From assembly GCF_032854445.1 (NCBI RefSeq), contig NC_088306.1, forward strand, positions 22,291,764 through 22,355,763: a stretch of 64,000 nucleotides of DNA, written 5' to 3'. Each line of letters begins with the position of its first letter. Positions within the stretch are counted from its first letter, which is position 1. Under the pieces are notes generated by a model, which saw only the letters and a program-made list of their open reading frames with translations, was not told the origin of the DNA and made no database searches. The DNA comes from Liolophura sinensis (lineage: Eukaryota; Mollusca; Polyplacophora; Chitonida; Chitonidae). Positions 1 through 64,000 of this stretch are shown in pieces. Both the position numbers and the translations under genes were made by a program.

Positions 1-102
1 CATGGCTCTGCGCGGTTTCCTCCCACTCATAATGCTGGTCGCCGTCGTATAAGTGGAATATCTTGAGTACGGCGTAAAACACCAATCAAATAAATAAATA
101 AA
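1..102 (+). mobile_element. SINE-A (Nin-DC-like), 3' part, cut by window start
   Basis: Core TTTCCTCCCACT...ATAATGCTGGTCGCCGTCGT and an AAATAAATAAAT tail. Mate of 19954-20100. Confidence 0.8.
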
Positions 103-675
103 TCTTCGGTGAGCTTTATGCAAGACTACGCAGTACAGGACCAGAGATAATCGGCAACATCACAGTAACAACAAAAGCAGGTGAACAAACGTCTTTTTTT
201 TTGTCTTGACAGAAAATCAAGCACCATTAACAACCCCCTCCTGCAGGGGCCGTGCATTTACGTACGAAGGCTCAGTACCGTCTCAGCCCTGTACTAATTT
301 GCTCGACCCCCTCCCCCCCCCCCCCCCGCCGCCCTTCATTGTACAGTATGTGTACCACCCAGACACACGAAAATGTATAAGATTACGATAATACACGAGT
401 TCACGGTTTTTGCGTTTGGAACGAGAATAAAGCCACGTGATGTTATTTGAGTATTCAATAAGCGAGCTGTGGTTTGCTCAAGCAATAGCTTGACATTCCA
501 GATTTATCGGCATGCAGGGAATTTATTTACAAAGAGTGACACACATGGCCACATAATGCGACACTGTAGACTCCTATATAGGGCAATGCAGTGCACTGGA
601 TGATTCAGTATTTAAAACTGTGGCACATGCTCGACGGAACGGGTTTAAACCTGTAGTGTCAATATCCAAGTCAGG

Positions 676-926
676 AACCCCCACAGTGGTTAGCGTGCCA
701 GCGCTATGACCCAGTAGCCTCTCTCCAATGCGGTCGCTGTAAGTTCAAATCCAACTCATGCTGGCTTCCTCTACATGGGAAGGTCTGACAGCAACCTAAG
801 GATGGTCTTGAGTTTCCCTCAGGCTTTACCCGTTTTCCTCCCACCAAAATGTTGGCCGGCGTCGTATAAGTGAAATATACTTGGCTACGGCTACACCAAC
901 CAAATAAATAAATAAATAAATAAATA
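676..926 (+). mobile_element. SINE-A, nearly full length, old
   Basis: tRNA-like head (CAGTGGTTAGCGTGCC, GCTGTAAGTTCAAATCC), core with several substitutions, and an (AAAT)n tail. Confidence 0.75.
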
Positions 927-2348
927 TTCATACTGAGCACCACACTAAACAGTTACGGCCCGAATTACGTTACGTGACCGAGGTTCCCCATTTCAGAGCA
1001 GTACATAAAGCTAACAACCGAATTCTATCTTTTCAAAGTATTTAATTCAATTACAAAAACAAACGAACAATAAAACGTGTTTGAGATCTGGTCATATTTA
1101 CTTCAGATTCCAGTGGATTTCCTTTATAAAATTATCAAAGTAATGAGAATATCGTACCATTCAACTATTTGCATTTTTTAGATCTCTCTTTAAGGAAATA
1201 CAACCCAACTGTAAACCTTGTGTTCCTCTAATCAGTTTAAAGTAATACACGAGTAATGTAACTCCAAAAACGAAATACTCATTTTGACTCAATGTTTTGG
1301 CGCTTTATTTTCACATCATCACCTGATAATGGCGAAATAAAGTAAATCCGAAAAACGAAAAATCTCATTTTGACACATTTTCATCTACTGATGATGGCAA
1401 AATAAAGTACCGAAATACTGATTCAAAATGAGTCTTTGGTTTTTCGGAGTTTTACTACTCGTGTACAACGGAACTGTGATGATGGCACGGGAGCGTCGAG
1501 CTATGGCAACTGGACCGTTACTGTCACCCATGGCAACACAGCAAGCGGCCTCACAAATAACAAAGACTCTCTCTTTTTCATATGACAGAACTAGAAGTAA
1601 TCACGGTAATGTAAAAATTTAAACACCATATCATATAAACACTATAACGAAATATATTCAGAAACCATGTGAACTTTGTTAAGCTTGATGTCACTCGACT
1701 AATGACAGGACTGATTTCACAGGTGTATATCTGTACAGAGGAATCTCAGCCAGGTTCAAAAGCAGGTCGACTTACTTATTACGGTAAGTCTTCTGCGTAG
1801 TTTCATTTCACGCACTGAAGCTTAATCTCGTCCATTCCTCGGACTGATTTCCGGTGAACAGGCCTGTATAACGAAGCTATGATCAGGTTCCGAATAAAAC
1901 ATCAACACAGTGTACACACACATACGGCGTAAGTGAATTCTGATGGCCACTCAGTGTCATAATTTGTGCTCAAACGTTTCCCTGGCCCTGGTTTTATGAA
2001 AAGGGCGAAACGCTGAGAAACGCACTTCCACGCTATATCATGAGAGTCATGTTTGACGTATGCCAAACCCCTTTGGAAAACGGGCTCCAGTTGTAAGCAA
2101 GCTTATTTCGGGAAACCGATCAACCGATCCAAATTCAACGAAAGTCCCTGCTTTGAAGAGCTGTCTGTCTGTAGTGTATCAGGCAGGTTGTAGCTTTGTT
2201 TCTGCTTCCATTTTGCCTGCTGAAGGTCAGGCAATGTCACACAGACGATGTCCTTCGAGATTAACGTCAGTTTGAATACAATTGTCCAATACAACAGTAT
2301 CTTATCTCATCCGCACGGAACTGACACCAATTTTCGTTCGCGGCAGCT

Positions 2349-2567
2349 TCATAATCCAAATCTCAGTTGCCCGGATGCAGACAAGATGCGCACGTGACTG
2401 GCGTGATTTATTCGGAAACCAACCTGCCCATCCAGGAATGAGTGAAACAAAGGAGCACGGATGCAGATGTAGTTACCTGGAACTGCATCACTCCATTTAA
2501 AAAATGGAAACGGAGTCATCCCAGGCATATAGAAATGGACTATCGTTGGTTTTTTGATTTTGTCTCC
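2349..2567 (-). CDS. Terminal coding exon of gene A
   Basis: This is a 219-nt exon (72 codons plus TGA) opened by the acceptor TTCTTATTTCCAG. It begins GDKIKKPTIVHF and contains PFPFFKW, VPGNYICIRAP, FLDGQVGFRI and HVRILSASGQL. The reading frame, acceptor and phase (0) are the same in the exons at 22499, 31055, 41805 and 50781, which is the reason for calling it coding. It completes the C-terminal domain begun at the end of the finger exon. It is intact although its parent finger exon is broken. Confidence 0.8.
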   Translation of the reverse strand, partial: GDKIKKPTIVHFYMPGMTPFPFFKWSDAVPGNYICIRAPLFHSFLDGQVGFRINHASHVRILSASGQLRFGL

Positions 2568-3449
2568 CTGGAAATAAGAAAAACAAAGAGGACAGTAATG
2601 TTAAAAAAAGTGAATGGAATAAATGTATTCCATAGAGGTTAACTATTGAGGGCCATGATCACGTGACCGTATACGTCACACATGGATTACTTCATTTAGC
2701 ACGCAGGCTTTCCAACAACCACATCCCTGGCTGAATCTCCAGCAAAATAGCTGAATCGGCATTTGCTAATGTTTATTAAATATAGTGATAGCATAGCCTT
2801 TTGAGTAATTCTAAATCAGTGGCGGCTAAGAAATTCATTGCTTCTAATAGCGATCACTGACACTTTACCTAATACTGTCAAAAATAGGGGGTGGGTAAGT
2901 TGCAATTTAATCGTTTACACGAACTGTTAGAATAAAACCCTAATTAAAGCAAATAGACTGGAGGCCAGATTTCATCGGTTGTGTGACTGTCGTCGCTGGT
3001 CTCGGTTTACTCTCCATGGTGTGGTTTTATCCCCTAACTTGCCACCTCAAACACAATGACTGGTCCCTTTGTGTTCACCAGATTCAACAGGCACGTCTTC
3101 CATCATATGTATACAATGACTGGTCCCTTAGTGACCACTAGATTCAACAGGCACATCTTCCTTCATATGTATAAATGCAAGAAGGAAGCAAAATTAAGCC
3201 TTTAGAAACATAGTCTATTCGCTAAAATTTTTCTATTAGTATATTAAGTTGAATGTGTGGTTCCATCCTAACCTTTGCTCATTTATTTATCAAAATCACT
3301 CCGTATCTCATTTACATATTTGTCAAACAAGTACTACCATTAAACCGCCTAAAACCGTTCGGATGTTGAAATAAGATAAACAGGAAGTGTCGATGGCTAT
3401 CCACCAGATCAAATTTTAATAAAAACCTGATGCAATTTTCATGAGTACA

Positions 3450-3507
3450 CATTATGTCAAATTTATTAAACGATAAAAAAAACTCGTTTAATACATTTGA
3501 CATAATG
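3450..3507. repeat. Hairpin-forming inverted repeat (copy 1)
   Basis: Arms 3450-3473 and 3484-3507 match at 23 of 24 positions around a 10-base loop (CATTATGTCAAATTTATT... arms). It is present again at 23600-23657 in the duplication. Confidence 0.85.
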
Positions 3508-3613
3508 ATTCTCTCGTTTTAAATTCCATATAGGACTATAAGGTATTACAATATTATTACCATAGGTGTTTGTCAAGCTATAGGGGAGCGTGCTCTCAGA
3601 GAGTCGCCTATAT

Positions 3614-3779
3614 TCAGCTGTCCGGCCGTACGTGAGAAGGTCTGCCTGCAACCTGCGGATGGTCGTGGGTTTCCCCCGGGCTCCGCCCGGTTTCCTCCCA
3701 CCATAATGCTGGCCGCCGTCATATAAGTGAAATATTCTTGAGTACGGCGTAAAACACTAATCAAATAAATAAAATAAAA
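3614..3779 (+). mobile_element. SINE-A, 5'-truncated
   Basis: It begins in CCGGCCGTACGTGAGAAGG, with the full core and an AAATAAAAT tail. Confidence 0.85.
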
Positions 3780-4949
3780 TATTCAGCTGTCTGTAAAGTC
3801 CATAAGCTTGGTTTCGACGGCAAGAAGCAATTGCTTCTGCTGACGTCATAAATATTCTAAAACCAGTGGCATGCTGGGTATTGGGCGGAGTTTAACATGG
3901 TTTGAAGGTGACACCATTTACCTGAACTGTTGGCGACTTTACTGTAAACCCTCGTTCGCACGTTTTAATATAATATAACCTTAATAAATGAATTTGACCT
4001 TATCTATTGTAGTATATGATCTGACGGCAGTATACTTTCAAAAATGGATATTAGGAAATTAAAGCGATCTAGTTATTTGCAGACAGTAGTGTAAGGCTGT
4101 GTTCTTGCAGGGGTTTGTTGTAATTGCTGGTTTTTGAGCCAATGTAAAACACATTACTCTCCACATCTTTTGTCCAGCATGCAACTTGTTTTTGAATGAC
4201 TATGACGTCACCTGAGGCAATGAGTTCTTGGTGTCGAAACTCAGCTTATGGAGTTTAACATTAGAAACAGTATTCTAACTGCAACTTCTTTGTAATAAGA
4301 TGGACGTCCAATGTATAGAAGTTGAGTTGTTACGTGATTCTTGCTAAAGGCAATTTTGGTAGCGAGTATGACTGATTTTACAGACAGATGAAAATAGGCA
4401 ACTCTTTAAAATAAAGACTGTAATTCTCCATCATCAATAAATCTGACCAACGGCGTATAACATATTGACAACAACAAAGCAGATAGACAAATTAAAACAG
4501 GATTATAAAAGAATGTGTTTTAGTCATAAGTTGGTCAGATTTTTTTACATAAACGTTTGTCTAGAGGAAACCATGTAACGGCTCTATGTGTTTTATCAGG
4601 ACATAAAGGCAGCCAATATTAACGATGACACCGATAGTATTATTTGAGAAAATAACTTCACAAATATGAATGATGTGTAAAACCAACCGCACCATAATAC
4701 GAATCCCATTTCTTATCCACCACACGTCCATTTCGACGATTTTTGCCACCAGGATAGTGTTAATGGTCTCGTGCAGCACTGAGAAGTATCTCTCCGGCAT
4801 AACTCTGGTCATGTCCGTGATGAACGTAAACCCCTGGCCGTCAGCAAGATCGAAAAAGGTTGGCTGGGGAAGTGACGTCATCAGGTTGTCCACCAGGCGG
4901 GATAACTCTGTTGGGCCTGGAGGTGGTGCTGGCGGGAGGAAAAACTCTG

Positions 4950-7900
4950 GTAACGGTTCCTGTTCACCCATCATAATTGAGCCAGTCACCTTATCATACA
5001 CGGTGCCAAACATAATGAATTCACGTGTCGTCGTACTGACAGGACCAGATTCTGGGCTTGAATTGCTGTCCTCAGCTTTCTTGCGCTTGTTATGAAACAA
5101 ACAAGTCCCTTTGTGTTGGCGCCAGTGCATTTGTTGACAGACATTTGAGCAGTAGGTTATAGTTCTGCATCCATTACATTTTCTAAAATTCCTACCGTAG
5201 ATCTTACAGTTTTCACACTGATAAAACTCGCTCGAAGAGTCATTGTTGCCATCTCGAGAAGACCATTTACAGCTACCTTTGTGTTTTGGCCAGTGTGCTT
5301 GCTGACACAACCTTGAACAGTAGACTATGGCGCTGCAGCCGACACACTTTTTCAAATTTCCGCCAGATGTGTTACAGTTTCCACACTTTTAAACTTGATT
5401 CGCGGAATCCTTGTTGGCATCTCGAGAAGACCATTTACAATTGGATTTGTGTTTTGGCCAGTGTGCTTGCTGACACGACTTTGAACAGTAGGCTATGGCA
5501 CTGCAGCCAACGCACTTTTTCAAATTTCCGCCTGCTGTGTTACAGTTTCCACACTTTTGAACTTGATTCGCGGAATCCTTGCTGATATCTCGAGAAGACC
5601 ATTTACAGCTACTTTTGTGTTCTGGCCAGTGTGCTTGCTGACAGGATTTTGAACAGTAGGCTATGGCGCTGCAGCTGACACACTTTTTCAAATTTCCACC
5701 AGCTGTGTTACAGTTTCCACACTTTTGAACTTGATTCGTAGAATCCTTGCAGACATCTCGAGGAGACCATTTACAGCTACCTTTGTGTTTTGGCCAGTAC
5801 TCTTTCTGGCATGATTTGGAACAATAAGCTGCGGCACTGCAACCTGTACAACGTTTTACCTCTTCGACAACTGTGTTACAGTTTGTACAATAAAGACGCT
5901 CGTTCTGAGAATTCTTTCCGGCATTTTCAGGAGATGGTTAACAGTTGGCTTTGTGTTTTGGCCAGTGCCCTAGCTGACATGATTTTAAACAGTAAGCCGT
6001 TGTTCTGCAACCAGTACAGTCCTCCGACATTTGTGTTACAGTATGCACAACGTCGACCTCCGTTCATGGAGTCCTTGCTGGTATCTTGAGAAGACCATTT
6101 ACAATTGAATTTGTGTTTTGGCCAGTGTGCTTGCTGACACCACTTTGAACAGTAGGCTATGGCGCTGCAGCCGACACACTTTTTCAAATTTCCGCCAGCT
6201 GTGTTACAGTTTCCACACTTTTGAACTTGATTCGCGGAATCCTTGCTGACATCTCGAGAAGACCATTTACAGCTACCTTTGTGTTTTGGCCAGTGTGCTT
6301 GCTGACACGATTTGGAACAGTAGGCTATGGCGCTGCAGCCGACACACTTTTTCACACTGCTGCCAGCTGTGTTACAGTTTCCACACTTTTGAACTTGATT
6401 CGAGGAATCCTTGCTGGTATCTGGAGAAGGCCATTTACAGCTACCTTTGTGTTTTGGCCAGTGTGCTTGCTGACACCACTTTGAACAGTAGGCTATGGAG
6501 CTGCAGCCGACACACTTTTTCACACTGCTGCCAGTTGTGTTACAGTTTCCACACTTTTGAACTTGATTCGAGGAAGCCTTGCTGGTATCTGGAGAAGACC
6601 ATTTACAGCTACTTTTGTGTTCTGGCCAGTGTGTATGCTGACACCACTTTGAACAGTAGGCTATGGCGCTGCAGCCGACACACTTTTTCACACTGCTGCC
6701 AGCTGTGTTACAGTTTCCACACTTTTGAACTTGATTCGAGGAATCCTTGCTGGTATCTGGAGAAGACCATTTACAGCTACTTTTGTGTTTTGGCCAGTGT
6801 GCTTGCTGACACCACTTTGAACAGTAGGCTATGGCGCTGCAGCCGACACACTTTTTCACACTGCTGCCAGTTGTGTTGCAGTTTCCACACTTTTGAACTT
6901 GATTCTAGGAATCCTTGCTGGTATCTGGAGAAGACCATTTACAGCTACTTTTGTGTTCTGGCCAGTGTACTTGCTGACACCACTTTGAACAGTAGGCTAT
7001 GGAGCTGCAGCCGACACACTTTTTCACACTGCTGCCAGTTGTGTTACAGTTTCCACACTTTTGAACTTGATTCGAGGAATCCTTGCTGGTATCTGGAGAA
7101 GACCATTTACAGCTACTTTTGTGTTCTGGCCAGTGTGCTTGCTGACACCACTTTGAACAGTAGGCTATGGCGCTGCAGCCGACACACTTTTTCACACTGC
7201 TGCCAGCTGTGTTACAGTTTCCACACTTTTGAACTTGATTCGAGGAAGCCTTGCTGGTATCTGGAGAAGACCATTTACAGCTACTTTTGTGTTTTGGCCA
7301 GTGTACTTGCTGACACCACTTTGAACAGTAGGCTATGGAGCTGCAGCCGACACACTTTTTCACACTGCTGCCAGTTGTGTTACAGTTTCCACACTTTTGA
7401 ACTTGATTCGAGGAATCCTTGCTGGTATCTGGAGAAGACCATTTACAGCTACCTTTGTGTTCTGGCCAGTGTGCTTGCTGACACGACTTTGAACAGTAGG
7501 CTATGGCGCTGCAGCCGTCACACTTTTTCACGCTGCTGCCAGTTGTGTTACAGTTTCCACACTTTTGAACTTGATTCGAGGAATCCTTGCTGGCATCTGG
7601 AGAAGACCATTTACAGATACTTTTGTGTTGTGGCCAGTGTGCTTGCTGACACCACTTTGAACAGTAGGCTATGGCGCTGCAGCCGCCACACTTTTTCACA
7701 CCGTAGCCAGCTGTGTTACAGTTTCCACACTTTTGAACTTGATTCGTGGAATCCTTGCTGGTATCTGGAGAAGACCATTTACAGCTACTTTTGTGTTCTG
7801 GCCAGTGTACTTGCTGACACCACTTTGAACAGTAGGCTATGGCGCTGCAGCCGACACACTTTTTCACACTGCTGCCAGTTGTGTTACAGTTTCCACACTT

Positions 7901-9080
7901 TTGAACTTGATTCGTGGAATCCTTGCTGGTGTCTGGAGAAGACCATTTACAGCCACTTTTGTGTTTTGGCCAGTGTGCTTCCTGACACCACTTTGAACAG
8001 TAGGCTATGGCGCTGCAGCCGACACACTTTTTCACACTGCTGCCAGTTGTGTTGCAGTTTCCACACTTTTGAACTTGATTCGAGGAATCCTTGCTGGTAT
8101 CTGGAGAAGACCATTTACAGCTACTTTTGTTTTTTGGCCAGTGTGCTTGCTGACACCACTTTGAACAGTAGGCTATGGCGCTGCAGCCGACACACTTTTT
8201 CACACTGCTGCCAGTTGTGTTGCAGTTTCCACACTTTTGAACTTGATTCGCGGAATCCTTGCTGGTATCTGGAGAAGACCATTTACAGCTACTTTTGTGT
8301 TTTGGCCAGTGTACTTGCTGACACCACTTTGAACAGTAGGCTATGGAGCTGCAGCTGACACACTTTTTCACACTGCTGCCAGTTGTGTTACAGTTTCCAC
8401 ACTTTTGAACTTGATTCGTGGAATCCTTGCTTGTGTCAAGAGAAAACCATTTACAGCTACCTTTGTGTTCTGGCCAGTGCTCTTTCTGGCATGATTTGGA
8501 ACAATAAGCTGCGGCATTGCAACCTGTACAACGCTTTACCTCTTCGACAACTGTGTTACAGTTTGTACAATAATGACGCTCGTTCTGAGAGTTCTTTCCG
8601 GCATTTTCAGGAGATGGTTGACAGTTGGCTTTGTGCTTCGGCCAGTGCCCTAGCTGACATGATTCTGAACAGTAAGCCGTTACTCTGCAACCAGTACAGC
8701 TTTTTAGTTTTCCGACATTTGTGTTACAGTATGCACAACGTCGACCTCCGTTCATGGAATCCTTGCTGGTATCTTGAGAAGACAATTTGCAGTTGTCTTT
8801 GTGTTCTGACCAGTGTTCTAACTGACAAGATTTCGAGCAGTACGCCGTATTTTTGCAGGCAGTGCACCTTTTTAAAGTTCCAACGTAGGTCTTGCAGTTC
8901 GAACAGCACTGATTAACCTGATCCAGGGATTGAATAGGGCCATCTGGTTGTTTGTATCTGCAATGAACTTGATGCCTTGGCCAGTGTTCACGTTGACAGT
9001 CTACCGAGCAATAGAACACAGTCTTACAGCCTGAACATTTCTTCAGATCTGTGCAGTATCTGCCACACTGGGAACAATGC
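4950..9080 (-). repeat. 168-bp tandem array of MYND finger units, gene A
   Basis: About 24 coding units of 168 bp, in three zones. From the gene start there are four distinct fingers, then 13 homogenised GSSVKK fingers with KWSSPDTSKDS linkers. One AGGNLKK finger follows, then a second set of CAYC/CTNC fingers, AGGNLKK/SGGNLKK fingers and the CENC finger. The second CAYC/CTNC set marks where a B-type gene was joined. Confidence 0.9.
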
Positions 9081-9095
9081 TGAGCCACCATAATG

Positions 9096-10618
9096 CTGGG
9101 AAAACAACACTAAAAACTAAATACCAAAAAAGGTTGAACAGAATCGAAAATCAGACTGATAGCGAGAAAATCTTCACGAAGAGCTCCAGGTAATGATCCG
9201 CATATAGCAGAGACAACAGCACCACGGACTAAATACCAGGGAAGGTCATATAAAACTCGAAATTCAGCCTGTTAGCTCATACAGAAATCCAGGTTATGAT
9301 CGGCTCCAGGTCTGTAAACACACAGAAAGAAGAGTGTGACTCATTTTATCTGACATAGTATACGTTATACATGGTCACATATAAATAGGTTTGAAAACAG
9401 GAACGACCGTGTGCTGGTATACACTATAAGGATGGAAGCAAACAGATCAACAAGGCATATATTTATAAAGCCTATCTTAGACTTACAAGGAACGTTTCAC
9501 TTTCAGTTTGGTTTACGCATGGATATAGACCTCCCCCAAGCGTTACATGAGCTCAGAAAGCTCTCAAGCGCTCTGCGGTGATGTAAATAGGTCGATAGAC
9601 AAGGAGACAATGGGCTTCAATGGTTAAGTGCTCAGTCAGTTAAAACCCTATAATAGGTAAAACGCCAGTCATTACCCTCTTCAGTACTTTCAGTCGTAAC
9701 CGGGTTCTAATAATCCTTCTCTTATTTTCTTATACCGGTTTTTAGGACGTTCTTTTGACAATAGTCCATCGTGTCTCACTGTGAGTATACAGGGCCTATG
9801 TTACACATATTGACATACAACAGATCTAGAAACCCTTATAACTGACAGGCTATACAGACACTGTGAAGTCCGTGCAATCAATGTAACATCAACTTTCTTT
9901 TTGTTGGCACACAGAACATACCTGTAGAGCACGTGTAACCACCGAAACAGACGTGCTACCTCTTTCTACCAACACGTAAAGATGTAACATTACGACATGT
10001 TGTCAGACGGCCCTACAGTAAATTGAAATCTGTCAATACTAACAGAAAGTCTGTTGTCCGAGTGATGCTAGAATGTATCATATTATTATAACACAATATT
10101 GTGTCATACTGAACGTAATATCCTTTTAGCCTAATAGAATCGTTATTTAAACTAATAGAATATGTGTGTCACATTCTTCAAGTGACATGGTCATCCACAA
10201 TTTGGGTTTTTAAACAAATTCTGAGTGCGACGTCTTAGCGAAGTTTTAAAGTTCGTTCATAAACTAAATCACTCACGTTGAAGTAAAAAATGTGCAATGA
10301 GTATGGAGCTTGTACGAGTCCATTATTCAAATTCATTACAAAGAGGGCAAGCCATTTTACCCCATTAATATTTAAACGGAAGGGCCCGGAGCATATGCGC
10401 AAAGTTCGGAAAGTTCCCTATGATACCGACTTTCGATCAATCGACGAACTCGGATAATTTCGAATATTGATATACATCGATACATACAGAGTACAACAGC
10501 TTAAACAGCATTGAGAAAAGGATACGAATAATCTTCTCATTAAACTAAGAGCCAGAAACGTGTGTCTGTTCGAAATTTAACACCCCCTGCCCACCACAAC
10601 AATAACATTTGCACCCAC
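9096..10618 (-). other. Upstream region or first intron of gene A
   Basis: No coding frame is visible. It begins with an acceptor-like TTTTCCCAG and would be the intron if the 260-nt exon is exon 1 of gene A. It contains the dispersed repeat at 10010-10145. Confidence 0.4.
10010..10145. repeat. Dispersed repeat with ACAACAGACTTTCTGTTA
   Basis: It matches 34436-34560 (duplication) and, inverted, 50420-50550, where AGGATATTATGTT, GACACAATATTG and ACAACAGACTTTCTGTTA recur in the same order. A weaker relative is at about 19375-19440. Confidence 0.6.
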
Positions 10619-10878
10619 CTATCAAGCAGTAGTTTTGCGACATCTTCGTCCTTCGTGAGACATTTTTCTTTCTTCATTGTACTCCACCGTTCAAACTGAC
10701 CATCAATTACAACTCTACACTTGCTTGTCGGCCTGTCGAGCTCTTTTTTACGCCTCTTTTTGGCCGAACCTGTCACGAGCGAGCCGTAGGTCCTTTTACG
10801 CGTGTAATCAGCTATGTTTGTTGAGTTTACCGAGTGCTGTGCGCATGATCCATGTCCACTGAACTGACAGCGCCTCAT
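10619..10878 (-). CDS. Candidate first coding exon upstream of gene A (basic segment plus FERW/LLLDR motif)
   Basis: This open exon of 86 codons plus 2 nt starts with ATG at 10878 and ends GATAG|GTGGGTGC, a plausible donor. The product has a basic KKRRKK stretch (possible nuclear localisation signal) and then QFERWSTMKKEKCLTKDEDV and AKLLLDR, which looks like a small helical module. I recall similar pieces at the start of various uncharacterised animal proteins, without a named function. The first exon ends in phase 2. The acceptor TTTTCCCAG at 9096 in front of gene A gives C-ATT-ATG, so joining the two keeps the finger frame open. It may therefore be exon 1 of gene A. Alternatively it belongs to a separate gene whose other exons I cannot see. 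A near-identical copy lies at 35026-35285. Confidence 0.5.
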
Positions 10879-12060
10879 TTAATTATTCAAGCAGAATTTT
10901 CACGCCTCATCGCAGAATTTTCAGTTTTCATTTGTATATTTTTTTGGTTATTTTTAAACATTCACTTAACAATGCTGGGGGTGGGATGAACGAAAAGCTT
11001 GTGACTATCATTTCTTGAGAAAAATATCCGATACCCATGTCATTCAGAAATAACGCAAAAACCCCTAATATTTGGACGACAATGTCACTTTAACATCACT
11101 CACATAAAACACTTTCTGTTAAATTTAGATCATTTTTTGACAGTATAGTAAAAGTGAAGTACTTCAGTTTGTTAGACGCTGCCACGATCTGGCCATTGAA
11201 TAATGCGGTGGCTCATTTACTGCTCAAATCCAGCTTTCGCTGCTCCGGCTGCGCCTTTAAGTGAGAAAGTTTGTCAGGTATCTGCCAAAAGTCAGCGGTT
11301 TACTACGGGTACCCTGTTCTTCTTCCACCTGACAGCATTCATATAAGTAAAAAATTCTTGAGAAAAAGCTTTAAACCAAAATAAATAAATAAATTTGTAA
11401 AGTCTGTCGTTAGCTATTTTGTTGTTCTTGAGTACCAAAACAGTGTGATAACTACATTTTCATGGTCACCTTGAAAACTGGTCTCCAATTTAGATTTTTA
11501 ATTTACTAACGGCTCTTTGCGACAGGCTAATCCATGAAGAGTAACATATACTATCACATACGCGTGTGACAATTTAAGCACTTGTTCCATGATATGATCG
11601 ATTCCTCTGAATATTAATTGCATTATAATCGCTCGTCTAACCCCTTTTTGTCATCCGCAATCATGCTATATCGTTACATGTATGTAAACACAGTCATGCA
11701 GCATACATACAGACCCAGTGCGCATGTCTAGGGCTTCCTATCCCTAGTCTGCCTCATAACATCAGTTAGAATAGTTAATCAACAATACATTGAATAAAGA
11801 CCAAATGTAACAAATGGACGGCGCTAGTTTGATGCTTGCTGGTTTTACTATTAACCTAACCGAAGCTTGTCCGAAAAGTGGAGACGCAACTAAACAACTA
11901 AAAACAGATCTATATAGAGCTGTGTTTATCAATTTAGCTGATTGGTGCTGAACATTGTCGTCAGGAAGTTTTAACTTGCATGACGGTCATGTATATGGGC
12001 GAAGGCAAGCGGAGTCACTGGAGTGAACTCGCTCCCTTCGTCAAGTAAGCTTATGTACTT
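10879..12060. other. Non-coding stretch
   Basis: AT-rich, with a very worn SINE-A tail near 11330-11395 (ATATAAGTAAAAAATTCTTG). Nothing else recognised. Equivalent to 35286-36470. Confidence 0.4.
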
Positions 12061-12139
12061 GTATCAGTACTGACAAACTACCTGTTTTAAAGCCGTCAAT
12101 AATGATGATGTCATTGTCAGCTGTGTACCATACTCCCTG

Positions 12140-12500
12140 CAGTACATGTGTCGCTCTCTACCTTTCGTTTTTCGCATCACTGCCATCTCTAGTAAATTTT
12201 GTACTGATATCCTGAACAACGCCAGTGTCACAGGGGTCGGGGTGATGAGGCAGGAAGTGATACCAGAAAACACAAACAATACGAATCAACCTATATCTCT
12301 AACAATATTTTCTACACATGTATTCTCTTCTAAAGTGCGCACATTAAATAGTTTCGCGGGGGGACACACGTGATGAGGCTAAGCCTAAACGAACATACGT
12401 GCGTCCCACAGGCTCCACAGATCAAGCTGGACTGGTGGTGGCAGTGATGTAAAGCGGAAGGTAGACAGCGATGCATGCGTTGTAAGGAGTACGGCTGTGT
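12140..12500. repeat. Inverted-repeat element upstream of gene A (IR-1)
   Basis: Left arm CGCTCTCTACCTTTCG...CATCACTGCCATC at about 12150-12190 pairs with the complement at about 12433-12480 (GGCAGTGATGTAAAGCGGAA). About 240 bp lie between. A copy is at 36553-36915, and diverged relatives are at 16754-17138 and 51236-51613. Confidence 0.7.
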
Positions 12501-13319
12501 ACGCTAACAGATCCATCACCACAGCCAACCTAGAGCAAGAAATACAATTTTATTGTAGGATTCAACGTTAAGATAATTTGATCTTGTGATCACTTCTGGT
12601 AGAATAGATAGGCGAATATCGGCAAATCTGACTGTAACCGTATTAATGATTCCATAACCATGGTAACTGTTCCATAACCATAATAACGGCTCCATAACCA
12701 TTGTAGCGGTTCCACAAACATGGTACGATTAAAAATATACAGACTTATGCATACAAACACTTTCGCGAATTACTGAACGGAATGTAACGTTAGAGCGTTA
12801 CCTGTATACAAACTTAGATTATCTTACATGTAACAACAACAACAACAACATCAAGTCAAAAAGAATATAGCCTAAACATATAGACATACATGTAGCTAGA
12901 TACTTCATGATCCGCTGTTTTGATTCGATTTCGCTCGAGGCTTTCCCCTCTGTCAGTGAAATTTATGTAAGTATTAAGTAACGGAGCAGTAATGCTCTCT
13001 TCTTCCCGCTGTACGCAACCTGCATACAGGAAATGTAGAACAAGAACACCCAGCTGAAGTCACCGCCTAGTTACTCATTTATGGTTCCTTATTCTAAAAT
13101 ATATGAGGCTCCAGAGGATGCGCTCGCATGCCGTTCATTCGCTTATTTAATACTATAAGGCGTTGGCACGTTTCCACTTGATAGCCGTTTTTGTGATGAT
13201 CTATTCATAGAAGGGAAGTTAAATATACTTTATTGTTCACCAGTTACACCTGTCAATTAGTTTCAGTAATGATTGCGAAATATATCCAAAAGTATAGGGT
13301 AATCAGGAGATTTAATATG

Positions 13320-14910
13320 CACAGCGCGAATAGTTCTGGTGACAAAATCAGAATTTCTGAAGCTTTCAAAAGACATTTTGCACTTGAGGCTTTCAACATG
13401 TCAGAGCTACCTTGGTCATCTTGTTCATATTTTTTCCCCCACTGTAATGCTGGTCACCATCCTATGTGTGAAATATTCTTGAGTAAATCAATAAATCCTA
13501 TCCAATCAGACTCAGACATGACGCTCATGTACAGAAAATGTCGGAAGTAATTCCTTTTGTGCCACTCTAAATGGCTATTAAATCTGTTCAAGGGTCCTCT
13601 GTCGTCCACACCAGTCCAACTTAAGGTCAGTAAAATGGGGCCTTCCTAACTATCTAGACCCCAAAATGAAAAGTATGCAGCAAAACACGTCTAATATATA
13701 TATTGGAAATTGCTCTGGTGACAACGCCTCCATTTGTGAAAGACATTGCGTACCAGAAGGATTCAATAATAAACGTTCCATGTAATTTTTATTGATTAAA
13801 TCTGGGATCTTCATGTTCTTTATGACCCGTAATTAGGGTCTCCCATCTTAATCGCAATTTACATATCCATGAAGAAATGGCTATGGAATCACATTAGTTT
13901 CTTGTATGACACTCTAAATGGCTATTAAATTAAAAGTAGAAGTCAATAAAATGGGGTCTTTCTATCTGTAAAGAACCAATAATTACCCAGATATACATCA
14001 AAAGAATGACGTCTAATACGTTCTGGTGACAAAACCGCCATTTGTGCCGATCTAGACAGACATTGTGCTGTTAGAAGATTCAGTATATGAAAGTTTCATT
14101 CAATTTTCATTGTGTAAATATAGGGCTTTCATGTTTCCCATAACCCTTAATCAGGGCCACCCATCATGATCGCCCTATCCATGCCTTTGAAGAAATGGTC
14201 ATTAGCTTTACATCAGTTTTTTGTGTCGCTGTGAATGGCATTATATCGGTTGAAAAGTCCTCTGTCGTGCACACGAATTCAGCGTAAGGTCAACAAAATT
14301 GTTTATTCCTGTCTGTAAAAATGACTGATCGCTAAAACAAATCATTGAACTCTAATGCGTACAATTTAAATGGTTTTGGTGACAAAACCGCCATTGATGC
14401 CGCTCTAGACAGACATTCCATAGCCATTTCGTCACAGGGGAAATGGCGATTAACATTAGGGGTGGCCCTAATGATGGGTCATACCGAATGTGGAGACCCC
14501 ATATTTCCCTAATGAAAATTGGGCGGAACATTCATTGTTGAACTCTCCTGGTACACAGTGTCTTTCTAGAGCGGCACAAATGGCGGTTTTGTCACCAGAG
14601 TTATTTGATTTCCAGGCCTCCGTATTAGACGTTAACGTTTTGCTCTGCATCTGGATCATTTTAGAGTCTTTACAAACAGGAAGACCCCAGTTGTTTGACA
14701 TGAACTTGGTCTTGTGTGCACGACAGAGGACCTTAGGACATATTTTATAGCCATTTAGAGCGGCACAAAAGAAACTAATGTGACTCCATAGCTATTTCTT
14801 CACAGGCATGGACGATCTAGATAGGTGGCCTACTTAAACGTCACAGAGAACATGAAAACCCCATATTTACTCAGTAAAATTGGACGCAATGTTCATACAT
14901 TTAACCTCTA
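13320..14910. repeat. Tandem-then-inverted repeat field upstream of gene A
   Basis: Units of about 310-380 bp begin at GGTGACAAAACCGCCATTTG-like sequence near 13338, 13717, 14025 and 14375. After a turn point near 14430 the same unit runs on the other strand (GGCGGTTTTGTCACCAGAG at 14582). This makes a large imperfect palindrome with no credible coding frame. Confidence 0.75.
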
Positions 14911-15212
14911 ACAGATCTAACAGATTCAAAGGCAGATAAATGGATGGACAAAGGTTGAAATATGTAGTAGTAAGGGATCGTCCCGTTCTGGAGCCCAGGC
15001 TACAATAGGGAGCCAGGAATAAGTAACCAGTCGCTAACTTCCGCTTGATACAGCTTTTGTATGGAATTTTACAAGAAGGGAGATAACTCTAACAGTTAAA
15101 ACTTCAGTTTGTTCCATATATGTATGCTCGTACTGTTTTTTTTTTTACGTCGTGCTGAACAATTGTTTAGTAATATGACGTCGAGGGGTCAGTAGGTGTG
15201 CGTTCACACACT

Positions 15213-15440
15213 GTGTCTTCTTGTAGCAGAGCGAGATCAAGCCATCAGAGTGCTGCAATCACAGAAGTATCAAGCCAAAGACACCAGACATGACAACCCA
15301 CCCAGTCACATTATACGGACACCGGGGCAACCTGTCCTGTTTCCTTGCTCTAACCTCTCAGTAGCATTTTAAAAGTATTTGGTATTACCCGACCCGGGTT
15401 TCCTGACTTTGAGGCGGACCCTCTCTCTAATAGGCCACCA
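15213..15440 (-). mobile_element. SINE-B (second tRNA-like family)
   Basis: On the minus strand it reads from CCCGGGTCGGGTAATACC to GAAGACACAG, the same blocks as at 46867 and 61338 (AACAGGACAGGTTGCCCCG, GCACTCTGATGGC). Confidence 0.65.
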
Positions 15441-16035
15441 TTAGTTACACTTCTTCCTAGGTCTACAATTATATGCACTGCTACCTTCGTTGGAGTTAGG
15501 GCCAACATCTGTGACACACCTCGCCCCTTGCTTTTGAACTAACCGAAGTTGAAAGAAAGAAAAAAGTCAGACAGTGCAGGTACGTCTTTAAGCTATCTGA
15601 CTCTCGGCATGTCTCGCAATTTACCCCTTAACTATAAAGCTGAACTGATAAGAGATCGTGTATCACCAGCTGTCACACTGCCGTCGCTGCTCTGGTTTTA
15701 CTCTGTATGCTGTACATCTTTTATTATATCGCAGCTAGATTTTGGATCTCGAAAGATCTTCATTGGCAAACTAATACAGTTCGAGATACCCAATAAATTT
15801 TTAGTGGTAGAAACTTTTAAAACCCTCGTTCCTATGTGTGCATGTATGCAGTTGTGTTTCTTTCAAACCGATGACCACAAATTCTTATTGGTTGTATTCA
15901 TGAAGTAAAAAGAAATTTTCTCTTCCTCCTTTCCCTTTCAAATAAGGCCTAGGCTTGTTTTATTGTTCATACAGAGGGGCATCGACATACATCCGAATGT
16001 CATAATTTATCACTTGTTTACGTCCCTAAACGCCT

Positions 16036-16252
16036 GACTCATGAGTCTCTCACCAATGAGGTGGCTTGTTTCCTCTCCAGTCGTACATTGGAAGGTCTGC
16101 AGCAACCTGCAGATGGTCGTGGATTCCCCCCCCCTCCCGCCTCCCCAGCAGTTCTGCCCAGTTTCCTCCCACCATAATGATGGCCGCCGACGTATAAGTG
16201 AACTATTCTTGAGCACGGCGTAAAACACCAATCAAATAAATAAATAAATACG
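16036..16252 (+). mobile_element. SINE-A at a duplication edge
   Basis: It has a C-rich expansion in the middle (CCCCCCCCTCCC) and a core ending AACACCAATCAAATAAATA. The large duplication stops in its tail. Confidence 0.82.
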
Positions 16253-16753
16253 TATAAATACGTACATGAAGGTATCAGTTCAAATATTTTTCTGGTTAAC
16301 GTTGATTTTCATACTATAAATCGTCTGAACGAAAAATTAGCTTTTTTGGGTGCAGTTTTGGCGGGTTTTTATGGTCATTTAACTTCTATGGGTGCTTCGC
16401 CAAAGTTTTATACTTCTGATTTAGAAATTTAGAGGATTGTGCTGGGATTTTGAAATTTGTACCTTCTCATCGTACCTCTGTGAGGCTGATTCTTCGCCTC
16501 ACCGCACCAGGTTCTTTACGGACGTTATCGAGGCATTTTGATGAGGCATTTTGATGAAATTTTGTCCACTTACCAACTATCCATTCAATTTTTAATGGTG
16601 ACCTGGATCTGGATTCGGTAAATTTTTAAGCGATTCATAACTATTCAGAGACTGACACAAATGCTTAGATCTTTGTCTGTAGTGGGAGAATTTGTAGCTG
16701 TAGTGGGAGCTTGTGCTCTCGGAACGTCTACGAATGGTATCATACTTCATACG

Positions 16754-17138
16754 GCGCATGCCGTCGCTCTCTACCTCTCGCTCTACATCACTGCCACCAA
16801 TAGCAAAATTTGCACAGGCATCATGAACAACCCCCAGGTCACTGGGACCACGTTGATGAGGCAGGAAATAATGTCAGAAAACAAAAAACAATTCGCCTCA
16901 ACCTTCGTCTCTCATAATACTTTATGCACATGTATAAATTTTATCGAGAGAATGTGCAACATGATTTTAATCAACACATGAAAACAATTATTGATGAATG
17001 CTAATTAAATAGTTCCGCGAGAGGACACAAGTGATGATGCAACAAGGGTACGTACTTCTCACAGACTCCATGCAAAGGTCAAGGTTTTCTATTGGTGGCA
17101 GTGATGTAAAGCGAAAGGTGGAGAGCGACGCATGTGCT
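16754..17138. repeat. Inverted-repeat element 3' of gene F (IR-1 family)
   Basis: Arms 16754-16803 and 17089-17138 match at about 42 of 49 positions (CTCTACATCACTGCCACCAA). It is the clearest member of the family. Confidence 0.75.
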
Positions 17139-17576
17139 TTAAGGAGCATGGAGTGGTGTACGAGTGTCAGACTCCTCGCTCAGACGTTTGTCTAAATCTT
17201 TCACCGGAAGGTTTGTACCTCTGACGAGCTCAGATTAGATGTGGTGATCACATAGTTTTGAGAAGGGAAATAAAGCAGACAACAGTTTCTTGTGGTGCCT
17301 CAGTACGCATGTGCGTAATGCGTAACGTGTCATAGGCGGGATGAACAAAAGCGCATGATCATTTATGCCTATAGTACAGCATTACAGTTTTCGGTGACAG
17401 CCTAGAATTCAACCCCAATCCAATTTCCTAAAATGTATTTTTCTAAATTTTCGACATGAAACTGCGTAGAATAAAACACACGGATTTTGCTGAACTGTGC
17501 GTATATATATACTTGAGTAAATGAATAATAAAAATGAATGAATACATTATAACTAAAGCTATAGCATCAACCATAC

Positions 17577-18641
17577 CATAACAAGTAACCCATGATGTAT
17601 CCAGTGTGAGTTCATGGCTGTAATCTTTCCGATCAGGATTGTGTTTTTAGTTTTGAGCGGGGATCTAAGATTCCGATCTGACACAAGCTCCATAATATCG
17701 TTGGTGAGGAAAAACCTTTCTCCAGGTGGAAGCTCGAAAAACCTACGGTGTAGGGGAAACCGCACTAGTCTCCTTATCAAGAAAGAAAGCTCTTCAGGGC
17801 TTGGGGGCGGGGCTGGTGGCAGAAAAATGTCCACCGTGGGAGATCGATCCTTCACCATCACCGAGTCCGTCAGGAAGCTACTCACAACTCCAGAGCTGTG
17901 TGTAGGAGATGCAAGTCTTGTGCTATTGGTAGGATCAGCCTGTGGGTTATTCTTGGGGCCTTCGGGTTTCCACAAAAACACACAAGTCTTTATGTGTTCT
18001 GGCCAGTGGTCTTGTTTACATAATTCTGAAAAGTAGGCTGTGGTCCTGCAATTGGGACACGGTTTTAGATCTTCATCATAGACTTTGCATTTTGCGCACT
18101 GCTGAACGTGATTAGAAGAATCACTGCTGGCATTCTGAGAAGACCATCTGCAGGTGACTTTTCTGCTCGGGCCAGTGTGCTCGGGCCAGTGTGCTCGCTG
18201 ACAGGACTTTGAACAATAGGCCATGGCGCCGCATCCGGCACACTTTTTCAAATTCTTGTCGTAGTTCTTGCAGATTGCACACTTTTGAATTTCGCTGGAA
18301 GGGTCGTTCTTGGTATGTTTGGAAGACCATCTACAATTAGCTTTGTGTTTGGGCCAGTGTGCTTGCTGACATAACTTTGAACAGTAGGCTGTAGTTTTGC
18401 AACCGGTGCACTTCTTCAATTCTCCACCAGTTTTGTTACAGTTTGCGCACTGTTGATCATGATTCAGACAATCCTTGCTGATCTTAGACCCATTACACTT
18501 GACTTTGTGTGTGGGCCAATGTTCTAGTTGACAAGATTTTGAGCAGTACGCCGTAGTTTTGCAGCCAGAACATCTTTTGAAGACTCCAACATGGGTCTTG
18601 CAATTGGAACATGACTGTTTAACTTGTTTCGTGGATTCCAT
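17577..18641 (-). pseudogene. Gene F: degenerate 4-finger MYND gene, 5'- and 3'-incomplete
   Basis: The open frame from ATG 18641 to the donor ATG|GTATGG (17577/17576) encodes 355 residues. It has fingers starting CSNC, CANC, CAIC and CAKC, then FLPPAPPPSP and the first half of the C-terminal domain up to HHGLLVM. The closest relative is gene D. Signs of decay are several. The last part of finger 1 (an ELWTRHK..C relic at about 18.66-18.70 kb) is out of frame with the rest. In the third visible finger, a 14-nt duplication plus one base makes the final H-x3-C into H-x8-C. The last finger has YFS for YCS, losing a Cys ligand. No terminal exon like those of A-E is visible between 16.2 and 17.5 kb. 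It could still make a shortened protein, but I favour a pseudogene. Confidence 0.65.
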
Positions 18642-18719
18642 GGATCTTAGATTTTGTGCAATTAACTTTGTGTCTAGTCCAGAGTTCCGCTCATGCCGCT
18701 GTCAGGTGCTGACAGCCCC

Positions 18720-19950
18720 TCGGGCTACCAAAAAAAAAAAAAAAACACACCGGAACACAAATCGTTGCCGTATCTCGTACAACTAAAACAAAATTGTGAC
18801 ACAATGTTACCACCACAATGGTCGAAGACTTGTGGAATATGATGCTACCCCGAATCCAAAATCAATCCCCTTGGGGGTACACTGAGCTCCGAACAACTTT
18901 CAGCTCTCTACGTAATACCCCGTGAACTAGTACAGTGCACAGGTACAAGGTGACATGAGCTTATCGGAATAGAAAGCCCCGCCTATAAATTACGTGTAGA
19001 ATGAGGTCATTTAATCTAATACCACAGGACATTTCTAAACCCACGGATCACTTACAAGAAATAGAAAAGCAATTCGACATATCTGGGGTTGCTTTCATTT
19101 TCTGTTTCATATATAAGCGAGAATATAGGTAGGTCGGCTAAAACTAGTATTAGGCATATTCTGGAGCCTCGGTGAGAGAATGTTTGTGTGTGTGAGGGGG
19201 TGGGGGTTGCCTTGGAGAAAGCTCTGTGTTTCTTCTCGCCCGTAGGAAAAGTTTGCAGTGGAAGGGGAACGATGGAGCCTTGGAGAGATGTGCAAGAGAC
19301 AATGGAGCCTCTGGTGGGACTTTGAGAATGGTTTAGGGGGCTCTGTGGGAACAGAGTATGTTCAACATAATGAACGTATAAGTGTATCACTGTATTCAAC
19401 ATAATATCCTGTTAATCTATCACATTCTCCATGTTGAATTAATAGAACAGGTGTGCTGTAATTAACACATATAACGTATATGTACACAGCGAATTGAATC
19501 GACTGCACAATATTTGCACTGACCTGCCGGCAATGCTATCGTTTTAAACACGCTGCCTTCCATAAAATGACCTTCTTACCATTTAACTGAGTGGGTGGGA
19601 GGTGGATGGGAGGTGGGTGAGTGGTACCCATTCGACTTCGTAACTGTTGGTCGTAGCGACGTAAACATACCAAGGTCAATGATTGCCTGTGCGCAGTAAC
19701 ACTTTCCTGAAATGGATATTGCTATGAGTTTGCACAAGCATGCCGTTGTTGCTGTAGACCTGTAAAGTACTTGGTTTTCTTACTTACTAGTTAACGGTAT
19801 GCTGTGGAATTTTTCACTATTAACAAGGTGACCGTCGACAGAAAGGTTTAGGCCCCTGTGGGTGGACAATTAGAAAAAAGTGGTGCAGTAAAACGCACGT
19901 AAAACGTAAAACAGGTGACAAATGTAACAATAAGCAATTGATCCTCAGTG
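18720..19950. other. Upstream region of gene F, non-coding
   Basis: A poly-A run (18731-18745) lies next to the finger-1 relic. The part from about 19660 matches 27400-27560 upstream of gene B (GGTCAATGATT, TTTTTCACT.TTAACAAGG), so the genes share old 5' flanks. No promoter can be placed. Confidence 0.4.
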
Positions 19951-19953
19951 AAC

Positions 19954-20100
19954 TATGAGAAGGTCTGCCAGCAACCTATTGATGGTCGTGGGTTTCCCCA
20001 TGGCTCTGCGCGGTTTCCTCCCGCCATAATGCTGGTCGCCGTCGTATAAGTGGAATATCTTGAGTACGGCGTAAAACACCAATCAAATAAATAAATAAAT
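19954..20100 (+). mobile_element. SINE-A, 5'-truncated
   Basis: It begins ATGAGAAGGTCTGCCAGCAA, with core and tail as at position 1. Confidence 0.82.
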
Positions 20101-20678
20101 CTTCGGTGAACTTTATGCAAGACTACGCAGTACAGGACCAGTGACTGATAATCGGCAACATCACAGTAACAACAAAAGCAGGTGAACACACGTCTTTTTT
20201 TTTGTCTTGACAGAAAATCAAGCACCTTTAACAAGCCCTTCCCGCAGGGGCCGTGCATTTACGTACGAAGGCTCAGTACCGTCTCAGCCCTGTACTAATT
20301 TGCTCGCCCCCCCACCCCCCCACCCCCACCCCCGCCTTTCATGGTACAGTATGTGTACCGCCCAGACACACGAAAATGTATAAGATTACGACAATACACG
20401 AGTTCACGGTTTTTGCGTTTGGAACGAGAATAAAGCCACGTGATGCTACTTGAGTATTCAATAAGCGAGCTGTGGTTTGCCCGGGCAGCAGCTTGACATT
20501 CCAGATTTATCGGCATGCCGGGAATTTAATTACAAAGAGTGACACACATGGCCACATAATGCGACACTGTAGACTCCTATATAGGGCAATGCAGTGCACT
20601 GGATGATTCAGTATTTAAAACTGTGGCACATGCTCGATGGAACGGGTTTAAACCTGTAGTGTCAATATCCAGGTCAGG

Positions 20679-20915
20679 AACCCCCACAGTGGTTATCGTG
20701 CCAGCTCTATGACCCAGTAGCCTCTCTCCAATGCAGTCGCTGTAAGTTCAAATCCAACTCATGCTGGCTTCCTCTACATGGGAAGGTCTGACAGCAACCT
20801 AAGGATGGTCTTGGGTTTTAGGCTTTACCCGTTTTCCTCCCACCAAAATGTTGGCCGGCGTTGTATAAGTGTAATATACTTGGCTACGGCTACACCAACC
20901 AAATAAATAAATATT
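20679..20915 (+). mobile_element. SINE-A, nearly full length, old
   Basis: Mate of 676-926 with a 10-bp loss in the middle and a shorter tail. A further tail-only fragment follows at 20930-20995. Confidence 0.75.
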
Positions 20916-22498
20916 CATGTCCACATCAAATGCGTCAAAATAAATGTTCTTGACTACAGTGTAAAACTTCAATCAAATAAATAAATCAAATACAATTTGA
21001 AATTATTACATTATGACGACTTCCCTAACCATGTTAACTCTTTTCTCACACATAACACATAAGTGATCATAAAATAGGCTCCAGGTCATAGACAACTGAG
21101 CACCACACTAAACAGTTACGGCCCGAATTACGTTACGTGACCGAGGTTCCCCATTTCAGAGCAGTACATAAAGCTAACAACCGAATTCAATATTTTCAAA
21201 GTATTTAATTCAATTACAAAAAACAAACAAACAATAAAACGTATTTGAGATTTGGTCATATTTACTTCAGATTCCAGTGGATTCCCTTTATAAAATTATC
21301 AAAGTAATAAGAATATCGTACCATTCAACTATTTGCATTTTTTAGATCTCTCTTTAAGGAAATACAACCTCAAACTGTAAACCTTGTGTTCCTCTGATCA
21401 GTTTAAAGTAATACACGAGTAATGTAACTCCAAAAACGAAATACTCATTTTGACTCAATGTTTTGGCGCTTTATTTTCACATCATCAACTGATGATGGCG
21501 AAATAAAGTAAATCCGAAAAACGAAAAGACTCATTTTGACACATTTTCATCTACTGATGATGGCAAAATAAAGTACCGAAATACTGATTCAAAATGAGTC
21601 TTTGGTTTTTCGGAGTTTTACTACTCGTGTACAACGGAACTGTGATGATGGCACGGGAGTATCAAGCTATGGCAACTGGACCGTTACTGTCACCCATGGC
21701 AACACAGCAAGCGGCATCACAAATAACAAAGACTCTCTCTTTTTCATATGACAGAACTAGAAGTAATCATGGTAATGTAAAAATTTAAACACCATATCAT
21801 ATAAAACACTATAACGAAATATATTCAGAAACCATGTGAACTTTGTTAAGCTTGATGTCACTGGACTAATGACAGGACTGATTTCACTGGTGTATATCTG
21901 TACAGAGGAATCTCAGCCAGGTTCACAAGCAGGTCGACTTACTTATTAAGTCTTCTGCGTAGTTTCATTTCACGTACTGAAGCTTAATCTCGTCCATTCC
22001 TCGGACCGATTTCCGGTGAAGAGGCCTGTATAACGAAGCTATGATCAGGTTCCGAATAAAACATCAACACAGCGTACACACACATACGGCGTAAGTGAAT
22101 TCTGATGGCCACTCAGTGTCATAATTTGTGCTCAAACGTTTCCCTGGCCCTGGTTTTATGAAAAGGGCGAAACGCACTTCCACGCTATATCATGAGTCAT
22201 GTTTGACGTATGCCAAACCCCTTTGGAAAACGGGCTCCAGTTGTAAGCAAGCTTATTTCGGGAAACCGATCAACCGATCCAAATTCAACAAAAGTCCCTG
22301 CTTTGAAGAGCTGTCTGTCTGTAGTGTATCAGGCAGGTTGTAGCTTTGTTTCTGCTTCCATTTTGCCTGCTGAAGGTCAGGCAATGTCACACAGACGATG
22401 TCCTTCGAGATTAACGTCAGTTTGAATAGAATTGTCCAATACAACAGTATCTTATCTCATCCGCACGGAACTGACACCAATTTTCGTTCGCGGCAGCT

Positions 22499-22717
22499 TC
22501 ATAATCCAAATCTCAGTTGCCCGGATGCAGACAAGATGCGCACGTGACTGGCGTGATTTATTCGGAAACCAACCTGTCCATCCAGGAATGAGTGAAACAA
22601 AGGAGCACGGATGCAGATGTAGTTACCTGGAACTGCATCACTCCATTTAAAAAATGGAAACGGAGTCATCCCAGGCATATAGAAATGGACTATCGTTGGT
22701 TTTTTGATTTTGTCTCC
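22499..22717 (-). CDS. Terminal coding exon of gene B
   Basis: Same 219-nt length and acceptor as in gene A, at an offset of 20150 bp. One visible difference (GGG versus GGA in FLDGQ) is synonymous. It is joined in phase 0 to the donor at 24721. It completes the C-terminal domain with PFPFFKW and NYICIRAP. Confidence 0.82.
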   Translation of the reverse strand, partial: GDKIKKPTIVHFYMPGMTPFPFFKWSDAVPGNYICIRAPLFHSFLDGQVGFRINHASHVRILSASGQLRFGL

Positions 22718-25700
22718 CTGGAAATAAGAAAAACAAAGAGGACAGTAATGTTAAAAAAAGTGAATGGAATAAATGTATTCCATAGAGGCAAACTATTGAG
22801 GGCCATGATCACGTGACCGTATACGTCACACATGGATTACTTCATTTAGCACGCAGGCTTCCCAACAACCACATCCCTGGCTGAATCTCCAGCAAAATAG
22901 CTGAATCGGCATTTGCTAATGTTTATTAAATATAGTGATAGCATAGCCTTTTGAGTAATTCTAAATCAGTGCCGGCTAAGAAATTCATTGCTTCTAATAG
23001 CGATCACTGACACTTTACCTAATACTGTCAAAAATAGGGGGTGGGTAAGTTGCTATTTAATCGTTTACACGAACTGTTAGAATAAAACCCTAATTAAAGC
23101 AAATAGACTGGAGGCCAGATTTCATCGGTTGTGTGACTGTCGTCGTTGGTCTCGGTTTACTCTCCATGGTGTGGTTTTATCCCCTAACTTGCCACCTCAA
23201 ACACAATGACTGGTCCCTTTGTGATCACCAGATTCAACAGGCACGTCTTCCATCATATGTATACAATGACTGGTCCCTTAGTGACCACTAGATTCAACAG
23301 GCACATCTTCCATCATATGTATAAATGCAAGAAGGAAGCAAAATTAAGCCTTTAGAAACATAGTCTATTCGCTAAAAGTTTTCTATTAGTATATTAAGTT
23401 GAATGTGTGGTTCCATCCTAACCTTTGCTGATTTATTTATCAAAATCACTCCGTATCTCATTTACATATTTGTCAAACAAGTACTACCATTAAACCGCCT
23501 AAAACCGTTCGGATGTCGTAATAAGATAAACAGCAAATGTCGATGGCTATCCACCAAATCAAATTTTAATAAAAACCTGATGCAATTTTCATGAGTACAC
23601 ATTATGTCAAATTTATTAAACGATAAAAAAAACTCGTTTAATACATTTGACATAATGATTCTCTCGTTTTAAATTCCATATAGGACTATAAGGTATTACA
23701 ATATTATTACCAAAGGTGTTTGTCAAGCTATAGGGGAGCGTGCTCTCAGAGAGTCGCCTATATTCAGCTGTCCGGCCGTACGTGAGAAGGTCTGCCTGCA
23801 ACCTGCGGATGGTCGTGGGTTTCCCCCGGGCTCCGCCCGGTTTCCTCCCACCATAATGCTGGCCGCCGTCATATAAGTGAAATATTCTTGAGTACGGCGT
23901 AAAACACTAAAAACACGTAAAACTGGTTTGAAGGAGGGTGACACCATTTACCTGAACTGCTGGCGACTTTACTGTAAACCCTCGTTCGCACGTTTGAATA
24001 TAATATAACCTTAATAAATGAATTTGACCTTATCTATTGTAGTATATGATCTGACGGCAGTATACTTTCAAAAATGGATATTAGGAAATTAAAGCGATCT
24101 AGTTATTTGCAGACAGTAGTGTAAGGCTGTGTTCTTGCAGGGGTTTGTTGTAATTGCTGGTTTTTGAGCCATTGTAAAACACATTACTCTCCACACCTTT
24201 TGTCCAGGATGCAACTTGTTTTTGAATGACTATGACGTCACCTGAGGCAATGAGTTCTTGGTGTCGAAACTCAGCTTATGGAGTTTAACATTAGAAACAG
24301 TATTCTAACTGCAACTTCTTTGTAATAAGATGGACGTCCAATGTATAGAAGTTGAGTTGTTACGTGATTCTGGCTAAAGGCAATTTTGGTAGCGAGTATG
24401 ACTGATTTTACAGACAGATGAAAATAGGCAACTCTTTAAAATAAAGACTGTAATTCTCCATCATCAATAAATCTGACCAACGTCGTATAACATATTGAGA
24501 ACAACCAAGCAGATAGACAAATTAAAACAGGGTTATAAAAGAATGTGTTTTAGTCATAAGTTGGTCAGATTTTTTACATAAACGTTTGTCTAGAGGAAAC
24601 CATGTAACGGCTCTATGTGTTTTATCAGGACATAAAGGCAGCCAATATTAACGATGACACCGATAGTATTATTTGAGAAAATAACTTCACAAATATGAAT
24701 GATGTGTAAAACCAACCCCACCATAATACGAATCCCATTTCTTATCCACCACACGTCCATTTCGACGATTTTTGCCACCAGGATCGTGTTAATGGTCTCG
24801 TGCAGCACTGAGAAGTAGCTCTCCGGCATAACCCTGGTCATGTCCGTGATGAACGTAAACCCCTGGCCGTCAGCAAGATCGAAAAAGGTTGGCTGGGGAA
24901 GTGACGTCATCAGGTTGTCCACCAGGCGGGATAACTCTGTTGGGCCTGGAGGTGGTGCTGGCGGGAGGAAAAACTCTGGTAGCGGTTCAAGTTTATCCAT
25001 CATAATTGAGCCAGTCACCTTATCATGCACGGTGACAAATTCACGTGTCGTCGTACTGACAGGACCAGATTCTGGGCTTGCATTGCTGTCCTCAGTTTTC
25101 TTGCGCTTGTTATGAAACAAACAAGTTCTTTTGTGTTGGCGCCAGTGCATTTGTTGACAGACATTTGAGCAGTAGGTTATAGTTCTGCATCCATTACATT
25201 TTCTAAAATTCCTACCGTAGATCTTACAGTTTTCACACTGATAAAACTCGCTCGAAGAGTCATTGTTGCCATCTCGAGAAGACCATTTACATCTACCTTT
25301 GTGTTTTGGCCAGTGTGCTTGCTGACACGACCTTGAACAGTAGGCTATGGCGCTGCAGCCGACACACTTTTTCAAATTTCCGCCAGATGTGTTACAGTTT
25401 CCACACTTTTGAATTTGATTCGCGGAATCCTTGTTGGCATCTCGAGAAGACCATTTACAATTGGATTTGTGTTTTGGCCAGTGTGCTTGCTGACACGACT
25501 TTGAACAGTAGGCTATGGCGCTGCAGCCGACACACTTTTTCAAATTTCCGCCAGCTGTGTTACAGTTTCCACACTTTTGAACTTGATTCGAGGAATCCTT
25601 GCTGACATCTCGAGAAGACCATTTACAGCTACCTTTGTGTTTTGGCCAGTGTGCTTGCTGACACGACTTTGAACAGTAGGCTATGGCACTGCAGCCAACG

Positions 25701-27100
25701 CACTTTTTCAAATTTCCACCAGCTGTGTTACAGTTTCCACACTTTTGAACTTGATTCGCGGAATCCTTGCTGGTATCTCGAGAAGACCATTTACAGCTAC
25801 CTTTGTGTTTTGGCCAGTGTCCTTGCTGACAGGATCTTGAACAGTAGGCTATGGCGCTGCAGCCGACACACTTTTTCAAATTTCCGCCAGATGTGTTACA
25901 GTTTCCACACTTTTGAATTTGATTCTCGGAATCCTTGTTGGCATCTCGAGAAGACCATTTACAATTGGATTTGTGTTTTGGCCAGTGTGCTTGCTGACAT
26001 GACTTTGAACAGTAGGCTATGGCGCTGCAGCCGACACACTTTTTCAAATTTCCGCCAGATGTGTTACAGTTTCCACACTTTTGAACTTGATTCGCGGAAT
26101 CCTTGCTGACATCTCGAGAAGACCATTTACAGCTACCTTTGTGTTTTGGCCAGTGTGCTTGCTGACACGACCTTGAACAGTAGGCTATGGCACTGCAGCC
26201 AACGCACTTTTTCAAATTTCCGCCAGCTGTGTTACAGTTTCCACACTTTTGAACTTGATTCGCGGAATCCTTGCTAACATCTCGAGAAGACCATTTACAG
26301 CTACCTTTGTGTTTTGGCCAGTGTGCTTGCTGACAGGATTTTGAACAGTAGGCTATGGCGCTACAGCCGACACACTTTTTCAAATTTCCGCCAGCTGTGT
26401 TACAGTTTCCACACTTTTGAACTTGATTCGTGGAATCCTTGCAGACATCTCGAGGAGACCATTTACAGCTACCTTTGTGTTCTGGCCAGTGCTCTTTCTG
26501 GCATGATTTGGAACAATAGGCTGCGGCACTGCAACCTGTACAACGTTTTACCTCTTCGACAACTGTGTTACAGTTTGTACAATAAAGACGCTCGTTCTGA
26601 GAATTCTTTCCGGCATTTTCAGGAGATGGTTGACAGTTGGCTTTGTGCTTCGGCCAGTGCCCTAGCTGACATGATTTTGAACAGTAAGCCGTTGTTTTGC
26701 AATCATTACAGCTTTTCAGCTGCCCGACATTTGTATTACAGTACGCACAACGTTGACCTCCGTTCATGGAATCCTTGCTGGTATCTTGAGAAGACAATTT
26801 GCAGTTGGCTTTGTGCTCGGGCCAGTGTTCTAACTGACAAGATTTCGAGCAGTACGCCGTATTTTTGCAGGCAGTGCACCTCTTTAAAGTTTTAACATAC
26901 GTTTTACAGTTTGAACAGCACTGTTCCAGAGATTCAGTAGCGCCATCTTGATAAGGTTGTTTGTATCTGCAATGAGCTTTATGCCTTGGCCAATGTTCAC
27001 GTTGACAGTCTACCGAGCAATAGAACACAGTCTTACAGCCTGAACATTTCTTCAGATCTGTGCAGTATCCGTCACACTGGAAACAATGCTGAGCCAGCAT
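22499..27100 (-). CDS. Gene B: intact 12-finger MYND protein, 2 exons
   Basis: Join of 24722-27100 (793 codons) and 22499-22717 (72 codons plus stop), 865 residues. Donor ATG|GTGGGG at 24721, acceptor TTATTTCCAG ending at 22718. Start MLAQHCFQC is the first Met after a stop. An acceptor-like TTTTCTCAG lies 5 nt upstream, so a 5' exon is possible. Residues about 4-660 are twelve MYND fingers, each with seven Cys and one His. Fingers 1-4 are distinct, 5-11 are a homogenised AGGNL/SGGNL type with KWSSRD linkers, and finger 12 (YQCENC) is distinct again. Then come a Lys/Ser-rich linker, EFFLPPAPPPGP at about 709, and a C-terminal domain ending HVRILSASGQLRFGL. MYND fingers bind short proline-containing peptides in other proteins, so a multivalent scaffold is a reasonable inference, but the function is unknown. 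No signal peptide is seen. Confidence 0.85.
23600..23657. repeat. Hairpin-forming inverted repeat (copy 2)
   Basis: Identical stem and loop to 3450-3507, in the second copy of the duplication, between the finger exon and the terminal exon of gene B (intron). Confidence 0.85.
23764..23912 (+). mobile_element. SINE-A, 5'-truncated
   Basis: Mate of 3614-3779, but its tail is replaced by AAAACACGTAAAACTGG, so the copies differ exactly at the SINE end. Confidence 0.82.
25120..27090 (-). repeat. 168-bp tandem array of MYND finger units, gene B
   Basis: Twelve units. Units 5-11 differ from each other by only a few bases, while units 1-4 and 12 are distinct, the usual pattern when array ends are spared from homogenisation. 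Confidence 0.9.
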
Positions 27101-27856
27101 ACTGCTGAGAAAACAACACTAAAGACTAACTACCAAAGAAGGTTTAACAGAATCGAAAGTCAGACTAATAGCGAGAAAATCTTCACGTAGAGGTCCAGGT
27201 TATGATCGGCTACAGGTCTGTGTAAACATATAAAACGAACGGTGTGACCTGCTACGTCTGATAATGTATGCGTTATATATTTAAACAAGTTGATAGGCGT
27301 GGAAATACAAACAACCTTGCGCTGATGTACATTAGTAGGACAGATGGAACCACGTCAGCACTGCATACTGTTATAAGTAGGTCATAAAACATGAATTAAA
27401 TAAATGAATAAATCAAGGTCAATGATTCCACGTGAACAGAATACTTCCCAGAAATGAATATTGCTCTCATTTTGCACATTGCCATTGTAGGCAGGTTAAG
27501 CAAGTAATTCCTTAGGTTGATTATTATGCAAAGGTTTGCACCAGAATTTTTCACTGCTAACAAGGCGCAGCCAGGGTTGTGGGTAGAAAAACAGAAAGGG
27601 AAAAGTGTCCAGAAATACTGGTATGGGTGACATATGTCACGCTGGTGAAAAAATGATCTTCAGCGAACTTCGTGCAAGACACTACACAAGAGAGCACAGT
27701 CGCCTTCTTATGGCCACGGTAACAACAAAAGCAACGACTGAATTTCAAGTACCTTTGAAACTCGGCCACGACCCGCTCTCTTAGGGGCCGTCCACAAACT
27801 ACGAAGGCTCATAATCAATACCCTTGTACAACATTTTGTAGAAACCTTTGTTCCTG

Positions 27857-28129
27857 TTATTTATTTATTTATTTATTTATTTGATTGGTGTTCTGCGCCG
27901 TACTCAAGAATATTTCACTTATACGACAGCGGCCAACATTATGGTGGGTGGAAATCGGGCACAGCCCAGGGGAAACCCACGACCATCCGCAGGTTGCTGG
28001 CAGACCTTTCCACTTACCGCTGGAGAGGAAGCCAGCATGAGTAAGACTTGAACTCACAGCGACCGCATTGGTGAGTGGCTCCTGGGCCATTGCGCTGCGC
28101 TAGCGCGGTAACCAACTGAGCCACGGAGA
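27857..28129 (-). mobile_element. SINE-A, full length
   Basis: Reading on the minus strand: CTCCGTGGCTCAGTTGGTTA (A box), GCTGTGAGTTCAAGTC (B box), core and an AAATAAAT tail, bounded at its head by a run of C on the plus strand. Confidence 0.88.
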
Positions 28130-28757
28130 CCCCCCCCCCCCCCCTACACACACACACTTTTGTCCCTGATGATGCAGTATCTTTATGTAAAATGTGTACA
28201 ACATCAGTCCAAATACTGATAAAATAGTTCCTCACGAGCACACCAATATTGTAAAGCGAGTGTAGAGAGCGGCGCATGCGCTGTAAGGTGTATCCCCACC
28301 CCACCCCTCCCCCTCAATAGCCTGTATGCTGAACCCCCAGTTACAAATAATGTATACATAGGACTACGACAATAGGGCATGCTGTGTTCGTCTTGATAAT
28401 TCAATACTAGGCCCATAGACGGTGGTGCACACGGCCGATTAAACGCGTTTCTATACAGTGACAACGACTGCACAGGATATTTTTCTTAAAATATCTGCGT
28501 GCTGTCGAATCAGATTGGGCCTTAAAACTTACGTACAGCTTTTTATGAAGATGTTCCATTCCCATGTCCACATAAAATGTACCGGCATGACTTACATAGC
28601 AAAAGGCTGACCTGATCATTTTAGTACGGGACTGTACACACGGAAGTTTAATAACTGTTCTCGGCGACAATTGAGACAAAGGATACAAGTGTATTAGTTG
28701 GAAAGAAAAATCAAACCATTGAGTGACACAGCATTTTAAGCCAACAACACAACCCAT

Positions 28758-28840
28758 GGCCGCTTCGGTGGCCTAATGGTTAATAAAGCGTCCAGAACAA
28801 AGTTGGCACCACTGGGATCGAACTCTGTAATGACAGGTAT
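28758..28840 (+). mobile_element. SINE-B, 5' end only
   Basis: CGCTTCGGTGGCCTAATGGT head and GGGATCGAACTC box, then unrelated sequence. Confidence 0.6.
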
Positions 28841-29269
28841 AACTTAACGCCCCAAATACATACACAAACAACGTGCTATTGACCATTCGGCTCACTGACG
28901 AGCATCACCGACGCCTACCTTGTTCATGAGATTGTTAACAGCAAATCGTCCTAGTTTCAATAGTTCAATACCGCTACAATCACCCATATCTGATTACTTT
29001 TACACATAAATTGTCGTTTTCGTTCGGACACTGTTTGGACACCCCACCACACCACCCCTCGGGCGCTATGATTCTGAAGTTCAGAGAACACGTATTACAC
29101 GGTGCCACTAATTTCTTGGCCTAGGAAAATATTTTAACTTCTTCAACACACTGATGTCTCCGTGACCTGTCGTGTTAGCGCAGCAAGTTTACGTCGGTAA
29201 ACCAACAAACCAATTAAAACCATTCGTGCTTGGACGAACTGATTTTCAGAAGTGTATTTTACTGTTTGT

Positions 29270-29500
29270 AACCCTGGTGGCCCAGTAGTTAGCGTGCTGC
29301 CGAAGCACAATTTCCCAGGATCCTATCATTAATTTGATCGCTGTGAGTTCAAGTCCACCTCAGGGGTCGTACGAGGGAAGGTGTGGCAGCAATCTGCGGA
29401 TGGTGGTGGTGGTCTTTTCAGCTCGGTTTCCTCAGACTTCAAAACAGTCATCGTATAAGTGCAATGTTCTTGAGTACGGTTTAAAACTGCAAGTAGTTAA
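29270..29500 (+). mobile_element. SINE-A, diverged
   Basis: GGTGGCCCAGTAGTTAGCG head, GCTGTGAGTTCAAGTCCACC B box, and a worn core ending TTGAGTACGGTTTAAAACTG. Confidence 0.65.
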
Positions 29501-30648
29501 GTAGTTTCTAGTACAAGCTAGACAATTTGGGACCGTCTTGCGTTACGGGATTGTTTTTGGTCCCGCAACAACAAAATTCAAACATTTGAAAGCATTTAAT
29601 TCAGTTTAATATAAAACAACAACAACAGCAAAATGCACTTGAGGACTGGTGATATTTATTTCTGATTTCAGTGGTTTTTCGCCTTAAAAGATAAAAAGCA
29701 TGTCAAAAGCACTTGTCAATATGCCAATCGTACAGTGCAATCCTGTGCTATCATCTTTGTTATGATTTATCATTAAGGAAACGAACATAACGCATTTGAA
29801 ACATAATACAAAGATGCTAAATAAACGAACGCCTATTTTTGTATGATCATCTTTAACTTTGATTATGGTGTGCGCCCGATCAGTTATGGCAACTGGACCG
29901 GCCAGTTTAGCTGCTGTCATCCATGGCAACGCAGAACGTCATATCAAGAATAACACAAACCCTTTCTCTCTTTTTTTTTATCGGAACTTTTAATCCTGGT
30001 GATGCTAACATTGTAACTCCCACTTAAAAAAACATGTTATAAAAGACGATAACAAAAAAATATTCCGAAAATCTGTGAACTTCGTTAAGCTTCATGTCAT
30101 TGGAGTAATGACAGGACTTGATTTCACTCAAGTTTATCTTTACAAACGAATATCAGTCAGGCTCAAAAGCAGATTGATTTGCTTATTAAATCTTCGGCAT
30201 ACTGTCAGTTCACGTGCAGGAGCTTAATCTCGCATAAACCTCACACTCTCTCGCGTTAGCTGGGATCCAGTGGGTCGGTTGATCAGTTAAAAGGTTCCGA
30301 AAGTGAAATCAACATAGTCCATAGGTATACATGGTGAATTCTGATTGCCACTCCGCGTCAAGTTTTATGCTCAAACGTTTCCCTGATACTGATTTTAAGA
30401 AAGGGCGTAACGCTATGTCAAACATGTTTGACGTAAGTTACACATTTTTGTAAAACGGACTCCAGCTGTAAACAAGTTTATGCCGAGAAACCAGCCAACA
30501 AATCAAAATTCAAGAACCGTCCATGCTTTGACAACGTGCCTGTCGGAAGCCTGTATGACACTTTGTAACTTTTTTCTGATTCCATTTTTTCCGATGGAGA
30601 TCAGGTAACGCCAGGTAGAGGGTGTTCTACCCTAACTGAAGTAAATTG

Positions 30649-30810
30649 AATTATTTATTTTATTTGATTGGTGTTTTACGCAGTACTCAAGAATATTTCA
30701 CTTATACGACGGCGGTCAGCATTATGGTGGGTGGAAACCGGGCACAGCCCGGGGGAAACCCACGACCATCCGCAGGTTGTTGACAGACTTTCACACTTAC
30801 GGCGAGGTAA
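30649..30810 (-). mobile_element. SINE-A, 5'-truncated
   Basis: AATTATTTATTTTATTTGATTGGTG and an inverted core to CTTACGGCGAGG, in the 3' flank of gene C. Confidence 0.85.
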
Positions 30811-31054
30811 ATTGAAAAGAGACCGTTTTTCACCGGTTACGTATAACCATCCGCCAACTATCTCACTGTCGTCGCTGCTCTGCTTTCTCTCTCTATGCTG
30901 TACGTCTTTTATGGTACTCTAGGAGATTAATATGAGTCTGGTTAGAGTTATACGGAAATGTTATTCGTGATTTGTTAGTTGGATTAGAAAACATAGCCTC
31001 GTATCCCTTTGACACAAACCTGCCGTCCAACACCAGTTTTCGTGTGGGGCTGCT

Positions 31055-31273
31055 TTATATTCCAAAGGTCAGTTGCCCGGACGCAGACAAGATGCGCACG
31101 TGACTGGCGTGGTTTATTCGGAACCCGACCTGTCCATCCTTGAATGAGTGAAACGAAGGAGCGCGGATGCAGACGTAGTTACCCGGAACTGCATCACTCC
31201 ATTTAAAAAAGGGAAACGGATTCATCCCTGGCATGTGGAAATGGACTATCCTTAATATTTTGGATTTGTCTCC
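31055..31273 (-). CDS. Terminal coding exon of gene C
   Basis: 219 nt, opened by CTTCTTTCCAG and closed by TAA. It reads GDKSKILRIVHFHMPGM, then PFPFFKWSDAVPGNYVCIRAP. It differs from the A/B exon at many sites but keeps frame and length, which points to selection on the protein. Confidence 0.82.
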   Translation of the reverse strand, partial: GDKSKILRIVHFHMPGMNPFPFFKWSDAVPGNYVCIRAPSFHSFKDGQVGFRINHASHVRILSASGQLTFGI

Positions 31274-33509
31274 CTGGAAAGAAGAAAAACAAAAGTAGTA
31301 ATATTAAAAACAAAACAAAAGGAATAACTGCATTTCGTATGCGCAAAACTATTTAAAGACAGATGATCATGTGGATTATGGCAAATGGATTACGTCATTC
31401 AGCATGCATTTGCGTGCTCGAATTCCCTTGTTGTTTCTCCATCCAGTTAGCGGAATCGGCATATGTTAATGTTTATTAAATGTGGTAGCAATTTGAGGAA
31501 TTGAGGTCACGACATTGTTATCTAACACTTCCAGTGCTAGTGGGCGTGTAAGTTGCTACTATTTAAGCATTTGCATGAACAGTTAGAGTAAAGGCCTAAA
31601 TGGGGTAATTTGGCAAGAGGCTGTATTTCTCTGGTTAAATGTAACCATTTGCCATCTATCACGCTGTCGTCACTGCTCTGGTTTTACTCTCTATGCTGTA
31701 CGTTTTTTTATATTGTATTAGGTGAAAGATGCTTGGCCGGAACGTGCCTTAAAAGTCTCCTTCGTTAATAAAATCTGATCGATGTCGTCGAAGAGGAAGA
31801 CAGCGACCAAGTAGATAAAGCATGATTATATATATGTAATTATTTGATTGGTGTTTTATGCCGTACTCATTAATACATCACTTATACAACGTTGGCCAGT
31901 ATTATGGTGAAAGGAAAAAAACGGCTATGAAAGACACTGTCTTGATGATAAACACTGGTTGGGCTTTGTACATGAATGTTTGGTTAAAGGAAACCGTGTT
32001 ACGGCTTTCTTTGTTTTCTCCGATCTTAGTTTTAATCAATATTAAAGATTAAACAGATGTAATTATTCGGGAAACTACATGAATGATGTGTAAAACCAAC
32101 CGCACCATAATACGGATCCCGTTTCTTATCCAGCACACGTCCATTTCGACGATTTTTGCCACCAGGATCGTGTTAATGTTCTCGTACAGCACCGAGAAGT
32201 AGCTCTCCGGCATAACCCTGGTCATGTTCGTGATGAACGTAAACCGCTGGCCGTCAGCAAGATCGAAAAACGTTGGTTGGGGAAGTGACGTCATCAGGCT
32301 GTCCACCAGGCGGGATAACTCTGTTGGGCCTGGAGGTGGTGCTGGCGGGAGGAAAAACTCTGGTAACGGTTCCTGTTTATCCATCATAACCGAGCCAGAC
32401 ACAAGGTCCTGTACAATTCTAAACTTGGTATTGCCTTCAAATGTTGTCGCATTGATAGGATCAGGTTCTGGACTAACATTCCTGCCGTCATCTTCACGCC
32501 GTTGACGAACTTTCTTGCCCTTTCCACGAACCCCACAATTAATTTCATGTTTTGGCCAGTGTGCTTGCTGACACGACTTGGAACAATAGGCTATGGCACT
32601 ACAGCCGACACACTTTTTCAAATTTCCGACAGTTGTGTTACAGTTTCCACACTTTTGAACTTGATTCGTGGAATCCTTGCTTGTATCAAGAGAAAACCAT
32701 TTACAGCTACCTTTGTGTTTTGGCCAATGCTCTTTCTGGCATGATTTGGAACAATAGGCTGCGGCACTGCAACCTGTACAACGTTTTACCTCTTCGACAA
32801 CTGTGTTACAGTTTGTACAATAATGACGCTCGTTCTGAGAATTCTTTCCGGCATTTTCAGGAGATCGTCGACAGTTGGCTTTGTGCTTCGGCCAGTGCCC
32901 TAGCTGACATGATTTTGAACAGTAAGCTGTTGTTCTGCAACGAGTACAGCTTTTCAGCTGCCCGACATTTGTATTACAGTATGCACAACGTTGACCTCCG
33001 TTCATGGAATCCTTGCTGGTATCTTGAGAAGACAATTTGCAGTTGGCTTTGTGCTTCGGCCAGTGCCCTAGCTGACATGATTTTGAACAGTAAGCCGTTG
33101 TTCTGCAACGAGTACAGCTTTTCAGCTGCCCGACATTTGTGTTACAGTATGCACAACGTCGACCTCCGTTCATGGAATCCTTGCTGGTATCTTGAGAAGA
33201 CAATTTGCAGTTGGCTTTGTGCTCGGGCCAGTGTTCTAACTGACAAGATTTCGAGCAGTACGCCGTATTTTTGCAGGCAGTGCACCTTTTTAAAGTTCCA
33301 ACGTAGGTCTTGCAGTTCGAACAGCACTGATTAACCTGATCCAGGGATTGAATAGGGCCATCTGGTTGTTTGTATCTGCAATGAGCTTTATGCCTTGGCC
33401 AATGTTCACGTTGACAGTCTACCGAGCAATAGAACACAGTCTTACAGCCTGAACATTTCTTCAGATCTGTGCAGTATCTGTCACACTGGGAACAATGCTG
33501 AACCATCAT
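31055..33509 (-). CDS. Gene C: 6-finger MYND protein
   Basis: Join of 32106-33509 (468 codons) and 31055-31273 (72 codons plus TAA), 540 residues. Donor ATG|GTGCGG, acceptor TTTCTTCTTTCCAG. Start MMVQHCSQC. An acceptor TTTTCCCAG lies 4 nt before the ATG and is in phase with the candidate exon at 35026-35285. The six fingers are CSQC, CCSNC, then two nearly identical CAYC fingers (a fresh duplication of finger 3), CTNC and a single CGNC finger ending HEINC. A basic linker (KGKKVRQRRE) precedes PEFFLPPAPPPGP at about residue 383 and the C-terminal domain. All zinc ligands are present. The head (PDGPIQSLDQVN) is shared with gene A and the tail linker differs from A and B. A truncated SINE at 31.84 kb sits in the intron. 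Confidence 0.82.
31839..31920 (-). mobile_element. SINE-A, 3' end only
   Basis: TTATTTGATTGGTGTTTTAT and part of the inverted core, inside the intron of gene C. Confidence 0.75.
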
Positions 33510-35025
33510 AATACTGGGAAAACAACACTAAAGACTAAATACCAAAGAAGGTTTAACAGAATCGAAAGTCAGACTAATAGCGAGAAAATCTTCACGAAGA
33601 GCTCCAGGTTATGATCCGCATAATGCAGAGACAACAGCACCAAGGACTAAATACCAAGAAAGGTCATATCAAACTGGAAATGCAGCCTGATAGCTCATAC
33701 CGAAATCCAGGTTATGATCGGCTCCAGGTCTGTAAACACACAGAATGAAGAGTGTGACTCATTTTATCTGACATAGTATACGTTATACATGGTCACATAT
33801 AAATAGGTTTGAAAACAGGAACGACCGTGTGCTGGTATACACCATAAGGATGGAAGCAAACAGATCAATAAGGCATATATTTATAAAGCCTATCTTAGAC
33901 TTACAAGGAACGTTTCACTTTCAGTTTGGTTTATGCATGGATATAGACCTCCCCCAAGCGTTACGTGAGCTCAGAAAGCTCTCAAGCGCTCTGCGGTGAT
34001 GTAAATAGGTCGATAGACAAGGAGACAATGGGCTTCAATGGTTAAGTGCTCAGTCGGTTAAAACCCTATAATAGGAAAAACGCCAGTCATTACCCTCTTC
34101 AGTACTTCCAGTCGTAACCAGGTTCTAATAATCCTTCTCTTATTACCTTATACCGGTTTTTAGGACGTTCTTTTGACAATAGTCCATCGTGTCCCACTGT
34201 GAGTATACAGGGCCTATGTTACACATATTGACATACAACAGATCTAGAAACCCTTATAACTGACAGGCTATACAGACACTGTGAAGTCCGTGCAATCAAT
34301 GTAACATCAACTTTCTTTTTGTTGGCACACAGAACATACCTGTAGAGCACGTGTAACCACCGAAACAGACGTGCTACCTCTTTCTAGCAACACGTAAAGA
34401 TGTAACATCACGACATGTTGTCAGACGGCCCCTACAGTAAATAGAAATGTCAATATTAACAGAAAGTCTGTTGTCCGAGTGATATCATGTTATTATGACA
34501 CAATATTGTGTCATACTGAATGTAATATCCTTTTAGCCTAATAGAATCGTTATTTAAATTAATAGAATATGTGTGTCACATTCTTCAAGTGACATGGTCA
34601 TCCACAATTTGGGTTTTTAAACAAATTCTGAGTGTGACGTCTTAACGAAGTTTTAAAGTTCGTTCATAAACTAAATCACTCACGTTGAAGTAAAGAATGT
34701 GCAATGAGTATGGAATTTGTACGAGTCCGTTATTCGAATTCAATACAAAGAGGGCAAGCCATTTTACCCCATTAATATTTAAACGGAAGGGCCCGGAGCA
34801 TATGCGCAACGTTCGGAAAGTTCCCTATGATACCGACTTTCGATCAATCGACGAACTCGGATAATTTCGAATATTGATACACATCGATACATACAGAGTA
34901 CACCAGCTTAAACAGCATTGAGAAAAGGATAGGAATAATCTTCTCATTAAACTAAGAGTCAGAAACGTGTGTCTGTTCGAAATTTAACACCCCCTGCCCA
35001 CAACAACAACAACATTTAAACCCAC

Positions 35026-35285
35026 CTATCAAGGAGTAGTTTTGCGACATCTTCGCCCTTCGTGAGTCATTTTTCTTTCTTCATTGTACTCCACCGTTCA
35101 AACTGACCATCAATTACAACTCTACACTTGCTTGTCGGCCTGTCGAGCTCTTTTTTACGCCTCTTTTTGGCCGAACCTGTCACGAGCGAGCCGTAGGTCC
35201 TTTTACGCGTGTAATCAGCTATGTTTGTTGAGCTTACCGAGCGCTGTGCGCATGATCCATTTCCACTGAACTGACAGCGCCTCAT
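35026..35285 (-). pseudogene. Copy of the FERW/LLLDR first exon upstream of gene C, with a nonsense codon
   Basis: It has the same 260-nt exon length and the same GATAG|GTGGGT donor as 10619-10878. In KKEKCLTKDEDV the Cys codon TGT has become TGA, and a nearby Asp is Gly. The frame is otherwise open on both sides. If this is really exon 1 of gene C, that gene must start at MMVQHC in exon 2 or be impaired. Confidence 0.5.
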
Positions 35286-36552
35286 TTAATTATTCAGGCA
35301 GAATTTTCACGCCTCATCGCAGAATTTTCAGTTTTCATCTGTATATTTTTTTGGTTATTTTTAAACATTCACTTAACAATGCTGGGGTGGGATGAACGAA
35401 AAGCTTGTGACTTTTATTTCTTGAGAAAAATACCCGATACTCATGTCATTCAGTAATAAGGCAAAAACCCCTAATATTTGGGCGACAATGTCTCTTTAAC
35501 ATCACTCATATAACACACTTTCTGTTAAATTTAGATCATTTTTTGACAGTATAGTAAAAGCGAAATACTTCAGTTTGTTAGACGCTGCCACGATCTGGCC
35601 ATTGAATAATGAGGTGGCTCATTTACTGCTCAAATCCAGCTTTCGCTGCTCCGGCTGCGCCTTTAAGTGACAAAGTTTGTCAGGTATCTGCCAAAAGTCA
35701 GCGGTTTACTACGGGTACCCTGTTCTTCTTCCACCTGACAGCATTCATATAAGTAAAAAATTCTTGAGAAAAAGCTTTAAACCAAAATAAATGAATAAAT
35801 TTGCAAAGTCTGTCGTTAACAATTTTGTTGTTCTTGAGTACCAAAACAGTGTGATAACTACAGTTTTCATGGTCACCTTGAAAATTGGTCTCCAATTTAG
35901 ATTTTTAATTTACTAACGGCTCTTTGCGACAGGCTAATCCATGAAGAGTAACATATACTATCACATACGCGTGTGATAATTTAAGCACTTGTTCCATGAT
36001 ATGATCGATTCCTCTGAATATTAATTGCATTATAATCGCTCGTCTAACCCCTTTTTGTCATCCGCAATCATGCTATATCGTTACATGTATATAAACACAG
36101 TCATGCAGCATACATGCAGACCCAGTGCGCATGTCTAGGGCTTCCTATCCCTAGTCTGCCTCATAACATCAGTTAGAATAGTTAATCAACAATATATTGA
36201 ATACAGACCAAATGAAACAAATGGACGGCGCTAGTTTGATGCTCGCTGGTTTTACTATTAACCTAACCGAAGCTTGTCCGAAAAGTGGAGACGCAAAAAA
36301 AAAACAAAACAACTAAAAACAGATCTATATAGAGCTGTGTTTATCAATTTAGCTGATTGGTGCTGAACATTGTCGTCAGGAAGTTTTAACTTGCATGACG
36401 GTCATGTATATGGGCGAAGGCAAGCGGAGTCACTGGAGTGAACTCGCTCCCTTCGTCAAGTAGGCTTATACATGTATCAGTACTGACAAACTTCCCGTTT
36501 TAAAGCCGTCCATAATGATGATGTCATTGTCAGCTGTGTACCATACTCCCTG

Positions 36553-36915
36553 CAGTACATGTGTCGCTCTCTATCTTTCGCTTTTCGCATCGCTGCCATC
36601 TCTAGTAAATTTTGTAGAGATATCCTGAACAACGCCAGTGTCACAGGGGTCGGGGTGATGAGGCAGGAAGTGATACCAGAAAACACAAACAATACGAATC
36701 AACCTATATCTCTAACAATATTTTCTACACATGTATTCTCTTCTAAAGTGTGCACATTAAATAGTTTCTCGGTGGGACACACGTGATGAGGCTAAGCCTA
36801 AACGAACATACGTGCGTCCCACAGGCTCCACAGATCAAGCTGGAGTGGAGGTGGCAGTGATGTAAAGCGGAAGGTAGACAGCGATGCATGCGTTGTAAGG
36901 AGTACGGCTGTGTAC
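36553..36915. repeat. Inverted-repeat element upstream of gene C (IR-1 copy)
   Basis: Duplication mate of 12140-12500 with the same arms and spacing. Confidence 0.7.
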
Positions 36916-37739
36916 GCTAACAGACCACAGCCAACCTAGAGCAAGAAATACAATTTTATTGTAGGATTCAACGTTAAGATAATTTGATCTTGTGATCACT
37001 TCTGGCAGCATAGATAAGCGAATATCGGTAAATCTGACTGTAACCGTATTAATGATTCCATAACCATGGTAACTGTTCCATAACCATAGGAACGGTTATA
37101 TAACCATAATAACGGCTCCATAACCATTGTAGCGGTTCCACAAACATGGTACGATCAAAAATATACAGACTTACGCATACAAACACTTTCGCGAATTACT
37201 GAACGGAATGTAACGTTAGAGCGTTACCTGTATACAAACTTAGATTATCTTACATGTAACAACAACAACAACATCAAGTCAAAAAGAATATAGCCTAAAC
37301 ATATAGACATACATGTAGCTAGATACCTCATGATCCGCTGTTGTGATTCGATTTCGCTCAAGGCTTTCCCCTCTCTCAGTGAAATTTATGTAAGTATTAA
37401 GTAACGGAGCAGTAATGCTCTCTTTTTCCCGCTGTACGCAACCTGCATACAGGAAATGTAGAACAAGAACACCCAGCTGAAGGCACCGCCTACTTACTCA
37501 TTTATGGTTCCTTATTCTAAAATACGAGGCTCCAGAGGATGCGTTCGCATGCCGTTTATTCGCTTATTTAACACTATAAGGCGTTGGCGCGTTTCCACTT
37601 GATAGCCGTTTTTGTGATGATCTATGCATAGAAGGGAAGTTAAATATACTTTATTGTTCACCAGTTACACCAGTCAATTAGTTTCAGTAATGATTGCGCA
37701 ATACAACCAAAAGTATAGGGTAATCAGGAGATTTAATAT

Positions 37740-39400
37740 GCACAGCGCGAATAGTTCTGGTGACAAAATCAGAATTTCTGAAGCTTTCAAAAGACCTTTT
37801 GCACTTGAGGCTTTCAACATGTCAGAGTTACCTTGGTCATCTTGTCCATATTTTTTCTCCCACTGTAATGCTGGTCACCATCCTATGTGTGAAATATTCT
37901 TGAGTAAATCAATAAATCCTATCCAATCAGACTCAGACATGACGCTCATGTACAGAAAATGTCGGAAGTAATTCCTTTTGTGCCACTCTAAATGGCTATT
38001 AAATCTGTTCAAGGGTCCTCTGTCGTTCACACCAGTCCAACTTAAGGTCAATAAAATGGGGCCTTCCTGACTCTCTAGACCCCAAAATGAAAAGTATGCG
38101 GTAAAAACACGTCTAATATATATATTGGAAATTGCTCTGGTGCCAACACCTCCATTTGTGCCGCAGGAGAAAGACATTGCGTACCAGAGGGATTCAATAA
38201 TAAACGTTCCATGTAATTTTTATTGGTTAAATCTGGGATCTTCATATTCTTTATGACCCGTAATTAGGGTCTCCCATCTTGATCGCAATTTACATATCCA
38301 TGAAGAAATGGCTATGGAATCACATTACTTTCTTGTATGAAACTCTAAATGGCTATTAAATTAAAAGTAGAATTCAATAAAATGGGGTCTTTCTATCTGT
38401 AAAGAACCAATAATTACCCAGATATACATCAAAAGCATGACGTCTAATACGTTCTGGTGACAAAACCGCCATTTGTGCCGATCTAGACAGACATTGTGCT
38501 GTTAGAAAATTCACTATATGAAAGTTTCATTCAATTTTCATTGGGTAAATATAGGGCTTTCATGTTTCCCATAACCCTTAATCAGGGCCACCCATCATGA
38601 TCGCCCTATCCATGCCTGTGAAGAAATGGCCATTAGCTTTACATCAGTTTTTTGTGTCGCTGTGAATGGTATTATATCGGTTGAAAAGTCCTCTGTCGTG
38701 CACACGAATTCAGCGTAAGGTCAACAAAATTGTTTATTCCTGTCTGTATAGACCCCAAAATGACTGATCGCTAAAACAAATCATTGAACTCTAATACGTA
38801 CAATTTAAATGGTTTTGGTGACAAAACCGCCATTGATGCCGCTCTAGACAGACATTCCATAGCCATTTCGTCACAGGGGAAAGGGCGATTAACATTAGGG
38901 TGGCCCTAATGATGGGTCATACCGAATGTGGAGACCCCATATTTCCCTAATGAAAATTGGGCGGAACATTCATTGTTGAACTCTCCTGGTACACAGTGTC
39001 TTTCTAGAGCGGCACAAATGGCGGTTTTGTCACCAGAGTTATTTGATTTCCAGGCCTCCGTATTAGACGTTAACGTTTTGCTCTGCATCTGGATTATTTT
39101 AGACTCTTTACAAACAGGAAGACCCCAGTTGTTTGACATGAACTTGGTCTTGTGTGCACGACAGAGGACCTTAGGACAGATTTTATAGCCATTTAGAGCG
39201 GCACAAAAGAAACTTATGTGACCCCATAGCTATTTCTTCACAGGCATGGACGATCTAGATAGGTGGCCTACTTAAACGTCACAGAGAACATGAAGACCCC
39301 ATATTTACTCAGTAAAATTGGACGCAAAGTTCATACATTTAACCCCTCAAGACATATTGTCTTTCTAGAGCGGCACAATTGACGGCTTTGTCACCAGAAT
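37740..39400. repeat. Tandem-then-inverted repeat field upstream of gene C
   Basis: Duplication mate of 13320-14910. It carries one further inverted unit (GACGGCTTTGTCACCAGAAT at about 39380) that copy 1 lacks. Confidence 0.75.
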
Positions 39401-39890
39401 CATTTACATTATGCGTCATAAAATGAAATCTTTTGTTGTATATGTGGGAGAAATAAACAAACAGACAAACAGACGTGCGGGCGGTCTACCAGATTCACAG
39501 GCAGATAAATGGATGGACAAAGGTTGAATGGGGTGGGTGGGGGGTGGGGTGGGGGGAAGGGGGACAAGCTGAAATCCTTGTGCCACTCTACAATATGCGT
39601 ACAGAAGTATAACGAATGTGTTTTGTATAACCAAATATGTAGTAGTAAGGGATCGTCCCTTTCTGGAGCCCAGGCTACAATAAGGAGCCAGGAATAAGTA
39701 ACCAGTCGCTAACTTCCGCTTGATACAGCTTTTGTATGGAATTTTACAAGAAGGGAGATAACTCTAACAGTTAAAACTTCAGCTTGTTCTATATATGTAT
39801 GCTCGTACTGTTTTGTTTTTTTTTACGTCGTGCTGAACAATTGTTTAGTAATATGACGTCGAGGGGTCAGTAGGTGTTTGTTCACACACT

Positions 39891-40115
39891 GTGTCTTCTT
39901 GTAGCAGAGCGATATCAAGCCATCAGAGTGCTGCAATCACAGAAGTATCAAGCCAAAGACACCAGACATGACAACCCACCCAGTCACATTATACGGACAC
40001 CGGGGCAACCTGTCCTGTTTCCTTGCTCTAACCTCTCAGTAGCATTTTAAAAGTATTTGGTATTACCCGACCCGGGTTTCCTGACTTTGAGGCGGACCCT
40101 CTCTCCATTAGGCCA
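39891..40115 (-). mobile_element. SINE-B, duplication copy
   Basis: Mate of 15213-15440. Confidence 0.65.
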
Positions 40116-40717
40116 CCATTAGTTACTCTTCTTCCCAGGTCTAGATTTATATGCACTGCTACCTTCGTTGGAGTTAGGGCCAACATCTGTGACACACTTC
40201 GGTCCCTAGCTTTTGAACTAACCGAAGTTGAAAGAAAGAAAAAAGTCAGACAGTGCAGGTACGTCTTTAAGCTGTCTGACTCTCGGCATGTCTCGCAATT
40301 TACCCCTTAACTATAAAGCTGAACTGATACGAGATCGTGTATCACCAGCTGTCACACTGCCGTCGCTGCTCTGGTTTTACTCTGTATGCTGTACGTCTTT
40401 TATTATATCGCAGATAGATTTTGGATCTCGAAAGATCTTCATTGGCAAACTAATACAATTCGAGATACCCAGTAAATTTTTAGTGGTAGAAACTTTTAAA
40501 ACCCTCGTTCCTATGTGTGCATGTATGCAGCTGTGTTTCTCTCAAACCGATGACCACAAATTCTTATTGGCTGTATTCATGAAGTAAAAAGAAATTTTCT
40601 CTTCCTCCTTTCCCTTTTAAATAAGGCCTAGGCTTGTTTTATTGTTCATACAGAGGGGCATCGACATACATCCGAATGTCGTAATTTATCACTAGTTTAC
40701 GTCCCTAAACGCCTGAC

Positions 40718-40936
40718 TCATGAGTCTCTTACCAATGAGGTGGCTGTGAGCTGAAGTCCAGCTTAGGCTTGTTTCCTCTCCATTCGTACATTGGAAGGTC
40801 TGCAGCAACCTGCGGATGGTCGTGGATCCCCCCCCCCAGTTTTGCCCAGTTTCCTCCCACCATAATGATGGCCGCCGACGTATAAGTGAACTATTCTTGA
40901 GCACGGCGTAAAAGACCAATCAAATAAATAAATAAA
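40718..40936 (+). mobile_element. SINE-A at the matching duplication edge
   Basis: Mate of 16036-16252 without the long C-rich expansion and with a 21-bp extra piece in its head. Confidence 0.82.
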
Positions 40937-41200
40937 CATACATGTATATGACGAAAAGTGCGAAAACACTATATGTAAAAATATGCAAAGGGGGAGATTC
41001 TAATGTAGTAAAAACAGGGGAGACAAGCTTTAATTTGGGCTATTTTTTATTTTAAGTTTAATAACTGTACTTTCCCAGAGAACTTGTACGAGATCCAATT
41101 TGACAAATGAGTGTAAGATGTTTGTATTTCGACTGAAACAGACAACAGCTATGAAGGTAACGTATCCATCCTTTATTTGAGCGGTTTAACTGATTCACAG

Positions 41201-41494
41201 GCATGGCTAGTCCGTCACAGGTTCAAATCTCTTCAAGATGCTAATCAACAAGCGTATAACGACGTGTTACATAGAACCCTGACAAAAGGCTCAACGAGAA
41301 GTAATGGAACCGGTCATGATTTGCTGACGACAATTTTATTCTCACAGTTTCTCAGTATCGTGTTGTCTATTTTGGTCACATTGCTCCAGAGGCCATTCAC
41401 ACTGGACGAAGAGCAGACATACAAGAACTGGGAACAGTTTTACACTCCTCTTAAAGGGCGACTGGGGGACGAGCTACATAGAAGGTTCACATGA
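41201..41494 (+). CDS. Possible terminal exon of an unrecognised plus-strand gene
   Basis: After TGATTCACAG the frame AWLVRHRFKS is open for 97 codons to TGA. It has a hydrophobic segment ILFSQFLSIVLSILVTLL that could cross a membrane, followed by a charged tail DEEQTYKNWEQFY. An AATAAA lies 72 bp after the stop (41566-41571). Residue composition looks protein-like and no SINE overlaps it. I see no upstream exon and do not recognise the family. A chance ORF remains possible. Confidence 0.3.
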   Translation, partial: AWLVRHRFKSLQDANQQAYNDVLHRTLTKGSTRSNGTGHDLLTTILFSQFLSIVLSILVTLLQRPFTLDEEQTYKNWEQFYTPLKGRLGDELHRRFT

Positions 41495-41804
41495 AAATAG
41501 ACTGTGCGGTACATGTGTACTTCATACATGTTTTATAAGCACACGTGCACCAGTAATTATGACGTAATAAAGGAAAGAACAAATGAGTTCACAGCTGTGG
41601 GCCGTCTTGATAGGTGGGAAGGGGTTTATGTTCTTCGGGCAGGACATATACTTCTTAAATAAATGTTCGGTAACTACCTTGTGCTTTTTGCCGTATCCTT
41701 GTCATTTGTTATGTTCTAATTAAACCATTTTGATAAAGGTCATTTGCGGATACAGGCCCATCAGCCGGAGAGACCGGGCTCGTAGAGGCCTACGGTTTAC
41801 GGTA

Positions 41805-42038
41805 CTATATACCAAAAATCAGTTGCCAGGATGCAGACAAGATGCGAACGTGACTGGCGTGATTTATTCGGAATCCAGTTTGTCCATTTGGAAATCTGTG
41901 AAGCATAGGAGCCCGAATGCATATGTAGTTACCGGGGACAGCATCAGTCCATTTAAAAAACGGAAACGGATTCATCCCAGGTATGTAAAACTGGACAATA
42001 TGTGCTAGCCTTTGGAAAAAAACCGGCTCGTCATCACC
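41805..42038 (-). CDS. Terminal coding exon of gene D
   Basis: 234 nt, five codons longer than its relatives near the start (GDDEPVFFQRLAHIVQFYIPGM). It then has PFPFFKWTDAVPGNYICIRAP and HVRILSASWQLIFGI with a TAG stop. The phase matches the donor at 44815. The extra codons lie before the conserved HIVQFY and keep the frame. Confidence 0.8.
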   Translation of the reverse strand, partial: GDDEPVFFQRLAHIVQFYIPGMNPFPFFKWTDAVPGNYICIRAPMLHRFPNGQTGFRINHASHVRILSASWQLIFGI

Positions 42039-45000
42039 CTGGAAATGCAAAAATAAAACATTATTTCTCCAGAGAATAATAGTATTTCATTCTAAACCAT
42101 TATAGATTATTTGTACGTATGACCATGTGACGTATATAGGTCACAGCATTCTGCAGGAAAATACCTAACGTTTTTTTTGTGCACATGGAATACTGCACTG
42201 GAAGTGTACTTCGAAGGGGAAGTGAACTCCACATGGAAGTACTCACAATGGGAAAGTGTACTTCGCAGGGGAAGTGAACTCCACGTGGAAGTACTCACAA
42301 TGGGAAAGTGTACTTCGCAGGGGAAGTGAACTCCACATGGAAGTACTCACAATGGGAAAGTGTACTTTGCAGGGGAAGTGAACTCCACATGGAAGTACTC
42401 ACAATGGGGAAGTGTACTTTGCAAGGGAAGTGAACTCCACATAGAAGTACTCACAATGGGAAAGTGTACTTCGCAGGGGAAATGAACTCCACATGGAAGT
42501 ACTCACAATGGGAAAGTGTACTTTGCAGGGGAAGTGAACTTCACATGGAAGTACTCACAATGGGAAAGTGTACTTCGCAGGGGAAGTGAACTCCACATGG
42601 AAGTACTCACCATGGGAAAGTGTACTTCGCAGGGGAAGTGAACTCCACATGGAAGTACTCACTATGGGAAAGTGTACTTCGCAGGGAAAGTGAACTTCAC
42701 ATGGAAGTACTCACTATGGTAAAGTGTGCTTCGCAGGGGAAGTGAACTCCACATGGAAGTACTCACAATGGAAAGTGTACTTCGCAGGGAAAGTGAACTC
42801 CACATGGAAGTACTCACAATGGGAAAGTGTGCTTCGCAGGGGAAGTGAACTCCACATGGAAGTACTCACAATGGAAAGTGTACTTCGCAGGGAAAGTGAA
42901 CTCCACATGGAAGTACTCACAATGGGAAAGTGTACTTCGCAGGGGAAGTGAACTCCATTTGGAGGTGTTCACCACGGGAAATTATACGTCGCAAGGAAAG
43001 TGTACTTCGCCACTGGAAAATGTACCTCGCGGAGGGACTAAAGATCCCAGCGGGAGGGTACCTCATGGATGTAGTGCAGATCATAGATGAAGTGCATCTG
43101 ACGGAGGGGGTATACACCACAGCGGAAGTGGACCTCACGTAAGATGTATACATCACAGGGGAAGTGCACCTCACGGATGCAGTGTAGATCATAGATGAAG
43201 TTTTTCTGACGGAGGGGGTATACACCACAGCGGAAGTGGACCTCACGTAAGGGGTATACATCACAGGAGAAGTGCACCTCACGGATGTAGTGTAGATCAT
43301 AGATGAAGTTTTTCTGACGGAGGGGGTATACACCACAGCGGAAGTGGACCTTACGTAGGAGGTATACATCACAGGGGAAGTGCACATCACGGAGGAGGTA
43401 TACATCAAAGGAGAAGTGTATCTCACGGAGGGAGTGAAGATCAGAGGAAAAATGTACCCCTGGAGTGTGTGTATATCACAGGACCTGTACTTCATAGGAT
43501 AAGTGTACTTCACGGTGGGTATATACACCACAGGGGAAGTGGAAGGGGCACATTGATCACAAGAAAAGTGTACATCACTGTGGGAGCATACGACACAGGG
43601 TAAGTGTACCTCGCGACGGGTGTATACATCACACTGGAAGTGTACCTTCTCCATATGGAGGTGTTCACCACATGGAAGTGTTCCTCATATGGAAGCGTTC
43701 TCCACAAGGAAATATTCTCCAAATGGAAGCGTTCTCCACTTGAATGAATCTTTTCATTCATCAAATCGACCAATCAAAAGTTATAACTCGTCTGTACAGG
43801 CACTACTTTTTTTACAACTTTTTCTCGTTGTCTGCAAATGTCAACATGGCCGACTTTCGACCAGGAGATATCGTAAAACCTGACAATAAAAGACGTGCTA
43901 GAGTTGTAAATGTGACAAGAGATAATTGAATCAATGTGGAAATCCTCGGCATTGACTACGACATAGAGCTATCGCCACGAAGGCTAAGTAAAATCCCCAG
44001 AACGGAAACACCGGGTAGGCCATTATTTTTCTTAACATTATTCTATAGGCCTAAAACTTTGTGCTTCGCTAATTTTGACATTATCCGGATGAAACCAATA
44101 AAATCTACCCTCCTTAAACTCTGTTAGAAATCAATACTCTGTAAACTGTTTCGCTTGCTGAACGTTAAACTGTCAGTTGTTTTTTTCTAAGTTACATGGC
44201 GTGTACTCTGCGCACGTGAAATTTTTCTATTTTTAGACAGCAGTTCTTTCTGTAGTAAAATGTGGTATTCTTTTTATAAATTTGAACGTATTGGACGACA
44301 TATTCTATAATGCAAACTTTTAACATGTCTATGATATAAGCAAGTCGTTATGTAAATAAATTTTGTCTGTACTATATTATACTCCGCCATGTACTTGTCA
44401 CTTACTGATGTCGCTTCTCTTGACCTATATGTGTGATATCACTACGCGGTTAGACGTCGGCATTTTCCGAAAAGTTTAGATCGTAATGATTTTTTCCCGC
44501 ATTAAATTTACAATAAGACATTTATGGGGTAAATAGGATATAAAATTCGTGACCCTCGATGTCAAATTTATTAAACTGGAGTAGTAGTTTTCATTTGTTC
44601 CGAGCCTCCGGCGGAATTAAATGAAAACTACTACTCCAGTTTAATAAATTTGATATCTTCGGGTCACTCATTACATATCCTCTATACATCAGCCCGGCGG
44701 AATTAGTTAAAATAATACAAAATAATAATAAAAATGCAAACGTTAATTTCAATTTATAATACTTCACTGGTCTAGAATTACTCAGAAAACTGTTTTGTCG
44801 AAACCCCAACAGTACCATTACAAGTATCCCGTGCTGTTTCCACTGTGCGCCCATGGACACGATTTTAGCAATGAAGACTGTATTTCGCTCTTCCTGCAAC
44901 GACCTGTGACGACTCTCCATTGGGACGTCTAAGGAGTCTGTGATGAACGTAAACCGTTCTCCTGAATTAAGTTCAAAAAACCTCCGGTTACGGGGAAACC

Positions 45001-45835
45001 CCAGCCACGTTTCCATCAAACAAGAGAACTCTTCAGGATCTGGGGGAGAGACTGGCGGCAGGAAAATATCCACTGAGGGATACAGTTCCTCCGATCTTCT
45101 CGAGCGTTTCCCAATGTCACGCCCATATCCAGAGCTGTTTGTAGGCGATGCAGGCTTTCTACCGTTGATGCGACTAGCCTTTTTGATATTTTCACAGGTA
45201 GATTTGTGTTGTGGCCAGTGATCTTCCTGACAGCCCCTTGAGCAATAAGATGCAGTCCTGCATTTGGTACATTTCTTCAAATCTTCGTCATAGACTTTAC
45301 AGTTTGCGCACTGTTGAACTTGATCCGAAGAATCAGTGTCGCCGTTCTGAGGACCTCGTTTACAACTGGCTTTGTGTCTGGGCCAGTGTGCTTGCTGGCA
45401 TGATTTTGAACAGTAGGCTGTAGTTTTGCAACCAGTGCACTTCTTCAGTTCTCCGCCAATTGTTTTACAGTTTGCGCACTGTTGACCTTGATTCGGAAAA
45501 CCCTTGTTGGTATTTTGAGTAGGCCGTATACAGCTAGCTTTGTGTTTTGGCCAGTGCTCCAGCAGGCAGGATTTTGAGCAGTACGCTGCAGTCTTACAGC
45601 CAGTACATCTTGTGAAGACTCCAATACACGTCATGCAGTTTGAGCACGGCTGTTTAACTTGTTTCGACGATTCAGCGGATTTGCGTTGGTGAGACCGTTT
45701 GCCATTGCAACTGGCTTTGTGCCACGGCCAGTGTTCTCGCTGACAACCTCTCGAGCAATATAGCGCAGTTTTACACCCGGAACACTGTTTCAGGTTGTAG
45801 TAGTATCCTTTACAACTTAAGCAATACTGAGCCAT
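41805..45835 (-). CDS. Gene D: 4-finger MYND protein
   Basis: Join of 44816-45835 (340 codons) and 41805-42038 (77 codons plus TAG), 417 residues. Donor ATG|GTACTG, acceptor TTTTGCATTTCCAG. I chose MAQYCLSC as the start because it aligns with the starts of A-C. The frame is open 17 codons further up, but only from a TTG. The four fingers CLSC, CSNC, CANC and CANC have all ligands. A Ser/Arg-rich linker precedes DIFLPPVSPPDP at about 256 and the C-terminal domain. The 2.8-kb intron holds a fold-back element, a small open frame on the other strand and the 52-bp minisatellite. Where A-C have CCCAG before the start, D has ACAAC, so the 5' acceptor, if ancestral, is lost. Same subfamily as F. Confidence 0.85.
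42187..42960. repeat. 52-bp minisatellite in the intron of gene D
   Basis: About 15 head-to-tail copies of a unit that runs GGAAGTACTCACAATGGGAA, then AGTGTACTTCGCAGGGGAAG and TGAACTCCACAT. Each unit contains three related pieces of 17-18 bp with the core GAAGTG-AC-TC. Open frames on both strands follow from the periodicity and are not genes. Confidence 0.92.
43010..43740. repeat. Diverged 36/108-bp minisatellite next to the 52-bp array
   Basis: Three copies of a 108-bp unit (about 43068-43390), each made of 36-bp subunits around GAAGTGGACCTCACG and GTATACATCACAGGGG, flanked by more degenerate copies up to 43740. The GAAGTG-AC-TCAC core is the one seen in the 52-bp array, so both probably descend from an 18-bp unit. 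Confidence 0.8.
43846..44014 (+). other. Small open frame with an in-frame TGA, ending at a donor-like site
   Basis: ATG at 43846 in a good context (CAACATGG) gives MADFRPGDIVKPDNKRRARV before a TGA at 43927-43929. The same frame continues INVEILGIDYDIELSPRRL and reaches CCGG|GTAGGC. Both halves look protein-like and hydrophilic. It could be a first exon with a nonsense or recoded codon, or a transposon-derived relic. It is antisense within the intron of gene D. Confidence 0.25.
44529..44687. repeat. Long fold-back element in the intron of gene D
   Basis: Core arms 44549-44596 and 44619-44667 are nearly perfect inverted copies with a 22-base G/C-rich loop, and weaker pairing extends to 44529 and 44687. 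The arms contain GTCAAATTTATTAAAC, which is also the arm sequence of the hairpins at 3450 and 23600, so they may be one family of miniature fold-back elements. Confidence 0.85.
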
Positions 45836-46377
45836 AATGTTGTCAGACAAAGCTGGTTTCAGTACCACAAGCGAAGTCTTCCACAAGCAAGAATTCTACT
45901 AATTCACATCGATAGTAGAACACTGAACTCCAGTTTACGTTCAGGTGCCTATGTAATATCTCACATCATATCTAGTATATTGCACACGTATAGTAGAGTG
46001 TAGAGTGTGACCTAATTTATCTGATTTCACAGCAGTGCTCAGGTGCCTATATATGTACACCTTTAGATATTGGCAAAGGCCCAACTCTGACAGGTATATG
46101 TAGAATGAGATCATTTATAAAAAAACATCTACCTGTTACATTTATGTGACATGGACCTAGTGAGGGTTTATGAGCAATAATATGAGCACAATACACCAAG
46201 CCGATTAAAGATACAAGAAATAGAAAATTTGCTTTCACTTTTACTTTCACTTAGGCTCGAATAGACCGGCTAATACCGGTATTTAGCACAGGGGGTGGAT
46301 CTCTCTGCAATGAAATAACTGGCTACAACAATGTACTAAACTTACAACCTTTTGTAAATATAAGAATAGATGAGTAT

Positions 46378-46435
46378 TAGTGAAATATTCTTGAGCTCTG
46401 CGTGAATCAAATAAATAAATAAATAAATAAACAAA
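46378..46435 (+). mobile_element. SINE-A, tail fragment
   Basis: GTGAAATATTCTTGAGC and a long (AAAT)n run. Confidence 0.6.
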
Positions 46436-46866
46436 ATGAGTATAACTTTAGGTCACATTAGCAGTATTTCCACCATAACATGGCGCGATAGAAATAAGGT
46501 GATAAGTCATTAGGACGTTGGAGAACTTTGGCAATGAAAGCACCTGGTTCATCGTTGTGATAGATTTAATGAAGAAATTTATGTGAATTCTTATATGTAT
46601 TCTTGGATTTGAACGTCGTGCTTACCCATTCGTCAGTGTTATGATTAGTTAGTATCTGTGTCATGTGATTGTATGTTAAATGTATTGACAACACAACATT
46701 TTGAGTAATAGGCCTAAATTGCAATTAACGTCACTGCCTGACTGCAATAAACTGACAAGAGGCCATATTTCACCGGTAACGGGTGACCATTTGTCATTTG
46801 TCACACTGTCGTGGCTACATTGGTCCTAGTCTCTTTGCTGTACGTCTTTTATTATAAAAATATATT

Positions 46867-47125
46867 GTGTCTTCTTTTGGCAGGGCGAATTCATGCCGCC
46901 AAAGTGCTGCCACCACTAAAGTATCATGCCAGAGACACCAACACACCCGATATGAACACCACACACCCAGTCACATTATATTGACATCGGGCCAACCAGT
47001 CCTGTTCCGAATTCCTTGCTCTAACCTTTCAGTGCTGAACACCAAGCGAGGTAGCAGCAAGTACCATACCAAGTCTTTGATATGACCCGACCCGGGTTTG
47101 ATCCCGGGGTGTTTCGACTCCGGTA
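46867..47125 (-). mobile_element. SINE-B
   Basis: Inverted B box CGGGTTTGATCCCGGGG and the body blocks shared with 61338. Confidence 0.7.
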
Positions 47126-47581
47126 CAATTCGTCAACCATGTATAATGGACATTGTTAGTCAATATTACCAAGGCCATTTTCCAAAACAACGTTCAACAC
47201 AAGCCACCAAAATCCTATTAAGTTGTATGACGTGGGAAATTAGTACGGATTCATGTAACAGTAACAGCAGGGAACAGTTCTCAGTGATGCTGGAAAGACG
47301 CGTGTACCAGTTAAATGAACTGTATTTAATCAAAGTATACATCTCTGTTTCGCTTTGATTGCAACCGTTCAAACTGTAGTATCCATGGTGTCGATGTTAA
47401 TCAAAACGATGCATATCCGTGTATCATCGTTTTAATGGTAATTAGGTACACCTGTGATGCAGAACGGTGTGATTCATCGTCAATTAACATCATTTCAATT
47501 AACACCATATAACATCTACGCATATGTGGCTAGCGCGCAAGCGCAGCACAAAAATTGGCACAGAAACTTCTTAACAAAGTG

Positions 47582-47757
47582 ATAGCTGTGAGTTCAAGTC
47601 CAGCTTAAGCTGATTTCCTCTCCGGCTGTACGTGGGAGTGTCTGCCAGCAAACTGTTGATGATTTCCCCCGGGTTCTGGCCGGTTTCCTCCCACCATAGT
47701 CATCGTATTAGCGATTCATTCTAGAGTAGTAAAACACCGATCAGACAAATAAATGTA
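47582..47757 (+). mobile_element. SINE-A, diverged
   Basis: GCTGTGAGTTCAAGTCCAGC B box and a core with a deletion around ACCATAGTCATCG. Confidence 0.75.
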
Positions 47758-47779
47758 TCCGATATGACACAGAGACATG

Positions 47780-47917
47780 ATTTCATTTATTTATTTGATT
47801 GGCGTTTTACGCCGTACTCAAGAATACTTCACTGATACAACGGAGCCCAGCATTGTGGTGGGAAGAAATTGGGCAGAGAAACCCACGACCATCCGCAGGT
47901 TGCTGACAAACCTTGTC
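47780..47917 (-). mobile_element. SINE-A, truncated, facing the previous copy
   Basis: ATTTATTTATTTGATTGGCG and an inverted core. It lies 25 bp from an opposite-strand copy, so the two tails face each other. Confidence 0.8.
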
Positions 47918-47919
47918 AC

Positions 47920-48880
47920 GCACAGAGATATGAACTGTCTGTCGAAAATGAAATGATTGCAGGCAGTGTAACTGATGTGAGTCTATTACGGCTCCTTGCT
48001 TTTGAAGAATTATTGGGAGTATGATGGACAGATTTCTACAGATTTGTCCTTCCAATGTCCTCTACACACTCAATGTCTCTGATTTCGCTTTATAAACACT
48101 GAAGTTCGAAACTTGCAAGGTACATTTTTCATACGCGTGAAAACCACTTTTACGATTGTGTGACAATGTCATGATTAAATTCTAAATTTTAATAACATTT
48201 GCGGTGTTTTCTTACTGCCCGAGTGTGGCTCTTTGGGCATCGCATTCTGTTGTGAGAAGTAATCTTAATAGTAATCTCACAACAACAACAGTCATTTGTC
48301 ATTGCAGAATTTCAGGTAGTGCTTAAGCTTTTTTCGTGAGTGATTTATTGTTTTGTAGAGTTTTCTAAGCAATTAAAATGCTTCAAAAACATTGAAGTTT
48401 GCGGTGCCCTGTTGCATGGGGCCAATAGTATCCCATGACGTCATATCCGTATTTCTGCTTGAAATAGTTCGGCTCAAGGCCATTGGACGAATGCATTCAT
48501 AGTTTTACGTGTTTATCATTTTGAATGCAGAAATCTAGCAATCGGTGTGTTTCAAGTTCGAAAAATGTAACGCTACTGGTAATAACATGATGAGAAAAGG
48601 TCACCCTATATAGCATGCAACTTTACAAATAAATTTTACTCAGTTGAAAAAAAAATGTTCCAGAAAATAAATAGGATTATTTTCTTAATGGTCTTTCATA
48701 CTTTATGCCAATGTTTACTTTACCTTTAAAAAGTATAGAGCTATGAATGTGCTAAGGCAACAAGTAAACGAAAAATACTTCTTTTATTTGTGAGCTGTAA
48801 ATCAAACATACCGTCGTATTCAGAGACTTGGTGTATAGATACGACTTGTAAAATAGAACACAGGTAACAAATGGATTCTC
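47920..48880. other. Non-coding stretch between genes D and E
   Basis: No gene-like frame, and no repeat recognised. Confidence 0.35.
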
Positions 48881-48883
48881 ATG

Positions 48884-49090
48884 CATGCCCAGGAGCCTCT
48901 CACAAATGCGGTCGCTGTGAGTTCAAGTCCAGCTCATGCTGGCTTCCTGTCCGGCCGTAAGCAAGCTGTGGATGGTCGTGGATTTCGCTGTGCCCGGTTT
49001 CCTCCCACTGCAATGCTGGCCGCCGTCGTATAAGTGAAATATTCTTGAGTACAGCTTAAAACACCAGTTAAATAAATCAAATAAATCTCA
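48884..49090 (+). mobile_element. SINE-A, nearly full length
   Basis: CCCAGGAGCCTCTCACAAAT head, an intact B box and core, and the tail AAATAAATCAAATAAAT. Confidence 0.82.
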
Positions 49091-50415
49091 TGCGTGCATT
49101 TGCCAGCCAAGAGAGCTCCAGTGTGGTGTTGTGTATGCTATAGATTGCTCTTTCAGTGAAAATAAAGAACATGCAACGTTTTGTTATTGTTTTTTTTTAT
49201 TTATTTCTTAATATCCAGCTTAGGATGTCTTCTATATATAAAAGTACATACAAACTTCATAGTTTCCTTACCAAAAAAAAAAAATGGCTTCAAACTACAG
49301 TTTTTCTAAGGTCCTATGTAATGACTTGCATATTAAACTATGTGTGCTAAATTTAATCATATTTTCCCCGTGCTGGGCCTACATCTGTGCTTAGCTCTGA
49401 GTGATATGATAATATTTTTTAAAACACACAGGTCTTTTTCCACAGATTCTGGAAATTGTGGGTTCCTCCATACATGTATTTAATAACCGCCATATAATTC
49501 AAATATTTAAAGTTTTTGGTTTATTGCAAAACAGATGCAGAGACAACTCAGTTATTTGCACTGTACTGAACCAGTGACTGTAAGAAGTTAAAAACATGGC
49601 ACATCGCGAAAAAAACCTTGCTTATAATTTAAAGCATTAGTAAGGGTATATATCATTTCAACAATATCGATTTACACGTATGTTAAAAAGAATTGAGGGC
49701 AGCAAGATGCTATGTTTGTCCACTTCCTTAATGATAGCTATTTTCTGATCAAGAGTTCTTGATCGAGAAACACATATAAGCATTACAAAAAAATAATTGG
49801 CAAATGCCCACTTGTACCATGGATTAAGGAAAACGCAGTTAATTACAACGCATTTGTAGAGGTCACTGGTCTAGAAAAATTCTGGTCTATGTCGGGACCA
49901 GCAAAATTCTGATTTATGTGGGGAAGCTGGTCACTCCCATCGCTTGCTGGTAATACCAACAATCCGCTGCTTTTGAGGGGTTACTAGTAAGAGGATACCG
50001 TTGCCCATGTCGTGCTGATCCAGATATGCCTCGATGCTTGTTGTTTGATGCCACCACCTCTTTATATCTCATACACGAGGTAAGTGCCTATTGGCCACAT
50101 GATGTCGGTAATGGTAAATATTTTACCTTTAATCTTGGCTACCTGAACAGTTATATGCAAATTAATTTGGCATTTGATCTTGGAAAATGTGAACTGTCTA
50201 ATTTTGAAGAAAGGAGACGTTCTGACAGCACAACCTAGCCCCTCTCCCCCTATTTTATTACCAAAATGGCCCCCCCCCCCCCAGCGCCCAGGACGAAGAC
50301 AGCATCTGTGTGTAGACTGTCTGTTTGAGCACACTTCGGTCATCATTGCTTTAATGTATTATGTTATTGCGGAAGATTATTTTGTTAAATAAAACAGTCA
50401 TATTCAATTTATCCA
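49091..50415. other. Non-coding stretch 3' of gene E
   Basis: AT-rich, with a C-run at 50271-50282. The open frames here are short and low in complexity. Confidence 0.35.
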
Positions 50416-50419
50416 ACAT

Positions 50420-50550
50420 AACCATTGTGTTATACTAACAGGATATTATGTTGTGTGTGACACAATATTGGGTTACAATACCAGACTAGATTTTACCATC
50501 ACTCAGACAACAGACTTTCTGTTAAATTCAACAGATTAATGTTTTTGAGT
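50420..50550. repeat. Inverted copy of the 10.0-kb dispersed repeat
   Basis: It carries the same three blocks as 10010-10145 on the opposite strand, just past the 3' end of gene E. Confidence 0.6.
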
Positions 50551-50780
50551 GTTGTAATCTGGGACATGCGTGTCAGGCTTAGAGTATTGGAAACGAGAGG
50601 AAATTGCAACGAAACACTTTCTGCATCTCCATGTAGTAAATGAACTGTGATCACGATAAATTACATGTATTTAAAATAAAAGCCAAATCATGGAGATAAT
50701 GTAAATTGTGATAATGTTACGATTGCTTTCGCAGTTACAGCCATCTAAACCATTATATGTTAATGTACTCGTCTGTTGCA

Positions 50781-50999
50781 CTAAATACCAAAAATTAGTT
50801 GCCCGGATGCAGATAGGATGCGCACGTGACTGGCGTGGTCTATTCGAAATCCAACCTGTCCATCCAGGAATGAGTGAAACACAGGAACACGGATGCAGAT
50901 GTAGTTACCCGGAATTGCATCACTCCATTTAAAAAACGGCAACGGATTTAGCATGGGCATGTAAAAGTGGACTATAACTGGTTTTCCTTTCTCATCACC
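50781..50999 (-). CDS. Terminal coding exon of gene E
   Basis: 219 nt with TAG stop. It begins GDEKGKPVIVHFYMPMLN, then PFFKWSDAIPGNYICIRVP, FLDGQVGFRIDHASHVRIL. It is the most diverged copy at DNA level among the 219-nt exons, yet most changes are conservative or silent. Confidence 0.8.
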   Translation of the reverse strand, partial: GDEKGKPVIVHFYMPMLNPLPFFKWSDAIPGNYICIRVPVFHSFLDGQVGFRIDHASHVRILSASGQLIFGI

Positions 51000-52838
51000 C
51001 TGTCAGGACAAAATAAAATGGAAGACACTAAGATTCTGCGTTTTCTCTCATTCAGTTCCTGAAAGTCTACACAAAATTTCAATACCAGATTACTCGACAT
51101 GTAGAATATACATGCAAATTTGGATACAGAATTGTGTCTTGTGTTGGATTCTTGCGCTAACATCGAAGAGTTAGTTTCATTCCGACACTTAAGAGTACAG
51201 GAGATTTCTTCAGGAAACCTATACTCCGTAAAGGGCATGCGCCAGTCTCTACGTTCGCTTAAATCAATGCAACCGCTAGCAAATTTTGTACAGAAATCAC
51301 GAACAACCTCGAGGTCACTGGGGTCACGGTGATAAGGTAGGAAGTGATGTCAGAAAACTGAAACATTCTGTGTCAAACCTTGCTTCTGATAGTGCTTTTA
51401 AAACATGCATTCTCTTTGTCTAAATTATGCACAACATGATTCTAACACCTGAAACAATTTTATTGCTAATTGCTGATTAAAGATTTCCGCAGACACTAGC
51501 GGTGAGACTAAGCCTAAGGAAGCCTGCGTGAGTCGCACAGACTTCAAAGGTCAAACTTCTCTAGTGAAAGCAGTGATGTAAGGCGAGCATGGAGTGCGTC
51601 ACAACGCCATAAGGAGTAAGCAAGAAGCCAGTGTAGGGCTAAATGCCACAAAATACATCTATACGACTTGTAAGCGTATTTAATATGAGATCTATATACT
51701 TTCAAAAGTATTTTGTATTACACAGAACTTCAAGGATAGAATAAATATCATATTTCAAAGATAGAATGACATTCTTTTTACGTTTCCAGAAAATTTTTTT
51801 ACCTAAAAGCTTTTTATATCTTGTTCACGATCTATCTAGACAGTGTTAAATTTGCTTATAGTTTACACCTCCTTTAGTCTACTCACGTGAACCAAGAGAA
51901 TGTTAATGATTGGTTAAGACCAGCTATATGATATCATTTTAACTATATGAATACCTTAATGCATATTCCATGCCGTGTCCAGTACACGTCCATTTCCACG
52001 ATTTTTGCCACGAGAACTGTGTTTCGTTCCTGACGCAGTACTGAGGCATACCACTCCGGCATAACGTCGTTCAGGTCAATGATATACGTAAACTGTTCTC
52101 CTTCGGGGATCTCAAAATACATCGGGTGAGGAAGGGACGTCATCAGCCTGTGCACCATGCGGGATAACTCCAATGGGCCTGGATGGGGGACCGGCGGTAG
52201 AGAAAACTCCGCGGTTGGGCATTGTTTTTCCAGAAACAATGCGCCAGTTAGGTTGTCTCGAACAACTGCATACGTACACGTTTCGCCGTCGTCATTGTCG
52301 GGCTGTTTGCCTCTTTCGCTGCCTTGGCTTTCACTTGGTTTCGGACTTTTCTTACTCTCACGGAAAAAAACACACAAACCCACTTGTGCTTGGGCCAGTC
52401 CTTTCGTTGACAAGATTTAGAACAGTAGGCCGAGGTGTTGCAGCCGGTGCACCTTCTTAAGTGTTCATCGCACTTCTTGCAATTTTCGCACTGCAAAGAT
52501 TGCTTAGGGGTCTCCATGTTGCTCTCCCGGCAAGGTCTATTACAGGTGACTTTGTGCTTGGGCCAATGCTTTATCTGGCAGGACTTTGAACAGTAGAGTA
52601 TTGCCCTGCAACCAGCGCAGTTCTTTAAATTTCCGTTGACGGTCTTACAGTTTGCGCACTGTTGGACTTGATTCGGCGAATCCTCGCTGGCATCTTGTGA
52701 AACCAACTTGCAATTACCTTTGTGACTAGGCCAGTGTTCACGTTGGCAGGCTCTGGAACAATAAAACACTGTAGTACAGCATGAACACCTTTTCATATCG
52801 GTGTCATATCTCCCACAACTCGAGCACCGTCCAGCCAT
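50781..52838 (-). CDS. Gene E: 3-finger MYND protein with a one-base frame break
   Basis: Join of 51955-52838 and 50781-50999. Donor AAG|GTATTC, the best in the family; acceptor TTTTGTCCTGACAG. Start MAGRCSSC aligns with the family starts. An ATG 8 codons earlier (MHLCFQGK) is also in frame. Three fingers (CSSC, CANC, CENC), a short Lys-rich linker, EFSLPPVPHPGP and the C-terminal domain follow. The frame changes once, in a run of seven A (plus strand) near 52364-52370, just after the last finger (KHKWVCVFF). With one more base in the run the gene would be open for about 367 residues. A sequencing or assembly slip at the homopolymer is as likely as a real lesion. E has the fewest fingers and is the most diverged member. 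Confidence 0.75.
51236..51613. repeat. Inverted-repeat element in the intron of gene E (IR-1 family)
   Basis: The left part (GCAAATTTTGTACAGAAATC, then CTCGAGGTCACTGGGGTCAC) matches the interior of the 12.1 and 16.7 kb elements. The right arm GCAGTGATGTAAGGCGAGC lies at about 51570. More diverged than the others. Confidence 0.6.
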
Positions 52839-52989
52839 TTTTCCTTGGAAGCAAAGGTGCACGAAACACTTCTATAGAAGACTGAAACAGTTCGGAGGCC
52901 ACCAACCTAATGGATCTTTTCTTGGTCAGAATCCCAAGCTAACTTCCAACGTCCACGTAAGAGATCTTGAACCGACTTTTTAAGCTGAC

Positions 52990-54205
52990 GGTGGGCCTTT
53001 GGCGATATTTCACGGCCATGGTTTACAGGTGTAAGAACGAGGTGTTAAGCTATACACTATTTACTCACGCATGGGTGTATACCATATATTGGCAATTCTC
53101 CAACATACCGGGATATCGATCATAAACCATTTCTACAAAATGACCCAATTTTTGCACTCTATGTAAACAGGCTTGGTTGTTGTTGTTGTCATGACACCGT
53201 GATCACCGTGGAGAAACACAGATATCTCTAGTTTCAGCTTGGATTTCTGATAAACAAATTATCACAACGACACTTTCATTTTCGCTTTACCATAAATCTA
53301 GATGAAGTTTCAGGCCCAGCGTCAATGTATCACTGAATTCTGTCAATGTTTATACATTGACAGAGCTACATGTAAGCGTTTCTGTGTAAAGCACGAAGTA
53401 GTCGTATTTTTCTTGGGATTTGAAAATAAATTTTATCGTAAAATAGAACTACTCCTACTTCCATCGTCGGGCCTACGTCGAGATATAGATCACTCGATCA
53501 CTTGCAAGCATCGTGTGATACGTCGGGTCTACGTTGACATATCAGTTCTGAAACTGTCCTTTATACCATCCATTTTTTTCCTGCCGGACTCCTTTCATAT
53601 GTGTCAACCGGCAAGGTTACTCGATCATGTGCAATCATCACAAAGATGTCGTTATGTACTTCGTGTAAATCACATTCGTTTTCGGTCTCTGCTATATATT
53701 TATTTTTGTTCCACGTGGAGTTGTCATTATCGCTGGCCACGTTAAACATTGCTGCCCCATTTTTGTGGGAAATATTCACGCGCCAATAGTCTCGTGTGTA
53801 GGAGTTATCGAAAAATGCGATTAAATAAATTGTGGGCTGTGAAATGGATTGTTATTCCGACACCTAAATGGTAATTGATAAATAACACGGGTGAGTAAAT
53901 TCTCCAGCCCGCTGTGGCAGTGAAACAGAGAGTTTCAAATACGGTAACTAAAATATACTGATGGTATAATTCAGTACCATAGAGCGGTGATAGTGAAAGA
54001 AAGAGTTTCAAACCACTTTAATAACAATTACACCCCATAAACTCCTCTACAAGGCGGACAAATTGTAAGATTTTCGTTAATTCGACCGGAATGGATGGCC
54101 TGTCGATTAACAGGGATTAATCCCTACATAATCTCAGCTGGTGTGTCCCCGACAAAGCATAGAGTAATGACAGGTAGGCTATTCTCAGTCACACACGTAC
54201 ATATG
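52990..54205. other. Upstream region of gene E, non-coding
   Basis: A 147-codon plus-strand frame at 53302-53745 has no recognisable domain and a non-protein-like composition. An imperfect repeat (GGCCTACGTCGAGATATAGA / GGGTCTACGTTGACATATCA) is near 53470-53545. No 260-nt FERW exon is seen. Confidence 0.35.
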
Positions 54206-54210
54206 CTTTT

Positions 54211-54390
54211 AATTATTTAATTGGGTGTTTTACACCTTACTCAATAATATGTCACTTATACGACGACAGTCAGCATTATGGTGGGGGAAGGTGGGGGGAG
54301 TAAGCTGAGCCCGGAAGAAACCCAGAACCATTTACAGGTTGCTGAACGACCTTCCAACGTATGACCGGTTAGGAAGCCTTGCACTTACGG
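54211..54390 (-). mobile_element. SINE-A, truncated
   Basis: TTATTTAATTGGGTGTTTTAC with an inverted core carrying a G-rich insertion. A tail fragment of another copy lies at 54742-54785. Confidence 0.75.
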
Positions 54391-55164
54391 CGATAGCATT
54401 CGTATGTGCCTTTATAGAGAGCTTCCCGTGCAGAAGACAAAGGTAAAAAACGTCAGATTAACCTTACTGGGCAGAGTTTTGCTTTCGAGCTCGTATTTTT
54501 TTTTTTTTTTTTTGACGTTTGTCTTAACGTATACCCAGCAAAGCCACTTGACAGCACATCCAAATATCACAAAAACTGGTACAATTTTTGCAATGGCGTG
54601 GTCTATTGACAGTATCTGGTAGTCTAATCCAGAGAAAGGGATTCCCTCAATATCATAACAGATCTGTCAGTATAATAAACTCATATCATCACATGTGCTC
54701 AGACTGCAGCAAAATGTCAATTAGTTATTGATTTCAAATTATTTATGCATTTATTTGATTGGGGTTTTTGCCGTTTTCAAGGCTAGTTCACCAAGCCAAT
54801 AAAATGTTTCTATAACAGAGAGCCTATATATTTTACTGGCATGGTACTGGAAATGTATTTAGTGCCAAGCTTTACGTGATTTCCAAGTTCAGCTTGCATT
54901 TCTGAAGAACACAACATAAACTATTTTCGGTTTCACATTCACTTTGAATTACCATATGCATGATTAAAGACGTCATCGTGGTGAATAAAGGGTACGAATA
55001 TCAACTGGATTAAAATTGTATTAGCTACATGGGTGTACGTGCATGATATAAGTTTCCTTTGATAGTAATTATGCGGTGCTTTAGATTTGCTTTAACTTAT
55101 ATCATGGTTATACAAGAAGATATTTTTGAAAGCGATATATATCGATTACACCCCTAAGCATCAA

Positions 55165-55315
55165 GGAATAGTTGGCTATGAGCTAGAAGAATTAACTGAG
55201 GCAGTCTTGACTAGAGAAGTCAGAAAGGGAGACAGTCAGAAAGGAATAGTTGGCTATGAGCTAGAAGAATTAACTGAGGCAGTCTTGACTAGAGAAGTCA
55301 GAAAGGGAGACAACC
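55165..55315 (+). repeat. 78-bp tandem duplication
   Basis: Two nearly perfect 78-bp copies starting GGAATAGTTGGCTATGAGCT (55165 and 55243) and encoding the same 26 residues in an open frame. It lies just upstream of the retroelement fragment and may belong to it. Confidence 0.8.
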
Positions 55316-55344
55316 GATGAAGAATTTGTCTCATCCACCTTCGC

Positions 55345-55915
55345 CATAATGTAGGATACCACCCACTCTTCAGATGGTACATTTTACGTGAACTTGAATT
55401 TGTACAAAGACCGCAATGGCCTCTTGTCACACCAAAATGAGGGCCAGGGGGCTAGTCCTCCATATGGTGTGTAGATACCTCGATGAGTAGCATGTTCTAG
55501 ACAACGTGTGTTATGTGACGATATCAGTCAGCTTTACACGGGGTCTCTGTGCCCAGGGAGACAACAGATAGTCCTGATGGTACATCTTATTTGGATCTAT
55601 ATTTGTACAAAGACGAACAAGGTCTCCTTTCACACCGCCTTTACGACAAAAGGGATAATTTCAATTTTGATATTGTAAATTATCCTTATTTAGATAGCAA
55701 TATACCAAAGGCCGTGTGGCTTATGGCGTATACATATCTCGCCTTGTAGCATTTGTCAGATCTTGCGTTAATTGTGATGACTTTAATCTAAGTTGCTAGT
55801 TCAAAAACTAGTTTGTCAAGGATACTCCATCAAACGCCATTCTAAGTTTCTCAACTTTTACAATGAGTACAACACTCTCGTTGGCAGGTATGGACAGAGC
55901 GTTCAGAATCTCTGG
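55345..55915 (+). pseudogene. Decayed reverse-transcriptase ORF, C-terminal fragment
   Basis: From about 55560 the frame reads SYLDLYLYKDEQGLLSHRLY, then DKRDNFNFDIVNYPYLDSNI. It then shifts near 55705 to GRVAYGVYISRLVAFVRSC and shifts again near 55796 to LVQKLVCQGYSIKRHSKFLN. I recognise this series (SYLD..., YDKR.DFNF.IVN.P.L.SNIP, AYGVYISQL) as the end of an RT protein common in invertebrate retroelements. I cannot fix the class. A shorter related copy of the first motif lies just upstream at 55353-55435 (GTFYVNLNLYKDRNGLLSH). No intact element is present. Confidence 0.55.
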
Positions 55916-56083
55916 TGATCTGCATTGTCATCAACCACATAGGGGGCGCTGCTATCCCTATGTAGGCCTACATATCTATCACGTACATTGTATTTAACAA
56001 CATAGATGGCGCTGGTTGCCTAGTGTAACCGTCTATCTAGTATGCAACGTGTAACATCATAGATGGCGCCTCTTGTGGCATGG

Positions 56084-56347
56084 GGGCCTCCGTGGCTCAG
56101 TCGGTTAGCGCGCTAGCGCAGCGTCATGACCCAGGAGCATCTCACCAATGCGGTCGCTGTGAGTTCAAGTCCAGCTCATGCTGGCTTCCTCTCCGGCCGC
56201 AAGTGGGAAGGTCTGTCAGCAACCTGCGGATGGTCGTGGGTTTCCCCCGGGCTGTGCCCGGTTTCCACCCACCATAATGCTGGCCGCCGTCGTATAAGTG
56301 AAATATTCTTGAGTACGGCGTAAAACACCAATCAAAAAAAAAAAAAT
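56084..56347 (+). mobile_element. SINE-A, full length, best copy
   Basis: A box TGGCTCAGTCGG, B box GAGTTCAAGTCC, complete core and a pure poly-A tail in place of the AAAT repeats. This is the best reference copy here. Confidence 0.9.
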
Positions 56348-56877
56348 CTTGTGGCATGAGATCTTTACATATTAACGGGAAAGACGTAATCGTCCGTTAC
56401 TTTTGAATCACAATCTGATCGGTTAGGGTCTGTAACGCTCGTTATTTTCAAACTGTATCTAATACCGCTTAACCTGGGGCTAGGGGCCGTAAAGGTAGCC
56501 ATGCTCATTACATCAGCATGATGCCTTTATGAACAGTTGCAATTATAGCGCGACTGAGATACTTGTTTAATTGTTACTTGACTTGGAACTCATTCACGGA
56601 CTACGAATTTGAACTTTTGATACGGAATTCATGCCTGGGATATCCATTGTCTGCCCGGCATCAAAACTGATGACCGCTTCTTTCTTGTGTGCTACCGGCT
56701 TTATTTCTTATTTGTATAATTTCTTTCATACCTTTGTCTTTGGGAGTTAGTGTTAAACGTTGTTTTGGAAATGGATCTTGTGATTATCGACTTGGAACGC
56801 CCATTACGGACTACGAATGGTACATGAATGTCGGACATGACGCTTATATTTAGCACACCAGTGCCACCCAATGACCA

Positions 56878-56992
56878 ATGTTCTCCCAGACTCTGTCCGG
56901 TTTCCTCCCACCATAATGCTGACCGCTGTCGTATAAGTGAACTATTCTTGAGTGCGGCGTAAAACACCAATCAAATATATAAATAAAATAAA
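56878..56992 (+). mobile_element. SINE-A, 3' core
   Basis: CGGTTTCCTCCCACCATAAT to an AAATAAAATAAA tail. Confidence 0.8.
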
Positions 56993-57081
56993 GTTCTCTA
57001 AGTTGTATGAAACAAGTCCTTGGCGAATATCTCTGCAGTTATAGTTTTAGTATAGTTAAGTAAAGTTAATTCTCTTTGTGA

Positions 57082-57190
57082 TAGCTCTGCCCGGTTTCCT
57101 CCCACCATAATGCTGACAGCCGTCGTGAAATAAGTGAAATATTGTTGAACACGGTGTAAAACACCGATCAATTAACCAAATAAATCAATG
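57082..57190 (+). mobile_element. SINE-A, 3' core
   Basis: GCTCTGCCCGGTTTCCTCCC to AACCAAATAAAT, only 90 bp after the previous copy and in the same orientation. Confidence 0.78.
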
Positions 57191-58153
57191 TTACAAGATA
57201 TTATGCAAAAGGTCATGCCATCCAACGTCTTCACTCTAACTTTCTTAAATTTTACGAGTACAGTTCTCTTAAAGGTAACTATGGAATGAGCTTCCTGAAT
57301 TTTTTTATTTAGCACTCTACTCCATGTCTGCGATTAATTCCGCTTAACACTGGGCTTGGGGCCGTAGGTTCATCGTGATGACTAATATCATTAAGTTGGA
57401 TATATGAACGGCTGAGATCACAGCGCAACTCATCCATATTTTGATTATAATTTAGTGTAGTGTATCACGAATTTAACACGGATTAAACTCATTGGCCTGC
57501 AACATTCCTTACGTCTTTCCATCATGTTTAACAGAACTAAACGTTAACATTGGCGCTTAAGGAAATGTAATACGGGCACTGAAGTTCGAAGAATCCTCTA
57601 GTCGCTCTGCATACACCACCCCAAACCTACTCCGTAACCCTAGATGCATCCATTTCTGAGTAAGCTATTCCCCTTGCAATTTAATAATCTCTACCATTCC
57701 ATATAACACTAATCATATCAGACACATTGGATTTATTTTTGAGTATCCTCTGACTGACTATTTCCACAGTCGAATGAAGGTGTGATAGTGTTATCGCTTG
57801 CTCGACCCTATGTGGGATCGTTATCAACATGTGTTTAAAGTTACAGAAACATTTCAGCCCGAACACACCAGTACTGTATGGGTATTCAATAAATGCAAAT
57901 GAAGGCGTTAGGTGAGTGCATGCTTGGAGTCAATACGCTGACAAAAATATGACATACACAAAACATAAATCACCTGCATAAAACTGCAATAGTTTTGTTT
58001 TTCAAGCCTGAGTGCTTCGTGCCACATAATTTCGTTCCTGGCAAAAGTTCGTAGTACAACGATTTATGTATTTATGTACATAAGGAATAATATTTGATTG
58101 TGGGGGGGGGGGGTCGGTCGGTCGGGGAGAGGGGGGTGTATTGGGCCAGTTTT

Positions 58154-61100
58154 CTATTGACATCGGTCTGGGTGGGCCCACTGATCGAGGGAGGAGCCAA
58201 CAGCCTTCTTAACATCTTCTGTGACCGAGGCCAACTCGTCGAGGACTTCCTACACAATGGGAAAAAAGCACAAGAGAATATTAATTTCTTTAACTGTTCT
58301 GGAATACCGGGTTGTAACAATAATAACCAAAAAGGATCTCTTTCTGTACAATGTGTTTTTCTTTTTCTTTCAAAATTTTTCTTTTAGACGAGGAACTTGT
58401 TGAACTTTGCATTATACCAAAATTCTCACGTCACTTTGTTTCTTAGTTTTCCTGAGAAAACCCTATCTAGTCTATCGAATAATTCTACACCCGATTTGAC
58501 AAATAATAAATGCGGATCTACAGAAATATACTAATGAAACATATATTTTCACACTTTCACACAAACCTGTTTGAGCGTGACGACTTTGCTGTTCTCCACA
58601 ACCTGTTCCGGTGTGCGCGCGCCGACTATGACAACGGGGACGCTGGGCTGCTGTATCACCCATGACAACGCCGCACGTGCCATCGGGATGCTCTCCCTGT
58701 CGCAAACCTTTCGGATCGCCTCCAGGGCCTGCAATAAATTAATTTATTACTTCCATAATTAATTAATTAATTAATTATTTAATAATTCTTTATTTCGGTC
58801 AAAACAGCCCACATTATTTACATAACAGGAAGTGTTTACAAACCCAGTATTATAATGTATTCTGAAAAAAATATTTCCGTTTAATTTATTTATGTATTTA
58901 TTTGACGGGTATTTTATGCCATACTCAAGAATATTTCACTTATACGAAAGCGACCAGCATTATGGAGGGAGGAAAACGGAAAATTTTCTGTTTAATGCCT
59001 ACAGACAGATTAACTGTATATTTTCTGTATTCCATAGTTTCAACAGCAATTTGTTACTATTTTCATTTTGGTTTGAGAGGATAATTTTGGGAGTGCTTTT
59101 TGAACAATATTACTAATATATGAGATGGATTTTACTGCGAACCCATCACTAGCACAAAAAGCGTGCCTGCGTCGCGCAATGACCCAGGAGCCTCTCACCA
59201 GCTTATGCTGGCTTCTTCCCTGGCCATATTTTACCGGGGGCTCTGCCCAGTCTCTTCCCATCATAACGCTGGTCGCCATGGTATAAATGAAATATTCTTG
59301 TGTACGGCGTAAAACACCAATTAAATAAGTTTTTTTTTTTACCTGGAAAACTTCCTTTTCGGCACCATCTTGTCCATGGCGAGACAGCTTTGTGCTGGGA
59401 GGTAAACGCGAAAAAAAGTACTCATCGTTAGACATATATTTACAATCTGTTGTGCTCAAGGTCAGATGAAGATAGAAATTTCAGTAGAAATTAGGTCAGT
59501 TGAGAGAGAATGAAATAAAGTAAAGCTGAAGAAAACAGCAGCGCAAGAGCCAGTTTCAAAACTTATGTCTGTAAGGGAAAGGTCAGTTGAAAAGCTAGGG
59601 AATGCAAGGGAATGGCGTGCAAACGAAAGGGAAGGAGAGTCTATGACTTCAAGGGAAAGATCAGCTTCAGGAGTCTCCCTTCTGATAATTTATTCATTTA
59701 TTTGATTGGTGTTTAACGCCGTACTAAAGAATATTTCACTTATACGCCAGCTGCAAAGTGGAAACATCAGGTGAAAGAGAGAGGTACACATGGGAAATGC
59801 CAGCTGCAAGGGGGGGGGGGGGCATGGGGAACATCAGGTGCAAGGGTGAGGTACACATGGGGAAACACCAGGTGCAAGGGTGAGGTACACATGGGAAATG
59901 CCAGCTGCAAGGGGGGGGGGGGTGCAAACATGGGGAAAATCAGGTGCAAGGTGCAAGTTAGAGGTACACACTAGAAATGCCAGCTGCAAGGGTGAGGTAC
60001 ACATGGGAAACCAGCTGCAAGGGTGAGGTACACATGGGAAATGCCAGCTGCAAGGGTGAGGTACACATGGGAAACACCAGCTGCAAGGGTGAGGTACACA
60101 TGGGAAATGCCAGCCGCAAGGGTGAGGTACACATGGGAAATGCCAGCCGCAAGGGTGAGGTACACATGAGAAATATCAGGAACAAGAGTGAGGTACACAT
60201 GAGAAGTATCAGGTGCAAGAGTGAGGTAAACATGGGAAACATCCGGTACAAAGGTGAGGTACACATGGGAAACATCAGTTGCTAAAGAGTGAGGTTCACA
60301 TGGGAAACGCCAGGTGCACGGGTGAGGTACACATGGGAAACACCAGGTGAAAGGGTGAGGTGCACATGGGAAACATCAGGTGCAGAGAATATTGTAGTTA
60401 TTGGAATCTTCAGCTGCTGAGTGAAACATCAGCATGTGGGAAATGTCTGCCGGGTGTGGACATAGGTAGCGGAAATTACATCTGTATGCGAGAGGGTGGG
60501 GTGCAAACGCATGGAAAATGACATCTGCTGGGTGGGGGTTGTGGACATCCGTAAGGGAAAGGTCATCTGTTGGGTTGGGGCGTGGAGCGGGGAGGGGTTT
60601 GGGCTGACGTCCGTACAGGAAATGACATCTGCAGGAACAAGGTACGTATGGGTGTACCTGTATTCTAAACCAAGTTACGGATAATACACTACGGTTTACA
60701 TGGCTTCACATGGTTTACATGGTTATTTACCTAACTGTGATTAAGACATGGTGCTAAGGGGTTATAAGAAGCTACTTTATAAGCATTTACAACGAAACGT
60801 TAACTGAGATAAATTGACAAGCGGTGGACTCTCATGTCTTCCTTGTGATCATTTAGCAACCTTTACATCGTGCCTGCTGTGGGTTTACCCTCCATGTTGA
60901 AGCCTTTCATATTTTATAACTTACAGGCGTGTCTCCAATTTCTTGGCTGAGAAATTTATTCATTTTATCTTTTCATTACATTATTGTGGCCTATCAAATT
61001 TGTCCAATACGTCTTTTTGCTGTTAAGAGTTATGTCCCTTACCTGTCCTTTCCGAACAGTTTTCCACGGCGTCTTCCTTCTGGGAAATCTTCGGCATTTT

Positions 61101-63404
61101 TAAAACGACCAGACAGTAAACCCTGCTGCAGTGGTGAGTAGGCGAGAATACTCATGTTTTTCTCCCGACATATTGGAAGCACCTCGTTTTCGATTGACCG
61201 CCATAGTAAATTATAACATAGCTGAAATAAATGTGATACAAGTAGTAATGTTAAATCGGTTATTTCTCCAAGCAGCATGAAATCAGTAACAATATTATTT
61301 AAAGTTTTTACTTCGGAGCAAATCATCTACACAGAAGTACGCTTCGGTGGCCTAATGATCGGTGGTGACCATCTCGAAGTCCGGAGGCCCGGGATGAAAC
61401 TCGGGTCCGGTCATACCAAAGACTTTAAAAATGGAACTTGTCGCTGCCTCGCATGGGGCTCAGCACTCAGAGGTTAGAGGAAACAGGACTGGTTGGGCCG
61501 GTGTCATTATAATGTTACTGCATGGGGTGTCATGTCTAGTGTCTTCGGCATGATACTTCAGTTGGGGCAGCACTTCAGTGTCTGCATTGACTCTCCCTAC
61601 CAGAAGAAGTCACAGCATATGTACACACACTTAATGACTGTCATCGTCACATGATTGAAAAATTGTTGAACGCGACATAAACCTCTAGCATAATAATAAT
61701 TTGTTAATTGTCACAGTCTTGTGTGTTAGGGACAGAAATGTTACGAACAAATGTCTGCCATGTTCGTTACCTGATTGAAAGATTGATTTATTCACTGATT
61801 AATTTTGCATTGTACTCAGTAATATTACAATCATAACTACAGCGTTTATCAGAGGTTAGAGGTCACCACGCAGAGCCTGGAGGAACAAATGCCCTGGACA
61901 AACCTCCTACTAACATGGTTTCAGATCCATCGGTTTTGCTCACCAGGTTTTAGTTTTCACCCACCTGATTAGAAATTGGTTTTCCTCCAGCATCAAAAAA
62001 CTCCCTTAAGTTTTTGGGGCCGTAGTTGGACACGCCGTAATACCGGATCTTGCCCAGAGATACCTGTCGATCAAGTTCCTTGATTGTTTCGCCGATGTCC
62101 GCCACAAAACTTGGGAAGTGTATCTGCGTCAAAGAGAGAAGACAAATGAGCGATATGACGTCACAAGCTGTGCGTGACGCAAGCGCATTTCAGCAATACA
62201 TCCCCTTAAATCAAAAACAGGAAGAACATCATTTACCAAGAGTAAACAACAACAATGCAACGTCGTCGTCGTCCCATAGAACTGTTCGTCGCAGTTAAGG
62301 CTACAGAAACCTTCCTGTGGTCCAAACCGAGGTGAGTCACGAACAAGCAAGCACATCAGCGAAGTTTATGACCAGTACATAATTAAGAATTTTCAAAAGC
62401 TTATAATCTACACAAAACTATATATACTATATCAGGGTTATAACTGTAGCAGATCTACAGGTAAATATCCTTGCATTACAAGACTTATACCAAAAGCACA
62501 TCTAGGTAAATATTGCCGCAATACCAGGCTTACATCAAAAGCACATATAGGTAAATATCCCCCCCATTACCAGGCTTATATCGAAAGCACTTCTAGGTAA
62601 ATATCCCCCCATTACCAGGCTTATATCAAAAGCACATCTAGGTAAATATCTCCCCATTAGCAGGCTTATATCAAAAGCACATCAAGGTAGATATGCCCCC
62701 ATTACCAGGCTGATATCAAACCCACATTACCCGGCTTATATCTATATATTTACAGGTAATATTCACAGCTTACAAGGCTTACATCTGTAGCACATCTAGA
62801 CAACAGCTGTGTTATAACTGTAGCAAATATATAGGTAAGTATGCCCGCAGTATCAGGCTTGTAGGTGTACAACATTTATACGGCATATTCACAACTTACA
62901 AGGCTTACATCTGTAACACATCTAGACAACAGCGGTGTTATAATTGTAGCAAATATATAAGTAAATATCCCTGATCACCATGCAGGCTTATACCTGCAGT
63001 ACATCTAGGTAAGTATCCCTTGAGCTCCATGCTTACATCTGTAACACATCTAGGTAAATATCCCCTGGTCACAAGGCTGTTACCTGTAGCACATCTAGGT
63101 AAATATCCTCCGATCACCTGACTTATACCTGTAGAACATCTCGGTAAGTATCCCTTCATGACCAGGCTTATACCTTTAACTCATCTAGGCAAATATTTCC
63201 TAACATCCTGTCTAATACCTGTAACAAGTCTATGTAGGACATCTCCAATTTCTTCAGGCTCCTCTCTATCGCCTCCTCCACCTGGACGGCTGTGTAAGGC
63301 TGTGTTGACGGACCTTCACGAAAGCCATATTTGGTGGCGATGATGGCGTCCTGTCGTCTGCCACGTAAACTTCTTCCTAAAACTTCTTCCGATCCACTGT
63401 AACC
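58154..63404 (-). CDS. Aldo-keto reductase, six 3' exons (N-terminus outside or not found)
   Basis: Exons in order: 63219-63404, 62123-61965, 61221-61043, 59394-59343, 58728-58567 and 58249-58154 (TAG stop). All have GT donors and AG acceptors, and the phases agree across every joint. The 277 residues read [87 protein letters not shown] and finish AHPDRCQ. The Lys of ATK and the His of QIH are two of the four AKR catalytic residues. The Asp/Tyr pair and the first TIM-barrel strand, about 70 residues, must lie in exons upstream of 63404. AKRs reduce carbonyls with NADPH in the cytosol. I cannot name the substrate, but it is closer to the YajO/general-stress-type AKRs than to the Kv-beta subunits. 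The 17-codon exon 59343-59394 is easy to miss. Confidence 0.85.
58879..58978 (-). mobile_element. SINE-A, 3' core
   Basis: TTATTTATGTATTTATTTGA plus an inverted core, inside an aldo-keto reductase intron. Confidence 0.75.
59166..59340 (+). mobile_element. SINE-A, truncated
   Basis: CAATGACCCAGGAGCCTCTC and a diverged core. Its tail ends 3 bp from the splice donor of the 52-nt exon, so the donor GTAAAAAAA overlaps the SINE junction. Confidence 0.78.
59687..59752 (-). mobile_element. SINE-A, 3' fragment at minisatellite edge
   Basis: ATTTATTTGATTGGTGTTTA to TTCACTTATACG, then directly the 33-bp repeats. Confidence 0.75.
59752..60390. repeat. 33-bp minisatellite in an aldo-keto reductase intron
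   Basis: About 18-19 copies of CTGCAAGGGTGAGGTACACA plus TGGGAAATGCCAG with small variants and two G-runs. It starts exactly where a truncated SINE stops (TATACGCCAGCTGC) and fades into degenerate copies to about 60640. Confidence 0.9.
61338..61695 (+). mobile_element. SINE-B, nearly full length
   Basis: CGCTTCGGTGGCCTAATGAT (A box region), GGGATGAAACTCGGGTCC (B box region), body with GTGTCATGTCTAGTGTC, and a short AATAATAAT end. It lies inside an aldo-keto reductase intron. Confidence 0.7.
62430..63205. repeat. 45-bp minisatellite adjoining an aldo-keto reductase exon
   Basis: About 16 copies of a 44-46-bp unit: GTAAATATCCCCCATTACC, AGGCTTATATCAAAAGCA, CATCTAG. It runs up to the donor side of exon 63219-63404. 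On the minus strand each unit reads CTAGATGTGCTACAG, GTATAAGCC, like the real junction TAGACTTGTTACAG|GTATTAG. Confidence 0.88.
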
Positions 63405-63454
63405 CTGATAATTAAACAAACAACGTAATTACGAATCATCTTCACAAACAGTAT

Positions 63455-63512
63455 TTACGGAGAGAGCCCGGGGAAAACCCACGACCATCCGCAGTTTGCT
63501 GACAGATCGAGA
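63455..63512 (-). mobile_element. SINE-A, internal fragment
   Basis: GAAAACCCACGACCATCCGC and AGTTTGCTGACAGATCG match the inverted middle of the SINE. Confidence 0.6.
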
Positions 63513-64000
63513 TTGGTTTGTGCTGAAGCTAGCATCATGAGGTGCAAGAATTTACTGAAACTAAAATACACGTCTGCTGCTTCGAGTTTGGCTCAATGAA
63601 GCTCACTATCCCTCAACAAAGGGGAGTAAATCTTGTAACTGATGGAAAGGTTGTGCCCCTTATCCACTTGAACGAAAATACCAACCATGGTTATTCACGA
63701 TCATTTGAATTGTTGTGGAAACTTGTTATTCAAGTAAGTAGAGGGCCTCCTTTTCCAATGAACTGGCAAGCCCCATTCATGTTCAAGATCACACCAGCTG
63801 TATTTGTCATGATAGATAGATAGACCAATGTCTTAAAATCCTTTAAAGGAGAAGAAAACCTAAAAACAGGAGAAGAAAACCTTTTTTCATCTTGTGGTGC
63901 CTGCTGCATAATTTTGCGATTTTTCCTCGCCATACACGTAAAGCCTAAAAAAAGGCAAGGCTGGTATAAATCGAGTCCATCGCGTCCTCCATCTTTAACA
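63513..64000. other. Right edge, 5' side of the aldo-keto reductase exons
   Basis: A 93-codon plus-strand frame (63542-63823, MQEFTETKIHVCC to FVMIDR) is not recognised. The missing N-terminal AKR exon is not visible here. Confidence 0.3.

Follow-up and report, generated by a model that had tools for sequence, protein, structure and literature searches.

A cluster of tandem MYND-finger genes with variable finger number in the chiton Liolophura sinensis

Organization of the MYND gene cluster

The window, which is the whole 64-kb stretch of DNA analyzed here, contains six MYND loci, named A to F from low to high coordinate. All of them lie on the minus strand between 2349, the stop codon of exon 2 in locus A, and 52838, the ATG of locus F, in agreement with the original prediction of six same-strand paralogs. 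The number of MYND units is 24 in A, 4 in B, 12 in C, 6 in D, 4 in E, and 3 in F, and the repeat length is about 56 residues, as expected, apart from a few units of 54, 57, 59, or 61. The unit counts thus match the series of 3, 4, 4, 6, 12, and about 24 fingers that had been read from the sequence, but there is no open 24-finger frame in A. The series is also longer than had been claimed: the cluster extends beyond the window to a total of 11 finger loci with 69 units in approximately 154 kb, and the loci outside the window carry 3, 7, 4, 1, and 1 fingers. On paper, C, D, and E, with 12, 6, and 4 fingers, respectively, are intact, and A, B, and F are damaged. At least 23 other MYND matches were found in the genome (lower bounds, exon by exon) and, among the matches listed, no two are close neighbours, consistent with the earlier statement that one finger is usual in MYND proteins. 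tRNA and Rfam scans of the 64-kb window gave no match. COX1 was located together with the mitochondrial contig, which under the invertebrate mitochondrial code reads nad3-nad2-cox1-cox2-atp6, with all genes except cox1 assigned by eye, in keeping with a gastropod order.

The genes consist of two coding exons, as judged from their putative splice sites. Exon 1 encodes 1 to 12 MYND fingers in a row at the N-terminus, a proline-rich segment (FLPPxPPPxP in most members), and the first half of a C-terminal domain; the second half is encoded by exon 2, and the intron between the halves is probably in phase 0. In gene C, exon 1 (24722..27100, minus strand) encodes 12 intact fingers, namely t1 to t4, seven copies of t5, and t6 (the finger type names t1–t6 are labels of this analysis), followed by the first half of the C-terminal domain, and exon 2 is located at 22499..22717 (minus). 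Gene D carries six fingers (t1, t2, t3, t3, t4, t5) and the first half of the domain in exon 1 (32106..33509, minus), with exon 2 at 31055..31273 (minus), and gene E carries four fingers and the same half in exon 1 (44816..45835, minus), with exon 2 at 41805..42038 (minus). The C-terminal domain had been described as common to all the paralogs, which holds for five of the six loci, where it spans two exons, but not for locus B, which has the exon 1 half only.

The damage differs among the three remaining loci. Exon 1 of locus A (4693..9091, minus) is disrupted and comprises 24 MYND units and the first half of the C-terminal domain, with the second half in exon 2 (2349..2567, minus; acceptor TTTCTTATTTCCAG, stop TGA). 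The units, in the order t1, t2, t3, t4, 14 copies of t5, a broken t3, t4, three copies of t5, and t6, form a single run over four broken reading frames; 23 of them can be read as fingers, and a frameshift interrupts the remaining one. In-frame stops lie at about 6906, 5939, and 5390, the frameshift lies near 6020, and the zinc ligand His of finger 6 is changed to Asn. In locus B, exon 1 (17577..18641, minus) encodes the first half of the C-terminal domain after four MYND units, of which finger 3 carries an insertion of 5 residues and finger 4 has lost a ligand Cys; a search for exon 2 of this locus found none. Locus F encodes three fingers and the first half of the C-terminal domain in two frames of exon 1 (51955..52838, minus), where the reading frame changes at a T run near 52370, and exon 2 is found at 50781..50999 (minus).

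MYND fingers and their putative peptide pockets

All six finger-carrying ORFs tested match zf-MYND (PF01753) with 111.5–385.9 bits against a curated cut-off of 22.7, in 3 to 13 stretches per ORF, and the E-values of 1.8e-32 to 3.4e-118 exclude a chance match. The ZMYND11/8 model (PF24324) likewise scores above its cut-off in these six ORFs, and the relatives of the fingers with solved structures are SMYD1-3, ZMYND10, DEAF-1, ETO (CBFA2T1), ETO2, and ZMYND8. We scored 67 units of 39 residues, next to which one further unit has an insertion and another is frame-broken. The complete set of eight zinc ligands (C4-C2HC, seven Cys and one His) is kept in 64 of the 67 units, including all 12 fingers of gene C, and the losses are confined to A, B, and D1. 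The last of these, a duplicate of D which is read as alive, has one finger without the zinc His.

The peptide-contact residues Trp32 (67 of 67 units) and Gln28 (63 of 67) align to W533 and Q529 of DEAF-1. According to PMC3555993, the contact residues of DEAF-1 are Glu514, Thr516, Q529, and W533, and the Thr/Ser contact is likewise not conserved in BS69. In the 67 units, the Glu514 and Thr516 contacts are not reproduced: position 13, equivalent to Glu514, is Lys in 38, Arg in 17, and Ser in 7, and position 15, equivalent to Thr516, is Val in 24, Thr in 23 (about one third), and Ser in 8. Because these two positions are unlike those of DEAF-1, the ligands of ETO and DEAF-1 probably would not fit. 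The net charge of the finger part is +67 in C and +31 in D, and a positive charge is compatible with nucleic-acid binding, too.

Our preferred reading, to which we give an even chance, is a young, expanded gene cluster encoding multivalent MYND adaptors. Each finger would bind a proline-rich peptide weakly, as in the ETO, DEAF-1, and BS69 type with its PXLXP or PPPLI peptides, and with pockets that are basic where DEAF-1 has Glu, the targets may be proline motifs with acidic residues around them. Joined by flexible linkers, such near-identical fingers could turn a millimolar single-site affinity into avidity, with the valency set by the number of fingers, and the C-terminal domain may anchor the scaffold at its site of action. 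In PMC3555993, the single-site affinity of the DEAF-1 MYND domain is given as 3–5 mM, and BS69 is described as relying on basic residues for its PXLXP ligands. The arrays had originally been pictured as rods, which is not supported: the low-confidence model fits beads on a string, with individually folded fingers and, between them, linkers predicted at very low confidence (about 26–48 for the linkers and about 48–71 for most finger blocks).

The fingers of BS69/ZMYND11, ETO (CBFA2T1), and DEAF-1 resemble those of the cluster in having the C4-C2HC ligands with the ligand-contact Gln and Trp. Those proteins combine one MYND domain with SAND, PWWP, bromo, or NHR domains, whereas the cluster proteins have up to 12 intact fingers and no SAND, PWWP, bromo, or NHR match in Pfam. 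The fingers of SMYD2 and SMYD3 also rank among the nearest solved structures (a t4 finger gives E about 1e-6), but in the cluster the fingers stand in tandem and none of the 7 ORFs tested has a SET match with an E-value of 0.01 or less.

The C-terminal domain

The C-terminal domain matches no Pfam family above threshold in the 7 spliced members and has no match elsewhere in this assembly. No phage relative was found, and among viral contigs 33 and 34 stretches fit a pattern, none of which was confirmed as a relative. Nitrite reductases as a solved-structure match (E = 0.35 or worse) and a glyoxalase family protein as the only PDB match (E = 0.013, positions 43–119 only) were both unconvincing. 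Because the intron splits the domain, the predicted structures are those of single-exon pieces; the mean pLDDT of the two models, one of the exon 2 piece and one of the fingers and linkers, is low (44.9 and 45.3), and the exon 2 piece is predicted, at low confidence, to be beta-rich. Vreteno and TDRD1-type piRNA proteins also pair MYND with another, potentially beta-rich domain, and the cluster proteins would resemble them in this respect if the low-confidence model is correct. However, no Tudor match was obtained in Pfam for the seven spliced C-terminal domains at a limit of E = 10, which is nominal as HMMER filters drop most matches above about E 0.1, and Vreteno and TDRD1-type proteins are not known to have repeated fingers.

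Could the products instead be polycationic nucleic-acid binders, with a basic finger array that coats DNA or RNA and an OB-fold-like C-terminal domain? The charge of the finger part would fit, as would the possibly beta-rich exon 2 piece and, in one of the seven members, a match below threshold (E = 0.094) to an S1/CSD-like domain, which is of OB type; the motif spacing is also reminiscent of OB domains. We consider this unlikely, since the OB hint lies below any threshold and DNA binding alone needs neither the Gln nor the Trp that are so widely kept in the fingers. Furthermore, MYND domains are described as mediators of protein-protein interaction in PMC3555993.

Selection on the fingers and the C-terminal domain

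The pattern of selection in the arrays counts in favour of the multivalent adaptor reading. The seven t5 fingers of gene C contain 10 synonymous and 7 non-synonymous variants for an opportunity of 68:283 (p = 6e-4), a test of 17 variants in 7 units whose outcome could be blurred by gene conversion. In locus A, 13 of the 17 t5 fingers contain 4 synonymous and 19 non-synonymous variants (p = 1), and the two sets differ from each other (p = 0.009). Judging from these counts, which cover all 7 units of C and 13 units of A, the repeated fingers of gene C are under purifying selection, whereas the amplified fingers of A show no constraint at the protein level. A second estimate, which omits one unit each from the 7 of C, the 13 of A, and the 5 t3 units of D/D1, gave ratios of 0.16, 1.11, and 0.12 for the fingers and 1.98, 2.46, and 1.02 for the linkers, respectively; clear constraint is absent from the linkers. 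A working 24-finger protein from locus A, as had been proposed, is rejected on account of the three stops, the frameshift, and the unconstrained main t5 block, and this largest copy appears to be dead.

Genes C, D, and E have conserved C-terminal domains. The dN/dS of this domain is 0.29–0.37 when A, C, D, and D1 are compared with E or F, and E with F, and 0.38–0.53 in comparisons with B1; comparison of the locus F domain with A, C, D, D1, and E still yields about 0.3 despite the frame change. For whole genes, D versus D1 gives 0.53 with few changes, which is weak evidence of constraint. The values remain at 0.35 for the C-terminal domain of A against C (10 changes) and at 0.40 for exon 1 of B against B1 (31 changes) in spite of the damage to A and B, indicating either that the decay is recent or that the test is weak.

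These data also bear on whether the array is a selfish or neutral coding minisatellite, in which the 168-bp unit grows by replication slippage and crossing-over and high counts are functionless beyond the one- to four-finger genes. The longest array is indeed broken and unconstrained in its main t5 block, and the linkers show no clear constraint, but the constraint on the repeated fingers of C, all of which are ligand-intact, together with the conserved C-terminal domains of C, D, and E, makes this quite unlikely. Another explanation is that the fingers serve as an immune decoy or sensor, whose pockets soak up pathogen proteins with MYND-binding motifs, the turnover of the cluster being the outcome of an arms race. 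BS69 is a target of viral E1A and EBNA2, and the cluster does show birth and death, with duplicates 94–98% identical and broken copies. MYND-binding viral and bacterial proteins are also reported in PMC4742278, PMC6315623, and PMC6224051. Nevertheless, selection on the C fingers is purifying rather than positive, and we regard a decoy as distinctly improbable.

Recombination and duplication history

Both whole-gene duplication and amplification of the 168-bp unit, as originally suggested for the paralogs, are supported. Traces of unequal crossing-over were found in A, B2, C, and the D/D1 pair: A carries a second t3-t4 set, D has two copies of t3 and D1 has three, finger 2 of B2 joins the front of B1 finger 2 (80/81 bases) to the back of B1 finger 3 (84/87), and units 5 to 10 of C are most similar to the unit three positions away (161, 165, and 165 of 168). 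As read from these traces, finger number is altered by recombination within and between arrays.

Locus A is, by the same kind of comparison, a mosaic of C and D and a broken chimera. Its 5' half lies in a segmental duplicate (8132..16248, two aligned pieces, no strand assigned) that is 94% identical to 32550-40936, which contains the finger exon of D together with its upstream region. A second duplicate (932..3760, no strand assigned) is 97.7% identical to 21095-23910, the region downstream of C exon 1 including exon 2; the 3' side of A is C-like. The first duplicate has its breakpoint near 16250, downstream of B exon 1, which probably accounts for the loss of B exon 2. Synonymous divergence between copies is graded, from 0.03 to over 1. 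The finger tree rests on a small number of columns, and the S1 and S2 rows form long branches in it. Some blocks are 97–98% identical, which could fall within haplotype divergence in molluscs, but false duplicates or collapsed and expanded repeats are very improbable given 0 N in 92,001 bases, diverged units, blocks that are non-collinear mosaics, copies that differ in finger order and number, and a dS of 0.7 to over 1 for deep pairs, so that, on the sequence, expansion of a single locus in the assembly is disfavoured.

Implications of variable finger number

The well-known MYND relatives have a single finger each, and no tandem MYND arrays are described in the titles and abstract openings of the open-access papers listed. 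The loci with 1, 3, 4, 6, 7, and 12 fingers on one end domain would offer a natural test of valency versus binding. A bolder and rather doubtful proposal is that they represent a new animal protein class in which binding valency evolves by the gain or loss of whole MYND pockets. Such a protein would be a scaffold or decoy with 1 to 12 near-identical proline-peptide pockets and a previously undescribed two-exon domain, would differ in finger number from one duplicate to another and probably also among individuals, and could act as a tunable multivalent switch or a pathogen trap. In C2H2 clusters, finger number also differs between tandem paralogs through recombination, as it does in the MYND cluster, but C2H2 fingers read DNA, and their fold and ligand differ from those of MYND. 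The cluster presents a comparable case of a protein-interaction module whose repeat number is shifted by recombination, with a broken 24-unit copy standing alongside a constrained 12-finger copy.

MYND arrays, gene structure, and genomic extent

A regular-expression scan and stop-to-stop frames resolved tandem MYND units in six loci of the window (G000:C12:22291764-22355763 of a 609,464,459-base assembly). All six lie on the minus strand, in the transcription order F to A within the window, with 3 (F), 4 (E), 6 (D), 12 (C), 4 (B), and 24 (A) units, the same series as in the original prediction of six same-strand paralogs. Each unit is composed of a 39-residue finger and a linker of about 17 residues. 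Six tested ORFs with fingers matched the zf-MYND Pfam model (E = 1.8e-32 to 3.4e-118), and the only other matches in them were an overlapping ZMYND11/8 finger model above the cut-off and a sub-threshold Ecl1 match.

Each complete gene appears to comprise two coding exons. Exon 1 opens at an ATG shortly upstream of the first finger and encodes the whole set of fingers, together with a linker, a proline-rich stretch (in most genes FLPPxPPPxP), and the first half of the conserved C-terminal domain. Exon 2 encodes the rest of this domain, with the consensus GDDxxxxxIVHFYMPGMNPFPFFKWSDAVPGNYICIRAPxFHSFxDGQVGFRINHASHVRILSASGQ. In A, C, D, E, and F, the exons are separated by a putative phase 0 intron of 832–2777 bases with a 5' GT and a pyrimidine-rich AG acceptor, these splice sites being assigned from sequence and conservation.

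The cluster extends beyond the window. A genome-wide search returned at least 92 zf-MYND matches, at least 69 of which are located on C12 at 22.269–22.420 Mb; the remaining matches (at least 23) are scattered singly, none of those listed being less than 200 kb from another. The flanks add D1 (7 fingers), B1 (4), B2 (3), S1 (1), and S2 (1), giving 11 finger loci and 69 units. The one-finger genes S1 and S2 share the cluster's C-terminal domain, and because one-finger members adjoin many-finger ones, the arrangement suggests a one-finger ancestor of the arrays. A finger tree, built on few columns and with S1 on a long branch, groups finger 1 of A, C, D, D1, E, and F with the S1 finger, with support values (94/88) short of what the tool counts as firm. 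A genome search with exon 2 of C (E up to 1) gave hits at 12 places, all within C12 22266326-22418479: eight close copies, S1, S2, and two pieces of one relic, the first carrying a stop and the other matching at E = 0.38. One close copy, at C12:22273165-22273380 (L003:5166-5381 in the flank), is 99% identical to exon 2 of C with no MYND match beside it and is probably a leftover of recombination.

Predicted function

In an alignment with DEAF-1, unit positions 28 and 32 correspond to Gln529 and Trp533, described in the excerpted text of PMC3555993 as important in ligand contact; Gln28 is kept in 63 of 67 units and Trp32 in all 67. The same excerpts give binding constants of 5.3 and 3.1 mM for DEAF-1 with SMRT and NCoR peptides, and because these are in the millimolar range, single MYND pockets can be weak, so that arrays would gain through avidity. 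The pocket differs from that of DEAF-1 in that the cluster fingers mostly have Lys or Arg at Glu514 and often Val at Thr516. BS69, according to these excerpts (PMC3555993), also lacks the Thr/Ser and requires basic residues for its PXLXP ligands. The finger part has a net charge of +67 in C and +31 in D, and the charge per finger ranges from +1 to +7 (15 units), compared with +1 for SMYD2 and DEAF-1. Since the one-finger S1 and S2 fall within this range, the positive charge is a trait of the family rather than of the arrays.

Given the retained Gln and Trp, the possible weakness of single pockets, the basic pocket, and the BS69 precedent, we favour a multivalent adaptor, in which the finger pockets would take proline motifs in acidic surroundings and the C-terminal domain would serve as the anchor. 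It is possible that the array instead binds nucleic acid. A rigid rod is disfavoured, though not strongly, by a low-confidence model of D exon 1, in which the linkers connecting the finger units have very low confidence. MYND fingers and the evolution of zinc-finger clusters are already known; among the literature matches listed, no title or abstract opening describes tandem MYND arrays this long with this C-terminal domain. As the genome search covered this animal only, similar arrays may be present, unnamed, in other molluscs.

Duplication and change in finger number

The 5' side of A resembles D and its upstream region (8132-14909 and 32550-39347, 94.4% identity), and its 3' side resembles the region downstream of the C fingers (932-3760 and 21095-23910, 97.7%). 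With unit types named t1–t6, A reads t1 t2 t3 t4 t5x14, then t3 (broken) t4 t5x3 t6, an order that resembles an end-to-end fusion of two arrays. Finger 2 of B2 combines the front of B1 finger 2 (80/81 bases) with the rear part of B1 finger 3 (84/87 bases), indicating that one finger was lost in frame. D has two t3 fingers and D1 three. Among units 5–10 of C, similarity is highest between units three apart (161, 165, and 165 matching bases out of 168, versus 152–160 at other spacings), and therefore a three-unit block was probably copied. The predicted combination of whole-gene duplication and unit amplification is supported. That the cluster is an assembly expansion is not likely, given that the 92,001 bases contain no N, that dS is graded (0.03 for D–D1, 0.19 for C–D, about 1 for C–E), and that the duplicate blocks are shuffled and non-collinear.

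Intact and damaged loci, and tests of selection

Because exon 1 is open and exon 2 present, seven of the 11 loci (C, D, E, D1, B1, S1, and S2) are intact on paper; in D1, finger 2 is without its zinc His. The proposed 24-finger gene does not hold as a working locus: the reading frame of A is interrupted by three stops (near 6906, 5939, and 5390) and shifted near 6020, one unit is frame-broken (23 of 24 are readable), and finger 6 has lost its zinc His. In B, finger 3 carries an insertion and finger 4 has lost a Cys, and a search with exon 2 of C found no exon 2 between B exon 1 and A. B2 lacks the conserved C-terminal domain. F changes reading frame at a T run near 52370, which could be either genuine or the result of faulty base calling; even so, the C-terminal domain of F looks constrained.

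The dN/dS of the C-terminal domain is 0.29–0.37 for A, C, D, and D1 against E or F and for E–F, and 0.38–0.53 against B1; five of the seven pairs with S1 are saturated, the other two giving 0.32 and 0.29. Over the whole gene, D and D1 give 0.53 (9 synonymous and 18 non-synonymous changes), which points weakly to constraint. The decay of A and B may be recent, because dN/dS is still 0.35 between A and C in the C-terminal domain (4.5 and 5.5 changes) and 0.40 between B and B1 in exon 1 (12 and 19 changes), which speaks against a simple dead-gene reading. Counting each variant once, with variants not fully independent under gene conversion, the seven t5 fingers of C carry 17 variants, 10 of them synonymous and 7 non-synonymous, where the opportunity is 68:283 (Fisher p = 6e-4), and none of the 7 touches a zinc ligand, Gln28, or Trp32. 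No constraint was detected in the C linkers (5 and 14 variants, p = 0.55). Thirteen of the 17 t5 fingers of A carry 4 and 19 variants (p = 1), differing from C at p = 0.009; adding the other four units gives 11 and 32 (p = 0.2).

Other features

Minisatellites are located at 42200-43432 (units of 52 and 108 bases), 59760-60384 (33 and 99 bases), and 62459-63226 (45 bases). An aldo/keto reductase-matching fragment (61039-61326, minus strand, E = 2e-8) is the sole non-MYND gene match in the window among the few frames tested. In the flanks, a retroelement RNase H reading frame (L005:665-1234) adjoins the damaged B2, and S2 exon 2 (L007:5363-7501, C12:22416362-22418500, minus strand) runs on stop-free into about 640 residues of short PDDKALG-type repeats. 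Elsewhere in the assembly, COX1 recurs about every 15.5 kb along G000:C99, and the mitochondrial genome thus seems to be present as a head-to-tail concatemer.
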